A stretch of DNA of 64,000 nt, taken from the NCBI GenBank assembly GCA_018262975.1, contig JADFDG010000020.1, positions 1 to 64,000 of the forward strand, given 5' to 3'. Within the stretch, counting starts at the first letter, position 1. Each line of letters starts with the position of its first letter. Source of the stretch: Gammaproteobacteria bacterium (GTDB taxonomy: Bacteria; Pseudomonadota; Gammaproteobacteria; Pseudomonadales; JADFDG01). This document shows positions 1 to 64,000 of the stretch, piece by piece. A model generated the notes under the pieces. It ran no database searches and was not told the DNA's origin. It saw only the letters and a program-made list of their open reading frames with translations. The translations under genes were made by a program, and so were the position numbers.

Positions 1-105
1 TTGCTCGCAACCTCAAGGTATCAGGGGCTACCGATGGCCCCACCCCGTTCCCCGCAAATGGGCGAAGAACCTTTTTTTTCGCCCCCGGGCTGCTAGAGTC
101 GGGGC

Positions 106-1047
106 ATGCCCAGACTACTCATCGCCCTGCTGCTGTCCCTGCTGGCCATCCACGCGATGGCCCGCGATTGCGACCCCGCGCATTCACCGCAACTCGAGGA
201 CGCCTGGCTCTCTGCCGGCGTGCGCGTCACGCAGCCACCCATCCGCCTGCTGTACCTGCCACCCGGCAGCCGCGAGGTGTTCGTGCACGCGCGCACGCGC
301 GGGCCCGGCAAGGTGACATACCGCTGGTTCCGCGACGGCAAGCGCGTGATCGACGTCGGCGCGCAGGTCGGCGACGGCGCATGGAATAGCCACTCCCGCC
401 TGCGCCTGCCACCACCGCTGCCGGAGGAAGTGCGCGTGCAACTGATCGGCACCGACGGCTGCCTGCTGCGCGAACTCACCCTCGCCGCCTCGGCATTCGT
501 CGACGTGCCGCAGATACGCGACGCCTGGCAGCAACTGGCCGGCGGCGACGCCACCGGCGCCAAGATCACCCTGAAGTTGCTGCTCGAGGAAACGCCGCGC
601 AACACACCCCTGGCCCGTCACGCACAACGCATGCTCGATCGCGACGTCGCCATCGCCCAGGCGCGCGAGCGCATCGCCGCGGGGGAGTTGTTCCTCGTGG
701 AGTCGTCGCTGAAGGACGTGGAGCGCAGGCTGGGGCGCAGCGCCGGCGACCGCGCCGCCCGCACGCGCATTGCCGACGTGCGCATGGCCGCGGCACGGGA
801 AACCGCGCGCTTGCAGAGCGAAGGCAACCTGGTGGCACTGGCCACCCGCCACCTGCTGGAAACCGAGAAACTGGTGAACGGCGACTATCCGTTGCTGCGC
901 GAGGACGCCGAGCGCCTGCTCACGCCGGCACTGGCACGTGCCGGCGACCACTACGCGATCGTCGACTGGAAACCCACCCTGCGCGGTTACCGGCTGGTAC
1001 TGCAGGACAAGCGCACCGGCGGTGCGCTGGAAGTGACGCCGGACTGA
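106..1047 (+). CDS. Secreted protein, DUF2914-like
   Basis: Predicted 313-residue exported protein. The first ~20 residues (MPRLLIALLLSLLAIHAMA) form a Sec-type signal peptide ending in A-x-A-like residues. Residues ~50-130 carry a pattern resembling DUF2914: a conserved Y-R-W-F-R-D-G-K segment followed by a region ending G-C-L-L-R-E. The remainder (~150-313) is helical and charged. No catalytic motif is visible. Function unknown; an envelope role is inferred only from the signal peptide. It is convergent with the next gene (1 bp between stop codons), so it is its own transcription unit here. The ATG at 106 was chosen because the signal peptide begins there; its ribosome binding site (gtcgggg) is weak. 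Confidence 0.7.
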   Translation: MPRLLIALLLSLLAIHAMARDCDPAHSPQLEDAWLSAGVRVTQPPIRLLYLPPGSREVFVHARTRGPGKVTYRWFRDGKRVIDVGAQVGDGAWNSHSRLRLPPPLPEEVRVQLIGTDGCLLRELTLAASAFVDVPQIRDAWQQLAGGDATGAKITLKLLLEETPRNTPLARHAQRMLDRDVAIAQARERIAAGELFLVESSLKDVERRLGRSAGDRAARTRIADVRMAAARETARLQSEGNLVALATRHLLETEKLVNGDYPLLREDAERLLTPALARAGDHYAIVDWKPTLRGYRLVLQDKRTGGALEVTPD

Positions 1048-1048
1048 C

Positions 1049-1921
1049 TCAGGCCAGCTTCAGGCGGCTGGTGTCGGGATTCACCGCCTGCTTTTCCTCG
1101 CGGATCTGGCCGAGATCGACACCGGCGGCAGCCACCGACAGCTTGCTGGTATCGACGACCACCGGTACCACCACCCGCTTCTCGCTTTCCTTGAGCACTT
1201 CGGTGTTGGGCGGCGCCATGCTCAGGGCCGACACATCCACCTTGACCGGCGCGACCACCGGCTTTTCCTCGGCCTTGATGAGATCGCTGCCCGCCGGGGC
1301 GATGCGGATGGCGCTCAGGTCCGGGATCGCCACCGGTGGTGGCGCCAGTTGCGCACGCTCCTCGGCCTTGAGCAACTCGCTGCCTTCGCGCGCGAGACTG
1401 ATGTGGGTGACATTGGGCAACATCGGCGCCGGGCGCGGCCTGGCCTCGCTGAGCAGCGAGCCCGGCGGAAAGAGCCTCCAGGTTTCCACGCGCGCTACAT
1501 CGGCCGGCGGCGGCGGCGCATCCGGCCTGGGCTTGAGCGCCTCGGCCTTTGCCTGCTCGGCAGCCAGCGCGGCAATGCGCTCCGCCATGCTCGGCGCACG
1601 CGCGGGCGGCGCTGCCACTGGCACCGGAGCAGGCGGCGCCGGCGGCGCAACGGCAGCAGGACTGGCCGCCGCCAGGGGCCGCCCTTGCGCATCCGCCTCC
1701 TCGATCACCGCCACCGCGCCGGCCTGCTTCATCACCGCCCGGTACTTCATGGCGGTGGCCTGGTCCACGGCCTTCTTCACCGCGATGCGCTGGCCGGAGA
1801 AGAGTTTCTCCAACATCGCGTCGCTGGCCTTGAACAGGCGGCCGATGTTCGCCCTCACCGCGGCCGGGTCGGCACCGCGGGCGATCTCACCGGCAAACAC
1901 CACGTTGAAGAACTCGGCCAT
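1049..1921 (-). CDS. Hypothetical protein with degenerate C-terminal repeats
   Basis: 290-residue protein of unknown function. The start at 1921 is chosen over an upstream in-frame extension because cAGGAGGAGtgc precedes this ATG. The N-terminal ~75 residues (F-N-V-V-F-A-G-E-I ... L-F-S-G-Q-R ... A-M-K-Y-R) form a small alpha/beta domain that I recall at the N-terminus of several uncharacterised proteobacterial proteins. Residues ~85-150 are Ala/Pro-rich and probably disordered. From ~175 to the C-terminus there are about four degenerate ~30-residue repeats with the pattern L-S-x-x-x-x-A-P-x-G-x-(D/E)-L-(I/L)-K-x-E-E-(K/R) followed by a V-x-P-V-x-V strand. No membrane segment or catalytic motif. 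Convergent with the upstream secreted protein. Confidence 0.72.
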   Translation of the reverse strand: MAEFFNVVFAGEIARGADPAAVRANIGRLFKASDAMLEKLFSGQRIAVKKAVDQATAMKYRAVMKQAGAVAVIEEADAQGRPLAAASPAAVAPPAPPAPVPVAAPPARAPSMAERIAALAAEQAKAEALKPRPDAPPPPADVARVETWRLFPPGSLLSEARPRPAPMLPNVTHISLAREGSELLKAEERAQLAPPPVAIPDLSAIRIAPAGSDLIKAEEKPVVAPVKVDVSALSMAPPNTEVLKESEKRVVVPVVVDTSKLSVAAAGVDLGQIREEKQAVNPDTSRLKLA

Positions 1922-1979
1922 GCACTCCTCCTGATCGCCCGATGGTAGCCAACCGCGGCGCCGGACGCCACGCGGTTGC

Positions 1980-3569
1980 CTAGGCCCGCACCAGTTCCGC
2001 AGCCCGCTCGGCCAGCGCCGCGATGGTCTTGGACGGATTGGTCCCCAGCGAAGTCGGCACGATGGCACCGTCCGCCACGTACAGGCCCGGATAGCCGAAC
2101 ACCGCGCCGGCGTGATCGACCACCCCCTCGGTGGCGGTGGCGCCCATCACGCAGCCGCCCAGCGGGTGTGGCGTCACCAGGTTGCGCAGCACGCTCCAGG
2201 TCGGCGGGGTGACCGGCACGCCGCCGGTGGCCACACTGAGATCCTTGTGCAGGTCGCTGATGGCCTCCATCACCGCCTCGTTCGGCCGGTAGTCCCAGCG
2301 CATCTTCAGCACGTCGCGACGCCACGGCGCATACCAGGGCCGGCCCAGGTAAAGCTCGCCATTGGACTCGTCGCGGCTCTGACCGAACCAGGGCATCAGG
2401 TTGACCAGCGGATCGCGCCGGCGCAGCGAGAACAGCAGGCTGTCCGGCACCAGGCCGAGGCGACGCAGTTGCCAGCGACCGAGCCAGGTGGAGGCCATTT
2501 TCTCCAGCAGGTTGCCGACGAGGTCCGGCAGGCCGCCGTCCTCGATGAATACCGGCCGCCCCTGGTAACTGCCATCGAGGAAATCGATGCAGGAGGAAAT
2601 CGTCGGGCCCTGGGTGGGCGACAACGCGCGCGACGGATAGATCGCGGGCGTGAGGAAGTCGCCGTTGGCGCTCCAGCGCTTGCCCAGCAACGGCGACAAC
2701 GCCGGCAAGGTGCGATCGCGATCACGGCACTTGAGCAGCAGCTCCGTGCTGCCGATGGAGCCGGCGGCCACCACCACGTTGCGCGCGAGCACGTGCCCGT
2801 CGACACCACGCGCGAGGTCACGGAACAACACGCGATAGCCGTCGGCTTCCGGCGCGATGTTGCGCACGTGGTGAAGGGCGCGCACCTGCGCACCGTGCCT
2901 TTCCGCCAGCGGGATGTAGTTGAGGTCGAGGGTGTTCTTGGCCTGCACCGGGCAACCGATGTCGCAGTTGCCGCAGTGGTTGCAGGTACCCTGCCGCTGG
3001 CCGAACTCGTTGACCCAGGTCTTCGAGCGTTCCGGCGCGAAGGGATCCGGCTGGTCGTACGTCCATTCCGGGTCGAAGGTGATCGCCTGCGGCACGGTAC
3101 GGAAGCGTTGGCCTTCGCCCAGCCGCTCGGCAGCTTCCTTCATCAGCAGCGTGCGCGGCGTCCACTGGCGCTCGGGCAGGTGCGCCGGCTTGAGCATGGC
3201 AGCGACGCGATCGTAGTAGGGTCGCAGCGTGGTGGCATTGATGCCCTCCGGCCAGCCGCGGGCAAACACCTCCGGCCGCGCATCGATCGACACGTTGGCA
3301 TAGATCAGCGAGCCGCCGCCCACGCCGCATCCGGCGGCCACGGACATGTCGCCGAAGGCACGGAAATCAATCCAGCCGTGATGCTTGTCAGGGTTGGATT
3401 CGCGCCACAGCCAGTTGCGATTTGACACGCTCGGATACTCGTCGGGCTTCCAGCGCTTGCCACGCTCCAGCACCAGCACCCGGCGCCCCTGCATGGCCAG
3501 GCGGCAGGCCATGACCGCGCCACCAAACCCGCTGCCGATCACGACCACGTCAAAACGATCCATCGTCAC
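1980..3569 (-). CDS. GMC-family FAD oxidoreductase (cholesterol-oxidase-like)
   Basis: 529-residue flavoprotein of the glucose-methanol-choline family, closest in architecture to cholesterol oxidase/ChoD-like enzymes that oxidise an alcohol with FAD. Seen: N-terminal Rossmann motif V-I-G-S-G-F-G-G (residues ~10-17), the FAD-pyrophosphate region G-C-G-V-G-G-G-S (~80-87), and the C-terminal H-P-L-G-G-C plus G-L-Y-V-A-D-G-A motifs that close the FAD site. Four cysteines at 196, 199, 202 and 206 (C-x2-C-x2-C-x3-C-P) are spaced like a ferredoxin cluster. No signal peptide, so cytoplasmic. It follows the metallophosphoesterase with a 4-base ATGA overlap, implying translational coupling. A sterol or long-chain alcohol substrate is an inference from family membership only. 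Confidence 0.85.
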   Translation of the reverse strand: MTMDRFDVVVIGSGFGGAVMACRLAMQGRRVLVLERGKRWKPDEYPSVSNRNWLWRESNPDKHHGWIDFRAFGDMSVAAGCGVGGGSLIYANVSIDARPEVFARGWPEGINATTLRPYYDRVAAMLKPAHLPERQWTPRTLLMKEAAERLGEGQRFRTVPQAITFDPEWTYDQPDPFAPERSKTWVNEFGQRQGTCNHCGNCDIGCPVQAKNTLDLNYIPLAERHGAQVRALHHVRNIAPEADGYRVLFRDLARGVDGHVLARNVVVAAGSIGSTELLLKCRDRDRTLPALSPLLGKRWSANGDFLTPAIYPSRALSPTQGPTISSCIDFLDGSYQGRPVFIEDGGLPDLVGNLLEKMASTWLGRWQLRRLGLVPDSLLFSLRRRDPLVNLMPWFGQSRDESNGELYLGRPWYAPWRRDVLKMRWDYRPNEAVMEAISDLHKDLSVATGGVPVTPPTWSVLRNLVTPHPLGGCVMGATATEGVVDHAGAVFGYPGLYVADGAIVPTSLGTNPSKTIAALAERAAELVRA

Positions 3570-5311
3570 GCCCCCGACTGCCCGTTGCCGGCGGATGCCG
3601 GCGAGACCACCACCTTGTCGACACGCACGGCGCGCGCGGCCAGCGCGACGCCGTCAGCCGGCTCCACCCACGGAGCACCCGCCCGGTGCTGCGGCGCGGG
3701 CACCATGCGCCAGCGCCGGCACACGCGCGGGATGCCGATGGCGTGCACCGTCAGGGTGCCATCCGCCGCCACGTGCAGCCGGAGAAAATTTTTCCAGTCC
3801 TCGAGGCGACACGCCGAGAAAGCGTTCTGGCGGTGCAGTCCGGCGAGCTGGTAGCCAACCAGCAGCCAGGCACCAAACAGCAACCCCGATGCCGCGGACA
3901 ACACCAGCAGCATCTGCAGCCAGGCGAGGAAAAACACGAAGGGGCCATCGACGGCGCGCGGCATCCAGTCCACCGCCAACCATACCGCCAGCCACAGCTG
4001 GAGCGCGGCGTGCGCCGTACCGGCCAGCCAGCGCACCACCCGTTGCCGCCGCGCCGGCCAGTGCGCTGGTGGCGTCTCGAACGCCACCAGCCCACCAAAC
4101 CAGGCGAGCAGCGCCGCACTCAGGAAGGGCGACGCCGGCAACGTTTCCACCAGTGCAAACAGGCCGGGCAGCACACCGCCCTGCACAGCGCCGCCGAAGA
4201 TACCGTGGCTGGCGGCGTCGGCGCCCCACAACAGCAGCGCCAGCAGGCCGCCCAGGAACAACGCGAAGCTCGGGTTCAGCAGCGGAAAGAACAGCAGCCG
4301 CCACAGCGCGAGGCGCGACGCCGTCGCCGAGGGAAACTCGGCAGCACGCCGCAGCTTGCCACCATCGGCCTGGATGGCCAGCGCCGGCTGCCAGGCCGTG
4401 CCGTGGGTGAACGCACCGCCGCCGCCGGCCACCACGCACTGCCTGCCGTCGGCACCGGCATGCCGCTGGTAATGATGCAGGTCGCCGGCCAGCGACAGGC
4501 GTACCTGCGCGCCACGCTCTTCCACCAGGCGCCGCTGCAGGAAGGCGATGTTGCGGCGCAGCGGACTGTCGCCCTCCTCCAGCCAGTACGGGACGGCCAC
4601 CAACAGCAACACGCTGTCACCGGCACCGATGTCGCGCGTGGCATGCAGCAGGTACTCAAGCTGCGGTGTATCGATGTCGTTGTCGAGCTGGACATCCACC
4701 GCGACCAGCCACCAGCGCTGCGGCAGCCGCAGCACGAAATAGCTGCGCCGCTGGCGAGTGCGCCAGCCGGCAAACCACCGCCCCTGCAGGAACAGGCGCG
4801 AGAAGGAGGCGAGCCCGTCGTACCAGTCGTGGTTGCCCGGCAGCGCGAACAGATCACGGGGGCTGTCCGGTGCGGAGACCGGCTTCAGGCTGTAGTACGG
4901 CGACTCGAGGCGGGAGAGGTATTCCGCGCGCGACGCGCCCGGGTAGACCTGGTCACCGCCCATGAGCAACACGCGTCCGTGCGGCAGGCACTCGCCATCG
5001 ACCTGCAACTGACGCTCGGCCAGCACGCCGGCCACCGTGGCCGTGGAGTTCCAGCCATCACCGAGGTCGGCAACGTAATCGAGCCACAGGGAATCGACGT
5101 CGTCGTAGCGGTATGGCCCGTCGAGGGGCTGGCCGGCATCGCGCTCGCGGCGATCGGCATAGACGGCAAAGACGCGCGCGACCAGCAACTGGACGAGCGT
5201 GCGCAGCAGCAGGCGGGGATCGAACCAGCGCACCATCGGTCGCCAGTGGTGACGACCGACACGGCGGGCTATGGCGGGGGGAATGATTTCGCCATCCTTC
5301 ATGGACGACAC
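3566..5311 (-). CDS. Membrane-anchored metallophosphoesterase
   Basis: 581-residue calcineurin-like phosphoesterase. Metal-binding motifs are visible in order: D-L-G-D-G-W-N-S (~82-89), G-G-D-Q-V-Y-P (~118-124), G-N-H-D-W-Y-D-G (~159-166) and a late G-D-L-H-H-Y-Q-R-H (~265-273), the full set needed for a dinuclear metal site. The C-terminal half (~325-500) contains several hydrophobic segments rich in L, A, W and F, consistent with four to six membrane spans. The catalytic domain therefore lies N-terminal to the membrane region. Substrate unknown. It is first in a two-gene operon with the GMC oxidoreductase (4-base overlap). The start at 5311 is the first good ATG; alternatives within the first four codons cannot be excluded. 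Confidence 0.85.
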   Translation of the reverse strand: MSSMKDGEIIPPAIARRVGRHHWRPMVRWFDPRLLLRTLVQLLVARVFAVYADRRERDAGQPLDGPYRYDDVDSLWLDYVADLGDGWNSTATVAGVLAERQLQVDGECLPHGRVLLMGGDQVYPGASRAEYLSRLESPYYSLKPVSAPDSPRDLFALPGNHDWYDGLASFSRLFLQGRWFAGWRTRQRRSYFVLRLPQRWWLVAVDVQLDNDIDTPQLEYLLHATRDIGAGDSVLLLVAVPYWLEEGDSPLRRNIAFLQRRLVEERGAQVRLSLAGDLHHYQRHAGADGRQCVVAGGGGAFTHGTAWQPALAIQADGGKLRRAAEFPSATASRLALWRLLFFPLLNPSFALFLGGLLALLLWGADAASHGIFGGAVQGGVLPGLFALVETLPASPFLSAALLAWFGGLVAFETPPAHWPARRQRVVRWLAGTAHAALQLWLAVWLAVDWMPRAVDGPFVFFLAWLQMLLVLSAASGLLFGAWLLVGYQLAGLHRQNAFSACRLEDWKNFLRLHVAADGTLTVHAIGIPRVCRRWRMVPAPQHRAGAPWVEPADGVALAARAVRVDKVVVSPASAGNGQSGA

Positions 5312-5390
5312 GGGAAATTCCTGGTGGACCGGAAGGCTCCGACTCTACCAGCAAGCTCACCACCACCGCCAAGCGATGGTGGCGTCGCGA

Positions 5391-6041
5391 TCAGAGCCCG
5401 CGCTGGGCGCGCTCGAGGGCTGCGGCACTGACCATGCCGAGACCGCGCAGGATGTTGGCGGTGAGGTTGCGATCGTAATCGCGGCCCACGTGACCGTCGG
5501 CAACGCGCAGCATGCCCGCCACCAGCGCACCGATCACCAGGTCCGGCGCGGACTCGTCGGCCTCGGCGGTGAACTGCCCCTTGCCGATGCCGTCGATGAT
5601 GTCGTCCTCGAGGCCGGCCAGCAGGGCCACGCGCACCGGGTACTCGGCGCGCACCACGAACTGGGCCAGCAGCCGCGCCCACAGGGCGTCGTCCCGGGCC
5701 CGGGCCAGATGGGCGCGCATGACCTGTGCCATCCGGGAACCGGGGTCGCGGGCGCGCTGGCGGCTGCGGGCATTGGCTTCCACCTGCTCGCGCACGCCCA
5801 GGGCCAACTCCTCGATGATGGCCTCGAGGGAGGGGAAGTAGTTGTAGAAGGTGCCGGGGGCCACGTTGGCCAGGGTCACAATGTCATTGACCGTGGCGGC
5901 ATCGATGCCCCGGTCGGCCACCAGGCGGGCAGCCGCCTCCAGCAGCTGGGCGCGGGTGCGCTCCTTCTTCTTCTCGTTCCAGGCCTTGTCGGCGTCCGGA
6001 CGGGCCTGGTCCAGGGGGGTAACATTGTCCGGGATGTGCAT
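5391..6041 (-). CDS. TetR-family transcriptional regulator
   Basis: 216-residue repressor-type protein. The TetR DNA-binding helix-turn-helix lies at ~25-75: R-A-Q-L-L-E-A-A-A-R-L followed by A-T-V-N-D-I-V and the hallmark A-P-G-T-F-Y-N-Y-F-P-S. The C-terminal ligand-binding domain is helical and not assignable to a ligand. The gene is transcribed away from the AT-rich patch at 6.05-6.37 kb. A perfect inverted repeat at 6097-6124 overlaps a plausible promoter for it (TTGAGT, 17 bp, TATTTT reading leftward), so autorepression is likely. It is unclear whether it also controls the metallophosphoesterase-GMC pair downstream on the same strand, which starts 79 bp after its stop. Confidence 0.9.
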   Translation of the reverse strand: MHIPDNVTPLDQARPDADKAWNEKKKERTRAQLLEAAARLVADRGIDAATVNDIVTLANVAPGTFYNYFPSLEAIIEELALGVREQVEANARSRQRARDPGSRMAQVMRAHLARARDDALWARLLAQFVVRAEYPVRVALLAGLEDDIIDGIGKGQFTAEADESAPDLVIGALVAGMLRVADGHVGRDYDRNLTANILRGLGMVSAAALERAQRGL

Positions 6042-6396
6042 GGTCCTGCAACCCTTTGAAAATACTGCGCAAAAGCAACCGTTGGACGAAAAATACCCAC
6101 TATTGACGAAACACTCAATAGTGGATGGCCGCTGGCGGCGCGGATTTTGCCAGAAACGCCAATGCGGTCACATGGAAAGTGCATGGATTGCGACGTTCGG
6201 CGCACGGTCCGCCCGACGCCAACCACAACATCAACGTAAACCAATCATCATTCTTATCTGTTTATATTCTTTTACTCATTTATCTTTCTGCGTTGGTACC
6301 CATATACGCTTTTAAATACTTGTTCGCTTGCCACTGCACGCATTTGAAAGATAGATCCGACACAGTATGCTGCCCGCACATGCAGGGAGACCCACG
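6042..6396. other. AT-rich intergenic region between divergent genes
   Basis: About 355 bp between the divergent tetR and ribbon-helix-helix genes. Besides the inverted repeat at 6097-6124, the segment ~6235-6370 is conspicuously AT-rich (runs such as ttcttatctgtttatattc) in a window otherwise near 70 percent GC. No convincing gene, tRNA or terminator is present. It probably contains the promoter of the ribbon-helix-helix gene, though I do not see a strong -35/-10 pair. Confidence 0.5.
6097..6124. promoter_or_regulatory. Perfect inverted repeat, probable TetR operator
   Basis: CCACTATTGA, an 8-base spacer, then TCAATAGTGG: a perfect 10-bp inverted repeat 55 bp upstream of the TetR start. Reading leftward, TTGAGT inside the right arm and TATTTT 17 bp further on make a plausible -35/-10 pair, so a dimer bound here would block the promoter. 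Size and placement fit a TetR-family operator; the binding itself is inferred. Confidence 0.6.
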
Positions 6397-6648
6397 ATGA
6401 AACAACTCGACTTCGTCGACCAGGTCGACAAGGAAGCCGCCACGCCGGCCACAGCCCCGAACAGCCGCAAGGGCGCCAAGCCCAAGCGCAAGAACCGGCC
6501 GGCAGGCACCCGCGAGGACATGCAGCGCCTGAACATGGAAATCCCCCGAGCCCTGCACAAGCGGCTGAAGCTGAAGGCGATCTACGAGGACCGCACGGTG
6601 ACCGATATCGTCCTGCAGGCGATCAACGAATACCTGCACGCGCACTGA
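6397..6648 (+). CDS. Small ribbon-helix-helix DNA-binding protein (ParG/CopG-like)
   Basis: 83-residue protein. The first ~45 residues are basic and low-complexity (K, R, P, T, A rich), then R-L-N-M-E-I-P-R-A-L-H-K-R-L-K-L-K-A at ~47-64 forms the beta strand and first helix of a ribbon-helix-helix fold, followed by T-V-T-D-I-V-L-Q-A-I-N-E-Y-L for the second helix. This is the layout of ParG-type partition proteins and CopG-type repressors: a disordered basic tail plus a dimeric DNA-binding domain. The ATG at 6397 has GGGAG upstream; a longer frame beginning at 6367 lacks a better site. No ParA-like ATPase lies nearby. It is 7 bp upstream of the PanE-like gene, so the two are probably co-transcribed. 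Confidence 0.75.
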   Translation: MKQLDFVDQVDKEAATPATAPNSRKGAKPKRKNRPAGTREDMQRLNMEIPRALHKRLKLKAIYEDRTVTDIVLQAINEYLHAH

Positions 6649-6655
6649 GGAAGCC

Positions 6656-7621
6656 ATGAACATTCTCATCGTCGGTGCCGGCGCCACCGGGACCGTGTTC
6701 GGCGCCGCCCTCGCCCGGGCCGGCTGCGACATCACCTTCCATGTGCGGGAACACCACCGCGAGCGGTTGGCGGCGGGAATCAACCTCTACCACCAGGGCT
6801 ACTTCGCCATCCGCGAACAGCGCATCAGCGGCTACGGCGTCACCACGGACCTGCAGGAAGTCGCCGCCGGGCACTGGGACCAGGTGTGGTTCACCACCCC
6901 GTCCGACGCGCTGCGCGGCGAGTGGCTCCCGCCGTTCCTGGCAGCGTGTGGCCAGGCGACGCTGGTGGTGCTGCAACCCGACCCCGAGGACATCGAATAC
7001 GTGCGCCAGCACGGCGCTGCCGGCCACCGCATCGTGCAGGGCATCATCCAGTTCTCCGCCTGGCAGTCACCGCAACCCCACGAGCCGGCCGACCAGCAAG
7101 GCATCACCTGCCTGCTGCCGCCGGGGCCGCACGCGTTGTTCGACGAGGAAAATGCGTCCGGCGCGACCATTGCCGCCACCCTGCGCCGTGGCGGCCTGAA
7201 CAGCGGCACGCGCAAGGACCTGGCCGCCTACGCGGCGCGCATGTCTGCCACCATGATTCCGCTGGTCGCGGGACTGGAACTGGCCGGCTGGCAACTGGAC
7301 CGCTATGCGCGCCACGACGTGCTGGACCTGGCCATGGCGGCTGCCCGCGAGGCGGTCGCCGCCGAGTGCGCACGTTTCAGCGTGGCGGTTCCGCTGGGCT
7401 TTCGCGCACTGCTGAACCGGGCGGCCGGTCGTGCCGTGCTGCACGTCCTGCCCTGGGTTCCAGGGTTCAACGCCGAACAATTCCTGCGCTGGCATTTCGG
7501 CAAGGTCGACCGGCAAACCCGCCAGATGCTGGAAACCTACGAGCGTCACGCCCGCCAGAACGGCCTGCCCTGCGATTCGCTTGCCCGGCTGCGCGGGGCA
7601 CTGCCGCCGCCACGCCACTGA
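6656..7621 (+). CDS. Ketopantoate reductase-like (ApbA/PanE family) protein
   Basis: 321-residue NAD(P)-dependent oxidoreductase-like protein. The N-terminus has the Rossmann glycine motif I-V-G-A-G-A-T-G (~5-12), with R at ~31 as expected for NADPH preference. The C-terminal all-helical domain matches the ApbA/PanE two-domain layout in size. The catalytic Lys of true PanE enzymes is not obvious; a K-x-x-x-A motif occurs at ~184 (R-K-D-L-A-A-Y). I therefore call family, not substrate: it may reduce a 2-oxo acid other than ketopantoate. It is downstream of the ribbon-helix-helix gene by 7 bp and convergent with bolA. Confidence 0.72.
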   Translation: MNILIVGAGATGTVFGAALARAGCDITFHVREHHRERLAAGINLYHQGYFAIREQRISGYGVTTDLQEVAAGHWDQVWFTTPSDALRGEWLPPFLAACGQATLVVLQPDPEDIEYVRQHGAAGHRIVQGIIQFSAWQSPQPHEPADQQGITCLLPPGPHALFDEENASGATIAATLRRGGLNSGTRKDLAAYAARMSATMIPLVAGLELAGWQLDRYARHDVLDLAMAAAREAVAAECARFSVAVPLGFRALLNRAAGRAVLHVLPWVPGFNAEQFLRWHFGKVDRQTRQMLETYERHARQNGLPCDSLARLRGALPPPRH

Positions 7622-7630
7622 CCGCCAGGC

Positions 7631-7957
7631 TCAGTGCTTGCGGTCGTGCTTCGAGCCGCCATGGCATGCCGGCGAATCCGGCGCCGCGCCGTGCGCCGCG
7701 TCCCACTCGGCCGCCGTGTAGGTATGCAACGCAAGCGCATGCACGCCGCCGGCCAGTTGCTCGCGTACCAGCGCGTACACCGCCTGGTGGCGCTTCACCA
7801 GTGACATACCGTCGAACGCCGGCGACACCAGCACCACCTTGAAATGCGTTTCGCTGCCGCGCGGCACGTTGTGGCCATGGCTTTCGTTGATGACCTCCAG
7901 GTGGATCACCGGCAAGCCAGCGCGGATGCGGTCGTCGAGTTGCTGCTGCATGGACAT
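7631..7957 (-). CDS. bolA: BolA family protein
   Basis: 108-residue BolA/IbaG-type protein. Recognisable features are H-L-E-V-I-N-E-S-H-G-H-N-V-P-R-G-S-E-T-H-F-K-V (~19-41), the conserved S-H and the V-L-V-S-x-x-F strand, and V-K-R-H-Q-A-V-Y (~54-61), which contains the helix-turn-helix-like region. BolA proteins partner with monothiol glutaredoxins in iron-sulfur cluster trafficking and affect morphology and stress responses. The C-terminal ~15 residues (S-P-A-C-H-G-G-S-K-H-D-R-K-H) are a His/Cys-containing extension. It is a single gene, convergent with the PanE-like gene. Confidence 0.9.
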   Translation of the reverse strand: MSMQQQLDDRIRAGLPVIHLEVINESHGHNVPRGSETHFKVVLVSPAFDGMSLVKRHQAVYALVREQLAGGVHALALHTYTAAEWDAAHGAAPDSPACHGGSKHDRKH

Positions 7958-8038
7958 GGAAGTCTGGTCCCCGTTGACTGGAAGGGAAGTTGGCGCCGGT
8001 GCCGATTGTAGCCGGTGGGTGGATGAACACCCGGGGAC

Positions 8039-9580
8039 TCAGGCGAGGAATTCCCAGAACGCCAGCAGGTCCGCGTCGAACAGCCGGCCCGGCCGCGTCT
8101 CCCTGCCCAGCAGCAGCACCTGCCCGTCCTGCCAGCGCGGCCATCCGCCCCCGGCGCGCAGGCGCGGCACGCCATCGCGGGCGAAACCGGCCCAGGCCTC
8201 CATGACCAACTGAGCGAGTTCCCCCGCCTGCTGGCCGCCACCGGTGAAGAACTGGCCGGCCGGGCCGTCGGTGCCACCGAACACGAACGGCACGTCGACC
8301 ACGTGGCAGGCACCCAGCCGGCCACCGAACTGCGGACATTCCCAGTCGAATTGCGCACCCCAGACATTTGGCTGGTGCGCCGCCTGCGCGTCCAGCAGGC
8401 GGCACGTCGGCACCCGGAACATGCGGTCGCTCTCCATCCAGCACAGCAGGTCGGCGGGCAGGCCATTGTCCTTGCGCCCGCGCACCTGGCGATAGCGCGC
8501 CAGCGCCGCGCCACCGCGCCCGGGCAACGCACGCTCGAAGAGTTGCGCCAGGCGCTCCTCGTCGAGGCGCTCGGCCTTTTCGTTGCGACCGCCGGCGAAC
8601 TGCGGCTGGTGCACGAACAGGTTCCACTCGTCGCGGGTCACCGACGCCAGCAGCGGGATGTCACGTGCGGCACCGGCAGCGACCGCATCGATCGGACGCA
8701 CCGGCAGGAAGTCACCGTCCACGACCGGCAAGAGCGTCATGCCGAACTGCGGCGTGTCCGGACGCAGGCCACGCCGCACGGTCTGCCTGACCGCCTGCCG
8801 CTGCGCGCGGACCACCGTGCCGACCTCGCCATGCACCAGGGCATCGACCTGTGCGCCGCGCGTGGCACCGAGTGCTTCGATTGCCGCGGACGCCACCCGT
8901 GCCGCATCGTCCCGCGACACCACGAAATCGCCACCGCCCGATTGCACGATGGCGCGATGAAAAAGGCCGCGCGCCGCCGGCACGGCCAGCAGCGTGGCCA
9001 CGCTCATGCCGCCGGCGGATTCACCGAACAGCGTGACACACGCCGGGTCGCCACCGAAGGCGGCAATGTTGTCACGCACCCACGCGAGTACCGCGACCTG
9101 GTCACGCAGACCGATGTTGGTTGCTGCCGGAAAGTCCCCGCCGAGCGCATCGGCCAGGTTGCCGAAACCGAACAGGCCCAGGCGGTAATTGCAGGTGACC
9201 ACGACGCAGTCCTGCCGGGTCGCCAGCCGCGCGCCGTGATAGAGCATCTGGTGGCCGCAGCCGGACAGGAAGCCGCCGCCATGCAGCCACACCATCACCG
9301 GGCGCTGCCTGTCATCGGCGGCCGGCGTCCAGACGTTGAGGTAAAGGCAGTCGTCGGCAATGCGGTCCACACCCATCACCGGCGACAGCTCCTGTGGCGC
9401 CGGCGCACCGAACACCTGCGCCTTGCGCACACCCGTCCAGCCGGGGTGCGGGCGCGGCGGCAGGAAACGCGACTCCCCGGTGGGAGCCGCCGCGTAGGGA
9501 ATGCCGCGGAACTCGAGGTGCCCCTCCCGCGCCAGGCCTTCCACGAGCCCGCAGGTGGTGGCAACGATGGCATTCGACAT
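8039..9580 (-). CDS. Type B carboxylesterase
   Basis: 513-residue carboxylesterase/lipase of the type B (cholinesterase-like) family. Visible: the N-terminal F-R-G-I-P-Y-A-A-A-P-T-G motif (~24-35), the oxyanion-hole region V-W-L-H-G-G-G-F (~96-103), and the nucleophile elbow G-E-S-A-G-G-M-S. The length matches the family (~500 residues). There is no signal peptide, so it is probably cytoplasmic and hydrolyses small or aromatic esters; the substrate is not predictable. It is divergent from the PyrR-like gene across a ~90-bp gap and appears to be monocistronic. Confidence 0.9.
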   Translation of the reverse strand: MSNAIVATTCGLVEGLAREGHLEFRGIPYAAAPTGESRFLPPRPHPGWTGVRKAQVFGAPAPQELSPVMGVDRIADDCLYLNVWTPAADDRQRPVMVWLHGGGFLSGCGHQMLYHGARLATRQDCVVVTCNYRLGLFGFGNLADALGGDFPAATNIGLRDQVAVLAWVRDNIAAFGGDPACVTLFGESAGGMSVATLLAVPAARGLFHRAIVQSGGGDFVVSRDDAARVASAAIEALGATRGAQVDALVHGEVGTVVRAQRQAVRQTVRRGLRPDTPQFGMTLLPVVDGDFLPVRPIDAVAAGAARDIPLLASVTRDEWNLFVHQPQFAGGRNEKAERLDEERLAQLFERALPGRGGAALARYRQVRGRKDNGLPADLLCWMESDRMFRVPTCRLLDAQAAHQPNVWGAQFDWECPQFGGRLGACHVVDVPFVFGGTDGPAGQFFTGGGQQAGELAQLVMEAWAGFARDGVPRLRAGGGWPRWQDGQVLLLGRETRPGRLFDADLLAFWEFLA

Positions 9581-9670
9581 GCGGACTCCGGCGCGAGGTC
9601 ATACGGTCAGAAGGACGAATGCGCCTAGAATCACGGAACGATCCGGCCACGACAAGACCAAGGGGTGCCC

Positions 9671-10237
9671 ATGACATCCGCCGCACGGCCTGCCCGCTGC
9701 ACGCTGTACGACGCGCCACAGCTCGACGCCGTGCTCGACACGATGGCGCGCCGTGCGGCAGCACTGTTCCCCGGGGACGCACCGGTAGCGCTGGTCGGGA
9801 TCGTGCGCCGGGGGCTCCCGCTCGCCGAGCGCTTGCGCGAACGCTTGCAGGACTTGCTGCCCGGCCAGCAGTTACCGGTATTCCCGCTGGAGCTCAAGCG
9901 TTACGCCGACGACCTCACGCTGCTGCACCCGGGCACGTTGCTGAAGGAAAACGCAGACCTCGGCGCACGGCAACTCGCCGACACCCGCGTGCTGCTGGTC
10001 GATGACGTGCTGTACGGCGGTTATTCGCTGCTGCGCGCTGCCGGCTGGCTGGCGCAGGCCGGCGCCGCGGAAATCCGCACCGCGGTGCTGGTCGACCGCG
10101 GCGTATCCCGTCTTCCGGTGCGCGCCGACATCACCGGCCTGCGACTGGACGTGGCCCCGGGCGACATCGTCGAATGCCACGTGCCGCCCTACGAGCCTGC
10201 ATTGCGCATCGATGTCTGCCGGGGCGGCGCCAACTGA
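9671..10237 (+). CDS. PyrR-like phosphoribosyltransferase
   Basis: 188-residue type I phosphoribosyltransferase. The PRPP-binding loop is V-L-L-V-D-D-V-L-Y-G-G-Y-S (~110-122), close to the V-D-D-V-L-Y-T-G-R motif of PyrR/uracil phosphoribosyltransferases, and I-V-R-R-G (~44-48) contributes the other active-site loop. PyrR proteins regulate pyrimidine biosynthesis by attenuation in Gram-positives; in proteobacteria the same fold is found next to pyr genes, but none are seen here. The ATG at 9671 follows AAGGGG; a GTG two codons upstream is possible. Its stop codon directly abuts the stop codon of the convergent hydrolase (TGATCA). Confidence 0.78.
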   Translation: MTSAARPARCTLYDAPQLDAVLDTMARRAAALFPGDAPVALVGIVRRGLPLAERLRERLQDLLPGQQLPVFPLELKRYADDLTLLHPGTLLKENADLGARQLADTRVLLVDDVLYGGYSLLRAAGWLAQAGAAEIRTAVLVDRGVSRLPVRADITGLRLDVAPGDIVECHVPPYEPALRIDVCRGGAN

Positions 10238-10900
10238 TCAACGCAGGCAAGCGCTGAACCAGTCACCGGCCAGGCGCGCCACGGCGTCCAGCGCGCCCGG
10301 CTCTTCGAACAGGTGGGTCGCACCGGGCACCACGGACAGTTCGTGCGGTGCGCACAAGGCAGCCGCCGTCGCGCGGTTCAATTCGAGTACGTCCTCGTCG
10401 AACTCCCCCACGATCAGCAGGACCGGTGCTGCCACGCGCGTCACCGCCGCGCCGGCCAGGTCGGTACGCCCGCCACGTGACACCACGGCTGCCACGCCTG
10501 CCGGGCGTTCCGCAGCCGCGATCAGCGCCGCGGCTGCGCCGGTGCTGGCCCCGAACAGACCGGTCCTCAATTCCGCGAGCGCCGGCTGCGCGGCAAGCCA
10601 GTCGAGCACCTGCGCCAGGCGGTTCGCCAGCAACGGAATGTCGAAACGGAATTCACGGGTGCGTTCATCGACGCGGTGTTCCTCGCCGGTCAACAGGTCG
10701 AACAGCAAGGTGGCCAGGCCCTCGCCATTGAAATAGCGGGCCACCTGCCGGTTGCGGGGACTGAAGCGGCTGCTGCCGCTGCCGTGCACGAACACCACCA
10801 GGCCGCGGGCGCCGGCCGGCACCGCCAGTTCGCCGCCGAGCGTCGCGCCGGACAGTTCGATGACGATGTCCCGCGGGGCGCTCGTAGTTGCGTCATTCAT
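10238..10900 (-). CDS. Dienelactone hydrolase-like alpha/beta hydrolase
   Basis: 220-residue alpha/beta hydrolase. Visible: F-V-H-G-S-G-S-S-R-F-S-P-R-N (oxyanion region, ~34-47), the nucleophile elbow G-A-S-T-G (Ser ~121), an acid in V-G-E-F-D-E-D (~173) and the catalytic His in G-A-T-H-L-F (~199-204). The ATG at 10900 overlaps the stop of the upstream phosphoribosyltransferase by 4 bases (ATGA) and is preferred over a longer in-frame start. Pairs of this hydrolase with a phosphoribosyltransferase are common in proteobacteria, often fused into one protein, but their substrate is unknown to me. Confidence 0.85.
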   Translation of the reverse strand: MNDATTSAPRDIVIELSGATLGGELAVPAGARGLVVFVHGSGSSRFSPRNRQVARYFNGEGLATLLFDLLTGEEHRVDERTREFRFDIPLLANRLAQVLDWLAAQPALAELRTGLFGASTGAAAALIAAAERPAGVAAVVSRGGRTDLAGAAVTRVAAPVLLIVGEFDEDVLELNRATAAALCAPHELSVVPGATHLFEEPGALDAVARLAGDWFSACLR

Positions 10901-11586
10901 CGCGCGTCCTCCCGTGCCCAGGCGCGACGCAGCAGGCACAGCACCTGTTCGTCGGAGGTCTGGTCGAAATCCACGTACCACTGGCCAATGGCGTAAAGGG
11001 GTTCGGGCGTGAAAGGACACACCACGCGATCGGCCAAGTGCGCGAGCTGGCGCACCGTATCCGCCGGCGCCACCGGCACCGCCACGACGATTTCCGCTGC
11101 CTGCTGCTGGCGCACGGCATCGACGGCGGCCCGCATGGTGGCGCCAGTTGCCAACCCGTCGTCAACGAGAATGACGCACTGTCCGCGCAGTTGCGGCCAC
11201 GGACGGCCCGCGCGATAGGCCTGGTCGCGGCGCGCGAGCTCGCGCGCCTCCGTTGACGCCACCGCGTCGATCGTTGCCACGGAAACGTCGTGCATTCGCA
11301 CCACGTCGTCGTTCAGTACCCGGATGCCGCCGGCGGCAATCGCGCCCATGGCCAGTTCGCGGTGCGCGGGCAGGCCGAGCTTGCGCACCAGCATGAGATC
11401 AAGCCGCGCGCCGAGGGCATCGGCAATCACCGCCGCCACCGGCACACCGCCACGCGGCAGCGCCAGCACGATAACGTCCGGTCGGGAGCGATATTCCTCG
11501 AGATTTTCTGCCAGCAATTGCCCGGCAGCCGCGCGATCAGGCAGGGGTAGCTCCCCTGCCCTGTCAACATCGTGACCGTTGCGCAT
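10897..11586 (-). CDS. Phosphoribosyltransferase paired with hydrolase
   Basis: 229-residue type I phosphoribosyltransferase. The PRPP loop is V-I-L-V-D-D-G-L-A-T-G-A-T-M (~137-150), and L-A-L-P-R-G-G-V-P-V-A (~41-51) forms the N-terminal binding loop. These enzymes transfer or release a base on a 5-phosphoribosyl scaffold; the specific base cannot be read from sequence. It is translationally coupled (4-base overlap) to the downstream hydrolase, so the two proteins probably act together. A hairpin-forming repeat lies just upstream at 11622-11643, between this gene and rhlE. Confidence 0.85.
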   Translation of the reverse strand: MRNGHDVDRAGELPLPDRAAAGQLLAENLEEYRSRPDVIVLALPRGGVPVAAVIADALGARLDLMLVRKLGLPAHRELAMGAIAAGGIRVLNDDVVRMHDVSVATIDAVASTEARELARRDQAYRAGRPWPQLRGQCVILVDDGLATGATMRAAVDAVRQQQAAEIVVAVPVAPADTVRQLAHLADRVVCPFTPEPLYAIGQWYVDFDQTSDEQVLCLLRRAWAREDAR

Positions 11587-11621
11587 GGATCCATCCTCCG
11601 CATCGCGAAGGATGGATTATC

Positions 11622-11643
11622 CGCCGGCGCCATCGCGCCGGCG
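11622..11643. repeat. Perfect inverted repeat between rhlE and phosphoribosyltransferase
   Basis: CGCCGGCG, a 6-base spacer, CGCCGGCG: each arm is self-complementary, so the two arms form a stable hairpin in either transcript. It lies 26 bp downstream of the rhlE stop and 36 bp upstream of the phosphoribosyltransferase start, both on the minus strand. No T-run follows on the minus strand, so it is not a classic intrinsic terminator. It could slow readthrough or stabilise the rhlE 3' end. Confidence 0.4.
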
Positions 11644-11669
11644 TTGATCCCGGTCGTGGTCCCGGGGCG

Positions 11670-13091
<1,422 letters not shown>

Positions 13092-13118
13092 GATTACTCA
13101 AGTGCTCCTGCGACGGCC

Positions 13119-13138
13119 TGTTGCGCGTACGCGCAACA
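13119..13138. promoter_or_regulatory. 20-bp perfect palindrome in the rhlE leader
   Basis: TGTTGCGCGTACGCGCAACA is perfectly self-complementary over 20 bases. Its inner edge is 27 bp from the rhlE start codon. As DNA it could be a dimeric-repressor operator; as RNA it would form a hairpin just upstream of the AGGAG ribosome binding site. RhlE-type helicases are often controlled through structured 5' leaders, so either role is plausible. No decision can be made from sequence alone. Confidence 0.45.
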
Positions 13139-13260
13139 CCAATCGAGGCAGACGGATGCGGGCCGGAGTGCGGCCGGGGATCATCAGGGAGGTGACGCAC
13201 CCGCTGATTGGTATGGCGGGTGGCGGACGCAGTGTAGGGTCAAACGGGACAAAAAGCGAA

Positions 13261-14445
13261 TCAGGCAATACCCGTACGTCCCGGATCACGGCCCAGCGGC
13301 TCGCGCGCCAGCAACGACAGCGGCGGCGTGAAGTCGAAGCGCGGCTGGCGGGTGAAGAACGCCCGCTTGCACCCGGTGGTGGTCATGCCGGCGGCAAAAC
13401 CGTTCATCAGCGTATCGGCCACCACGTGCCGCAGCAGCCCGTAACTGATGGGCAGGAACTTGTAGAACAGCTTGGCCAGCGAGCGGCAATTGTCGATGTC
13501 GCCGCGCACGATGTCGGAATACTCGTCATAGAGCACGCGCGCGCTGCCATTGGAGGCAAGCGCCAGCACGATCGCGTTGGCCGCCATCTGCCCGGTGAGC
13601 ACCGCGTTGTGGATGCCCTCGCCGAGCAGCGCCTCGGCCATGCCGGCGGCATCGCCCACCAGCAGCACGCGCTCGCTGGCCGGCTGGTACTTCTCGCCGC
13701 CGGTACCGATGGGGAAACCCACCAGGTGTTCGATGGATTCACCGTGCACGCCGAGCCGGCGCTGCACGTAATCGCGCAACTGGTCCTTGGAAAACTCGGT
13801 TTCCTCGGGACGGCGCGTGTAGATGCCGACGTTGACGTGGTCACCCTTGGGGAACAGCCAGCCGTAGCCCTGCCCCACCACGCCGAAATCGAAGGTCACC
13901 GGCGGCAGCGGCACGCCGGCCGGCAACTGCACGATGCCCTCCATGGCCACCGCGGTACGGTCCGGCACGAAGCCACCGGTGAGCTTGCGTACCTGCGAGT
14001 GGGCGCCGTCGGCACCCACCAGGTAGCGCGCGCGCAGCACGCGGCCGCTGTCGAGGGTGACCGCAACGCCGTCGGCCGACTCGTCGATGGCACGGATGGG
14101 ACCGATCTTCTCGAAGCGGGCACCGGCCGCCAGCGCGCGCTCGAAACACAGTGCGTCGAGCTCGGTGCGCACGGTCATCGCGCAGATGGGCGCCGGCCCC
14201 TTGAGCAGGGCCTCACGACGCAGGTACATCGAAATCCGCATGTCGCTTTCGACCTGGCGGATCACCGGGGCGATGGAGAACCGGTAGCGGTGCAGCGCCT
14301 TGGTGGTCACCCCGCCGGCGCAGGCCTTGAAGCGGGGGAAGTCGCGGCGGTCGACCAGCAGCACCGACAGCCCGGCCATGGCGAGGTCCAGCGCGCAAGC
14401 CGCACCGGCCTGCCCTGCCCCGACCACGATCACGTCCTGCTGCAT
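13261..14445 (-). CDS. Geranylgeranyl-reductase-family FAD oxidoreductase
   Basis: 394-residue flavoprotein of the geranylgeranyl reductase/PHBH-like superfamily. The N-terminal FAD motif V-V-G-A-G-Q-A-G-A-A (~8-17) is followed by V-D-R-R-D-F-P-R-F-K-A-C-A-G-G (~34-48), the family signature around the isoalloxazine ring. A second FAD motif, V-L-L-V-G-D-A-A-G (~255-263), is also present. Members reduce isoprenoid double bonds (geranylgeranyl groups, archaeal lipids) or oxidise aromatic rings. The ATG at 14445 has GGAGGAGT upstream; an in-frame start 20 codons earlier lacks one. It is divergent from the molybdoenzyme operon. The substrate is unknown. Confidence 0.85.
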   Translation of the reverse strand: MQQDVIVVGAGQAGAACALDLAMAGLSVLLVDRRDFPRFKACAGGVTTKALHRYRFSIAPVIRQVESDMRISMYLRREALLKGPAPICAMTVRTELDALCFERALAAGARFEKIGPIRAIDESADGVAVTLDSGRVLRARYLVGADGAHSQVRKLTGGFVPDRTAVAMEGIVQLPAGVPLPPVTFDFGVVGQGYGWLFPKGDHVNVGIYTRRPEETEFSKDQLRDYVQRRLGVHGESIEHLVGFPIGTGGEKYQPASERVLLVGDAAGMAEALLGEGIHNAVLTGQMAANAIVLALASNGSARVLYDEYSDIVRGDIDNCRSLAKLFYKFLPISYGLLRHVVADTLMNGFAAGMTTTGCKRAFFTRQPRFDFTPPLSLLAREPLGRDPGRTGIA

Positions 14446-14690
14446 GCCGACTCCTCCCGGATCCTGACCACCCGGCCCGTCCGGGGGGCCGCGATTATCG
14501 GCCAAAGGCCCGACCGGTGGCGACCGCAGGCCGTGTCAGATCAACGATTTCCTTGCTTGTCATCAATTGCCCCCCGCTTGTCACCGTGCAACTGTTGCCG
14601 GGCCGGTCGGGGGGTGGCGACTATCCCGACAACCAATACGGGTTTCCAGGCCCGTGTTCCCGAAGAAGAACAACCCGCGCGGAGACATCC

Positions 14691-17675
14691 ATGGCCCTGA
14701 GCCGCCGCCAGTTCATCACCCTGAGTGCGGTCGGCGCCGTTGGCGTTGCCGCCGTCGGCCTGCCCATCTACCACTTCCGCCGCGGGACCCCGCACCCGCT
14801 GCCGACCGGCGCGCCGCACACGGCCACCCGGGAGGCACGCAAGCTGTCCAACTGGCAGGACCTCTACCGGGAGCGCTGGACCTGGGACCACGTCGCCCGC
14901 GGCACCCATGGCTGGCTCAACTGCCGCAGCGCCTGCAACTGGAACATCTACGTCAAGAAAGGCGTAGTGGTCCGCGAGGAACAGGCGGCCAACTACGAGT
15001 CCTCCGAGCCGGGCGTGGTACCGGATTTCAACCCGCGTGGCTGCCAGAAAGGCGCCTGCTACACGGAGGTGATGTACGGCCCGAGCCGCCTGACGGTACC
15101 GCTCAAGCGCGTCGGCGAGCGCGGCAGCGGCCAGTGGGAAAAGATCAGCTGGGACCAGGCCATCGGCGAGATCGCCGGCAAGTTCCTCGACATCGCGCAG
15201 AAGCACGGCACCGATGCCATCTACCACGACCTCGGCCCGCACTTCGACCAGGGCGGCACCACCGCCGCGCGCGTCAAGTTCTTCAACCTGATCGGCGCCT
15301 CCATCGCCGATGACTGGGCGGAGATCGGCGACCTCAACGTCGGCGCCACCATGACCTTCGGCTTCCCGCACATGGGCGGCAGCTCGGACGAGTGGTTCCT
15401 GTCCGACTTCCTCGTGGTGTGGATGATGAACCCGTCGGTGACGCAGATCCCCGACGCGCACTTCCTCTACGAGGCCAAGTACGCCGGCGCCGAGCTGATG
15501 GTCATCGACCCGCAGTACAGCGCCACCGCCGTGCACGCCGACACCTGGATCCCGATCAAGCCCGGCACCGACGCCGCCCTCGCCCTGTGCACCGCCCGCC
15601 ACATCTGGGACAGCGGCCGCATGGACGAGGACTACGTGCGCGAGCAGACCGACCTGCCGATCCTGGTGCGCCTCGATACCGGCCGCTTCCTGCGCGAGTC
15701 GGAGATGGTGAAGGACGGCAAGCCCAACGCCATGTACTACTGGGACACCAAGTCCGGTGCGCCGGTGCTCGCCCACGGCAGCGAGGGCGCCGAAAACCCG
15801 ATGCTGCACCTCGAGGGCCGCGTACCGGCGATCGAAGGCCAGTGGGACGTCAAGCTGGCGGACGGCAGCACCACGCGCGTGACCACCGTCGGTTCGCTGC
15901 TGCGCGAGCAACTGCAGCACTGGACCTTCGAGGCCACCGCCGAGGTCACCGGCCTGCACATCGGCATGATCTCGCACTTCGCCGAGGGCTTTGCCAAGGC
16001 GCAGCGCCCGCTGGTGCTGTCCAGCTGGGGCGGCAACCGCTTCTTCCACTCCGACCTGATGAACCGCGCCAAGATCCTGTGCCTCGCGCTCAAGGGCGCC
16101 ATCGGCAAGCGCGGCGCCGGCCTGAACGCCACCGGCTGGTTCGGCATGGAAGGCTTCGAGCTGTCGGCGGAAATGACGCGCACCGGCATCCCCGGCGTGC
16201 TCGGCGCCGCCATGCAGCACTACTCGATGAAGGACATCTTCTACACCGGCATCGACCTCGCCATGCGCAAGAAGTCGATGCACGACGTCATGCGCGACAG
16301 CTCGCACAAGGGCTCGACGCAGAACACCTGCATGACCAACTCGGCGTCGATGAACTACAACTACGCCGGCGTGAAGGACGTGCTCGCCGAGGAACAGAAG
16401 GACCTCGCCAAGCGCCCGCTCGACGCCTACGTGCAGGAAGCGCAGGACAAGGGCTGGATGCCGGTCTACCCGCGCAAGACCGCGCCCAAGGCCTGGGTCA
16501 CCGGCGGCAACAACGTGCTGCGCCGCTCCAACCAGCCGCAGAACATGCTGGCCACCCTGTGGCCGCAGATGGAATGCATCGTCGACGTGAACCCCAAGCT
16601 CACGTTCACCGGCATGCACGCCGACTACCTGCTGCCGGGCGCTGGCTACTACGAGAAGCCGGGCATCAAGTACCCGGTGGCCTACGTGCCATACATGCAC
16701 TACTGCGACGCTGCGGTGCGCCCGGTGGGTGAATCCAAGGACGAGTGGGAGATCTACTACCTGCTGGCGCGCGAGATGGCGCGCCAGGCGCGCGAACGCA
16801 ACCTGCAGCCGGTCGCCGGTTGCGGCGACAAGATCGTCGATTTCCGCGAGCTGGAAACGAAAATGTCGTCGCACGGCGCCTACGGCCCGCTGGATGCCGA
16901 GGCAGTCACCCAGCAGGTTCTCGACCACTCGACCAGCACCGTCGGCTTCACCACCGACGACCTCAAGCAGACCGGTATCCGCAAGTACACGTCCACCGGT
17001 TCGACCATGGTGCAGTCGCAACTGTACAACAGCGACTGGAAAGGCGAAGGCGTGCTGACCGTCGCCCAGCACCAGGTGAAGGACAAGTGGCACTGGCCGA
17101 CGCTCACCGGCCGCCAGCAATTCTACATCGACCACCCCTGGTTCATCGAGAACGGCGAATCGCTGCCGGTGCACAAGGAGAGCCCGAAGGCAGGCGGCGA
17201 CCATCCGTTCCAGCTGATCTCCTGCCACGCCCGCCACTCGATCCACTCGGTGTGGCGCGACACGCCGATCCTGCTGCGCCTGCAGCGCGGCGAGCCGGTG
17301 GTGCTGCTGAACCCGAAGGACGCCGAGCGCCTGGGCATCGGCGACCACGAGTGGGCAGAGTTGTCCAACCGTGTCGGCAGCATGCACTGGCGCGTGAAGT
17401 ACTCGACCATGGTGCGCCCGGGCGTCGCCTACCACTACCACGCCTGGGAGCCGTACCAGTTCCCGGACCACAAGTCCTACAAGTGGATGACGCCGGGCCT
17501 GATGAACCCGATGCACTTCGCCGGCGGCGAAGGCCACCTCGGCTGGCGCTTCGCCATCTACCAGCCGGGCACCCACGTGCAGGACACGCGCGTGGACATC
17601 AAGCCGTGGAAGGAACAGAACGACCGCGAGCGCGCCGAACGGGCGCAGGCGGCGAAACAGAAGAAGACGGCGTAA
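14691..17675 (+). CDS. Type II DMSO-reductase-family molybdoenzyme, catalytic subunit
   Basis: 994-residue Mo-bisMGD enzyme of the complex iron-sulfur molybdoenzyme group that includes ethylbenzene dehydrogenase (EbdA), steroid C25 dehydrogenase, dimethylsulfide dehydrogenase (DdhA), selenate reductase (SerA) and chlorate reductase (ClrA). The start gives a Tat signal: S-R-R-Q-F-I (4-9) then a hydrophobic stretch to ~28, so the folded enzyme is exported. The FS0 cluster motif is H73-x4-C78-x3-C82-x35-C118. The candidate Mo ligand is Asp214 in E-I-G-D-L-N-V-G, aligning with the Asp used in EbdA-type enzymes. GGAGA precedes the ATG. It is first of four genes with 12-, 22- and minus-4-base spacing. 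The substrate, oxidised or reduced, cannot be fixed. Confidence 0.9.
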   Translation: MALSRRQFITLSAVGAVGVAAVGLPIYHFRRGTPHPLPTGAPHTATREARKLSNWQDLYRERWTWDHVARGTHGWLNCRSACNWNIYVKKGVVVREEQAANYESSEPGVVPDFNPRGCQKGACYTEVMYGPSRLTVPLKRVGERGSGQWEKISWDQAIGEIAGKFLDIAQKHGTDAIYHDLGPHFDQGGTTAARVKFFNLIGASIADDWAEIGDLNVGATMTFGFPHMGGSSDEWFLSDFLVVWMMNPSVTQIPDAHFLYEAKYAGAELMVIDPQYSATAVHADTWIPIKPGTDAALALCTARHIWDSGRMDEDYVREQTDLPILVRLDTGRFLRESEMVKDGKPNAMYYWDTKSGAPVLAHGSEGAENPMLHLEGRVPAIEGQWDVKLADGSTTRVTTVGSLLREQLQHWTFEATAEVTGLHIGMISHFAEGFAKAQRPLVLSSWGGNRFFHSDLMNRAKILCLALKGAIGKRGAGLNATGWFGMEGFELSAEMTRTGIPGVLGAAMQHYSMKDIFYTGIDLAMRKKSMHDVMRDSSHKGSTQNTCMTNSASMNYNYAGVKDVLAEEQKDLAKRPLDAYVQEAQDKGWMPVYPRKTAPKAWVTGGNNVLRRSNQPQNMLATLWPQMECIVDVNPKLTFTGMHADYLLPGAGYYEKPGIKYPVAYVPYMHYCDAAVRPVGESKDEWEIYYLLAREMARQARERNLQPVAGCGDKIVDFRELETKMSSHGAYGPLDAEAVTQQVLDHSTSTVGFTTDDLKQTGIRKYTSTGSTMVQSQLYNSDWKGEGVLTVAQHQVKDKWHWPTLTGRQQFYIDHPWFIENGESLPVHKESPKAGGDHPFQLISCHARHSIHSVWRDTPILLRLQRGEPVVLLNPKDAERLGIGDHEWAELSNRVGSMHWRVKYSTMVRPGVAYHYHAWEPYQFPDHKSYKWMTPGLMNPMHFAGGEGHLGWRFAIYQPGTHVQDTRVDIKPWKEQNDRERAERAQAAKQKKTA

Positions 17676-17687
17676 GGAGCCGACGAC

Positions 17688-18722
17688 ATGGGAATCAGCC
17701 GACAGCTCACCCCGCCGAAGCACCAGGTCGCCATGGTGCTGGACCTCAACAAGTGCCTGGGTTGCCACACCTGCACGGTCGCCTGCAAGACGCTGTGGAA
17801 CCGTGACCAGGGCACCGACTACGCCTACTGGAACAACGTCGAGACGGCGCCCGGCAAGGGCTACCCGAAGATGTGGAGCGCCACCGGCTCGCGCACCGAA
17901 ACCGGTGAAGTGAAGCGCGGCGAGATCCCGGACGTGGACCAGGATTACGGCCGCAGCTGGAAGTTCAACCACGACAAGACCTTCTTCAAGTCGAACGGAC
18001 CGCGCGAGTGGCTGAAGCCGGAAGGCAACCCGCAGTGGGGCCCGAACTGGGACGAGGATCGCGGCGAAGGCGAGTACCCGCAGGACAACCACTACTTCTA
18101 CCTGCCGCGCCTGTGCAACCACTGCACGCACCCGGCCTGCCTCGATGCCTGCCCGCGCAGCGCCATCGACAAGCGCCAGGAAGACGGCATCGTGCTGGTC
18201 AACCAGGACAAGTGCCACGGCTACCGGTTCTGCGTGGAAGCCTGCCCGTACAAGAAGGTCTACTTCGACCCGAAGCGCCAGGTCGCCACCAAGTGCATCT
18301 TCTGCCTGCCGCGCATGGAAGAAGGCACCGCGCCGGCCTGCGCCCGCCAGTGCCCGGGCCGCCTGCGCTTCGTGGGTTACCTCGACGACGAAAACGGCCC
18401 GATCTGGAAGCTGGTGCACAAGTGGAAGGTGGCCATCCCGCTGCACCCGGAATTCGACCTCGGCCCCAACGTGTTCTACGTACCGCCGATGAGCCCGCAG
18501 GCGATCGGTCCGGACGGCCAGCCCACCGGCGAGCCGCGTATCCCGATGAGCTACCTGGAGTCGCTGTTCGGCCCCGCCGTGCGCGACGCGCTGGCGATCG
18601 TCGAAGCCGAGCGTGCCAAGAAAAAAGCCGGCCAGCCCAGCGAGCTGATGGACATCCTCATCGCCTACGACTGGAACAACAACTTCCACATCGACCCGGC
18701 CGTACACCGGGAAGTGATCTGA
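17688..18722 (+). CDS. Molybdoenzyme iron-sulfur (beta) subunit
   Basis: 344-residue electron-transfer subunit with four cysteine clusters: C23-x2-C26-x2-C29-x3-C33; C143-x2-C146-x4-C151-x3-C155; C176-x2-Y179-x2-C182-x3-C186; and C203-x2-C206-x11-C218-x3-C222. In the third, Tyr replaces the second cysteine (Trp in NarH), which predicts one [3Fe-4S] and three [4Fe-4S] clusters, as in the EbdB/DdhB/SerB/NarH family. There is no signal peptide, so export would be by piggy-back on the Tat-borne catalytic subunit. It passes electrons between the Mo subunit and the heme b subunit. GGAG precedes its ATG, 12 bp after the catalytic gene. Confidence 0.92.
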   Translation: MGISRQLTPPKHQVAMVLDLNKCLGCHTCTVACKTLWNRDQGTDYAYWNNVETAPGKGYPKMWSATGSRTETGEVKRGEIPDVDQDYGRSWKFNHDKTFFKSNGPREWLKPEGNPQWGPNWDEDRGEGEYPQDNHYFYLPRLCNHCTHPACLDACPRSAIDKRQEDGIVLVNQDKCHGYRFCVEACPYKKVYFDPKRQVATKCIFCLPRMEEGTAPACARQCPGRLRFVGYLDDENGPIWKLVHKWKVAIPLHPEFDLGPNVFYVPPMSPQAIGPDGQPTGEPRIPMSYLESLFGPAVRDALAIVEAERAKKKAGQPSELMDILIAYDWNNNFHIDPAVHREVI

Positions 18723-18744
18723 CGGACAACCGGGAACGACACAG

Positions 18745-19287
18745 ATGAATACTCGCAGCATCAAGCTGGTGGTCGCGCCCACGGGCTTCCAGCCGGGCGG
18801 CTACATCGCCAAGGCCTATGCCGACCGCAACACCGCGCTGACCGGCAAGGCCGACGTCGGCGTCGACACCGCCAACGGCTTCGTGATCAGCCTGCGCTGG
18901 AAATGCCAGCACCCGATGATCGATGCCAGCGACAACCCCAGGCAGTTCATCGATGCCTGCGCACTGCTGGTGCCGGAAAAGGCCGATGCCCCGTGGATCA
19001 CCATGGGTGCGCCGGGCCTGCCGGTGGCCGGCGTGCTGTGGCGCGCCGACAAGACGCAGCCCATGGCGATCCGTGCCGAGGGCCTCGGCAGCGTGCAACG
19101 CAGCGAGGCACCGAACAACTGGAAGGCAGAGTCGAACTATGCCGACGGCTACTGGCGGGTCACCTTCACCCTGCCGCAATGGGCACCGCTGGCCGAGCAC
19201 AGGCAGTTCGCCATCGCCGTCTGGCAGGGTGCGCAGAGCGAGCGGGCCGGCCTGAAGTCGATCAGCGAAGGCTGGCTGCCGCTGTGA
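18745..19287 (+). CDS. Molybdoenzyme heme b (gamma) subunit
   Basis: 180-residue protein matching the ethylbenzene-dehydrogenase gamma/EB_dh heme-binding family. Family heme ligands are one Met and one Lys; candidates here are Met87 in W-I-T-M-G-A-P and Lys171 in E-R-A-G-L-K-S-I-S, the latter in the conserved C-terminal E-R-x-x-x-K-S-x-S block. It would deliver electrons to, or take them from, a periplasmic carrier. The N-terminus (MNTRSIKLVVAPTG) has neither a Sec nor a Tat signal, whereas some relatives such as DdhC are made with one; export with the Tat complex is inferred. The TGA stop overlaps the GTG start of the chaperone gene. Confidence 0.82.
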   Translation: MNTRSIKLVVAPTGFQPGGYIAKAYADRNTALTGKADVGVDTANGFVISLRWKCQHPMIDASDNPRQFIDACALLVPEKADAPWITMGAPGLPVAGVLWRADKTQPMAIRAEGLGSVQRSEAPNNWKAESNYADGYWRVTFTLPQWAPLAEHRQFAIAVWQGAQSERAGLKSISEGWLPL

Positions 19288-19778
19288 GCGACGACAACGA
19301 GGTAGAGCTGTCGCCGCACGCCATGGTGTTCGTGGCGTGGTCCCGCGTGTGGAGCCCGCTGGTGGACGACGCCCTGCGCCGCGAGGCCTGGGAGCAACTG
19401 GCCCTGCCCGCGGATTTCGACGCAGTCGCCACCGACTTCCTGACCGCCTTCCACGTGGCGATGCCGCAACCCCCGGCCACGCTGCTGCTGCATGCCGCGC
19501 TCAACCAGGACGGCGGCAACGTGCGCGAGGACTTCGTGCGCATCATGGAATACCTCGACGTGGAGTACGACGAGGCCGGCCGGCTGGCGCCGGACCACCT
19601 GGCCTGTGCCTGCGAGCTGTTCGCGCTGGCGATCCACCTCGAGGAGCCGGTACTGGTGCAGGGCTTGCGCGAACGCTACCTGGGGCCCTGGAGCCAGATG
19701 GCACAGCAGGCGCTGCAAGGCCACCCGGCGCTGGCCGGCGTGGTCGCCCAGTTTGCCGAGGACGTCGGGGCGCTCTGA
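19284..19778 (+). CDS. TorD/NarJ-like assembly chaperone (delta)
   Basis: 164-residue, all-helical acidic protein in the position of EbdD/DdhD/SerD. Such chaperones hold the catalytic subunit until the Mo cofactor is inserted and guard its Tat signal; they are not part of the final enzyme. The helical D-F-x-x-x-x-T-D-F-L-x-A-F-H pattern and an acidic E-Y-L-D-V-E-Y-D-E stretch fit the family, but it is shorter than most (~190-220 residues). The GTG at 19284 overlaps the gamma stop (GTGA), implying coupling; an ATG 14 codons later is possible. The identification leans on operon position. Confidence 0.72.
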
Positions 19779-19893
19779 GCACCCCCTCCGCGCCCGGCGC
19801 ACCTTGCTGGTGCGCCCCGCACCGAGGCTGAGTACCTGCCGACCGCAGCACCCTGATCCGGTCAAATCGCCAGCCGGTCGCCGTTCATCAAAA

Positions 19894-19922
19894 TTTACAG
19901 TCCGGCACGGGGCGCGTATCAT
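19894..19922 (+). promoter_or_regulatory. Sigma70-type promoter for the nuo operon
   Basis: TTTACA (19894-19899), a 17-bp spacer and TATCAT (19917-19922) match the sigma70 consensus at 5/6 in each box. It lies in the 208-bp gap between the molybdoenzyme operon and nuoA, about 65 bp upstream of the nuoA start. The leader downstream includes a G/C-rich stretch and a short inverted repeat (CGTCTC ... GAGACG). Confidence 0.72.
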
Positions 19923-19986
19923 CCGCGCCGCCCGGCCACCCCCCGGGGGGCGGTCGTCTCTCAACGTCGAGACGGGAGCTACTGGC

Positions 19987-20424
19987 GTGTCCCCTACTGA
20001 AACCCTTGCCCAGTACTGGTCCCTCGGCGCCTTTATCGTCCTGGTGATGGTGATCATCGCCTTCATGGTGGCGGTACCCGTCTGGTTGGGCGGCCGCTAC
20101 TGGGGTCGCGCCAAGGCCGAGCCCTTCGAATCCGGCGTGGTCTCCCAGGGTGGCGCCCGCCTGCGCCTGTCCGCCAAGTTCTACCTGGTCGCGATGTTCT
20201 TCGTGATCTTCGACGTCGAAGCCCTCTTCCTTTATGCCTGGGCCGTGTCGGTCCGCGAGGCCGGCTGGGCCGGCTTCGTGGTGATCAGCATTTTCGCCGC
20301 CGAGCTGCTGCTCGGCCTGGTCTACCTCTGGCGCATCGGCGCACTCGACTGGGCGCCTGCCCAGCGCCGTCGTCGCCAGCAGCGGCAGGATGCCACTTCT
20401 CCCTCTGCCACGCCGTCGCCCTGA
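19987..20424 (+). CDS. nuoA: NADH-quinone oxidoreductase subunit A
   Basis: 145-residue membrane subunit of complex I. Three hydrophobic spans are visible (~13-38, 66-86, 96-117), with the conserved loop P-F-E-S-G between spans 1 and 2 and the F-D-V-E-A-L-F-L-Y motif in span 2. It helps form the quinone entry and proton-coupling region. The GTG at 19987 is preceded by GGGAG and gives the usual NuoA length; longer in-frame starts would run into the upstream intergenic region. First gene of nuoA-N. The C-terminus has an R/Q-rich tail (R-R-R-R-Q-Q-R-Q). Confidence 0.95.
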
Positions 20425-20436
20425 GCGAGGTCCCGC

Positions 20437-21108
20437 ATGAAATACACGCTCACCCGCATCGACCCCAACCAGGCCGATCGCTATCCGCACGAGCAGAAGC
20501 AGGTGGTGGACGATCCCATCGAGGAGAAAGTCCGCAACTCGGTCTACATGGGCAAGCTCGAGGAGATGGTTCACGCCGGCGTGAACTGGAGCCGCAAGAA
20601 CTCCATCTGGCCGTACAACTTCGGCATCTCCTGCTGCTACGTGGAGATGACCACCGCCTTCACCGCCCCGCACGACATCGCCCGCTTCGGCTCGGAAGTG
20701 CTGCGTGCCTCGCCGCGCCAGGCCGACCTGATGGTGATCGCCGGCACCTGCTTCGTGAAGATGGCGCCGGTCATCCAGCGTTTGTATGAGCAGATGCTCG
20801 AGCCGAAGTGGGTCATCTCCATGGGTTCCTGTGCGAACTCCGGCGGCATGTACGACATCTATTCGGTGGTCCAGGGCGTGGACAAGTTCCTGCCGGTGGA
20901 CCTGTACATTCCCGGCTGCCCACCGCGCCCGGAAGCGTTCCTGCAGGGCCTGATGATGCTGCAGGACTCCATCGGCAAGGAGCGCCGCCCGCTGACCTGG
21001 GTCGGTGGCGAACAGGGCGTGTTCAAGCCGGTGATGCAGGCCGAGCGCGAGCGCAAGCACGCCGAGCGCATTGCCGTGACCAACCTCCGTACGCCGGACC
21101 AGGTGTGA
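20437..21108 (+). CDS. nuoB: NADH-quinone oxidoreductase subunit B
   Basis: 223-residue subunit carrying iron-sulfur cluster N2, the last cluster before quinone. The cluster cysteines are recognisable: tandem C66-C67 in G-I-S-C-C-Y-V-E, one in A-G-T-C-F-V-K, one in [18 protein letters not shown] is the conserved quinone-site loop. The ~40-residue N-terminal stretch (including [10 protein letters not shown]) is longer than in minimal homologs, and the C-terminus has a charged tail. It sits 12 bp after nuoA and 4 bp before nuoCD. Confidence 0.97.
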
Positions 21109-21112
21109 CGCG

Positions 21113-22888
21113 ATGACCGAGACCGCCACCCCTGCCCCGCTCGCCGGCGGCGAGCACGAAGTCGTCCGCGAACTCGCGGCGCGCTTCGGCAACGATGCCT
21201 TCGTTTTCCAGAAGACGCTCGACAAGGTGCCCACCCTGTGGGTGCCGCGCGCGCAGGTCAGCGAGGTACTGAAGTACCTGCGCGGCCTGCCCAAGCCCTA
21301 CGTCATGCTGTACGACCTGTCGGCCATCGACGAGCGCCTGCGCACCAAGCGTGACGGCCTGCCGGCCTCCGACTTCACAGTGTTCTACCACCTGATGTCG
21401 CTGGACAGGAACAGCGACGTGCGCATCAAGGTCGCGCTGTCCGCCGACGACCTCAGCATCCCCACCGCGCGCAACATCTGGCCGAACGCCGATTGGTACG
21501 AGCGCGAGGTCTGGGACCTGTTCGGCATCACCTTCGCCGGCCACCCGCACCTGGTGCGCATCCTGCTGCCGCGCTACTGGCAGGGCCACCCGCTGCGCAA
21601 GGACTACCCGGCGCGCGCCACCGAGTTCGACCCGTTCATCCTCACCGCCGACCAGCAGGACATGGCGCAGGACGCCCTGCTGTTCAAGCCCGAGGAATGG
21701 GGCATGCAGCGCAGCACCGGGAGCGAGGACTACATGTTCCTCAACCTCGGCCCGAACCACCCGTCCGCGCACGGTGCGTTCCGCATTGCGCTGCAGCTGG
21801 ACGGCGAGGAAATCGTCGACTGCGTGCCCGACATCGGCTACCACCACCGTGGCGCCGAAAAGATGGCCGAGCGCCAGACCTGGCACTCGTACATCCCGTA
21901 CACGGATCGCATCGACTACCTCGGCGGGGTAATGAACAACCTGCCGTACGTGATGGCGGTCGAGCAGCTCGCCGGCATCACCGTGCCGGACCGCGTGAAC
22001 GTCATCCGCATCATGATGACCGAGCTGTTCCGCATCAACAGCCACCTGCTGTTCCTCGGCACCTACATCATCGACACCGGCGCGATGACGCCGATCTTCT
22101 TCATCTTCACCGATCGCCAGAAGGTCTACGACGTCATTGAGGCGGTAACCGGCTTCCGCATGCACCCGGCGTGGTTCCGCATCGGCGGCGTGGCGCACGA
22201 CCTGCCCAAGGGCTGGGAACAGCTGGTGCAGAACCTGCTGGACTGGATGCCCAAGCGCCTGAAGGAATACGAGAAGGCCGCGCTGAAGAACAGCATCCTC
22301 AAGGCCCGCACGCGCGGCGTCGCGCAGTACAACACCGACGAGGCGCTGGCCTGGGGCACCACCGGTGCCGGCCTGCGCGCCACCGGCATGGCCTTCGACC
22401 TGCGCAAGGCACGCCCGTACGCCGGCTACGAGAACTTCGACTTCGAGGTGCCGACCGGCAACAACGGCGACGCCTACGACCGCTGCCTGGTGCGCGTCGA
22501 GGAAATCCGCCAGAGCCTGCGCATCATCGAGCAGTGCATGAAGAACATGCCGGCCGGCCCGTACAAGGCCGACCACCCGCTGTCGGTGCCGCCGCCGAAG
22601 GAGCGCACGCTGCAGGACATCGAGACGCTGATCAACCACTTCGTGAACGTGTCGTGGGGCCCGGTGATGCCGGCCGGCGAGGCGAGCATGATGATCGAGG
22701 GCACCAAGGGCCTCGGTGGTTACTACCTCACGTCCGATGCCTCGACCATGAGTTACCGCACGCGCATCCGCGTGCCGAGCTTCCCGCACCTGCAACAGAT
22801 CCCGTCCGTGATCCGCGGCTCCATGATCCCGGACCTCATCGTCTACCTCGCCTCCATCGATTTCGTGATGGCGGACGTCGACAGGTAA
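21113..22888 (+). CDS. nuoCD: NADH-quinone oxidoreductase subunits C and D, fused
   Basis: 591-residue fusion of the 30-kDa (NuoC) and 49-kDa (NuoD) hydrophilic subunits. The C part (~1-190) includes [10 protein letters not shown] and [17 protein letters not shown]. The D part begins near 205 with [12 protein letters not shown] and ends with [18 protein letters not shown], the classic NuoD terminus that lines the quinone cavity. The fused arrangement is as in E. coli and most gammaproteobacteria, and supports the lineage call. Confidence 0.97.
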
Positions 22889-22894
22889 TGCCCC

Positions 22895-23431
22895 ATGACA
22901 ACCGGTAACTGCGGCTGTGCAGGTGGCCAGAACACCTGCGGTGGCAACAAGGGGAAAGATAACTTCGTGTTGTCCGACGCCGAGCGCCACGACATCGAGC
23001 ACGCCATGGAGCACTACGAGGACCCGCGCGCGGCCTCGATCGATGCGCTGAAGACCGTGCAGGCTTCGCGCGGCTGGGTGAGCGACGGCGCCATCGACGC
23101 CATCGCCGCCGTGCTGGGCATCCCCGCCTCCGACGTGGACGGTGTGGCCACCTTCTACAACCGCATCTACCGCAAGCCGGTCGGCCGCCACGTGATCAGC
23201 GTGTGCGACAGCATCGGCTGCTTCCTGACCGGCTACGAGGACGTGAAGTCCGAGCTGCAGAAGCAACTGGGCATCGAGTACGGCCGCACCACCGCCGACG
23301 GCCGCTTCACCCTGCTGCCGATCTGCTGCCTGGGCAACTGCGACAAGGGCCCGGCGCTGATGATCGACGACGACACGCACGGCCCGGTCGCGCCCGCCGA
23401 CGTGGCGAAGCTGCTGGAGCAGTACAAATGA
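22895..23431 (+). CDS. nuoE: NADH-quinone oxidoreductase subunit E
   Basis: 178-residue NADH-dehydrogenase module subunit with the N1a [2Fe-2S] cluster. Ligands are visible as C-D-S-I-G-C (C-x4-C) and C-L-G-N-C in [22 protein letters not shown] is the family signature. The N-terminal ~22 residues ([15 protein letters not shown]) are an unusual Cys/Gly-rich extension absent from the E. coli-type subunit as I know it. Six bp after nuoCD; its stop overlaps nuoF (ATGA). Confidence 0.95.
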
Positions 23432-24747
23432 GCCACCACGTCCTGTACTCCGGCAAGACCGGCGAAACGCACCCGCTCACCTTCCGTATCCGCGACGACC
23501 GCCAGCCGGTGTGGCTGGCCGAGTACGAAGCGCAGGACGGCTACGCCGCCCTGCGCAAGGCGCTCAAGGAGATGGACCCGGCCGCCGTGCAGGCGACCGT
23601 GAAGGATTCCAACCTGCGTGGCCGCGGCGGCGCGGGCTTCCCCACCGGCGTGAAGTGGTCACTGATCCCGATGGGGCCGGACGCCGGCAAGAAATACCTG
23701 GTGTGCAACGCCGACGAGATGGAGCCGGGCACCTTCAAGGACCGCCTGCTCATGGAAAACCTGCCCCACCAGCTGGTGGAGGCGATGATCCTGTCCGCGT
23801 ACGCGATCCAGGCGTACCGCGGCTATATCTTCCTGCGCGGCGAGTACGTGGTGGCCGCCGAGCGCCTGAACAAGGCCATCGCCGAGGCGAAGGCCGCCGG
23901 CTACATCGGCAAGAACGTGCTGGGCACCGGCTGGGACTTCGAGCTGTACGTGCACACCGGCGCCGGCCGCTACATCTGCGGCGAGGAAACCGCGCTGATC
24001 AACTCGCTGGAAGGCCGCCGCGCCAACCCGCGCGCCAAGCCGCCGTTCCCGCAGATCGCCGGCGCCTGGGGCAAGCCGACCATCGTCAACAACGTCGAGT
24101 CGCTGTCCAACGTGCCGCACATCATCCTGCGCGGCGCCGAGTGGTTCAAAGGGCTGTCGCAGGGCAAGAGCCCGGACGGCGGCACCAAGCTGTACGGCAT
24201 CTCCGGCCGCACCAGGCGCACCGGCGTGTGGGAACTGCCGATCGGCACCAGCGCGCGCGAGATCTTCGAGGAGCACGGCGGCGGCATGCAGGACGGCCTG
24301 TCGCTGAAGTGCTGGCTGCCGGGCGGCGCCTCCACCGACTTCCTGCTGCCCGAGCACCTCGACCTGGCCATGGACTTCGACACCATCATGAAGGCCGGCT
24401 CGCGCATGGGCACCGGCCTGATCATGGCGGTGGACAACCGCCAGAACATGGTGTCGGTGGTGCGCAACCTGGAAGAGTTCTTCGCGCGTGAATCCTGCGG
24501 CTGGTGCACGCCCTGCCGCGACGGACTGCCGTGGACGGTGAAGGTCCTGCGCGCCATCGAGAAGGGCGAAGGCAAGCCCGGCGACATCGAGTTCCTGCAG
24601 AAGATGACCCGCGACCTGTGGATCGGCAAGACGTTCTGCGCGCACGCGCCGGGCGCCATGGAGCCGCTGCAGAGCGCGATCAAGTTCTTCCGCGACGAAT
24701 TCCAGCAAGGCATCCCGTCGCAGATTCCCGCGACGGCAGTGAACTGA
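23428..24747 (+). CDS. nuoF: NADH-quinone oxidoreductase subunit F
   Basis: 439-residue subunit that binds NADH and FMN and carries cluster N3. The FMN/NADH loop is [14 protein letters not shown] (~63-76), with [14 protein letters not shown] following. N3 ligands are [12 protein letters not shown] plus a later Cys in K-T-F-C-A-H-A-P-G. The ATG at 23428 overlaps the nuoE stop by four bases, so NuoE and NuoF are translationally coupled, as expected for a heterodimeric module. Confidence 0.97.
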
Positions 24748-24764
24748 ACTGGTGAAGCACTGAC

Positions 24765-27491
24765 ATGGCCACCATCCACGTAGACGGCAAGCAATTCGAA
24801 GTCGACGGCAGCGACAACCTGCTGAAGGCCTGCCTGTCGCTGGGCATCGACATCCCCTACTTCTGCTGGCACCCGGCGCTGGGCTCCGTGGGCGCCTGCC
24901 GCCAGTGTGCGGTCAAGCAGTACGCCAACGCCGACGACAAGCGCGGCCGCCTGGTGATGAGCTGCATGACGCCGGCTACCAACGGCACCATCATCTCGGT
25001 GACCGACCAGGAAGCGAAGGACTTCCGCGCCTCGGTGGTCGAGTGGCTGATGACCAACCACCCGCACGACTGCCCGGTATGCGAGGAAGGCGGCAACTGC
25101 CACCTGCAGGACATGACCGTCATGTCCGGCCACAACCAGCGCCACTACCGCTTCACCAAGCGCACCCACCAGAACCAGGACCTCGGCCCGTTCATCAACC
25201 ACGAGATGAACCGCTGCATCGCCTGCTACCGCTGCGTGCGCTACTACAAGGACTACGCCGGCGGCACCGACCTCGGCGTGTTCGGCGCGCACGACAACGT
25301 CTATTTCGGCCGCAACTGCGACGGCAAGCTGGAGAGCGAATTCTCCGGCAACCTCGCCGAGGTCTGCCCCACCGGCGTGTTTACCGACAAGACCCACTCC
25401 GCGCGCTACAACCGCAAGTGGGACATGCAGTTCGGCCCGAGCATCTGCCAGGGCTGCGCGGTGGGCTGCAACACGTCGCCGGGCGAGCGCTACGGCGAAC
25501 TGCGTCGCATCGAGAACCGCTACAACGGCTCGGTGAACCATTATTTCCTCTGCGACCGTGGCCGTTTCGGCTACGGCTACGTGAACCGCCAGGACCGTCC
25601 GCGCCAGCCGCAGCTGCGCCGTGACGGCGAACTGGTCGCGGTGTCGCTGGACGACGCCGTCGGCATCGCCGGCCAGCAACTCAAGGGCGCCCGCCGCGTG
25701 CTGGGCATCGGCTCGCCGCGCGCCTCGCTGGAAGCCAACGCCGCGCTGCGCGCGCTGGTGGGCGCGGAGAACTTCAGCGCCGGCGTGAACGCCGCCGAAC
25801 TGGCGCTGCTGCACGCCGCCCGCGACACCCTGCGCGACTGCGGCGTGCGCACGCCGAGCCTGCGCGACATCGAGAAGTTCGATGCCGTGGTGGTGCTGGG
25901 CGAGGACGTCACGCAGACCGCCCCGCGTATCGCGCTGGCGCTGCGCCAGTCCGCCAAGCAGCGCGCCAAGGCCGACGCCGCCGCGCGCAAGGTCGCCGAG
26001 TGGCAGGCCTACGCCATCAACGACATCGGCCAGCGCAACCTGAGCCCGGTGTTCATCGCCTCCTTCACCGCCACCCGCCTCGACGACATCGCCGCCGCCA
26101 CCGTGCACGCGGCCGCCGATGACATCGCCCGCCTGGGCTACGCGGTGGCGCACGCCATCGACCCGCAGGCACCGGCGGTGCCGGGCCTGGATGCCGACAA
26201 CGCCGCGCTGGCGCAACGCATCGCCGACGCGCTGCTGGCCGCCAGCCGTCCGCTGGTGGTCTCCGGCACCGGCGCAGCCAGCGCCGCGGTGATTGCCGCT
26301 GCCGGCAACATCGCCCGCGCCCTTGCCGCGCGCGGCAAGGCCGACGCCGGCCTGACGCTGGTGGTGCCGGAAGTGAACAGCCTGGGCATCGCGCTGATCG
26401 ACGGCATCGCCCTCGAGGACGCCCTGGATGCACTGGCCCGCCGCGACGCCGACGCCGTGGTCGTGCTGGAAAACGACCTCTACCGCCGCCTGCCGGCCGC
26501 GCAGGTGGATGCCGCACTGGCTGCCGCGCGCCACCTGATCGTGGTCGACCACCAGCGCACCGCCACCGCCGACAAGGCCGGCCTGCTGCTGTCCGCCGCC
26601 TCGTTCGCCGAGGGCGACGGCACGGTGGTCAGCAACGAGGGCCGCGCGCAGCGCTACTACGCCGTGTACGACCCGGCCTACTACCGCAACACCGACGTGA
26701 TCCGTCCGTCCTGGCGCTGGCTGCACGCGATCGACTGCGCGCGCCACGGCAAGGCCGTGGACTGGGCGACGTTCGACGACGCCACCCACGATTGCGCCGC
26801 GCAACTGCCGGCCCTGGCACGCATCGTCGATGCCGCACCCGACGCCACCTTCCGCGTCGGCGGCCTGAAGATCGCCCGCGAGCCGCGTCGCTACTCCGGC
26901 CGCACCGCGATGCGCGCCAACCAGAACGTCAGCGAGCCGCGCGCGCCGCATGACGCCGACTCGGCCCTGACCTTCTCCATGGAAGGCTACGTGGGCCCGA
27001 TGGAACCGGGTCCGCTCACGCCGTTCGCCTGGAGCCCGGGCTGGAACTCGCCGTCGGCCTGGAACAAGTTCCAGGACGAGATCGGTGGCCACCTCAAGGG
27101 CGGTGACGGCGGCGTGCGCCTGATCGAGCCGCAGGCCGCCGGCGGCTACGCCACGGACATCCCGGCCGCGTCCGGCGCATGCACGGATACCCTGCTGGCC
27201 GCGCCGCTGCACCACATCTTCGGCAGTGACGAACTCACCGCCCGCGCCGACGTCGTGGCGGGCCAGGCACCCGCCGCCTACGTCGCGCTGGCCGCGGCAG
27301 ATGCCGCCCGCCTCGGCCTGGCTGACGGCGAACAGGTGCGCGTGACTGCCAACGGCAGCGTGACCGTGCTGCCGCTGCGCATCGACGCCACGCTGGCCGC
27401 CGGTATCGCCGGTCTTCCTGCCGGCGTAGCCGGCGCCCCGGTCATCCACGCGGCGACCCCGGTCACGGTCACCAGGGCGGTGGCCGCATGA
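24765..27491 (+). CDS. nuoG: NADH-quinone oxidoreductase subunit G
   Basis: 908-residue subunit with the chain of clusters from NADH toward quinone. N-terminal [2Fe-2S] ligands occur in Y-F-C-W-H-P and G-A-C-R-Q-C-A-V; the His-containing motif [12 protein letters not shown] holds N5; C-I-A-C-Y-R-C ... C-P-T-G holds N4; and C-Q-G-C-A-V-G-C (~226) is the extra N7-type cluster region. The rest is a molybdopterin-oxidoreductase-like domain without cofactor function, Ala-rich here. Its stop overlaps nuoH by four bases. Confidence 0.96.
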
Positions 27492-28507
27492 GCATCGCCG
27501 ACATGTGGAACGCCGTCGTCGCCTGGTTCACCCCGGAAGTCGTCACGGTGCTGATCGCGATGATCAAGACCGTGGTGATCCTGCTCACCGTGGTGATCGG
27601 TTCGGCCATCATCATCTTCATCGAACGGCGCCTGCTGGGCCTGTGGCAGGGTCGCTACGGCCCGAACCGCGTCGGTCCGCAGGGCATTTTCCAGCTCGCC
27701 GCCGACATGGTGAAGATGTTCTTCAAGGAAGACTGGACGCCGCCGTTCGTCGACAAGCTGACGTTCTGGATCGCGCCGATGGTGGCGATGAGCGCGCTGC
27801 TGCTGGCGTTCGTGGTGATCCCGGTAACGCCGTCGTGGGGCGTCATCGACATGAACATCGGCATCCTGTTCTTCCTGGCGATGGCCGGCCTGGGCGTCTA
27901 CGCGGTCATGCTGGCCGGCTGGTCGAGCAACAGCAAGTACGCCCTCCTCGGCGGCGTGCGCTCGGCGGCGCAGACGGTGACCTACGAAGTGTTCATGGGC
28001 ATCTCGGTGATGGGCGTGGTCGCACTGACCGGGTCGTTCAACCTGCGCGACATCGTGCTGGCGCAGCAGGACACGTGGTACGTCATCCCGCAGTTCCTCG
28101 GCTTCCTCACCTTCGCCATTGCCGGCGTGGCGGTGGCGCACCGCGCGCCGTTCGACCTGCCGGAAGCCGAGCAGGAACTGGCGGCCGGCTACCAGACCGA
28201 GTACTCCGGCCTGAAGTGGGGCATGTTCTACGTGGGTGAATACATCGGCGTGGTGGTGGTCTCGGCGATCATCGTCACGCTGTTCTGCGGCGGCTGGCTC
28301 GGACCGGGCCCCGAGTGGCTGGCGCCGCTGTGGTTCGTCGCCAAGGTGATGCTGTTCGTGGTGCTGATGATCCTCATGCGCGCCGCCATGCCGCGCCCGC
28401 GCTACGACCAGCTGATGGACCTGGGCTGGAAGGTCTGCCTGCCGCTGACCGTGCTCAACCTGCTGGCCACCGGTGCGTACATCCTTTACACCGGCAGCAC
28501 GCCGTGA
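27488..28507 (+). CDS. nuoH: NADH-quinone oxidoreductase subunit H
   Basis: 339-residue membrane subunit with about eight hydrophobic spans, forming the quinone-binding chamber with NuoB/D. Family motifs: [20 protein letters not shown] (~40-60), [15 protein letters not shown] (~217-231), and [10 protein letters not shown] (~237). The acidic loop residues of the E-A-E-x-E block are those linked to proton coupling. ATGA overlap with nuoG. Confidence 0.97.
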
Positions 28508-28515
28508 GGAATGCC

Positions 28516-29061
28516 ATGAAAGCCGTCATCGATCTGTTTGCCGGTCTGTGGAGCCAGCTGCGCAGCATGGGCCTGGTGTTCATGAACGCGTTCAAGAAGC
28601 GCGAAGTGATTTCCTACCCGGAAGTGAAGCCGTACGTGCCGCCCCGCTACCGTGGCCGCATCGTGCTGACCCGCGATCCCGATGGCCAGGAGCGCTGCGT
28701 CGCCTGCAACCTGTGCGCGGTGGCCTGCCCGGTCGCCTGCATCTCGCTGCAGAAGGCCGAGACCGAGGACGGTCGCTGGTACCCGGAGTTCTTCCGCATC
28801 AACTTCTCGCGCTGCATCTTCTGCGGCATGTGCGAGGAAGCCTGCCCGACCACGGCCATCCAGCTGACCCCGGACTACGAGATGGCCGAGTGGCGCCGCC
28901 AGGACCTGGTGTACGAGAAGGAAGACCTGCTGATCAGCGGCCCAGGCAAGAATCCGGACTACAACTTCTACCGCGTCGCCGGGATGGCGATCGCGGGCAA
29001 GCCGAAAGGCGCGGCCCAGAACGAGGCCGAGCCGATCGACGTCAAGAGCCTGCTGCCGTAA
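28516..29061 (+). CDS. nuoI: NADH-quinone oxidoreductase subunit I
   Basis: 181-residue ferredoxin-like subunit with two [4Fe-4S] clusters (N6a, N6b). Motifs: [12 protein letters not shown] and [12 protein letters not shown], each C-x2-C-x2-C-x3-C-P. An N-terminal amphipathic helix ([12 protein letters not shown]) anchors it to the membrane arm. The ATG at 28516 is preceded by GTGAGGA in the tail of nuoH; in-frame extensions upstream would overlap nuoH heavily and are rejected. Confidence 0.97.
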
Positions 29062-29080
29062 CGGCCCGAGGACAACCGAC

Positions 29081-29572
29081 GTGGAAATCGCCTTCTATAC
29101 CGCCGCTGCCGTCGCCGTGATCGCGACGCTCGGCGTTGTCATCGGCAAGAACCCGGTGCACGCGCTGCTGTGCCTGGTGGTGTCACTGCTGGCCGTGGCC
29201 ATGGTGTTCTTCAGCCTTGGCGCGCCGTTCGCGGGCATCCTCGAGATGATCGTCTACGCCGGCGCCATCATGGTGCTGTTCGTGTTCGTGGTGATGATGC
29301 TCAACCTCGGCGAGGAAACCGTCGCCCAGGAAAAGCAGTGGCTGAAGCCCGGCGCCTGGGCGATGCCGGCGTTGCTGTCGGCGGTGCTGCTGGTGCAATG
29401 GTTGCTGGTGCTGCCGGAGTCTGCAGCCGCCGGCGCGCAGACCGTCGATGCCCGCCAGGTGGGCATCACGCTGTACGGACCGTACGTGCTGATCGTCGAA
29501 CTGGTGTCGATGTTGCTGCTGGCGGCGATGGTCACCGCCTGGCACATCGGCCGCCGCGAGCCCACGGAGTGA
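29081..29572 (+). CDS. nuoJ: NADH-quinone oxidoreductase subunit J
   Basis: 163-residue membrane subunit with five hydrophobic spans. [13 protein letters not shown] (~25-37) and [20 protein letters not shown] (~53-72) are the family signatures; the latter holds the pi-bulge helix that rearranges during turnover. It begins at a GTG (29081) preceded by GAGGA and sits 19 bp after nuoI and 4 bp before nuoK. Confidence 0.95.
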
Positions 29573-29576
29573 CGCC

Positions 29577-29885
29577 ATGAACTCGATTCCCATGGAACAC
29601 GGCCTGGCGCTCGCCGCCCTGCTCTTTGCCATCGGCTTCGCCGGCCTGCTGGTGCGCCGCAACATCCTGTTCGTGCTGATGTGCCTCGAAATCATGATGA
29701 ACGCCGCGGCGCTGGCCTTCGTGGTCGCCGGCAGCCGCTGGGGCCAGGCCGACGGCCAGGTGATGTTCATCCTGGTGCTGGCGCTCGCCGCCGCCGAGGC
29801 GGCCATCGGCCTGGCCATCGTCTTCCAGTTGTACCATCGCTTCCACACCCTGGACGTTGACGCAGCCAGCGAGATGCGCGGATGA
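29577..29885 (+). CDS. nuoK: NADH-quinone oxidoreductase subunit K
   Basis: 102-residue membrane subunit with three spans, an MrpC-like proton-channel element. The conserved Glu of span 2 is in [10 protein letters not shown] (~37) and a second in [10 protein letters not shown] (~71), both placed as in the known proton path. Four bp after nuoJ; its stop overlaps nuoL by four bases. An internal ATG at 29592 is an alternative start. Confidence 0.96.
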
Positions 29886-31729
29886 ACCAGCTCTATCTGA
29901 CCTTCCTGTTCCCGCTGCTCGGCTGGCTGCTGCTGTCGCTGTCGCGCGGCAAGCTGTCCGAGAACGCCGCCGCCACCATCGGCGTCGGCTCGGTGGGCCT
30001 CGCGGCACTGACCACGCTGTGGGTCGGCATCGATTTCATGGGCAGCATGCCCGCCGACGGCGTGTACGTGCAGACGCTGTGGACCTGGTTCAGCGCCGGC
30101 GGCCTCGCGCCGTCGATCGGCCTGCACCTCGACGGCCTGGCGCTGACCATGCTCGGCGTGATCACCGGGGTGGGCTTCTTCATCCACCTGTTCGCCAGCT
30201 GGTACATGCGCGGCGAGGAAGGCTACAGCCGCTTCTTCTCGTACATGAACCTGTTCCTCGCCAGCATGGTCATCCTGGTGCTGGGCGACAACCTGCTGTT
30301 CCTGTACTTCGGCTGGGAAGGCGTTGGCCTGTGCTCGTACCTGCTGATCGGCTTCTACTACCGCGAGACGGCCAACGGCAACGCGGCGCAGAAAGCGTTC
30401 ATCATCACCCGTATCGGCGACGTGTTCATGGCCATCGGCCTGTTCATCCTGTTCGCCACCTTCGGCACGCTGAACATCGCCGAGTTGCTGGAAAAGGCCC
30501 CGCAGGCCTGGAAGGCCGGCGACCCGATGGCGCAACTGGCGGCGCTGATGCTGCTGGGCGGCGCCGTCGGCAAGAGCGCGCAGCTGCCGCTGCAGACCTG
30601 GCTGGCCGACGCCATGGCCGGCCCGACGCCGGTGTCCGCGCTGATCCACGCCGCCACCATGGTGACCGCCGGCGTGTACCTGATCGCGCGCACCCATGGC
30701 ATCTTCCTGCTGGCGCCGGACGTGCTGGACCTGGTCGGCGTGGTCGGCGCGGTGACGCTGCTGCTGTCGGGTTTCGCCGCGCTGGCGCAGAACGATATCA
30801 AGCGCATCCTCGCCTATTCCACCATGAGCCAGATCGGCTACATGTTCCTGGCACTGGGCGTGGGCGCGTGGAGCGCGGCGATCTTCCACCTGATGACGCA
30901 CGCCTTCTTCAAGGCGCTGCTGTTCCTCTCGGCCGGCGCGGTGATCATCGCCACCCACCACGAGCAGGACATCTTCAGGATGGGCGGCCTGCGCAGGAAA
31001 CTGCCGTTCGTGTACGCCTGCTTCCTGGTCGGTGGTGCCGCGCTGGCCGCGCTGCCGCTGGTGACCGCCGGCTTCTACTCGAAGGACGAAATCCTCTGGG
31101 AAGCGCTGGCCAGCGGCAACGAGCCGCTGCTGTGGGCTGGCCTGGCGGGCGCGTTCCTGACGTCCATCTACACGTTCCGCCTGATCTTCATCGCCTTCCA
31201 CGGCGAGGCGAAGACCGACGCGCACGCCGGCCACGGCATTTCGCACTACCTGCCGCTGGGCGTGTTGCTGGTGCTGTCCACCGGCGTCGGCGCGCTGATC
31301 CATCCGCCGCTGGCCGGCGTGCTGCCGGAGAGCGCGGGTGCCGCCGGCGGCCCGGCCAAGCATGACGTGGCGCTGATGTCCGGCGCGGTGGCCATCATCG
31401 GCATCGCCATCGCCGCCTGGTTGTTCCTCGGCAATCGCCGTCTGGTGACCGCGCTGGCGGATTCCGCTGTCGGCCGCTTCTTCCGCGCCTGGTGGCGCGC
31501 GGCCTGGGGCTTCGACTGGCTGTACGACGTGCTGTTCGTGCGCCCGTTCCGCTTCATTGCCCGCCCGGGTCGCGGCGACGGCATCGACCAGGCCGCCGGC
31601 CTGCTCGGCACGCTGTCGCTGCGCACGCACATCGCCCTTTCCAACCTGCAGGACGGCCGCCTGCGCCGCTACGCCTTCGTCACCGGCGTCGGCCTGGTGC
31701 TGCTGCTGTCCGTGCTGGCGTTCGCGTAA
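29882..31729 (+). CDS. nuoL: NADH-quinone oxidoreductase subunit L
   Basis: 615-residue antiporter-like proton-pumping subunit, the distal one with the long lateral helix. Hallmarks: [20 protein letters not shown] (~140-159, with the key Glu), [19 protein letters not shown] (~241-259) and S-M-S-Q-I-G-Y-M-type helix near 316. The length is typical. Translationally coupled to nuoK by ATGA overlap. Confidence 0.97.
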
Positions 31730-31741
31730 CCGGGAGACACC

Positions 31742-33244
31742 ATGACGATTACCTGGCTTCTCCTCATCCCCTTCCTCGGCGGCCTGCTGGCGTGGCAGAT
31801 GGAGCGCGCCGGCCGCGATGCGCCGCGGCACATCGCGCTCGCCTGCACAGTACTCATGGTCGCCTTCAGCGCCGGTATCTGGCTGGGCGGCGACTTCAGT
31901 TACGGCCCCGGAGAGCACCCGTGGCTGGTCGAAGAGCAGGCACCCTGGATTGATCGCCTCGGCATCACCTTCCACCTGGCGCTGGATGGCCTCGGCCTGG
32001 TGATGATCGTGCTCACCGGCATCCTCGGCGCGGTCGCCGTGCTGGCCAGCTGGAAGGAAGTAACGCACCGCACCGGCCTGTTCCACCTGAACCTCATGTG
32101 GACGCTCGCCGGCGTGGTCGGCGTGTTCCTCGCCGTGGACCTCTTCCTGTTCTTCGTGTTCTGGGAAGTGATGCTGGTGCCGATGTACTTCCTGATCACG
32201 GTGTGGGGGCGCGACGTCGCCGGCGGCCTCACCCGCGCGCAGGCCGCCACCAAGTTCATGATCTACACGCAGGCCGCCGGCCTGCTGATGCTGCTGTCGA
32301 TCCTCGGCCTGGTATTGGCGCACGTCGATGCCACCGGCGTGCTCACCTTCGGGCTGGACGACCTGCGCAACACGCCGATGTCACCGACGGTGGCGTACGT
32401 GCTGATGCTGGGCTTCTTCATCGCCTTCGCGGTGAAGCTGCCGGTGGTGCCGCTGCACGGCTGGCTGGCCGACACCCACGCCGCCTCGCCGACCGCCGGC
32501 TCGGTGGACATCACCGGCCTGCTGCTGAAGACCGCCGCCTTCGGCCTGCTGCGCTTCGCACTGCCGCTGTTCCCGGAAGCGTCGCGCGACTTCGCGTACA
32601 TCGCCATGGCGCTGGGCGTGGTCACCATCGTCTACGGCGGCGTGCTGGCCTTCGCGCAGACGCACACCAAGCGGCTGATCGCCTACGCCAGCCTGTCGCA
32701 CATGGGCTTCGTGCTGATCGGTATCTACGCGGCCAACGTGCTGGCCATCCAGGGCGTGGTGATCCTGATGCTGGCCGGCGCGCTGTCCACCGCCGCGCTG
32801 TTCGTGATCGCCGGCCAGGTGTTCGAACGTACCGGCAGCTTTGACACCGCGACCCTCGGCGGCCTGTGGGCGCGCATGGCGCTGATCCCGCCGTTCGCAC
32901 TGTTCTTCGCCGCTGCCACCCTCGGCCTGCCGGGCCTGGGCAACTTCGTCGGTGAGTTCCTGGTGCTGTTCGGCGCCTGGCAGGTGGACCCGGCGCTGAC
33001 CGCCGCCGCCTGTATCGGCCTGGTGCTGGCCGCCGTCTATGCGCTGGCGCTGCTGCACCGCGTGTTCTATGGCCCGGCGAAAGCCGAGGGCGCGCTGGCC
33101 GGTGCGGACGTGCGCGAGGCGGCAGTGCTGTTCGTGCTCGCCATCCTGCTCGTGCTGCTCGGTCTGTACCCGCAACCGGTGCTCGACATGAGCGATTCGC
33201 TCGCCACCCGCATCGCCGGCGCCGTCGCCGTCGCCAGCCCCTGA
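31742..33244 (+). CDS. nuoM: NADH-quinone oxidoreductase subunit M
   Basis: 500-residue antiporter-like subunit. Conserved parts: [16 protein letters not shown] (~137-152, key Glu), [16 protein letters not shown] (~232-247, with the channel Lys) and [13 protein letters not shown]. The start at 31742 has CGGGAGA upstream, 12 bp after nuoL. It forms the second of three proton channels with NuoL and NuoN. Confidence 0.97.
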
Positions 33245-33254
33245 GCCGCACGCC

Positions 33255-34724
33255 ATGATCAACAACGATTCGCTCATCGCCCTGTTGCCGCAACTGGTCA
33301 GCAGCGCGCTCGTCATCGTCGTGATGATGCTCATCGCCATCCGGCGCAACTACAACCTGGTGGCCGGCGTCACGGTGGTCGGCCTCGCCGCCACGCTGGC
33401 AACCATCCCCTGGGCCAGCCAGGTGGCGCCGCAGACCGCCACCGCGCTGTTCATCGTCGACGGCATGTCGCTGTTCTACACCGGCCTGATCCTTGCCGCC
33501 GCCATCGGCAGCACGCTGCTGCTGTGGACCTACATGGAGAATGCCGCCGGCAACCGCGAGGAAGTGTTCCTGCTGCTGACACTGTCGGTGAACGGTGCCC
33601 TGCTGCTGGTGACCGCGCGCCACATGGCCTCGCTGTTCGTGGCGCTGGAACTCATGTCGGTACCGCTGTACGGCATGGCCGGCTACCTGTTCACCCAGCG
33701 CCGTTCGCTGGAAAGCGCGACCAAGTACCTGGTGCTGTCCGCCGCCGCCACCTCGGTGATGCTGTTCGGCATGGCGTTCCTGTATGCGCAGTCCGGCCGC
33801 CTGGATTTCGGCGGCGTGGCCGCGCTGTTCACCTCCGGCCATGGCCTCGATGCCTTCCTGGCCCAGGCCGGCCTGGTGCTGCTGATCGCCGGCCTGGCGT
33901 TCAAGTTGTCGCTGGCTCCATTCCACCAGTGGACGCTCGACGTGTACGACGGCGCGCCGGCGCCGGTGGGCGCCTTCCTGGCCACGGTCGGCAAGGTCGC
34001 CGTGGTGGCCGTGCTGCTGCGCCTGCTGCAGATGGGCGGCGTGTTCGGCGCCAACGGCGAATACCCGGCCGGGCCGGCTTACAGCCTGCTCAACGTGCTG
34101 GCGGTGGTGGCGGTGCTGTCGATCCTGGCGGGCAACCTGCTGGCACTGCGCCAGGAGAGCCTGAAGCGACTGCTGGCGGCCTCCTCGATCGCGCACTTCG
34201 GCTACCTGCTGGTGGCGATCGTTGCCGGCGGCGTGTTCGCCAACGAGGCAGCCGGCATGTACCTCACCGCCTACGTCTTCACCTCGCTCGGCGCCTTCGG
34301 CGTGATCAGCGTGCTGTCACAGGCCGGCGACGGCCGCGACGCCGACACGCTTGCTGCGGTGCGCGGCCTGGGGCGCCGGTCGCCGCTGCTCGCGCTGGCA
34401 CTGTCGGTGATGCTGCTGTCGCTGGCAGGCATTCCGCTGACCGCGGGCTTCATCGGCAAGTTCTACGTGCTGGCCGCCGGCATGGCGGCCGGGCTGTGGT
34501 GGCTGCTGGGCGCCGTGGTGATCGGCAGCGCCCTCGGCCTGTACTTCTACCTGCGGGTGATCGCCGCCATCTACGCGCCCGCCGAGGGCGAGCCGGTGCG
34601 CGTGGCGCACGGCATCGCCACCCTCACCGTGATCCTGGCGCTGGTGACGGTGCTGGTAATCGGCGTGTGGCCGCAGCCGCTGGCCCACACGCTGTACTTC
34701 GCGCCCATCGCCCAGGTTCCCTGA
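33255..34724 (+). CDS. nuoN: NADH-quinone oxidoreductase subunit N
   Basis: 489-residue antiporter-like subunit, last of the operon. Recognised by V-A-L-E-L-M-S-V-P-L-Y-G-M-A-G-Y (~130-145), the K-L-S-L-A-P-F-H-Q-W-T-L-D-V-Y (~217-231) channel region and S-S-I-A-H-F-G-Y-L. Fourteen hydrophobic spans are expected, which fits the length. No convincing rho-independent terminator is visible in the 159 bp before the downstream methyltransferase, so some readthrough is possible. Confidence 0.96.
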   Translation: MINNDSLIALLPQLVSSALVIVVMMLIAIRRNYNLVAGVTVVGLAATLATIPWASQVAPQTATALFIVDGMSLFYTGLILAAAIGSTLLLWTYMENAAGNREEVFLLLTLSVNGALLLVTARHMASLFVALELMSVPLYGMAGYLFTQRRSLESATKYLVLSAAATSVMLFGMAFLYAQSGRLDFGGVAALFTSGHGLDAFLAQAGLVLLIAGLAFKLSLAPFHQWTLDVYDGAPAPVGAFLATVGKVAVVAVLLRLLQMGGVFGANGEYPAGPAYSLLNVLAVVAVLSILAGNLLALRQESLKRLLAASSIAHFGYLLVAIVAGGVFANEAAGMYLTAYVFTSLGAFGVISVLSQAGDGRDADTLAAVRGLGRRSPLLALALSVMLLSLAGIPLTAGFIGKFYVLAAGMAAGLWWLLGAVVIGSALGLYFYLRVIAAIYAPAEGEPVRVAHGIATLTVILALVTVLVIGVWPQPLAHTLYFAPIAQVP

Positions 34725-34883
34725 GCACCCGCCGGGGCATCCCGGCGGACTTGCGCCGGGTCAAGGTCCCGGCCATCGAAGGTTTACCTCCCCCTCCGCC
34801 GCTGGCACAGTGCATCGACACGCTGCACCCGCCACCGCCATCCGGGCGGCCGGTTGCGTGCCAGCTGCTGCAGGGGAGTTGTC

Positions 34884-35540
34884 ATGTCATCGCTGGAAGA
34901 CACCTGGGGACGCGAGCGCCTGGTGGCGACGCTCTACGACTTCGGGGTGCACAACCCGGTGGTAGGGCGCGTTGCCGCGCTGGGACTGTGGGGCTTTGAC
35001 ATCCGTCGCCTGTTTTCCAGCATCGAGCGCCTGCGTGATGCCGCTCCCGGCAGCCGCGTGCTCGACGTACCTTGCGGCGGCGGTCTTGCGTTCGGAGGCC
35101 TGCAGGCCAACCACGGGCTGGATTACACCGCGCTCGATTTCTCGCCGGTGATGCTGCAACGCGCCAGCGCGCGCATGGAGAAACTGGGCCTCGACGGCAT
35201 CCGTTTCCGCCAGGGCGACGTCGGTGCCCTGCCCTTCGACGACGGCAGCATGGACCTGTGCCTCACCTACAACGGCGTGCATTGCTTCCCGGATCCCGCG
35301 CGCGCGGTGCGCGAGATGGGACGCGTGCTGCGCCGCGGCGGCGTGCTGCGCGGCTCGCTGGTGGTGCGCGATGCCGGCCTGCGCTACGACATGCTCATCG
35401 CCCTGTTCCGCCAGCGCGGCTGGTTCGGGCCGGGCTGCTCGCGCGACCAGTTCATGGGCTGGCTGGGCAGCGCCGGGCTGATGGTGCGCGCGGTGGACGT
35501 CAGCGGCGCCTTCGTGGTGTTCGAGGCGGTCAAGCGCTGA
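34884..35540 (+). CDS. Class I SAM-dependent methyltransferase
   Basis: 218-residue methyltransferase of the UbiE/Methyltransf_11 type. Motif I is V-L-D-V-P-C-G-G-G-L-A-F-G (~56-68), then D-F-S-P-V-M-L-Q-R-A (motif post-I, ~84-93) and L-P-F-D-D-G-S-M-D-L (~117-126, motif II). The substrate is not predictable. The ATG at 34884 follows GGGGAG; a frame starting ten codons earlier has no ribosome binding site. It is convergent with the allophanate hydrolase gene (12 bp between stops). Confidence 0.85.
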   Translation: MSSLEDTWGRERLVATLYDFGVHNPVVGRVAALGLWGFDIRRLFSSIERLRDAAPGSRVLDVPCGGGLAFGGLQANHGLDYTALDFSPVMLQRASARMEKLGLDGIRFRQGDVGALPFDDGSMDLCLTYNGVHCFPDPARAVREMGRVLRRGGVLRGSLVVRDAGLRYDMLIALFRQRGWFGPGCSRDQFMGWLGSAGLMVRAVDVSGAFVVFEAVKR

Positions 35541-35552
35541 CGCACCGGCCGG

Positions 35553-37328
35553 TTAACCCACGCTGGCAAGGAACTGCCGCCAGCCGCCCAGCGCGGTGAT
35601 GTCACGCGCGCCGGCGGCGGCACAGCCCTCGCCGATGAAGCCTTTGACCTGTCGCCCATCGTCCAGCTCGACCGTACCGATGCCCAGCGGCGCGGGGATC
35701 AGTTGCACGAAGTCCCCCCAGCGATCCGCCGGCAGCGACCAGCGTTCCGCGTCGATCGAACCGCCGCGCTCGCCGGGGGCCACGCGCACCAGTGCGGGAC
35801 GGAACGGTGGCCCCCCGGGCAAGGCATAGAAGCGGTAGCACGGCGCGGTGCGCACCGCTTCGCGGAAGATCGCGCCGCGGCCGGTGAGTTGGCCGTTGAG
35901 CGGCAAGCCGGACATGTGTGCGCCGCACACCAGGATGTCGATGCGCGCGACGTCGTCGCTGACCGCGGGCATCGCGGCACCGGACAGCGCCGGGAACAGT
36001 TGCGCCGCCAGCGCCAGCAAACGCGCATCGCTGCCATGATCGGCAAACAGCGTCACACCCGCCGGCACGCCACTGGCGTGGGCGCCGTGCGGTACGGCCA
36101 GCGCGGCCAGGTCGAGCAGGTTCATGAAATTCGTGTAATAGCCCAGCTCGCTGTTCAGTTGCACCGGGTTGGCCTCAACCTGCGCACGCGTGAAATGCGT
36201 GCCGATGGTGGGCGTGAGTATCGCGGTGACCGAAGCCAGCGTCGGTTCCACTGCCCGGCGCAACGCGGCCAGCCGGTACATGGCGGCAAACGCGTCGGCT
36301 GCCGCGAGGTGCTCGCCACCACCGATGATGGCGCGCGTCACCGGCAGCAGCGCATCCGGCTGCGTCGCCAGCAGGTCCTTCGCCACCAGGTAGCGCTCCG
36401 CCACCCACGGCCCCTCGTACAGCAACTGCGCTGCTTCCACGAAAGGCAGGAAATCGATCTCGACGATATCCGCGCCGATGCCTGCCTGTGCGACTGCCGC
36501 CGCGAACAGCGCCCGGGCCTCGGCATTGCCGAAGAAAGCCAGCTGGTCGTCGCGCGGCACCCCGATCACCGGTCGCGCAGGCAGCGTGGCATCCAGTGGC
36601 AGCGCGCGACTCCACGGGTCGAGCGGGTCGTGACGGCGCAGCAACGGCAGGAGCAGCGCCGCGTCGGCGAGGTCACGCGTGAACAGGCTGACGCAGTCGA
36701 GCGAACGACAGGCCGGCACCACGCCACGGGTGCTGAGCAAACCACGCGACAGCTTGACGCCGACCAGGCCGTTGAGCGCCGCCGGCACGCGTCCGGAACC
36801 GGCGGTGTCGGTGCCCAGCGCGAAGGCGACCTGGCCGAGCGCCAGTGCCACCGCCGAACCGGAGCTGGAACCACCGCTGATCACTGCCGGCACATACGCG
36901 TTCTGCACCTCTCCATACGGCGAGCGCGTGCCGACCAGGCCGGTGGCGAACTGGTCGAGGTTGGTCTTGCCGACGACGATGGCGCCGGCCGCGCGCAGGG
37001 CCGCCACCACCGGCGCGTCGGCATGCGCCATGCGCGCGAAGGCCGGGCAGGCCGCGGTGGTCGGCATGCCGCCAACATCGATGTTGTCCTTCACCGCGAA
37101 CGGGATCCCCCACAGCGGGTGGCTGGCCGGATCGAGCGCCCGCAGCCGATCGAATTCACGCGCCAGCGCGAGGTCGTCCGCCACCGTGATCCACACCGGA
37201 TTGCCGGCATGGCGGGCGATGCGTGCGCGCACCGTCGCAAACACCGCCTCGAGACTGGTGGCATCGGACAGGTAACCGTCACGCAACGCGGCGACGGTGA
37301 ACGGGATGGGAAAGTCATCGTTGCTCAT
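35553..37328 (-). CDS. atzF: Allophanate hydrolase
   Basis: 591-residue amidase-signature enzyme that hydrolyses allophanate to ammonia and CO2, the last step of the pathway here. The amidase triad is visible: Lys in F-A-V-K-D-N-I-D, and the two serines in S-G-G-S-S-S-G-S-A-V-A-L and D-T-A-G-S-G-R-V-P-A. The C-terminal ~150 residues (after ~440) match the AtzF C-terminal domain. The carboxylase stop lies just upstream: a GTG at 37340 overlaps it (GTGA), while the ATG at 37328, with TGAGG six bases upstream, is my choice. Last gene of the riboswitch-controlled operon. Confidence 0.92.
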   Translation of the reverse strand: MSNDDFPIPFTVAALRDGYLSDATSLEAVFATVRARIARHAGNPVWITVADDLALAREFDRLRALDPASHPLWGIPFAVKDNIDVGGMPTTAACPAFARMAHADAPVVAALRAAGAIVVGKTNLDQFATGLVGTRSPYGEVQNAYVPAVISGGSSSGSAVALALGQVAFALGTDTAGSGRVPAALNGLVGVKLSRGLLSTRGVVPACRSLDCVSLFTRDLADAALLLPLLRRHDPLDPWSRALPLDATLPARPVIGVPRDDQLAFFGNAEARALFAAAVAQAGIGADIVEIDFLPFVEAAQLLYEGPWVAERYLVAKDLLATQPDALLPVTRAIIGGGEHLAAADAFAAMYRLAALRRAVEPTLASVTAILTPTIGTHFTRAQVEANPVQLNSELGYYTNFMNLLDLAALAVPHGAHASGVPAGVTLFADHGSDARLLALAAQLFPALSGAAMPAVSDDVARIDILVCGAHMSGLPLNGQLTGRGAIFREAVRTAPCYRFYALPGGPPFRPALVRVAPGERGGSIDAERWSLPADRWGDFVQLIPAPLGIGTVELDDGRQVKGFIGEGCAAAGARDITALGGWRQFLASVG

Positions 37329-37336
37329 GAGGTACC

Positions 37337-40300
37337 TCACAGGTACTCACCCACGGCGAGCGGCGTGCCCGGCTGCACCTGCGCACCGGGCGACACCAGT
37401 ACGCGCTTGACGCGCAGCCGTCGCGGACTGGCGACGGGGATTTCCATCTTCATGGACTCGACGATGACCACCGGCATGCCGTCGTCCAGCACGTCGCCGG
37501 CCTTCGCGGCCACTTGCCAGACGCTGCCGGGCACGTGCGACTGCAACAGCACTTCGTTGTCCTGCAGTTGCACGTCGAGGTCTTCGCCGGTCTCCGCTTC
37601 CAGCGGCAGCATCAGGTCGCCGTGCCCGGCGCTGCGCCAGCGCTCGCGCTCGGCGTCGAAAGCCGCTTGCTGCACCTGCTTGAAGGCATCGATGCCGGCG
37701 GCATTCTCCGCGAGGAAGCCGTTGTACTCGCGCAGGCTGAATGTGGATTCCTCGATACGCAGCGAATAACCGCCGCGGGGGAACGCCTCGCGCATGTCGA
37801 GCAGCTCCTCGCCGCTGACCGGGAAGAAACGCACCTTGTCGAAGAAGCGCAGCAGCCACGGCTCGCTGAACTCCGGCGTCTTGCGCCAGCGGTTCCACAT
37901 CTGCACGGTGCGGCCGACGAACTGGTAGCCACCCGGCCCTTCCATGCCATACACGCACATGTAGGAACCGCCAATGCCCACGGCGTTCTCCGGCGTCCAG
38001 GTGCGCGCAGGGTTGTACTTGGTGGTGACCAGCCGGTGGCGCGGGTCCATCGGCGTGGCCACCGGCGCACCGAGGTAGACGTCGCCCAGGCCCATGACCA
38101 GGTAGTCCGCGCCGAACACGATGCGCTTCACCGCTTCCTCGTCGGCCAGGCCGTTGATGCGGCGGATGAACTCGATGTTCGACGGGCACCACGGCGCGTC
38201 CTTGCGCACCGATTGCATGTACTTCTCGATGGCCAGGCGCGTCTGCGGGTCGTCCCAGGACAGAGGCAACCAGACGGTGCGGGCCGGGACCGACATGTCC
38301 GCGATGCCGGCCAGCTCGCCTTCCGCACGGACCAGGATGTCCATGAGGCGCGAACGCGGCAGCCGCTTGCTGTCGTAGTGCACCTGCAGGGAGCGGATGC
38401 CCGGCGTCAGGTCGATGATGCCGTCGATGCGCGCCGCCTTCAGCCACTGCCACAGCGCGTGCACGCGGAAGCGCAGGTTGATATCAAGCACCAGCGGCCC
38501 GTACTCCACCAGCAGGTACCTGTCGCCCGCGGCGCGCCAGGTCACGCCGACCGGGTGCTCGCGCTCGCCGATGACGCGGATGATTGCCGGCGCGCGCAAC
38601 GGCTCGACGCGCGGCGGCGCCGGCGCGCGCAGGTCGCGGATCATGTCGTCCTGGGCCGCCTCGATCGCCACGGCAATCTCCGGTGCCACGGGCACGAAAC
38701 TGACCTTGTCACCCGGGCGCAACTGGCCGAGTTTCCAGCGGTCGGCGGCAATCACCGTGGCCGGGCAGACGAAGCCGCCGAGCGACGGGCCGTCCGGGCC
38801 GAGGATCACCGGCATGTCGCCGGTGAAATCCACTGCACCGATGGCGTAGGCGTTGTCATGGATGTTCGACGGGTGCAGCCCTGCCTCCCCGCCGTCGGCG
38901 CGTGCCCACTGCGGTTTCGGACCGATCAGGCGCACGCCGGTACGCGACGAGTTGTAGTGCACTTCCCAGTCGGTGGCGAAGAATGTCTCGATGTCGCCGT
39001 CGGTGAAGAAGTCCGGCGCGCCGTGTGGACCGTACAGGCAGCGCAGTTGCCAGTGGTTGCCGATTACCGGACGCAATTTTTCAGGCAGCGCCAGCGGCGC
39101 GCAGGGCTGCGCGACGGCGGCGAGGTGCAACACGTCACCGACGCGCAGCGTGCGCCCGCCGTGGCCGCCGAACTGCCCGAGGGTGAACGTGGACTTGCTG
39201 CCCAGGTAATCGGGCACCTGGATGCCGCCCTGCACGCACAGGAAAGCACGCGCACCGGTGCTGCCGGCGCGGCCGATGCGCAGCACGCCGCCAGCGGGAA
39301 TCCGCACGGTTTCCCACCAGGGCACTGGCCGTTCGTCGAGGGTGGCCGGGAGGTGTGCACCGGCCAGCACGATGGTCGCCGCCGTACGGAAGCGAAGGGT
39401 CGGGCCGTTGAGCGTGATCTCCAGGCCTGCTGCCCTGGTGTCGTTGCCAAGCAGGCGGTTGCCGAGGCGGAAGGCCAGGTCATCGAACGGCCCCGACGGC
39501 GGGACGCCCACGTCCCAGTAGCCCTGCCGGCCAGGGAAATCCTGCACTGTCGTGTGGGTGCCGCCCTCGAGGACGTCGATGGTCAATGGGTGGTAATCAA
39601 AGCCGTTCAGGTAGCGGGTCGTCATGTCGCCGCGCAGGAACACCGCGTCGTCGCACAACTGGCGCAGGTAGGCGCGGTTGGTCTCGATCCCCGCCACCGC
39701 GGTTGCATCGAGTGCCGTGGCCAGTGCTCGGATGGCACCCTCGCGATCGTCGGCGCAGGCAATCACCTTGGCCAGCATCGGGTCGTAGAACGGCGGTACC
39801 GTGAGGCCGGCCTCGATCCAGTGGTCGATGCGCAGCGACGCGCCATCCGCCGGCGGGAATGCGACGTGGGTGAGCAGGCCTGACTGGGGCCGGAAGTCCT
39901 TGCCAGGATCCTCCGCGTACAGGCGCGCCTGCACCGCATGGCCGCGCGGTTGCACGCGGATGCTCTCCAGTGGTGGCAACTCGCCGGCCGCTTGCAGCAG
40001 CATCAGCTCGACAATGTCGATGCCGGTGACCATCTCGGTGACGCCATGCTCCACCTGCAGGCGGGTGTTCACCTCGAGGAAATAGAAGGCCTCCGTCTGC
40101 GCGTCGTAGATGAACTCCACGGTGCCGGCGTTGGCGTAGTTGACCGCCGCCGCCAGCCGCACCGCAGTCGCGTGCAGGTCGGCGCGCACCGCGTCGGACA
40201 GCCCCGGCGCCGGGGTTTCCTCGATGACCTTCTGATTACGGCGCTGCAGCGAGCAGTCGCGCTCGCCGAGGGCGATCACCCCGCCCCGGCCGTCGCCGAA

Positions 40301-40936
40301 TACCTGCACCTCGACGTGGCGCGCCCGCTCGATGTACTTCTCGAGGAACAGCCCGGCATTGCCGAAGTTGTTGCGCGACAGTCGCTGCACGGACTCGAAC
40401 GCGGCCGCCAGATCGGCGGCGTCGCGGCAAACCTGCATGCCGATGCCACCGCCACCGGCGGTGCTCTTGAGCATCACCGGGTAACCGATGTCTCCAGCCG
40501 CCGCAATCGCCGCGTCGACGTCGTCGAGCAGACCGGTGCCCGGCGACAGCGGAATGCCGTTGGCGGTGGCCAGTGCGCGTGCCTCGTGCTTAAGTCCGAA
40601 CGCGCGTACGTGTTCAGGGCGCGGACCAACGAAGGCAATACCGCGGGCGGCGCAGGCCGCGGCAAACTCCGTGTTCTCGGAGAGGAAGCCGTAGCCGGGG
40701 TGGATGGCATCCACGCCCAGACGCACCGCGACTTCGAGGATGCGATCACCCTTCAGGTAGGAGTCCGCCGCGGGACCCTCGCCGATGCACTCGGCATGGT
40801 CGGCCAGCCGCACGTGCAGCGAATCGGCATCGGCGCGCGTATAGACCACCACCGGTGAGATGCCCAGCCGGCGCAGGGTTCGGATGATGCGAACCGCGAT
40901 GGCACCGCGGTTGGCAATCAGTACTTTCTTGAACAT
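37337..40936 (-). CDS. Biotin-dependent guanidine (urea-type) carboxylase
   Basis: 1199-residue multidomain carboxylase. In order: biotin carboxylase/ATP-grasp (~1-450; V-L-I-A-N-R-G-A-I-A, K-S-T-A-G-G-G-G-I-G-M), CT_A_B (AHS2/KipA-like, ~460-790; T-V-Q-D-F-P-G-R), CT_C_D (AHS1/KipI-like, ~800-1000), and a C-terminal biotinyl domain with V-E-S-M-K-M-E-I-P. Such proteins were long named urea carboxylase; those under guanidine-I riboswitches with DUF1989 neighbours have been shown to carboxylate guanidine. The motif G-A-V-D-F-T-G-D lies in the CT region where an Asp/Asn difference may separate the two activities (from memory; needs alignment). The ATG at 40936 is preceded by AGGAG. Confidence 0.9.
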   Translation of the reverse strand: MFKKVLIANRGAIAVRIIRTLRRLGISPVVVYTRADADSLHVRLADHAECIGEGPAADSYLKGDRILEVAVRLGVDAIHPGYGFLSENTEFAAACAARGIAFVGPRPEHVRAFGLKHEARALATANGIPLSPGTGLLDDVDAAIAAAGDIGYPVMLKSTAGGGGIGMQVCRDAADLAAAFESVQRLSRNNFGNAGLFLEKYIERARHVEVQVFGDGRGGVIALGERDCSLQRRNQKVIEETPAPGLSDAVRADLHATAVRLAAAVNYANAGTVEFIYDAQTEAFYFLEVNTRLQVEHGVTEMVTGIDIVELMLLQAAGELPPLESIRVQPRGHAVQARLYAEDPGKDFRPQSGLLTHVAFPPADGASLRIDHWIEAGLTVPPFYDPMLAKVIACADDREGAIRALATALDATAVAGIETNRAYLRQLCDDAVFLRGDMTTRYLNGFDYHPLTIDVLEGGTHTTVQDFPGRQGYWDVGVPPSGPFDDLAFRLGNRLLGNDTRAAGLEITLNGPTLRFRTAATIVLAGAHLPATLDERPVPWWETVRIPAGGVLRIGRAGSTGARAFLCVQGGIQVPDYLGSKSTFTLGQFGGHGGRTLRVGDVLHLAAVAQPCAPLALPEKLRPVIGNHWQLRCLYGPHGAPDFFTDGDIETFFATDWEVHYNSSRTGVRLIGPKPQWARADGGEAGLHPSNIHDNAYAIGAVDFTGDMPVILGPDGPSLGGFVCPATVIAADRWKLGQLRPGDKVSFVPVAPEIAVAIEAAQDDMIRDLRAPAPPRVEPLRAPAIIRVIGEREHPVGVTWRAAGDRYLLVEYGPLVLDINLRFRVHALWQWLKAARIDGIIDLTPGIRSLQVHYDSKRLPRSRLMDILVRAEGELAGIADMSVPARTVWLPLSWDDPQTRLAIEKYMQSVRKDAPWCPSNIEFIRRINGLADEEAVKRIVFGADYLVMGLGDVYLGAPVATPMDPRHRLVTTKYNPARTWTPENAVGIGGSYMCVYGMEGPGGYQFVGRTVQMWNRWRKTPEFSEPWLLRFFDKVRFFPVSGEELLDMREAFPRGGYSLRIEESTFSLREYNGFLAENAAGIDAFKQVQQAAFDAERERWRSAGHGDLMLPLEAETGEDLDVQLQDNEVLLQSHVPGSVWQVAAKAGDVLDDGMPVVIVESMKMEIPVASPRRLRVKRVLVSPGAQVQPGTPLAVGEYL

Positions 40937-41015
40937 CGGGCTCCTGGTGGCAGGCCGTCCTGCCGCGGGCTCGCGCGGACCCCGGGTCGTCCCGGGCCGC
41001 TGGCACGACTGCCGC

Positions 41016-41654
41016 TCAATCCCAGACCACGACCTCGATCGGCGTGGGGTTGTAGGCATTGCACGGATTGTTGAGTTGCGGACAATTCGACAGCAGCACG
41101 ATCACGTCCATCAACGCCGTCAGCTCCACGTACTTGCCCGGGCCGGAGACGCCGTCGGCAAAGGTGAGCCCGCCATCGGGCGTCACCGGCACGTTCATGA
41201 AGAAATTGATGTTGTGGGTGATATCTCGCTTGTCCAGGCCGTATTCATCATGCTCGGTAACCGCCAGCAGGTAGCTGTCGCGACAGGCGTGCATGCACTT
41301 CTTTTCCAGCGCGTAGCGCACGGTGTTGCTCTCGGTGGCACAGGCGCCGCCCAGCGTGTCGTGGCGCCCGCAGGTGTCGGCGACGACTTCCAGCATCGGC
41401 CGGCCGGCGGTCGAATACAGGCACGTGCCGGTACCGATATAGAGATTCGCCTGGCGCTGGATGGTGTCGACGGCGCTGTAACGCTCGACCGGGTTGGCGG
41501 CACTGTAGAACAGCGTGTCGGCGGCCTGGTTTCCTTCCACGTCGACGAAGCGCAGCGTCTGGCCCGCCTTGAGTACGTGCATCCAGTAGTCGCCGGCCTC
41601 GACCAGCTGGCGGTACACGGCATCACGCGGATCACGGGAACTTTCACGCAGCAT
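41016..41654 (-). CDS. DUF1989 protein, carboxyguanidine deiminase subunit (CgdA/CgdB family)
   Basis: 212-residue DUF1989 ('urea carboxylase-associated') protein. Conserved features: [12 protein letters not shown] (~41-52), [11 protein letters not shown] (~76-86), [11 protein letters not shown] (~94-104) and [10 protein letters not shown] (~149-158). In guanidine operons, two DUF1989 proteins form the heterodimer that converts carboxyguanidine to allophanate, removing one ammonia. It follows the second DUF1989 gene by 1 bp and precedes the carboxylase by 79 bp. Which of the two is CgdA and which CgdB is not resolved here. Confidence 0.87.
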
Positions 41655-41655
41655 G

Positions 41656-42396
41656 TCAGTGGCCCCCGCAGCCGGCTGCAGAACAGCCGGCGAGATACAG
41701 GCGATTGTTCAGCAGCCCGCGGCTGTTCTCCGCGCGCGCCAGCACCCGCGGATCGTCGGCCGAGGACCGTGGCGTAGCGAGGATCTCGTAGCGCACCGGT
41801 CGCGCCGGATATGCCTGCGCGACATCCAGCGGGTGCGGCGCGGCGTGCATCACCACCAGCGTGTCCATCTCGAAGCACAGTTCCACGGAGGCGCCCGCCG
41901 GCGCCTTGCCGGCCAGTCGCAGGTTGCCCTGCGCATCGGCCGACACCCGGCTGAACCAGTTGAGGTTGGCGGCGAGATCGCGCTTGCCCATGCCGTGCTT
42001 GGCCAGCTCCACCAGGAAGCCGTCACGGCCGTTGCGGTGCATGCCGTTGCGCGCCTGCTGGTAGGTCAGTCGTCCCCAGCGGGACTCGACCAGTGCGCGG
42101 TCACAGGTCCCGCACACGCTGTCGTGCCAGCCGAAGTCGTCGCGGGCAATGCTGCAGAACACCCGGCCCATGTCCGAGTAAAGGCAATGGCCGGCCGTCA
42201 GACGGAACGTATGCTGGCACTTGAGCGTATCGGGGATGTTCAGCCGCTCGAGGTGATCGAGCGGGTTGTACAGGAGCATGCCCACGTTGGCGCCGCCCTG
42301 GACATCGGTCAGGCGCAGCAGATGGCCGCGCGGCATCAGCAGCGACCAGTGGCAGCCGGCGCCCAGCGTATCGGCATACAGCAGTTCATCGTTCAT
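41656..42396 (-). CDS. DUF1989 protein, second carboxyguanidine deiminase subunit
   Basis: 246-residue paralog of the preceding DUF1989 protein. The shared core is visible: [12 protein letters not shown] (~33-44), [12 protein letters not shown] (~69-80), H-D-S-V-C-G-T-C (~92-99) and N-L-N-W-F-S-R-V (~148-155). Pairing of two divergent copies fits a heteromeric enzyme in which one subunit carries the active site. The start overlaps the stop of the ABC ATPase by four bases (ATGA), so it is translated with the transporter. The C-terminus ends in a Cys/Gly-rich [11 protein letters not shown]. Confidence 0.87.
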
Positions 42397-43142
42397 GGAT
42401 CGGTCCTGAGCGGCAGGTCGTAGGTAATGCGCGCGCCGTAGCGTTGCGGCGCCTGCGGGTCGTTGCGCACGCGATCGAACACCAACAGCCGTGAACCAAG
42501 GCTGAAGCCTTCCTCGATGTCGTGGGTGACCATGAACACCGTGAAGCGATGGCGCTGCCACAGCGACTTCATCAGCGCGTGCATGTCGGCGCGGATGCCG
42601 GGATCCAGCGCACCGAAGGGCTCGTCGAGCAACAGGATCTTCGGCTGCGCCACCAGCGACTGCGCCAGCGCCAGGCGCTGCTGCATGCCGCCGGAGAGCT
42701 CGTGCGGATACTTGCCGGCGCTGTCGGCCAGGCCGACCGCCTCCAGCATCGCCATCGCCCGCTCGTCGGCAGCACGCCGACGCGCGCCAAACAGGCGGGC
42801 GAGCAACGGAGCGCCACTCACCTCGAGAAACAGGCGGGTATTCGCCAGTGCGGTCAGGTGCGGAAACACCGAGTAGCGCTGGAACACCACGCCGCGGTCG
42901 GCACCGGGCTCCTGCGGCCAGGGCTTGCCGTCCAGCAGCATCTCGCCGCGACTCGGTTGCTCCTCGCCGAGCAGCATGCGGAAGAAGGTGGTCTTGCCGC
43001 ACCCGGAAGCACCGACGATGGACACGAACTCACCGGCATGGACGTCCAGCGACAGGTTCTCCAGCACCACGCGTTCGCCGTAGGACTTCCACAACCTGCG
43101 GATGCTGATCTGCGGCGCCGCGGCCGTCATGGCGACACTCAT
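42393..43142 (-). CDS. ABC transporter ATPase, guanidine uptake
   Basis: 249-residue ATPase of the nitrate/sulfonate/taurine-type importer group. Walker A is G-A-S-G-C-G-K-T-T (~40-48), the ABC signature L-S-G-G-M-Q-Q-R-L-A (~137-146), Walker B I-L-L-L-D-E-P-F-G-A-L (~158-168), and the switch His is in V-T-H-D-I-E-E-G. It overlaps the permease stop by four bases and the next gene by four, so permease, ATPase and DUF1989 subunit are a coupled block. The guanidine assignment comes from the upstream riboswitch and downstream enzymes. Confidence 0.9.
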   Translation of the reverse strand: MSVAMTAAAPQISIRRLWKSYGERVVLENLSLDVHAGEFVSIVGASGCGKTTFFRMLLGEEQPSRGEMLLDGKPWPQEPGADRGVVFQRYSVFPHLTALANTRLFLEVSGAPLLARLFGARRRAADERAMAMLEAVGLADSAGKYPHELSGGMQQRLALAQSLVAQPKILLLDEPFGALDPGIRADMHALMKSLWQRHRFTVFMVTHDIEEGFSLGSRLLVFDRVRNDPQAPQRYGARITYDLPLRTDP

Positions 43143-43972
43143 GCGCCCTCCTCGGCCTTGCGGCCCGTATACAGCCAGCCGAAGGCACGGCGATTACCCC
43201 ATGCCAGCAAGCGATCCATCACGAACGCCAGCAGGGTGATCCAGGCGACGTACGGCAGGATCACGTCCATGGCCATGTAGCGGCGTACCAGGAAGATGCG
43301 ATAGCCAAGACCCTGTTCCGCGGCGATCGCCTCGGCGGAGATGAGGAAGATCCACGCGGATCCCAGCGACAGCCGCACGGAATCCACCAGCCGGGGCGTT
43401 ACCTGCGGCAACACCACGCGCAGGGCAATCTGCCAGCTGGACATGCCCAGCGATTGCGCCTTCACCAGCTGCTCGACGGGTATCTCCAGCACCCGCGACT
43501 GGATGTCACGGATGATGAACGGCGCCACGCCCAGCACGATCAGCACGATCTTCGACAGCTCGTCGAGGCCGAAGACGATGAACAGGATCGGCAGGATCGC
43601 CATCGGCGGCACCAGCGACAGCACCGAGACGAACGGTGACAACGGTGCACGCGCCAGCGGCAGCATTCCCGCCAGCGTGCCGAACACGATGCCGAACAAC
43701 GCCGATACGCCGACGCCCCAGGCGAGGCGCTCGAGACTGGCCAGCGTATCGACCCACAGGATCACCTCGCCGGTGCGACGGTCTTCCTCGAAGGCCACCT
43801 GGTTGACGCCGGCGACCAGCTGGCTGATGCCGGGCAGCAGGCGATCTTCCGGGTTTTCAAGGTGACGTTCGGCAGACGCCTGCAGGTAGAGCGCGAAGAG
43901 GACGATGAAGGGCAGCGCCGCCAGCAGCAGCGCCGCCCCCCGCGAGGGCCGCTGGTTGACCAGGCGCTTCAC
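43139..43972 (-). CDS. ABC transporter permease, guanidine uptake
   Basis: 277 residues from GTG 43972, with about six membrane spans and the inner-membrane permease loop (E-A-I-A-A-E-Q-G-L-G-Y-R, ~205-216). The first span begins at L-L-L-A-A-L-P-F-I-V-L-F. Start choice is uncertain. The frame is open to a TTG at 44020, but that TTG lies only 2 bases after GGAGG, too close for use. The same GGAGG is ideally spaced for an out-of-frame ATG at 44016 whose 15-codon reading frame ends in a TGA overlapping GTG 43972. I therefore start at the GTG; related permeases begin with a similar K-R-L-V-N-Q-R-P-type N-terminus. Confidence 0.85.
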   Translation of the reverse strand: MKRLVNQRPSRGAALLLAALPFIVLFALYLQASAERHLENPEDRLLPGISQLVAGVNQVAFEEDRRTGEVILWVDTLASLERLAWGVGVSALFGIVFGTLAGMLPLARAPLSPFVSVLSLVPPMAILPILFIVFGLDELSKIVLIVLGVAPFIIRDIQSRVLEIPVEQLVKAQSLGMSSWQIALRVVLPQVTPRLVDSVRLSLGSAWIFLISAEAIAAEQGLGYRIFLVRRYMAMDVILPYVAWITLLAFVMDRLLAWGNRRAFGWLYTGRKAEEGA

Positions 43973-44016
43973 GGGAAGGTCCGCGTTGCGGATGCGGGGA
44001 AAACGACGTGGCGCAT
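43969..44016 (-). CDS. Possible 15-codon leader peptide upstream of the permease
   Basis: ATG at 44016 with GGAGG six bases upstream opens a 15-codon frame (MRHVVFPASATRTFP) whose TGA overlaps the GTG of the permease (GTGA at 43972-43969). It lies between the guanidine-I riboswitch and the permease. The arrangement suggests a translated leader that couples the permease to the riboswitch-accessible ribosome binding site. It might instead be a chance frame, or mark a frameshift relative to the ancestral permease start. Confidence 0.4.
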   Translation of the reverse strand: MRHVVFPASATRTFP

Positions 44017-44081
44017 GCAAGACCTCCGGTGAACGACAAGGGCACGACGGGAAACGCGAAAGGCGTGACTCCAGCGCCTTC

Positions 44082-44188
44082 CATCTCCCGGGCTTTTATC
44101 CCTCCGTGTCACCCGGGGTGCGCGCCCCTGGCCGGCAACTCTCGGACCTGGCGCCCGCGCCGTGGCGGACCGGAACCCTAGTCACCTG
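44082..44188 (-). ncRNA. Guanidine-I (ykkC) riboswitch upstream of the permease operon
   Basis: Reading leftward, the three conserved blocks of the ykkC class occur in order and spacing: CTAGGGTTCCG (44181-44171), AGGTCCGAGAG, and ACGGAGGGATAAAAGCCCGG followed by GAGA (to ~44084). These form the guanidinium-binding pocket of the guanidine-I riboswitch. The intervening stems are G/C-rich and differ in sequence from the second copy at 52.2 kb, as expected for paired helices. Downstream (44080-44060) a short AAGGCG/CGCCTT hairpin is present without a good T-run, so control may be translational. It governs permease, ATPase, DUF1989 pair, carboxylase and allophanate hydrolase. Confidence 0.93.
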
Positions 44189-44567
44189 TTTGCGTCACGA
44201 CGGACACGCCAAGCGCCCGTCCCATCGCTTGCGGGATTACAGAGCACAATGCGTGCCAACCCGTTGGTGCCCGCGCCACTGCTGCATTTACTGGCACGCG
44301 GCATGCGCGCTGCGCCATCGCAGTGCACAAGCAGCGCGCCGGCGGCGCACCGGGCGCACCAACCTTGTGCGCACCAACATTTCATGCCTCGGACACCCCG
44401 GCGGCAGGCGCGCGTGCCGCCGCGTCGCGCGCATGGCGGCGACGCAACGGAACGACTCACGAAGTGTTGGCAAAGATCTTGCTGTGTTCTTCGCGCATCG
44501 ACGAACCCGCAGCCGGACGACCGGCCGCGCGCCCATCGCCGCGGGACGGCCCGCCCTGGAAACCCGC
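44189..44567. other. Intergenic region between divergent guanidine and desaturase operons
   Basis: About 380 bp between the riboswitch 5' end and the desaturase start. It should contain the promoter for the riboswitch transcript (leftward) and that of the desaturase operon (rightward). I see no strong sigma70 pair, no tRNA, no convincing gene and no terminator. Several frames run open because of high GC, but none has protein-like composition. Confidence 0.4.
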
Positions 44568-45587
44568 ATGCCGCGTTTCAAACATGCCGACGCACGCCTG
44601 CCCAACTTGCTGGCCTTCAGTTACGCCTTTGGCGGTGTTGCCCTGGGCTTCTGGCTGATTACCCGCACCAGCCCCGCCGGTAACGCCGCCGGCGTGCTGC
44701 TGCTGGGCCACGCCATGACCATTGCCGCCTACCTCGTGCACGAATGCGCACACAACACGCTGTTCACCACCAACGAGGCCAACGCCCGACTGGGCCGCAC
44801 TCTGCTGTGGCTTTGCGGTGGGTGTTACGCGACCTACGAGGACATCCGCCACAAGCACTTCCGCCACCATGTCGACCGCGGCGACGTGGTGGCATTCGAT
44901 TACCGCCCGCAACTGGCACGTCACCCGCACGCGGTGAAGTTCCTGCATGCCCTCGAATGGGCGTGGATCCCGGCCTTCGACCTGCTCATGCACCTGCTGG
45001 TGATCGTGCTGCCCTTCACCTGGGCGCCGCGCCGGCATCGCCGCGCGCACGTGCTCGCAGTGCTGGCGATACGGGTGCCGCTGTTCGCGCTGCTGGCCTG
45101 GCATGCGCCGCGCGTGCTGCTGCTCTACCCGCTGGCGTACCTGCTGATGCTGCACGTGCTGCGCTTCATGGATGCTTTCCAGCACACCTACGAGGTGGAT
45201 GACCGCCTCGAGCAGCCGCGGCCCGCGCAGCCCCCCTACGACGCCGCCTACGAACACCGCAACACCTTCACCAACCTGCACTCCACCCGCCACCCGTGGC
45301 TGAACCTGCTGACCCTCAATTTCGGCTACCACAACGTCCACCATGACCGCCCCAACCAGCCCTGGCACCGCCTGCCGGCGCTGCAGCGCGAGCTGTACGG
45401 CGACGGTGACGACCCCACCGGCCAGGGGCTGGCGCTGGCCAACCAGTGGCACGCCTATCGCCGCTACCGCACGGCACGGCTGCTCAATGCCGACCCCGCG
45501 GACATGGGCCTGGAAAAAATCCCGTATGCCGAACGCGGCCGCGATTTCATCGGGGTCGACGGCGTGTCATTCCTGGTAACCCACTGA
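44568..45587 (+). CDS. Membrane fatty acid desaturase/hydroxylase family protein
   Basis: 339-residue membrane diiron enzyme. Three histidine boxes are visible: H-E-C-A-H (~60-64), H-K-H-F-R-H-H (~97-103) and H-N-V-H-H-D-R-P (~259-266), plus Q-H-T-Y (~206). Four to five hydrophobic spans surround them (~12-28, 41-60, 138-158, 168-196). The family desaturates or hydroxylates acyl chains and related hydrophobic substrates. The ATG at 44568 gives a protein beginning just before the first span; a ribosome binding site is weak. First of four tightly spaced genes (9, 9 and 5 bp gaps). Confidence 0.87.
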   Translation: MPRFKHADARLPNLLAFSYAFGGVALGFWLITRTSPAGNAAGVLLLGHAMTIAAYLVHECAHNTLFTTNEANARLGRTLLWLCGGCYATYEDIRHKHFRHHVDRGDVVAFDYRPQLARHPHAVKFLHALEWAWIPAFDLLMHLLVIVLPFTWAPRRHRRAHVLAVLAIRVPLFALLAWHAPRVLLLYPLAYLLMLHVLRFMDAFQHTYEVDDRLEQPRPAQPPYDAAYEHRNTFTNLHSTRHPWLNLLTLNFGYHNVHHDRPNQPWHRLPALQRELYGDGDDPTGQGLALANQWHAYRRYRTARLLNADPADMGLEKIPYAERGRDFIGVDGVSFLVTH

Positions 45588-45596
45588 GTACCCGCC

Positions 45597-46394
45597 GTGA
45601 CCGACGTGAAGAGATTCTGGCCATTGCTGCTGGGCACGCACCGCTACGACAAGTCGTTGTCCACCCGCGACACCGGCACAGGTACGCTGATCGAGGCACC
45701 GATCCTCGCCTACCTCATCGAGACCCGCCATGGGCGCATCCTCTACGACGTCGGCTGCGACCACCGCAAGGTGGACGACCCGGCATTGCGTGCGCGTTTC
45801 TATGAAACACCGGAGTTCGCCTTCGGCCCGCCGACCGTGACCCCCGAACAACGCATGCCGGCACGCCTGGCGCAACTCGGCCTTTCACCGGCCGACGTTG
45901 ACTGCATCGTCTGCGGACACCTGCACTTCGACCACGCCGGCGGCCTGCACGAATTTGCCCACGCCGAAGTGCACGTGCACGAGTGCGAACTCGCCGCTGC
46001 GCGCGAACCGGCGGACAGCGCCTACTTCGGCAGCGACTTCCTCGTCGACCAGGGCAGCCACCCGGTGAACTGGTGCGTGCAGGCTCACGAATTCAGCCTG
46101 TGCGACGGAGTGCATGCGATCGAGACGCCCGGACATACCGCCGGTCACCTGTCGCTACTGGTCAGGTTGCCGCGCGGCGCACCGGTGCTGTTGTGCGGCG
46201 ACGCCGCCGACCTGGTGGAAAACCTGCGCGACGAAGTGCCGCCCGGACTGTGCTGGCAGGAGCGCACCGACCTGGCGCTGGGCAGCATCCGCAAGCTCAA
46301 GAAACTGGCGATCCATGAAGGCGCCGACCTGTGGCCAAACCACGACATGGACTTCTTCCGGGCCCGCAACCGCTTTCCGCTGCCCTGGCAGTAA
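45597..46394 (+). CDS. Metallo-beta-lactamase-fold hydrolase, AHL-lactonase-like
   Basis: 265-residue dinuclear zinc hydrolase. The motif H108-L-H110-F-D112-H113-A-G-G, His180 in P-G-H-T-A-G-H, Asp202 in C-G-D-A-A-D and a late His in W-P-N-H-D-M match the metal ligands of N-acyl-homoserine lactonases (HxHxDH ... H ... D ... H). No LuxI/LuxR quorum-sensing pair is in the window, so the lactone or ester hydrolysed may be a product of the neighbouring desaturase. Starts at GTG 45597, 9 bp after the desaturase stop. Confidence 0.85.
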   Translation: MTDVKRFWPLLLGTHRYDKSLSTRDTGTGTLIEAPILAYLIETRHGRILYDVGCDHRKVDDPALRARFYETPEFAFGPPTVTPEQRMPARLAQLGLSPADVDCIVCGHLHFDHAGGLHEFAHAEVHVHECELAAAREPADSAYFGSDFLVDQGSHPVNWCVQAHEFSLCDGVHAIETPGHTAGHLSLLVRLPRGAPVLLCGDAADLVENLRDEVPPGLCWQERTDLALGSIRKLKKLAIHEGADLWPNHDMDFFRARNRFPLPWQ

Positions 46395-46403
46395 GGACCG
46401 ACC

Positions 46404-47264
46404 ATGGAACTGCACCTGTACCGCACCCTGTGGGGCGCCACCGGCGACATCGACGCGATCGCCGCCGAAGCGGCTGCCGCCGGCTTCCACGGTCTCGAGG
46501 GGCAGGTCCCGGAAACCGAGGCCGCTCGCCGGCAGCTGCGCGATGCGCTGCAGCGCCACGGACTTTCCTACATCGCCGAAGTCACCACCGCCGGCAGCTA
46601 CGTGCCGGCGCGCCGCGCCAGCGTCGATGACCACCTGATATCGCTGGCGCAGCGGCTGGCATGGGCACGCGAACTCGGGCCCGAATTCATCACCTGTATC
46701 GGCGGGTGCGATGCCTGGCCATTCACCGCATCGCTGCGCTTCTTCCGCGAAGCGATGGCACTGGCCGATCGCGACGACATCACCATCAGCTTCGAAACCC
46801 ACCGCGCACGCTCGTTGTTCAACCCGTGGATAACACTCGACTTCGCGCGGGCCATGCCGCAGATGCGCTTCACTTTCGACTTCAGCCACTGGTGCGTGGT
46901 ATGCGAACGCCTGCTGGACAGCGAACTGGACATCCTCGCCCTGCTGGCGCCACAGGCCCACCACGTCCACGCGCGGGTCGGCTACGACCAGGGACCGCAG
47001 GTGCCGCACCCCGGTGCCCCGGAATACGCCGAGGCGCTGCGCGCGCACCAGCACTGGTGGGAAATGTTGTGGAGCGCGATGGCGCAGCGCGGCCGCCAGG
47101 TGATGACCATGACGCCCGAGTTCGGCCCCGACGGCTACCTGCACGAGATTCCCTTCTCGCGTATCCCCGTGGGCGACCTGTGGGAGATCAATCGCTGGAT
47201 GGCCGACAGCGAACGCGCGCATTTCGAACGCTGGCGTGAGGCGCAGGCGCGCCGCAGCGCCTGA
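46404..47264 (+). CDS. Sugar phosphate isomerase/epimerase-like TIM barrel protein
   Basis: 286-residue protein of the xylose-isomerase-like TIM-barrel superfamily. Metal-ligand candidates: E in I-S-F-E-T-H-R (~132), D and H in F-D-F-S-H-W (~153-156), H in H-V-H-A-R-V (~186) and E in M-T-P-E-F-G-P (~237). These positions match the E-D/H-H-E metal set of the superfamily. Members are isomerases, epimerases, dehydratases or endonuclease IV relatives, and the substrate cannot be told. Start ATG 46404 with TAAGGA upstream. Confidence 0.8.
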   Translation: MELHLYRTLWGATGDIDAIAAEAAAAGFHGLEGQVPETEAARRQLRDALQRHGLSYIAEVTTAGSYVPARRASVDDHLISLAQRLAWARELGPEFITCIGGCDAWPFTASLRFFREAMALADRDDITISFETHRARSLFNPWITLDFARAMPQMRFTFDFSHWCVVCERLLDSELDILALLAPQAHHVHARVGYDQGPQVPHPGAPEYAEALRAHQHWWEMLWSAMAQRGRQVMTMTPEFGPDGYLHEIPFSRIPVGDLWEINRWMADSERAHFERWREAQARRSA

Positions 47265-47269
47265 ACCGG

Positions 47270-48187
47270 ATGACAGCCATGCCCCGTCAACGCAACGCCG
47301 TGCCGGTCCTGTTCGCCGCCTCCGTGCTGTGGGGTTGCACCTGGTGGCCGCTGAAGGAGGTGGCGGTACTGGGGCTGGAAGGCTTGCCGCAGATCCTGGT
47401 GTCCTACGGCGGCATGGCGCTGCTGATGCTGCCGTTCCTCTTCCTGCAATGGCGTCGCTGCCAGGGCGACGGCCGCGCACTGGCCGGCATCTTCCTGCTG
47501 GGCGGGCTGGCCAACCTGAGTTTTGCCTGGGCACTGATCCACGGCGAGGTGGTCCGCGTGATGGCGCTGTTCTACCTGCTGCCGGTGTGGGGCGTGCTGG
47601 GCGGGCGGATCTTCCTTGGCGAGCGCATCGACACGCAACGTGCACTGGCCGTGGCGCTGGCGCTGGGCGGGGCCTTCCTCATCCTCGGCGGGCCGCAGTT
47701 GCTGAGCCACCCGCCGTCATGGGTGGATGCCGTCGCCATCGCCTCCGGGTTCTTCTTCGCCATGAACAACCTGTGCTTCCGCGCGGCCCAGCGCGCACCG
47801 GTGCCGGCCAAGGTGGCGGTGATGTTCCTCGGCTGCGGCGTGTTCGCCCTGGCGCTGATCGCGGGCGGCGTGCAGGCGCTGCCCGCGACCTTGCCGGCCA
47901 GCGCGTGGCTGGCCGCACTCGCCACCGGCCTGCTGCTGCTGGCCGCCACCAGCGGCTCGCAGTACGGCGTCACCCACCTGGAAGCCGGGCGTGCCTCGGT
48001 GATCATCATCATGGAACTGGTCACCGCGGTCATCACCGCCGCCTGGTGGGCCGGCGAGACCCTTTCCGCCATCGAGTGGCTGGGCGGCGCACTGATCCTT
48101 GCGGCCGCCCTGCTGGAAGCGTGGCGGCCGGCTACGGCAACAGGCCCAGCTGGTTCGCCTTCAGCGCCGCTTCCGCACGCGAGGTGA
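47270..48187 (+). CDS. DMT/EamA-family transporter
   Basis: 305-residue membrane protein with ten predicted spans in two EamA repeats (~10-140 and ~155-290). The N-terminal W-G-C-T-W-W-P-L-K-E (~25-34) is typical of drug/metabolite exporters. As last gene of the desaturase-lactonase-isomerase operon (5 bp after the TIM-barrel gene), it may export or import the compound handled by that cluster. Its last 56 bp overlap the response regulator gene on the opposite strand. Confidence 0.88.
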   Translation: MTAMPRQRNAVPVLFAASVLWGCTWWPLKEVAVLGLEGLPQILVSYGGMALLMLPFLFLQWRRCQGDGRALAGIFLLGGLANLSFAWALIHGEVVRVMALFYLLPVWGVLGGRIFLGERIDTQRALAVALALGGAFLILGGPQLLSHPPSWVDAVAIASGFFFAMNNLCFRAAQRAPVPAKVAVMFLGCGVFALALIAGGVQALPATLPASAWLAALATGLLLLAATSGSQYGVTHLEAGRASVIIIMELVTAVITAAWWAGETLSAIEWLGGALILAAALLEAWRPATATGPAGSPSAPLPHAR

Positions 48188-48767
48188 TGTTCAGCTTGCG
48201 GTAGATCGACTTCACGTAATCGGATGCGGTGTGCGGACTGATGCCCATGGTCTGCGCCAGCGACTTCACCGACACGCCGCGCGCCAGCAGCGCCAGCGCC
48301 TCCTGCTCGCGCACGCTCAGGCGATGCTCGGCGGGCGCCTTGAGCGCCGGTGCCTGGAAATGATGGATCAGCTTGCGCGCAATCGCCGGCGACAACGGCG
48401 GCACGCCGTCGATCATGCCGGTCAGCTGGCGCAACAGCGCATCGCGCGGCTCGTCCTTCAGCAGGTAGCCGTGCGCCCCCGCCTGCAGGGCCGGAAACAG
48501 GTGGCCGTCGTCGCCGTAGATGCTGCTCACCACGATGCGCGCCTGCGGGCAGCCCGCATTGAGCGTGGCGATCACGTCGATGCCATTGCCGTCGGGCAGG
48601 TGCAGGTCGACCAGCGCCAGGTCCCAGGCGCGGCTGCGCGCCAGCACCTGGGCCTCCGCCGCGGTCGCCGCCCCGCTCACCCTCGCTTGCGGGAATGCCT
48701 CGCGGACGATACCGGCCAGCAGCTCCTGCGCATCCGGGTGGTCCTCGACGATCAGTATCTCGCGCAT
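48132..48767 (-). CDS. LuxR/NarL-family response regulator
   Basis: 211-residue two-component regulator. The receiver domain (~1-120) has E8-D9, the phospho-acceptor Asp54 in L-A-L-V-D-L-H-L-P-D-G and Lys in Y-L-L-K-D-E (~106). The C-terminal LuxR helix-turn-helix includes L-S-V-R-E-Q-E-A-L-A-L-L-A-R-G (~145-159) and T-A-S-D-Y-V-K-S-I-Y-R-K-L. The ATG at 48767 has AGGAG in the end of the kinase gene, 5 bp upstream. The target is unknown; the convergent EamA operon is a candidate only by position. Confidence 0.92.
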   Translation of the reverse strand: MREILIVEDHPDAQELLAGIVREAFPQARVSGAATAAEAQVLARSRAWDLALVDLHLPDGNGIDVIATLNAGCPQARIVVSSIYGDDGHLFPALQAGAHGYLLKDEPRDALLRQLTGMIDGVPPLSPAIARKLIHHFQAPALKAPAEHRLSVREQEALALLARGVSVKSLAQTMGISPHTASDYVKSIYRKLNITSRAEAALKANQLGLLP

Positions 48768-48772
48768 GACCT

Positions 48773-50593
48773 TCACTCCTCTTCCCGGCCATCCAGCGCC
48801 GCCAGCGGCAACGCGCACTGCAGGCAGGTGCCGCACTTGTTGCCATCGGGACCCTGCAGGTCCTCCCAGTGAAGGGTTGCCCCGATCTGCGCGGCACGCA
48901 TCTGCAGGTTACGCACGCCCACGCCGGCCTTCCACTGCGCGAACGGCGCGGACGATGCTTCGTCCTCCACCTCGATGCGCAACCGTTCGCCGGTCGACTG
49001 GATGCGTACCCTCACCCGCGTGCTCTGCGTGTGCTTCAGGATGTTGGTGACCGCCTCGCGCAGGACCCGGCCCAGCGTGATCTTCTGCCGCGTGCCGAGG
49101 CGCATGGCCGGCAGATCGCCGGACTGCCAGTCGAGCTCGCGGCCGGCGGCCTCGCAGCGCTGGCCGATTTCCGCGCGCCAGTCCGACACAGCCTCGTCGA
49201 GCATGCCCTCGGGGGTGTTCAGGTGGCCGATGAGGATGCGCAGGTCGGACAGCGCCTCGCGCGCCGATTCGCTGGCTTTCTCGTCCTGCGAGCGGTGCAC
49301 CAGCGTCAACAGGCGCGCCCCGAGATCATCGTGGAGGTCGCGGGCAATCCGCTCTCGCTCGTCCCGGGCGGCCCGCTCCTTCTGCAGTTGCACGGCCTGC
49401 GCATAGCTGTCCTCGATCTCGCGGGTGACCAGGCGGACGCGCTGCTCCATTTCAGCGCGCGCGTTCTCCGCAACGGTAAGCGCCTCGGCGTGACGCGACA
49501 GCAGGCGGACCATGAAGGCCAGCAGCAATACCGGCATGACCACTTGCAGCAGCGGGCGGTCGACATAGGTGAGCACGCGCAACTGCACCAGGTAATCGTG
49601 CAACCCGGTGGCCATGATCACCAGCGCCGCCACGTAGAAGCCGCGCTGCACGCCACCGGCGCGGTGCATGGCGCTGAGCGACAGGACCAGCGTCACGCCC
49701 ACCGTCAGCGCACCCAGGCCGTAGGCAAACTGGGCAACCGTCGCCAGCATGCCGGACGGCACTACCAGCAAGGCACCGATGGCAACGATGCAGGCCTGCA
49801 GGCAGGTGTGGTAAAGCCGCGTGCGCAATCCACCCAGCGAGCCGAGGCTGCCGACAATGCCCAGGCAGATCAACACCGCCACCACCGGCACCAGGCGCTC
49901 GACCAGCAGGTTGTCCAGGCCGGGAACGGTGATGAACACCCGGGCGGTACCCAGCGCCGACGCCGCCATGGTCAGGCCGAAAAACCCGTAGACCGGTTCG
50001 CGCCGGTAACGCCACCAGAGCAACAGCAGCATGAAACCGGCGAAGCCCATCAACGCGCAGGTCACGCGTGGCAAGGTGATGCGGATCAAGTACTCGCGCT
50101 GCTGCACCACCTGCAGGGACTGCCAGCTGTCGAGCACCACCGGCGACAGGTGGCCCTTGCGCTGCTCGCTGGTCAGCGAGGCCGCAGCCTCGCTGTGCAG
50201 GCGGACCAGCAACTCGTTGGCGCCGGGGCGCTGGGCATCGCGGGGCCAGGCAGCCAGTACCGGGAAATAGCAGTTACGGTGGACGCGCGGGCCCTCCAGC
50301 GGGCCTCCGCCGCTGTAGATCAACTGGCCGTTGGCATAGATCCAGACATTGTTGCAGGCGCGTTTGAGGAACACGCCAAGCAGTTCCCGGGGCTGGTCGA
50401 TGTCGACCCGCAGCCGGTACCAGGTGGCGCCGGACAGGTCAGGCCGCGAATCGCTCCAGTGATCGGGCAGCACCACCGGCTGCCAGCGGCCGTCAACGAG
50501 TACCTCGCCACGGAGCAACTCCGCAGCATGGGTGGACTGCGCCCACCACAGCAGGCCGCACAGACCGGCGCACAACCACCACCACCTGTTCAT
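48773..50593 (-). CDS. 7TM sensor histidine kinase (HisKA_3 type)
   Basis: 606-residue sensor kinase. It starts with a signal/anchor segment (W-W-W-L-C-A-G-L-C-G-L-L-W-W), then a ~160-residue extracytoplasmic jelly-roll-like domain (W-Y-R-L-R-V-D-I region) and seven hydrophobic spans (~185-385), the 7TMR-DISM layout. A short coiled coil leads to the HisKA_3 dimerisation motif E-R-E-R-I-A-R-D-L-H-D-D-L-G-A-R (phospho-His within D-L-H-D-D) and a HATPase domain with R-E-A-V-T-N-I-L-K-H and G-V-G-V-R-N-L. It partners the response regulator 5 bp downstream. The jelly-roll domain often binds carbohydrates, so the signal may be extracellular. ATG 50593 is used instead of an upstream start with no signal. 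Confidence 0.9.
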   Translation of the reverse strand: MNRWWWLCAGLCGLLWWAQSTHAAELLRGEVLVDGRWQPVVLPDHWSDSRPDLSGATWYRLRVDIDQPRELLGVFLKRACNNVWIYANGQLIYSGGGPLEGPRVHRNCYFPVLAAWPRDAQRPGANELLVRLHSEAAASLTSEQRKGHLSPVVLDSWQSLQVVQQREYLIRITLPRVTCALMGFAGFMLLLLWWRYRREPVYGFFGLTMAASALGTARVFITVPGLDNLLVERLVPVVAVLICLGIVGSLGSLGGLRTRLYHTCLQACIVAIGALLVVPSGMLATVAQFAYGLGALTVGVTLVLSLSAMHRAGGVQRGFYVAALVIMATGLHDYLVQLRVLTYVDRPLLQVVMPVLLLAFMVRLLSRHAEALTVAENARAEMEQRVRLVTREIEDSYAQAVQLQKERAARDERERIARDLHDDLGARLLTLVHRSQDEKASESAREALSDLRILIGHLNTPEGMLDEAVSDWRAEIGQRCEAAGRELDWQSGDLPAMRLGTRQKITLGRVLREAVTNILKHTQSTRVRVRIQSTGERLRIEVEDEASSAPFAQWKAGVGVRNLQMRAAQIGATLHWEDLQGPDGNKCGTCLQCALPLAALDGREEE

Positions 50594-50997
50594 CGCGCTC
50601 CCGGTCCGTCCCACCCACTGCCGGCGGCAACCGGCGGCTGCACAGTCAACGGCATCGCGGGCACGCTAGCAAGCCAGCGGCATGCGCAGAATCCCGCGAA
50701 CGGGGGGATGACCCGGACAACCGCGCGGCGTCGGCTGCAGGCAAAAAAAAGCGCCCTTCCCGGGCGCCCTTTCCGCTGCTTGCTCCGTCCCTGTCCGGTT
50801 GCATGAACCGTTGCGTGGCACGCCCCGGGGCGCAAGGCCCCTGAGCCGGCACTCGCCCGCGCCGCACCTCCTGTGCCCGCGGGCCGGCATGCCACGCCGA
50901 TCTCCGTAATACCGCCACCTTGCCCTGAACCCGTTAAGGTTTCATTACGCAGTTGCCGCGCTGCCGACGCGCGGCACCCGCAGGGGCGACCGGCGGC
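50594..50997. other. Intergenic region between kinase and solute-binding protein genes
   Basis: About 400 bp, both flanking genes leftward. It contains the intrinsic terminator of the upstream solute-binding protein gene (50743-50767) and should contain the kinase promoter to its left. The rest (~50770-50990) is GC-rich with no gene, tRNA or repeat that I can support. Confidence 0.45.
50743..50767 (-). terminator. Intrinsic terminator of the guanidine-binding protein gene
   Basis: Reading leftward: GCGCCC, a 5-base loop, GGGCGC, then eight T. This perfect G/C stem followed by an unbroken T-tract is a rho-independent terminator. It lies ~230 bp after the stop of the solute-binding protein gene, and separates that unit from the two-component genes. 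Confidence 0.85.
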
Positions 50998-52092
50998 CTA
51001 CAACTTGCCGTCCATCGCCATCTTCACGTAGCTGGCGTCGTAGCGCAGCTTGATGTTCTTCGGGTTGCCCAGCACCTTGCCGTTCGGGAAGCTGATGCCC
51101 ACGGCATCGACACTGGTGGCGCCCTGCCCCAGCAGGCCCTTGTCGAAGCTGAACTTGCGCACCTTGTCCATGCCGCTGACCAGCGCCGGCGCCACGGTGA
51201 AGTCGTACGCGGCTTTCGGCGTGTAGAACAGCATGGTCGCCTTGAGTTGCGCCTCGTAGCCGGCCAGGTCCGTGCCGGACAGCTTCGCCATCATTTCCTT
51301 GGCGGCCTTCGCCTTCGCATCGCCCTTGCTCATGATCGCCAGCGTCTCGAACCAGGCACCCACCAGCGCCTTGCCGAAGGCCGGGTTGTCCTTGAGCACC
51401 TGCGTGTTGACCATCGCCATGTCGAGGATCTCGCCGGGGATCTTCGAGGAGTCGTACACCAGGAAGGTGTTCGGCTGTTTCATCATGGTCGCCAGCTGCG
51501 GGTTCCAGGCCGCAGCGGCCGTCACCCCCGGGGTGCCCCAGGCGGCCACGATGTCGGCGTCGGAGGTGTTCACCACCTTCACGTCGCGCTCGCTCATGCC
51601 CACCGACTCCAGCGCGCGCGCCAGGAAGTAGTGCGACACGGACAGCTCCAGCAGGTTCACCTTCTGGCCCTTGATGTCCTTCAGCGACTTCTTGCCCTTC
51701 AGCACCAGGCCGTCGTTGCCGTTGGAGTAGTCGCCGACGATCAGCGCCGTGGTGTCCACGCCGCCGGCCGCCGGGATGGTCAGGGCGTCCATGTTGGTCA
51801 TCAGGCAGGCGTCGAACTGGCCGGCCGTGTACTGGTTGATCGACTCGATGTAGTCGACCTGCTTCACGTCGATGGTGATGCCGTACTTGTCGGCCCACTT
51901 CTTGATGATCCCGCTCTGGGCGGCATACGGCCACGGCATCCAGCCGGCGTACACGCTCCAGGCGAGGCGGAAGTTCTTCTTGGGCGCTGCCTGCGCCTGG
52001 CCGGCGCTGAACGCCAGCAGCAGGCAGGCCGCGAGGGCAACGGTGAACAGGCGGGCCAGCGGGAGGGACGCCGGTCGGGTGGTCGCGGTCAT
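50998..52092 (-). CDS. Periplasmic solute-binding protein, guanidine ABC transporter
   Basis: 364-residue binding protein of the NMT1/TauA-like group found beside urea/guanidine carboxylases. Start ATG 52092 gives a Sec signal (L-F-T-V-A-L-A-A-C-L-L-L-A-F-S-A-G-Q-A-Q-A, cleavage after ~A36). The mature part includes L-A-W-S-V-Y-A-G-W-M-P-W-P-Y-A (~44-58) and the D-A-C-L-M-T-N-M-D-A-L loop, both typical of that group. It completes the permease and ATPase encoded 8 kb to the left, but has its own guanidine-I riboswitch 50 bp upstream and its own terminator, so it is an independent unit. GAGGAC serves as ribosome binding site. Confidence 0.9.
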   Translation of the reverse strand: MTATTRPASLPLARLFTVALAACLLLAFSAGQAQAAPKKNFRLAWSVYAGWMPWPYAAQSGIIKKWADKYGITIDVKQVDYIESINQYTAGQFDACLMTNMDALTIPAAGGVDTTALIVGDYSNGNDGLVLKGKKSLKDIKGQKVNLLELSVSHYFLARALESVGMSERDVKVVNTSDADIVAAWGTPGVTAAAAWNPQLATMMKQPNTFLVYDSSKIPGEILDMAMVNTQVLKDNPAFGKALVGAWFETLAIMSKGDAKAKAAKEMMAKLSGTDLAGYEAQLKATMLFYTPKAAYDFTVAPALVSGMDKVRKFSFDKGLLGQGATSVDAVGISFPNGKVLGNPKNIKLRYDASYVKMAMDGKL

Positions 52093-52141
52093 GGATCTGT
52101 CCTCAAGGGGAATGGGTAAGGCACCTGCCGACACGTTCGCG

Positions 52142-52253
52142 GATCTCCCGGGCTTTTATCCCTCCGTGCAACCCGCCCTCCCGGCGGGCCGGCGACTCTC
52201 GGACCTGGCGCCTGCCCCATGGGTGGAGGTCGGCCGGAACCCTAGTCGCCTGG
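52142..52253 (-). ncRNA. Guanidine-I (ykkC) riboswitch upstream of the binding protein
   Basis: Second copy of the ykkC motif, reading leftward: CTAGGGTTCCG (~52244-52234), AGGTCCGAGAG (~52205-52195), and ACGGAGGGATAAAAGCCCGG then GAGA (to 52143). Stem sequences differ from the copy at 44.1 kb, whereas the ligand-binding blocks are identical, which supports a maintained, functional RNA. About 50 nt separate it from the start codon, with no T-run terminator, so translational control is likely. Confidence 0.93.
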
Positions 52254-52606
52254 CGAATGCTCCTGTCCCGGGCCGCGAGGCCACGACCGGACGGCAAGCG
52301 CGCGTGGTATCCCTGAGCAAGAGCCGCGCCAGCCACATTCAGCCATTACTATTCATATAGTTATGAGCTATTGTTAAAGTGAATTGGCATTCTGGAATGC
52401 CCGTTGGCGGGCACCCGCCGCACGCCACCGCACCATCCGGGGGCAGGACCACCCTTTCCGCCGCCAGCGGGGTGGCGCCTCGCCACCCGCCGCACGCGAT
52501 TGCACGGGGCCGAAAAGCGCGGTTACAGCACGCGCCTGACGCCCTATAATCCGCGCCGCCTTTCCCGGGCCTGCGCGCCCGCCCTCGGTCCCACTGGAGA
52601 CAACCC
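52254..52606. other. Intergenic region between guanidine unit and mdh
   Basis: About 350 bp between divergent units. An AT-rich stretch at ~52338-52385 (tattcatatagttatgagct) probably contains the leftward promoter for the riboswitch transcript, although I cannot fix the -35/-10 boxes. The rightward mdh promoter is at 52522-52550. The remaining sequence is GC-rich and has no supported gene. Confidence 0.45.
52522..52550 (+). promoter_or_regulatory. Sigma70-type promoter for mdh
   Basis: GTTACA (52522-52527), a 17-bp spacer and a perfect TATAAT (52545-52550), 56 bp before the mdh start. The -35 matches 4/6 and the -10 6/6. A C/G-rich CCGCGCCGCC follows the -10, as also seen after the nuo promoter. 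Confidence 0.72.
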
Positions 52607-53593
52607 ATGTCGTTGAAGAAGCCCGTACGCGTGGCCGTGACCGGCGCCGCCGGCCAGATCAGCTACTCCCTGCTGTTCCGCATTGCCTCCGGCTCGATGC
52701 TCGGCCCGGACCAGCCGGTGATCCTGCAGATGCTGGAAATCACCCCGGCCCTCGGCGCGCTGCAGGGCGTGGCCATGGAACTGGATGACTGCGCGTTCCC
52801 GCTGCTGGCCGGCATGGTGATCACCGACGACCCGAACGTCGCCTTCAAGGACGCCGACTACGCCCTGCTGGTAGGCGCCCGTCCGCGCGGCCCGGGCATG
52901 GAGCGCAAGGACCTGCTGGAAGCCAACGCGGCCATCTTCTCCGTGCAGGGCAAGGCGCTGAACGCCGTCGCCTCGCGCAACGTCAAGGTGCTGGTGGTCG
53001 GCAACCCGGCCAACACCAACTCGCTGATCGCCCAGCGCAACGCGCCGGACCTCGACCCGCGCAACTTCACCGCCATGACCCGCCTGGACCACAACCGCGC
53101 ACTGTCGCAGCTGGCGGGCAAGACCGGCACGTCGATCAACGACATCCGCAAGATGACCATCTGGGGCAACCACAGCTCCACGCAGTACCCGGACATCAGC
53201 AAGACCACCGTCAACGGCAAGGCCGCCGAAGGCCTGGTCGAGCGCGCCTGGTACGAGAGCGAGTTCATCCCGACCGTCCAGCAGCGCGGCGCCGCCGTGA
53301 TCAAGGCCCGTGGCGCCTCCTCGGCCGCCTCCGCCGCCAACGCCGCGGTAGACCACATGCGCACCTGGGCACTCGGCACCGCCGAGGGTGACTGGGTGTC
53401 GATGGCCGTCTACTCCGACGGTTCCTACGGCATCGACAAGGGCCTGATCTACTCCTTCCCGGTCACCTGCAAGAACGGCGACTGGCAGATCGTGCAGGGC
53501 CTGGAGATCAGCGACTTCTCGCGCGAGCGCATGAAGGCCACCGAGAAGGAACTGCAGGAAGAGCGTGACGCCGTGAAGCACCTGCTGCCGTAA
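52607..53593 (+). CDS. mdh: Malate dehydrogenase
   Basis: 328-residue NAD-dependent malate dehydrogenase of the TCA cycle. The Rossmann start [13 protein letters not shown] (~9-21) is typical of the cytosolic-type MDH group. Active-site residues are visible: substrate Arg in [20 protein letters not shown], Asp in R-L-D-H-N-R-A and catalytic His in [11 protein letters not shown]. It is monocistronic, between a strong promoter and a strong terminator, and convertible to TCA flux with the complex I encoded in the same window. Confidence 0.97.
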
Positions 53594-53615
53594 GCGCAGC
53601 ACGCGGCACGACAGG

Positions 53616-53640
53616 AAAAGGCCCGCTCTGCGGGCCTTTT
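53616..53640. terminator. Bidirectional intrinsic terminator after mdh
   Basis: AAAAGGCCCGC, loop TCT, GCGGGCCTTTT: an 11-bp perfect stem with a T-run on the plus strand and an A-run at its left side, so it can act in both directions. It ends mdh 23 bp after its stop. Confidence 0.9.
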
Positions 53641-53724
53641 TCGTTGGCGGGCGGACTTCCCATACCGGCCGCCGTCCCCCACAATCGGGGCCAACCGCAG
53701 CATGGACACGTAACGGGGAACAGG

Positions 53725-54276
53725 ATGACGACCGCGCCGGCACAGAACGAGCACCTCGTCTGGAGCCTCGAGAAACTCACCGACCACCAGCGGGCCACCC
53801 GCTTCGTGATGCAGTTCCAGAAGACGCTGTGCGTCTACTCGGGCCCGGTGCAGCAGTTGTACACCAACTACGAAATCATCGTGCCGGAAGACAACGCCCG
53901 GAAGCTGTTGATCCTGCCCAACCCGTATGCCTTCCACGACACCTTCAACCACATCCCGGAAGCGGCCTGCAAGCAGACCGGCTTCCTGATCATGCCGGAC
54001 GAGCGCGGCGCGCTGCTGCTGCACATCCCGCTGAAGGACGGCACCAGCCGCGAAGTGCCGCTCAAGGTCGGCCTGAACGCCATCCGCAAGCGCCAGCGCC
54101 CGGAGGACCCGTTCCTGCCGGTGGTCACCAAGGGCGACCTGCGCGAATTCAAGAAATCCCAGCCTGCGCTGCACCTGCACCGCATCGTGCTGCCGATGCT
54201 CACCAAGCAGTCCGACATGGAAAAGCGCGGCATCCAGAAGGTGGTCGAGGAGCGGCTGAAGCCTTACCTCATCTGA
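53725..54276 (+). CDS. Conserved hypothetical protein, 183 residues
   Basis: I do not recognise this protein. It is 183 residues, soluble (no signal or membrane span), with mixed alpha/beta character. Distinctive segments are R-F-V-M-Q-F-Q-K-T-L-C-V-Y-S-G-P-V (~31-47), I-L-P-N-P-Y-A-F-H-D-T-F-N-H-I-P-E (~71-87) and a basic C-terminal part (I-R-K-R-Q-R-P, K-K-S-Q, K-R-G-I-Q-K-V-V-E-E-R). Start ATG 53725 follows GGGGAACAGG; a longer in-frame start would begin inside the mdh terminator region. It is flanked by perfect terminators on both sides, so it is a stand-alone transcription unit. Confidence 0.78.
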   Translation: MTTAPAQNEHLVWSLEKLTDHQRATRFVMQFQKTLCVYSGPVQQLYTNYEIIVPEDNARKLLILPNPYAFHDTFNHIPEAACKQTGFLIMPDERGALLLHIPLKDGTSREVPLKVGLNAIRKRQRPEDPFLPVVTKGDLREFKKSQPALHLHRIVLPMLTKQSDMEKRGIQKVVEERLKPYLI

Positions 54277-54290
54277 ATCGACACCGGGCA

Positions 54291-54321
54291 CGAAAAAGCC
54301 GCGCACTGCGCGGCTTTTTCG
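54291..54321. terminator. Bidirectional intrinsic terminator
   Basis: CGAAAAAGCCGCGCA, a single C, TGCGCGGCTTTTTCG: 15-base perfect arms with A- and T-runs at the outer ends. It stops the upstream hypothetical gene rightward and rraA leftward, since rraA ends at 54350 on the minus strand. Confidence 0.92.
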
Positions 54322-54349
54322 TAAGCGGGCGGCAACGGCGCCGCGGCAG

Positions 54350-54829
54350 TCAGATCAGCTTCTTCGCCGACACCACCACGCCGTTGTTGTCGGCGTAGAC
54401 GTACTCACCGCTGCGGAACGTCACGCCGCCGAAGGTCACCGCGATGTCCTTCTGGCCTTCACCGCGACGGTTGGACTTGAGCGGAATGGCGGCCAGCGCC
54501 TGCACGCCCAGATCGAGGGTGCCCAGCGCATCCACGTCGCGCACGCAGCCGTACACGATCACGCCTTCCCAGCCGTTCTTCACGGCGTCCTCGCCGATCA
54601 TGTCGCCCAGCAGCGCGCAGCGCAGCGAGCCGCCGCCGTCCACCACCAGCACCTTGCCGGCGCCCGGCGTGCCCAGGGTTTCCTTGACCCGCGAGTTGTC
54701 CTCGAAACACTTCACGGTGACGATCTCGCCACCGAAGCACTCGCGCCCGCCGAACTGGCTGAGCATCGGCTCGAGCACACGGACGTCATCGGGGTTCTCG
54801 TCGCAGAGGTCGCAGGTCACGAAGTTCAC
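54350..54829 (-). CDS. rraA: RraA, ribonuclease E activity regulator
   Basis: 159-residue RraA/HMG-aldolase-like protein. Recognised by [15 protein letters not shown] (~5-19), [20 protein letters not shown] (~58-77) and G-C-V-R-D-V-D-A-L (~94-102). In gammaproteobacteria RraA binds RNase E and lowers mRNA decay; some close homologs are 4-hydroxy-4-methyl-2-oxoglutarate aldolases, and the D-G-G-G/G-D/R-D metal- and substrate-binding residues needed for that are partly present here. Single-domain length is typical. It is followed leftward by the bidirectional terminator. Confidence 0.9.
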
Positions 54830-54869
54830 GGCAGTTCTCCTGGCAGGACGGCTTCAGGGGGCAATTCGG

Positions 54870-55559
54870 TCAGCGCGGCGCATCGAGGCGCGCTGAAGCG
54901 GCCATGATGGCGCGCCAGCGCAGCCTTGTCACCGCCGGGCCCTGCGGCGCGCGCGCCTCGGCCAGCATGGCGCGGGCCACGTCGCGCGCCTGCACCGGGC
55001 GGTAGCTGTCGAGACGGCCGACCAGCAGCGGCGAGAACAGCGGCATCAGCGCGCCACCCAGTGCCTCGCCGCGGCGCAGCGGTCCCTCGCGCTCGCCCAG
55101 CAGCAACGAGGGCTGGAACAGGCTGAGGCGCGCAAAACCCAGTGACTGCAGGTCGCGCTCGGTCTCGCCCTTCACGCGGCTGTAGAACACCGGCGACGAC
55201 GCATCCGCACCGATGGCGGACACGGCGATGAAGTGGCGCACGCCCAGGCGCTTCGCCCAGCGCGCGCAGGTGAGCACGAGGTCGTGGTCCACCGCCCGGA
55301 ACGCCGCCCGGCTGCCGGCGGCGCCGATGGTGGTGCCCAGGCAGCAGAACGCCACGTCGACATCGTGCGGCCAGTCGTGGCGTTCGAGGTGCGTAAAATC
55401 GGTGATCAGGTTGGACAGCCGCGGGTGGCGCGCCGGCAACGGCCGACGGGTGGCGGCGGTGACGTGGCCATCGATACCGCCGGCGAGCGCCTCGTGCAGC
55501 AGGTGGCTGCCGATGAGGCCGGTGGCACCGAACAGCAGGGCATTGCGGGGAAGCGGCAT
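54870..55559 (-). CDS. NAD(P)-binding atypical short-chain reductase-like protein
   Basis: 229-residue single-domain Rossmann protein. The glycine motif is L-F-G-A-T-G-L-I-G-S-H-L (~9-20), and C-C-L-G-T-T (~69-74) plus a Y-S-R-V-K-G-E-T-E (~140-148) segment resemble atypical SDR/HTATIP2-like proteins. The YxxxK pair is preserved only loosely (Y-S-R-V-K). ATG 55559 has GGGAG 7 bases upstream; the longer TTG start is disfavoured. Probably a cytoplasmic reductase or NADPH-sensing protein, substrate unknown. It lies 24 bp downstream of the pseudo-kinase on the same strand. Confidence 0.78.
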   Translation of the reverse strand: MPLPRNALLFGATGLIGSHLLHEALAGGIDGHVTAATRRPLPARHPRLSNLITDFTHLERHDWPHDVDVAFCCLGTTIGAAGSRAAFRAVDHDLVLTCARWAKRLGVRHFIAVSAIGADASSPVFYSRVKGETERDLQSLGFARLSLFQPSLLLGEREGPLRRGEALGGALMPLFSPLLVGRLDSYRPVQARDVARAMLAEARAPQGPAVTRLRWRAIMAASARLDAPR

Positions 55560-55583
55560 CGGATGACTCCCGGACAAAGGTGT

Positions 55584-57695
55584 TCAGCGACGCGGACGAA
55601 AGCGGTCGATGCGCGCGGCCAGGCTCGCCAGGCTCACCGGCTTGGCGATCACGTCGTCCATGCCGGCGGCGAGGAAGCCGGCTACCTCGGCATCGCCGGT
55701 GTGCGCGGTCATCGCCACGATGGGCAGGCGCGGCCGGTTGCCCTCCTGCTCCCAGGCACGGATGCGGCGGGTGGCCTCGCTGCCGTCCATGCCCGGCATC
55801 TCGCCGTCCATGAGCACCAGGTCCAGGCCACCGCGGCGCACGCGCTCCACCGCCGGTTCGCCGCTGTCGAGCATCTCGATGTCGCAGCCGAGTTTCTCAA
55901 GCATGCCGCGCGCCACCGCCTGGTTGATGGCGTTGTCCTCCACCACCAGCACGCGCAGGCGCGCGCTGGCCAGCGCGCCCCCGGCACTGGCGGCCACGTC
56001 CACGCCGCCGATGCGACCGAGCAGCGGGTAGAGACGGTGGCGGCCGACCGGCAGGCGCAACCGCTCGGGCGCCAGCTTGAGCACGTCTTCCGGCAGCGGC
56101 AGATCAACCTGCGGACTGAGCGCGACGATGCGCGTTCCCTTCAGGGCGCGCGCATCGCGCAGCGCACGCACCGTCTGCACGAAGCCGTAGACGTCGCGGG
56201 CATCGAGCAACACGGCGAGCGGCTCCAGCGAGGCGATGGCGTCAGCCAGTTCAGGCGGTTCGCAGGGCACCGGCACCACGTCGAGCACGCGCAATTCCGC
56301 GGCGATGGCCCCGGCCAGCGTCGGGGTGAGGCCGGCCAGCACCACTGATTTGCCGCGCAGCGCCGCGCGCAACCCGCCGTCCTCCTCGCCCTTGTCGACC
56401 ACGTCGAGCGCGACATCCAGCGCAAGGGCCAGCGACTCGTCCTGCCCGGCCAGCGACAAGCGCCCGCCCAGCGCCCGGGCAATCTCGGCGGCAACGGCCA
56501 GCGGCAGCGGCACATCCGGGTCGGTCATGCCGCCGCCCTGTGCGGTGCGATCCAGTCCGCTGCGCAAGGCGGGCGGCAGGTGCAGGCCATCCAGGTCGAT
56601 GGCGCAACGCAGGCGGTCGTCCTGCGCGCCGGCCGCCACGTGGAAACGCATCACCAGTTCGCCACCCGGTGGCAATTGTTCGAGGGTCCATGCGGCGAGC
56701 ACGCGCACGGCACGGAACAGCAGCGAGAAATCGGTGCGGATGCGCGCCGGCAGTTCGACGCCGTAGACGGTGGTGCACAGCACACCGCCCTCCGCCGCCA
56801 CCACGCCAATGTCATCCACCGCTTCCTCGCAGCGACGCCGCAGGCCGCCAGCCACCGGCTGCGGCACGCGATCGCCACGCAGGAAGGCAGCGGAGTCCTC
56901 GAGCACCTCGATGCGCTCGACCAGCCGCTGCGCGGCGCGGCGTGCCGCCGACACCATCGCCGGGTCATCGCGACCGCCCTGGGCGAGCGTCAGGGCATCG
57001 GCCACGATGGCCACCGGCTGGCGGAATTCCTCGGCGGCGCGCAGCAACAGGCGCGCCGGCACGCTGCCGGCCACCACCACCGGGGCCGCGGCCGCCTCGC
57101 TACGCCCGAGCACCCGCCAGAACAGCCGGAAATGGTGGTCGGATACACGCGCCAGCGCATACAGGAACACGGCAAGGAACACCGCGGCCAGCCAGGCATC
57201 GGCGGTGCGCTGCCAGAGCAACACGACAATCGCCGGCAGCAGGCTTACCGCCAGGTAGATCCGTACCGTCCAGATGTCCGCCAGCCAGGTAGCAGCCAGG
57301 GCGGCCGCCAGCGTCAACGGCAGCAACATGGCCAGGAAGAACAGCTGGTCGTTGCCCCAACGCAGCAGCAACGCCACCGTGAAGGCGCTCCACACCGCCG
57401 CCCGCAACTGCAGGGTGACGGCAAAACGCCGCCGCCAGCGCTGGGGACCTCGCGGATAGAGCGCCTCGAAGCCGATGATGAGGCCGGCCTGCAGCAATCC
57501 CACCAGCACCATGCCGGCACCGAACAGCACCGTCAGGCGCGGCTGATGTCGCCAGAGATCCCCGATCAGGACGATGGCCACGAAGCTGGCGAGGGTGGCG
57601 AGGATGCCCAGCGCGACCTGGCGGATGGCCGCCTCGTCGAGGCGACGCAGCACCTTGCGGTCATTGGCGGGAAAACGGTCCTGGGGTCTGGGCAT
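55584..57695 (-). CDS. Membrane hybrid-kinase-like protein lacking the phospho-acceptor histidine
   Basis: 703-residue signalling protein. N-terminal ~25-190 has five or six hydrophobic spans. The next region aligns in position with a HisKA domain, but where S-H-E-L-R-T-P-L is expected the sequence is A-E-E-F-R-Q-P-V-A-I (~221-230): no histidine. The HATPase part is poorly conserved; no clear N-box or G-box. About 450-560 looks like a degenerate receiver, and 579-703 is a good receiver: V-V-E-D-N-A-I-N-Q (E-D ~586), phospho-acceptor Asp630 in L-M-D-G-E-M-P-G-M-D-G and Lys685 in I-A-K-P-V. It therefore probably receives phosphate from another kinase. Divergent from liuR across the LiuR-type operator. 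Confidence 0.8.
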   Translation of the reverse strand: MPRPQDRFPANDRKVLRRLDEAAIRQVALGILATLASFVAIVLIGDLWRHQPRLTVLFGAGMVLVGLLQAGLIIGFEALYPRGPQRWRRRFAVTLQLRAAVWSAFTVALLLRWGNDQLFFLAMLLPLTLAAALAATWLADIWTVRIYLAVSLLPAIVVLLWQRTADAWLAAVFLAVFLYALARVSDHHFRLFWRVLGRSEAAAAPVVVAGSVPARLLLRAAEEFRQPVAIVADALTLAQGGRDDPAMVSAARRAAQRLVERIEVLEDSAAFLRGDRVPQPVAGGLRRRCEEAVDDIGVVAAEGGVLCTTVYGVELPARIRTDFSLLFRAVRVLAAWTLEQLPPGGELVMRFHVAAGAQDDRLRCAIDLDGLHLPPALRSGLDRTAQGGGMTDPDVPLPLAVAAEIARALGGRLSLAGQDESLALALDVALDVVDKGEEDGGLRAALRGKSVVLAGLTPTLAGAIAAELRVLDVVPVPCEPPELADAIASLEPLAVLLDARDVYGFVQTVRALRDARALKGTRIVALSPQVDLPLPEDVLKLAPERLRLPVGRHRLYPLLGRIGGVDVAASAGGALASARLRVLVVEDNAINQAVARGMLEKLGCDIEMLDSGEPAVERVRRGGLDLVLMDGEMPGMDGSEATRRIRAWEQEGNRPRLPIVAMTAHTGDAEVAGFLAAGMDDVIAKPVSLASLAARIDRFRPRR

Positions 57696-57758
57696 GGCGT
57701 CCTGGCTCCGGCGCGGCTGGGGCGCAGTCTACTACCGCAGCCGGGGTATGGCTGGTAC

Positions 57759-57774
57759 TTTACGTTAACGTAAA
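57759..57774. promoter_or_regulatory. LiuR operator, perfect 16-bp palindrome
   Basis: TTTACGTTAACGTAAA is a perfect palindrome in the 124-bp gap between the divergent pseudo-kinase and liuR genes, 45 bp upstream of liuR. It resembles the ACGT-containing palindromes bound by MerR-family LiuR in proteobacterial leucine catabolism regulons. MerR-type sites typically sit between -35 and -10. It could control both the liu operon and the divergent gene. Confidence 0.8.
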
Positions 57775-57819
57775 CGTTACTCATAATCGGCCCGGCATCC
57801 CCAACCGCGGACCCCGTTC

Positions 57820-58323
57820 ATGGCCCCCAAGCAGTCCTGGAGCATCGGCGAGCTGGCGCGCGAATTCGGCGTGACCACCCGCACCATCCGCTTCTACGAG
57901 GACGAAGGCCTGATCACGCCGGAGCGCCGCGGCCAGGTGCGCATCTACTCGCCGGCCGACCGCGTCAAGCTGATCCTCATCCTGCGCGGCAAGCGCCTGG
58001 GTTTCACGCTGGCCGAGAGCCGCGAAGTCATCGGCATGTACGACCCCACGTCGGGCAACGTCGCACAGCTGGAACGCCTGCTGGCCAAGCTTGCCGAGAA
58101 GCGCGCCCTGCTGCTGCGCCAGCTCGAGGACATCCGCCAGATGCAACTCGAGCTGGACGACGTGGAAAAACGCTGCCGCGACGCACTCGCCGAGGCACAG
58201 CGCACCGACGCACACCCCGCCACACCATCCGCCACACCATCCGCCACACCATCCGCCACACCATCCGCCACACCATCCGCCACACCATCCGCCACCCCTG
58301 GCACCACCGGAGGCCATCGATGA
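57820..58323 (+). CDS. liuR: MerR-family regulator of leucine/isovalerate catabolism
   Basis: 167-residue MerR-type regulator. The helix-turn-helix and wing are [24 protein letters not shown] (~8-31), followed by a long coiled-coil dimerisation helix (~75-130, [12 protein letters not shown]). There are no metal-binding cysteines at the C-terminus, so not a metal sensor. The last ~30 residues are six P-S-A-T units encoded by a 12-bp tandem repeat, an expansion not expected in the family. It leads the liuABCD genes and its stop overlaps liuA (ATGA). Confidence 0.92.
58219..58290 (+). repeat. Six perfect 12-bp tandem repeats in liuR
   Basis: GCCACACCATCC repeated six times without a mismatch, encoding A-T-P-S units in frame near the C-terminus of LiuR. 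The unit is a multiple of three, so copy-number change lengthens the tail without a frameshift. It is too short and has no spacers, so it is not CRISPR. Confidence 0.95.
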
Positions 58324-59489
58324 ACACCCCCTACCCCATGCTGCGCTTCGACCTGGGCGAGACCATCGACGCCCTGCGCGACAGTGCGTACCAGTTCGCG
58401 CAGAAGGAAATCGCGCCGCGCGCCGCCGAGATCGACCGCAGCAACCAGTTCCCCATGGACCTGTGGCGCAAGCTGGGCGACATGGGCTTCCTCGGGATGA
58501 CGGTTTCCGAGGAATACGGCGGCGTGGCCATGGGTTACCTGGCACACACCATCGTCATGGAGGAAATTTCCCGCGCCTCGGCGTCGGTCGGCCTCTCCTA
58601 CGGTGCCCACTCGAACCTGTGCGTCAACCAGATCTTCCTGAACGGCAACGACGCGCAGCGCGCGAGATACCTGCCGAAACTGGTCAGCGGCGAACACGTC
58701 GGCGCCCTGGCGATGAGCGAACCGGGTGCCGGCTCGGACGTGGTCAGCATGAAACTGCGTGCCGACCGCAAGGGCGACCGCTTCGTGCTCAACGGCAACA
58801 AGATGTGGATCACCAACGGTCCCGACGCCAGCACCTACGTGATCTACGCCAAGACCGACATCAACGCCGGCCCGCGCGGCATCACCGCGTTCATCGTCGA
58901 GCGCGACTGGAAAGGCTTCTCCCGTGCCCAGAAGCTCGACAAGCTGGGCATGCGCGGCTCCAACACCTGTGAACTGGTGTTCGAGGACTGCGAAGTGCCG
59001 GAAGAGAACGTGCTGGGCAAGGTGGGCGACGGCGTGCGCGTGCTGATGAGCGGCCTGGACTACGAGCGCACGGTGCTGTCCGGTGGCTGCACCGGCATCA
59101 TGCAGGCCTGCCTCGACGTGGTGCTTCCCTACGTGCACGAGCGCAAGCAGTTCGGCCAGGCCATCGGCGAATTCCAGCTGATGCAGGGCAAGCTCGCCGA
59201 CATGTACGTGAAGCTCAACGCCTCGCGCGCCTACCTCTACGCCGTGGCAAAGGCCTGCGACCGCAAGGAAACCAGCCGCAAGGACGCCGCCGGCGTCATC
59301 CTGTACACGGCGGAGAACGCCACGCAGATGGCGCTGGACGCCATCCAGTGCCTGGGCGGCAACGGCTACATCAATGACTACCCCACCGGCCGCCTGCTGC
59401 GCGACGCCAAGCTCTACGAGATCGGCGCCGGCACCAGCGAGATCCGCCGCATGCTGATCGGCCGCGAACTGTTCAAGGAATCGACCTGA
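58320..59489 (+). CDS. liuA: Isovaleryl-CoA dehydrogenase
   Basis: 389-residue FAD acyl-CoA dehydrogenase that oxidises isovaleryl-CoA to 3-methylcrotonyl-CoA. The acyl-CoA dehydrogenase signatures [10 protein letters not shown] (~124-133) and Q-C-L-G-G-N-G-Y-I (~339-347) are present. The catalytic Glu in G-L-D-Y-E-R-T-V-L (~243-251) sits where isovaleryl-CoA dehydrogenases, unlike most relatives, place it, supporting this specificity. It overlaps liuR by four bases and liuB by one base (TGATG). Confidence 0.95.
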
Positions 59490-61096
59490 TGCCTGTCATC
59501 ACCTCGAAAATCGACCCGACCGGCAACGCGTTCGCCGACAACGCCGCGCACATGCGCGCGCTGGTCGAGGACCTGGATGCGCTGCTCGGCAAGGTCCGCC
59601 GCCAGGGCGGCGCGGAAGCCTGCGCACGCCACACCGCCCGCGGTAAATTGCTGGCGCGCGAGCGCATCGCCCGCCTGCTCGATCCCGGGTCGCCATTCCT
59701 CGAACTGTCCCCGCTGTGTGCGCACGAAGTCTACGGCGAGGACGTGCCGGCCGGCGGCGTGGTCGGCGGCATCGGCCGCGTGTCCGGCGTGGAGTGCATG
59801 ATCGTCGCCAACGACGCCACGGTGAAAGGCGGCTCCTACTACCCGCTCACCGTGAAGAAGCACCTGCGCGCGCAGACCATCGCCGCGGAGAACCGCCTGC
59901 CGTGCATCTACCTGGTGGATTCCGGCGGCGCCAACCTGCCGCGCCAGGACGAGGTGTTCCCGGACCGCGAACACTTCGGCCGCATCTTCTTCAACCAGGC
60001 CAACATGAGCGCGCGCGGCATCCCGCAGATCGCCGTGGTGATGGGCTCCTGCACGGCGGGCGGCGCCTACATGCCGGCGATGGCCGACGAATCGATCATC
60101 GTGAAGAACCAGGGCACCATCTTCCTGGCCGGCCCGCCGCTGGTGAAGGCCGCCACCGGCGAGGAGGTCACCGCCGAGGAACTCGGCGGCGGCGACGTGC
60201 ACACGCGCATTTCCGGCGTCGCGGATCATCTGGCGCAGAACGACGAGCACGCCCTGCAACTGGCGCGCGACGCCATCGCGCGCATCAACCACGTCAAGCA
60301 GGTCGACATCGACGTGGCGGTTCCGGTCGCGCCGCGCTACGACGTGAAGGAGCTGTACGGCATCATCCCGAAGGATCCGCGCCAGTCCTACGACGTGCGC
60401 GAAGTGATCGCCCGGCTGGTCGACGGCAGCGAGTTCGACGAATTCAAGGCGTTGTTCGGCCCCACGCTGGTATGCGGCTTCGCCCGCCTGCACGGCTACC
60501 CGGTGGGCATCGTCGCCAACAACGGCATCCTGTTCAGCGAGAGCGCGCAGAAAGGCGCGCACTTCATCGAACTGTGCGCACAGCGGCGCATCCCGCTGGT
60601 GTTCCTGCAGAACATCACCGGCTTCATGGTCGGCAAGAAGGCCGAGCACGGCGGCATCGCCCGCCACGGCGCCAAGATGGTCACCGCCGTGGCCTGCGCG
60701 CAGGTGCCGAAGTTCACCGTGGTGATCGGCGGCAGCTTCGGCGCCGGCAACTACGGCATGTGCGGCCGCGCCTACGACCCGCGTTTCCTGTTCATGTGGC
60801 CCAATGCCCGCATCTCGGTGATGGGCGGCGAACAGGCCGCCGGCGTGCTGCTGGACGTCAAGCGCGCCGGCGCGGCGAAAAAGGGCGGCGGCATGACGCC
60901 GGAAGAAGAGGCGAAGTTCAAGGCCGGCATCGTCGACGACTACAACCGCATGGGCCACCCCTACTACTCCAGCGCGCGCCTGTGGGACGACGGCGTGATC
61001 GACCCGGCCGACACGCGCCGCGTGCTGGCCCTGGCGATCTCCGCGTCGCTCAACGCCCCCGTACCGGAAACGCGCTTCGGCGTGTTCAGGATGTAA
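59489..61096 (+). CDS. liuB: 3-Methylcrotonyl-CoA carboxylase, beta (carboxyltransferase) subunit
   Basis: 535-residue carboxyltransferase that moves CO2 from biotin to 3-methylcrotonyl-CoA. Family features: [14 protein letters not shown] (~148-161), [14 protein letters not shown] (~186-199), and the second oxyanion loop [16 protein letters not shown] (~413-428). The length is typical for MccB. It works with LiuD in one complex. Its ATG overlaps the liuA stop. Confidence 0.95.
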
Positions 61097-61098
61097 CC

Positions 61099-61899
61099 AT
61101 GCCGCATACCCGCGACGACCTGGTGCAGGTCGAAAAAAGGAATGGCATCTGCTGGCTGTGGCTGAACCGGCCGTCACTGGGCAACGCCTTCGACGACCGC
61201 GTGATCAAGCGCCTGTCCGACGAGATCGCCCAGGCCACCAAGGCCAACGATGTCCGCCTGCTGGTGATCGGTGGCCGCGGCAAGCATTTTTCCGCCGGCG
61301 CCGACTTCAACTGGATGCAGCGCATGGTCGACCTGTCCTTCGAGGAAAACGTCGAGGACGCCCTGCAACTGGCGCGCCTGATGCGCCAGATCCACGACTG
61401 CCCGAAACCGACCATCGCCGCCGTGAACGGTGCGGCCTACGGCGGCGCGCTGGGCCTGATCTGCGCCTGCGACCTGGCCATCGCCGCCACCAACGCCACC
61501 TTCTGCCTGTCGGAAGTGAAACTCGGCCTGATCCCCGCGGTGATCTCCCCTTACGTGATCGGCGCCATGGGACGCCGCCAGGCCGCGCGCTACATGCTCA
61601 CGGCCGAGGTATTCAACGCCCCGACCGCGCGCGAGATCGGCGTGGTGCACGAGATCGTCGAACCGGATGCGCTGCTGGCCACGGTGGAGTCGTGGGCACT
61701 GTCGCTGGGCAGGAACGGCCCGCGCGCGCTGGGCGAGGTCAAGAAGCTGGTCCGCGACGTGCATGGCCGGCGCGTTGACGACGACCTCGCCGAACTCACC
61801 GCCGAGCGCATCGCGCGCATCCGCGTCAGCCCGGAAGGCCAGGAGGGCCTGCGCGCCTTCCTGGAAAAACGTGAACCGGCCTGGCGCCTGAAGTTGTAG
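61099..61899 (+). CDS. liuC: Methylglutaconyl-CoA hydratase
   Basis: 266-residue enoyl-CoA hydratase family enzyme. Motifs: G-K-H-F-S-A-G-A-D-F-N-W-M (~61-73, oxyanion hole), A-A-V-N-G-A-A-Y-G-G-A-L-G-L (~109-122) with the second oxyanion residue, and C-L-S-E-V-K-L-G-L-I-P-A-V (~138-150, catalytic Glu). Hydrates 3-methylglutaconyl-CoA to HMG-CoA. The ATG at 61099 is 2 bp after the liuB stop. A REP-like doublet begins at its stop codon. Confidence 0.93.
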   Translation: MPHTRDDLVQVEKRNGICWLWLNRPSLGNAFDDRVIKRLSDEIAQATKANDVRLLVIGGRGKHFSAGADFNWMQRMVDLSFEENVEDALQLARLMRQIHDCPKPTIAAVNGAAYGGALGLICACDLAIAATNATFCLSEVKLGLIPAVISPYVIGAMGRRQAARYMLTAEVFNAPTAREIGVVHEIVEPDALLATVESWALSLGRNGPRALGEVKKLVRDVHGRRVDDDLAELTAERIARIRVSPEGQEGLRAFLEKREPAWRLKL

Positions 61900-61953
61900 G
61901 GAGCGGGCCATGCCCGCGATGAACCCGGTCGGGGGCATGGCCCCCTCGCTACA
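61895..61953. repeat. REP-like inverted doublet (REPIN-type) between liuC and liuD
   Basis: The left half TGTAGGGAGCGGGCCATGCC and the reverse complement of the right half, TGTAGCGAGGGGGCCATGCC, are near-identical, so the element is an inverted pair of ~26-bp imperfect palindromes with head T-G-T-A-G. That form matches REP elements of Pseudomonas/Xanthomonas-type genomes. It overlaps the liuC stop codon and lies inside the operon, where such elements can affect mRNA stability or attract REP-associated transposases. Confidence 0.75.
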
Positions 61954-61970
61954 CATATTTGGTGGAACGC

Positions 61971-63965
<1,995 letters not shown>

Positions 63966-63966
63966 G

Positions 63967-64000
63967 ATGAGTACGTCCAGCGAGCACCGCCTGCTCTGGC
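63967..64000 (+). CDS. Start of next liu-operon gene (partial)
   Basis: ATG at 63967, one base after the liuD stop, opens MSTSSEHRLLW before the window ends. In liu operons HMG-CoA lyase or acetoacetyl-CoA metabolism genes follow here, but eleven residues are too few to tell which. Confidence 0.4.
   Translation, partial: MSTSSEHRLLW

Follow-up and report, generated by a model that had tools for sequence, protein, structure and literature searches.

Guanidine carboxylase operons that are headed by a Guanidine-I riboswitch and carry an internal Guanidine-II riboswitch are described for Raoultella, Erwinia, and Klebsiella in the accessible portion of PMC12186494 and for Vreelandella boliviensis in that of PMC12508155. 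The latter text also describes MgdH/MgdL of V. boliviensis, which demethylate methylguanidine to guanidine and formaldehyde. In the available sections of PMC11018352, ethylene-forming enzyme and other 2OG oxygenases free guanidine from arginine by hydroxylation beside the guanidino nitrogen, and the resulting 5-hydroxyarginine decays spontaneously without a lyase. The literature on guanidine treats its natural origin as unsettled (PMC12186494, in the part available).

The window (the whole stretch of 64,000 nucleotides that was analyzed) contains the complete gene set from guanidine uptake to ammonia that the original prediction had assigned to it, namely an importer, a carboxylase, CgdA/CgdB, and an allophanate hydrolase (Table 1). 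Guanidine would be taken up by the binding protein with the ABC permease and ATPase, converted by the biotin/ATP carboxylase to carboxyguanidine, deiminated by CgdAB to allophanate, and released by AtzF as ammonia and CO2. CgdA, CgdB, and the allophanate hydrolase lie in one operon and all score above their NCBIfam cut-offs; the two deiminase subunits were assigned with TIGR models, and tree placement was used in the accessible part of PMC11410670. The carboxylase scores 1832 bits against TIGR02712 (cut-off 1304). In an alignment to 3va7/5i8i, which was inspected with residues numbered by eye, its Asp703 (in GAVDFTGD) occupies the position of Asn1330 in the K. lactis urea amidolyase (5i8i), and the enzyme also keeps the other Asp of the signature (in GLGDV; K. 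lactis 1584). Asp at both of these positions marks guanidine carboxylases in the available text of PMC11410670 and PMC12186494. Because both are Asp here, the sequence supports guanidine rather than urea as the substrate, as had been proposed earlier, and the riboswitch matches and CgdAB agree. This assimilation arm was already known and is no new find, and an operon with a leading Guanidine-I and an internal Guanidine-II riboswitch was dropped as a novelty because it is published (PMC12186494 and PMC12508155, in the parts available).

Table 1. Genes and riboswitches of the guanidine locus, numbered from the first nucleotide of the window
Feature	Coordinates	Strand	Evidence
Allophanate hydrolase AtzF	35553..37340	-	TIGR02713 724 bits vs cut-off 511
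Guanidine carboxylase gca (annotation: urea carboxylase)	37337..40936	-	TIGR02712; alignment to 3va7/5i8i
Guanidine-II riboswitch #1	40950..40998	-	RF01068 37.1 bits, gathering 32; strict two-hairpin motif
CgdB, carboxyguanidine deiminase subunit (DUF1989, UAAP2)	41016..41654	-	TIGR03424 331 bits, above cut-off
CgdA, carboxyguanidine deiminase subunit (DUF1989, UAAP1)	41656..42396	-	TIGR03425 303 bits, above cut-off
ABC ATPase, guanidine importer	42393..43142	-	NCBIfam ABC ATPase matches
ABC permease, guanidine importer	43139..44020	-	NCBIfam TauC/NtrB-like, under cut-offs; same-place homologues in related loci
Guanidine-I riboswitch #1	44083..44192	-	RF00442 84.6 bits, gathering 63; heads importer/cgd/gca operon
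Putative Guanidine-II riboswitch #2	44509..44553	+	RF01068 27.9 bits (gathering 32), genome E 0.0017; strict motif
DES, membrane FA_desaturase-family (di-iron type)	44568..45587	+	PF00487 5.3e-31, 108.7 bits vs 29.7
MBL, metallo-beta-lactamase fold, lactonase-like	45597..46394	+	PF00753; AiiA and 4-pyridoxolactonase matches below NCBIfam cut-offs
TIM, xylose-isomerase-like TIM barrel	46404..47264	+	PF01261; AF2 pLDDT 88.5
EamA (DMT) transporter	47270..48187	+	PF00892
Periplasmic binding protein, importer	50998..52134	-	TIGR03427 ('urea' ABC binding protein) 551 bits vs cut-off 334
Guanidine-I riboswitch #2	52143..52256	-	RF00442 82.1 bits; 5' of binding protein gene

Both predicted Guanidine-I riboswitches are present and cover the full aptamer (RF00442 model positions 1-107 of 107), and a search with the same model finds no further copy in the genome at E 0.001. 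They had been taken to control the transporter and the carboxylase operon, but the division differs: riboswitch #1 precedes permease-ATPase-cgdA-cgdB-gca-atzF, and riboswitch #2 precedes the binding protein alone. Class I riboswitches therefore stand before both minus-strand units. Terminator and promoter scans around these sites give nothing usable; no canonical terminator is found 3' of riboswitch #1, and the sole candidate near riboswitch #2 sits upstream of the aptamer. The carboxylase most likely starts at ATG 40936, which is preceded by AGGAG and gives a product beginning MFKKVLIANRG, rather than at the previously listed 41059. The permease start is ambiguous (TTG 44020 or GTG ~43972), and the binding protein may truly start at an in-frame ATG 3' of its GTG. 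While the parts named in the original prediction stand, it overlooked one Guanidine-II riboswitch, a second, putative one, and a guanidine-linked oxygenase operon at 44509-48187 that falls inside its own interval.

The first Guanidine-II riboswitch lies inside the 79-nt gap between cgdB and gca, and the second, with two perfect 5-bp hairpins capped by ACGA and ACGG loops, ends 14 nt 5' of the DES start codon. Both sites are pairs of ACGR-loop hairpins close upstream of a start codon, and they bring the guanidine riboswitch matches at the locus to four (two of each class, one Guanidine-II match being below threshold). A strict two-hairpin motif has 37 matches in 1.27 Mb of chosen loci from 76 sources, of which 20 precede gca, 7 precede DES, 9 precede the gene of an MgdH-like 2-oxoglutarate (2OG) oxygenase, and 1 precedes cgdA; it occurs nowhere else in this sample. 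Controls with seven decoy loops, reversed sequence, and five resampled sets each give no match. The bare pattern GGACGRCC-N14-44-GGACGRCC, found at 39 places within these sources, was rejected as a genome-wide test. It matches 81 of 229 genomes, but the backwards control is commoner in many (43 matches versus 4 in the window's own genome), so the pattern is not evidence on this scale and the stems are needed. The class II riboswitch before gca may gate carboxylase translation. The Guanidine-II regions fold no better than shuffled sequences (z 1.37 and -0.96), and folding energies do not support SD sequestration.

The divergent operon begins with DES, whose PF00487 match and three histidine boxes are the features that define membrane di-iron proteins of the FA_desaturase superfamily. 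Eight histidines (H62, H97, H100, H101, H206, H255, H258, and H259) are present in all 36 sequences and H58 in 35; we take these boxes to follow the membrane di-iron pattern of AlkB and SCD1. The AF2 model (pLDDT 94) has AlkB (8f6t, Z 11.2) and then SCD1 (4ymk, Z 6.1) as its top enzyme folds, and a sequence search of the PDB returns just three chance-level matches (E ~0.9). For TIM, the nearest folds are epimerase/IolE/DgpC (Z 19-22), and no PDB sequence matches at E <= 0.01. We propose that DES is an N-substituted-guanidine hydroxylase, that TIM is a hemiaminal lyase standing in for MgdL, and that EamA is an exporter.

Linkage of DES to guanidine riboswitches and genes recurs in other genomes. 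The Rfam Guanidine-II model matches directly 5' of DES in 9 of 36 loci, above the cut-off in L060, L061, L062, L065, and L090 and below it in the window, L063, L093, and L095; where the sequence 5' of DES could be seen, in 34 loci, 25 show no such match. Guanidine-I riboswitches head two further DES operons (L080 and L081). Loci L093 and L095 carry on a single strand the importer, Guanidine-II riboswitch, DES, TIM, cgdA, cgdB, gca, and atzF, with a 72-aa fragment of TIM in L095 and two extra genes 5' of the riboswitch in L093. Among 293 genomes of the same order, the carboxylase occurs in 15 of 20 with DES and in 69 of 273 without it (odds ratio 8.9, p = 1.1e-5, with genomes counted as independent despite their relatedness); at E <= 1e-200 it is absent from the other five DES genomes. 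Of the 35 DES loci outside the window, 12 lack TIM, the MgdL-like gene, and any distant TIM-like gene in the stretches examined. A plasmid collection yields one DES record, a cyanobacterial gene (32%).

Oxygenases and their partners are interchanged among loci. An MgdH-like 2OG oxygenase is found at 16 places in 15 genomes, next to an MgdL-like gene at 10 and next to TIM at 6 (one gene away in G056). All six loci of the TIM survey that lack DES have this 2OG oxygenase, and four DES loci without TIM have an MgdL-like gene (L069, L070, L080, and L081), so all four pairings of DES or 2OG with TIM or MgdL-like proteins occur. The MgdL-like gene is probably an MgdL homologue, since in G072 the gca-2OG-gene order and the D49/R51 numbering match the accessible text of PMC12508155. 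Judged from three features, gene order, size, and motif, the 2OG oxygenase would belong to the MgdH family. This oxygenase belongs to the EFE/IPNS family, and the DES fold differs from that of 2OG/Fe(II) oxygenases. The window's genome has no match to the inferred MgdH-like protein P0015 at E <= 1e-80 or to the MgdL-like profile A3 at E <= 1e-6. Mutual exclusion of DES and 2OG at the genome level is not seen (DES in 20, 2OG in 15, and both in 2 of 293 genomes, G093 and G177). In 20 carboxylase loci, the V. boliviensis order with MgdH/MgdL between gca and atzF is not found; atzF follows gca in 8 (gap 3-60 nt), precedes it in 1, and is not seen in the stretch in 11, and 2OG occurs in 1 (L119). 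The MgdL-partnered and TIM-partnered 2OG enzymes form mostly separate clades, and a number of TIM-2OG clusters carry other ABC transporters and show no gca within the stretch examined, so the guanidino compound on which TIM acts may be a different one.

Taken as a whole, the locus is probably a two-arm, guanidine-responsive nitrogen-scavenging island in which DES and TIM release guanidine from substituted guanidines. The class II riboswitch would switch on the divergent operon, a direction of regulation that we infer. DES would then hydroxylate an N-substituted guanidine, with methylguanidine as the first candidate, at the carbon bound to the guanidino nitrogen, and TIM would split the stable N-(1-hydroxyalkyl)guanidine into guanidine, which would feed the first arm, and an aldehyde. 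The leftover carbon piece might be processed or exported by MBL and EamA. By analogy, we propose that DES and TIM do with unrelated proteins what MgdH and MgdL do in V. boliviensis. MBL, EamA, and the creatininase of L080, L081, and L093 would be superfluous for methylguanidine.

A larger substrate is possible, if distinctly less probable: DES, TIM, and MBL might break down a guanidino acid or a cyclic guanidino compound (creatinine-like, or guanidinoacetate to glyoxylate), with the ring opened by MBL or creatininase and the carbon piece exported by EamA. Nine DES loci besides the window have MBL relatives, which in seven (L063, L064, L065, L067, L068, L069, and L070) come immediately after DES, and MBL relatives also lie ~2 kb from TIM-2OG in Paraburkholderia; creatininase is present in L080, L081, and L093. 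A glyoxylate reductase and a class II aldolase are annotated near TIM-2OG in Klebsiella and Kozakia, as is an arginine-deiminase-family gene in Kozakia. However, most of the 36 DES loci lack MBL and most likewise lack creatininase, and the characterized counterpart of the MgdL-like protein found with DES in four loci acts on N-(hydroxymethyl)guanidine.

There is little to recommend DES as a conventional lipid desaturase, adjusting the membrane as guanidine, a denaturant, builds up, even though it is a PF00487 member that a guanidine riboswitch would induce during such stress. It lies inside assimilation operons, between the importer and cgdAB, in L093 and L095; a 2OG/Fe(II) oxygenase replaces it next to the same TIM partner; its best enzyme fold is an alkane hydroxylase; and it scores 22 bits against the only NCBIfam lipid desaturase model listed (cut-off 500). 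It is equally unlikely that DES hydroxylates or detoxifies guanidine itself for export by EamA, with the module serving protection and not nutrition. Guanidine-linked control and the EamA relatives in 11 of 36 DES loci would fit, but the same locus assimilates guanidine, and the other 25 loci have no EamA relative, several carrying an importer instead. Least credible by far is a locus for urea, for which the standard TIGR02712 name 'urea carboxylase' speaks; it was rejected on the Asp at the K. lactis 1330 position, and CgdAB and the four riboswitch matches also stand against it.

While the first arm is of a kind already published, the second was not found in print: searches of the open-access literature, judged mostly from titles listed, gave nothing on the DES or TIM arm or on a desaturase in guanidine metabolism, and where 'desaturase' was looked up in the papers found, it meant NapI. 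The odds slightly favor an independently evolved second guanidine-releasing pathway, a riboswitch-controlled DES with a TIM lyase, in which oxygenases and lyases have been recombined as interchangeable parts across Proteobacteria. If so, two oxygenases and two lyases, unrelated within each pair, serve one metabolic step in all four combinations. The DES/TIM module would predict an enzymatic source of guanidine, namely substituted guanidines, and would say what an unnamed clade of so-called 'fatty acid desaturases' and 'xylose isomerases' does.

DES has the fold and histidine boxes of AlkB and SCD1 (8f6t and 4ymk), but identity is low (13-14%) and its gene neighborhood and proposed substrate differ. 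In rhizopine catabolism, mocD encodes an FA_desaturase-family demethylase adjoining the TIM-barrel protein of mocC and acting on an O-methyl inosamine; by its description, this pairing resembles DES/TIM, with another substrate. DES, from an unrelated protein family, would share the hydroxylation logic of ethylene-forming enzyme, to whose EFE/IPNS family the 2OG oxygenase exchanged for DES belongs. The published guanidine carboxylase operons contain the importer, cgdA, cgdB, Guanidine-II riboswitch, gca, and atzF with the riboswitch classes placed as in the window, which differs in that its binding protein is split off under its own Guanidine-I riboswitch and a divergent Guanidine-II operon (DES, MBL, TIM, and EamA) is added. 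Like MgdH/MgdL, DES/TIM is an oxygenase and a partner protein linked to gca and guanidine riboswitches, and MgdL-like genes also occur with DES in four loci. However, the oxygenase of the window is a membrane FA_desaturase-family protein rather than a 2OG/Fe(II) enzyme, and its partner is a TIM barrel rather than a beta-barrel like MgdL.

The interval from 35553 to 52253 was originally predicted to be a guanidine assimilation locus with two Guanidine-I riboswitches, and both aptamers score well above the Rfam cut-off of 63 (84.6 and 82.1 bits). No further Guanidine-I aptamer was found in the 3.3-Mb genome at E 0.001. On the minus strand, the order from Guanidine-I #1 is ABC permease, ABC ATPase, the carboxyguanidine deiminase subunits CgdA and CgdB, carboxylase (gca), and allophanate hydrolase (atzF). 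The binding protein (TIGR03427) is a unit of its own downstream of Guanidine-I #2. According to PMC11410670 and PMC12186494, guanidine carboxylases carry Asp where urea carboxylases carry Asn at K. lactis position 1330, and Asp1584 is needed too. Aligned by phmmer with 5i8i and 3va7, the window carboxylase places Asp703 (GAVDFTGD; residue numbers counted by eye) at K. lactis Asn1330 (GAINFTGD) and retains the Asp of GLGDV. This alignment supports the predicted use of guanidine rather than urea as substrate. The assimilation finding as first given is already established knowledge.

Although this account of the Guanidine-I pair stands, it overlooked two Guanidine-II elements and a divergent operon in the same interval. 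Guanidine-II #1 occupies the 79-nt gap between cgdB and gca, and is followed by AGGAG and the ATG at 40936. No terminator was found behind Guanidine-I #1, and the folding energies of both Guanidine-II regions are ordinary.

Guanidine-II elements and minus-strand genes of the Guanidine-I #1 operon
Feature	Position	Strand	Score or model
Guanidine-II aptamer #1	40998-40950	-	37.1 bits (gathering 32)
Guanidine-II match #2	44509-44553	+	27.9 bits (genome E 0.0017)
CgdA	Guanidine-I #1 operon	-	TIGR03425
CgdB	Guanidine-I #1 operon	-	TIGR03424
Carboxylase	Guanidine-I #1 operon	-	TIGR02712
Allophanate hydrolase	Guanidine-I #1 operon	-	TIGR02713

Guanidine-II #2 falls under the Rfam cut-off, and the next-best match in this genome has 22.6 bits. 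It consists of two perfect 5-bp hairpins with loops ACGA and ACGG, followed by GGAA and, 14 nt past the match, the ATG at 44568. We regard it as very probably real. The genes downstream encode a FA_desaturase-family enzyme (DES), a metallo-beta-lactamase-fold protein (MBL), a xylose-isomerase-like TIM barrel (TIM; AP_endonuc_2), and an EamA transporter. Between the EamA and binding-protein genes lie a NarL-type response regulator and a sensor histidine kinase (48132-50614, minus strand); the kinase looks lineage-specific, since tblastn found no relative in loci L060-L095 at E 1e-6.

DES relatives occur in 20 of 293 same-order genomes, the window's own included, and in 17 named loci, which gives 36 distinct loci with the window when L063 and the G091 locus, apparently one contig because they agree in length and gene places, are counted once. 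Rfam Guanidine-II lies directly upstream of DES in nine of the 36: five of these matches pass the cut-off (L060, L061, L062, L065 and L090), and four fall short of it (window, L063, L093 and L095). Two loci (L064 and L068) begin at the DES gene, so that their upstream is not visible, and no Guanidine-II was found upstream of DES in the 25 remaining loci; Guanidine-I heads the DES operon in L080 and L081. In the DES tree, the genes that follow a Guanidine-II are split between two positions: some group with the window gene, the others with L090, L093 and L095.

A strict motif (two GGACGRCC hairpins with at least 4 pairs each and at least 9 in total) has 37 matches in 76 sources (1.27 Mb), placed before gca (20), the MgdH-like 2-oxoglutarate/Fe(II) oxygenase (2OG; 9), DES (7), cgdA (1, L123) and nowhere else, a count that shows position and not genome-wide frequency because the sources were chosen for holding such genes. 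Seven decoy loops, reversed sequences and five resampled sets gave 0 matches. The 29 Guanidine-II loci of relatives (L011-L039) offer a less biased view: 16 precede gca, 3 cgdA and 2 DES (from G058 and G004), and 8 matched no probe. The carboxylase (E <= 1e-200) is present in 15/20 DES genomes versus 69/273 others (Fisher odds ratio 8.9, p 1.1e-5, relatedness not corrected), and cgd/gca genes lie within the fetched stretch of eight of the 36 DES loci (window, L060, L061, L062, L063, L069, L093, L095). DES/TIM very probably belongs to guanidine metabolism. Among these loci, L062 has, besides the Guanidine-II matches before gca and DES, a third before cgdA (6926-6973, minus strand; 31.3 bits in one scan, unlisted in another); the locus perhaps carries one class I riboswitch and three of class II. 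In L093, creatininase and glutamine-synthetase-like genes (6738-8875, plus strand) lie between the importer and the Guanidine-II/DES/TIM/cgd/gca part in one apparent operon.

Eight DES histidines (62, 97, 100, 101, 206, 255, 258, 259) are invariant in 36/36 sequences and His58 in 35/36, the pattern of membrane di-iron enzymes. Among enzymes, the AlphaFold2 model (pLDDT 94.1) is most like AlkB, an alkane hydroxylase (8f6t; Z 11.2, rmsd 4.7, 248 residues), and then SCD1 (4ymk; Z 6.1, rmsd 5.8, 189 residues); ranked above AlkB are two chains (Z 18.3 and 17.9) from the Orf2971-FtsHi and Ycf2-FtsHi complexes. The TIM model (pLDDT 88.5) matches ketose 3-epimerases (Z 21.6, rmsd 2.8, 252 residues), and also resembles IolE and the DgpB-DgpC complex (Z 19.5). 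DgpC is a carbon-glycoside-cleaving enzyme, so this fold has known lyase chemistry. The invariant TIM residues (Glu131, Asp159, His162, His187, His189, Arg191, Glu239) suit a predicted metal site.

A tblastn search with TIM against plasmid records found six, and in all three examined (Paraburkholderia, Kozakia, Klebsiella) a 2OG gene lies immediately behind TIM. The Paraburkholderia pair stands between a Guanidine-I-headed binding-protein/MBL unit and a cgdA-cgdB-gca-atzF operon controlled by Guanidine-I and Guanidine-II. The Klebsiella record (L096, CP125156.1), filed as a plasmid of 5.37 Mb, is probably a mislabelled chromosome; its TIM-2OG pair is accompanied by genes for glyoxylate reductase and a class II aldolase. 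Nine TIM matches occur in 398 phylum genomes at E <= 1e-35, of which three adjoin DES (window, G042, G059) and six adjoin 2OG, with a binding-protein gene intervening in G056. The 2OG enzyme (probe P0015; EFE/IPNS family) occupies 16 places in 15/293 genomes at E <= 1e-80: six beside TIM (again with the intervening gene in G056), and ten beside a protein of ~225-335 residues with an invariant Asp-Leu-Arg. The strict motif is upstream in nine of the ten (L119, L129-L135, L137), and in L128 2OG directly follows gca. Because the G072 order (gca-2OG-partner) and residues D49 and R51 agree with the gca-mgdH-mgdL-atzF order and MgdL catalytic residues given in PMC12508155, we read these proteins as relatives of MgdH/MgdL by these features and not by sequence match. 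G072 has a second, diverged MgdL-like gene (C1:4011610-4012245; E 9.6e-40). Four TIM-less DES loci have an MgdL-like gene with 31-34% identity to that of G072 and Asp-Leu-Arg kept, on the same strand within a Guanidine-I-headed cluster (L080, L081) or ~2-4 kb off on the opposite strand (Acidocella L069, L070). Thus, all four pairings occur: 2OG-MgdL, 2OG-TIM, DES-TIM and DES-MgdL.

By hydroxylation, MgdH turns methylguanidine into a hemiaminal with a half-life of >1 h, which MgdL splits (PMC12508155). If DES can replace MgdH and TIM can replace MgdL, the simplest reading is an oxygenase step followed by a lyase step: DES would oxygenate a guanidino compound, and TIM would free guanidine, which would pass to the adjacent carboxylase. 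We moderately favor this release of guanidine, and are rather doubtful that methylguanidine is the main substrate. Some observations limit this reading: the MgdL-partnered and TIM-partnered 2OG enzymes form mostly separate clades, and in several TIM-2OG clusters the importers are different ones and the fetched stretch shows no gca. In addition, the neighboring MBL, EamA, creatininase, SDR and isochorismatase genes point to larger guanidino compounds as the likely substrates of some clusters.

To be weighed against the oxygenase/lyase reading is the uneven presence of a second enzyme in the 35 non-window DES loci. A full TIM is found in 13, a TIM piece in three (L064 and L090, both at a contig end; L095), an MgdL-like gene in four, and only a distant TIM-like gene in three (L088, L091, L092); none of these was found in the fetched stretch of the other 12 (L063, L066, L067, L071-L076, L086, L087, L089), some of which are short contigs. 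The L095 piece (8517-8732, minus strand; G004) has only 72 residues and lies with DES on one side and cgdA on the other. DES and 2OG coexist in G093 and G177. A cyanobacterial DES relative (L099, 5884-12195) lies near annotated ectoine synthase, GNAT, tryptophan halogenase and HpaB genes; this resembles a biosynthetic cluster, so the DES family may serve other chemistry too.

The Guanidine-I head and Guanidine-II before gca are not a new layout. PMC12186494 describes it in Raoultella, Erwinia and Klebsiella, and PMC12508155 in Vreelandella boliviensis, whose Guanidine-II binds guanidine and methylguanidine while its Guanidine-I binds guanidine only. For a DES/TIM operon under Guanidine-II, the open-access literature searched holds no description. 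Because neither MgdH-like 2OG (E <= 1e-80) nor the MgdL-like family (E <= 1e-6) was found in the window genome, the DES/TIM module is not a member of the MgdH/MgdL system, but we propose that it may be a variant that works in a similar way.
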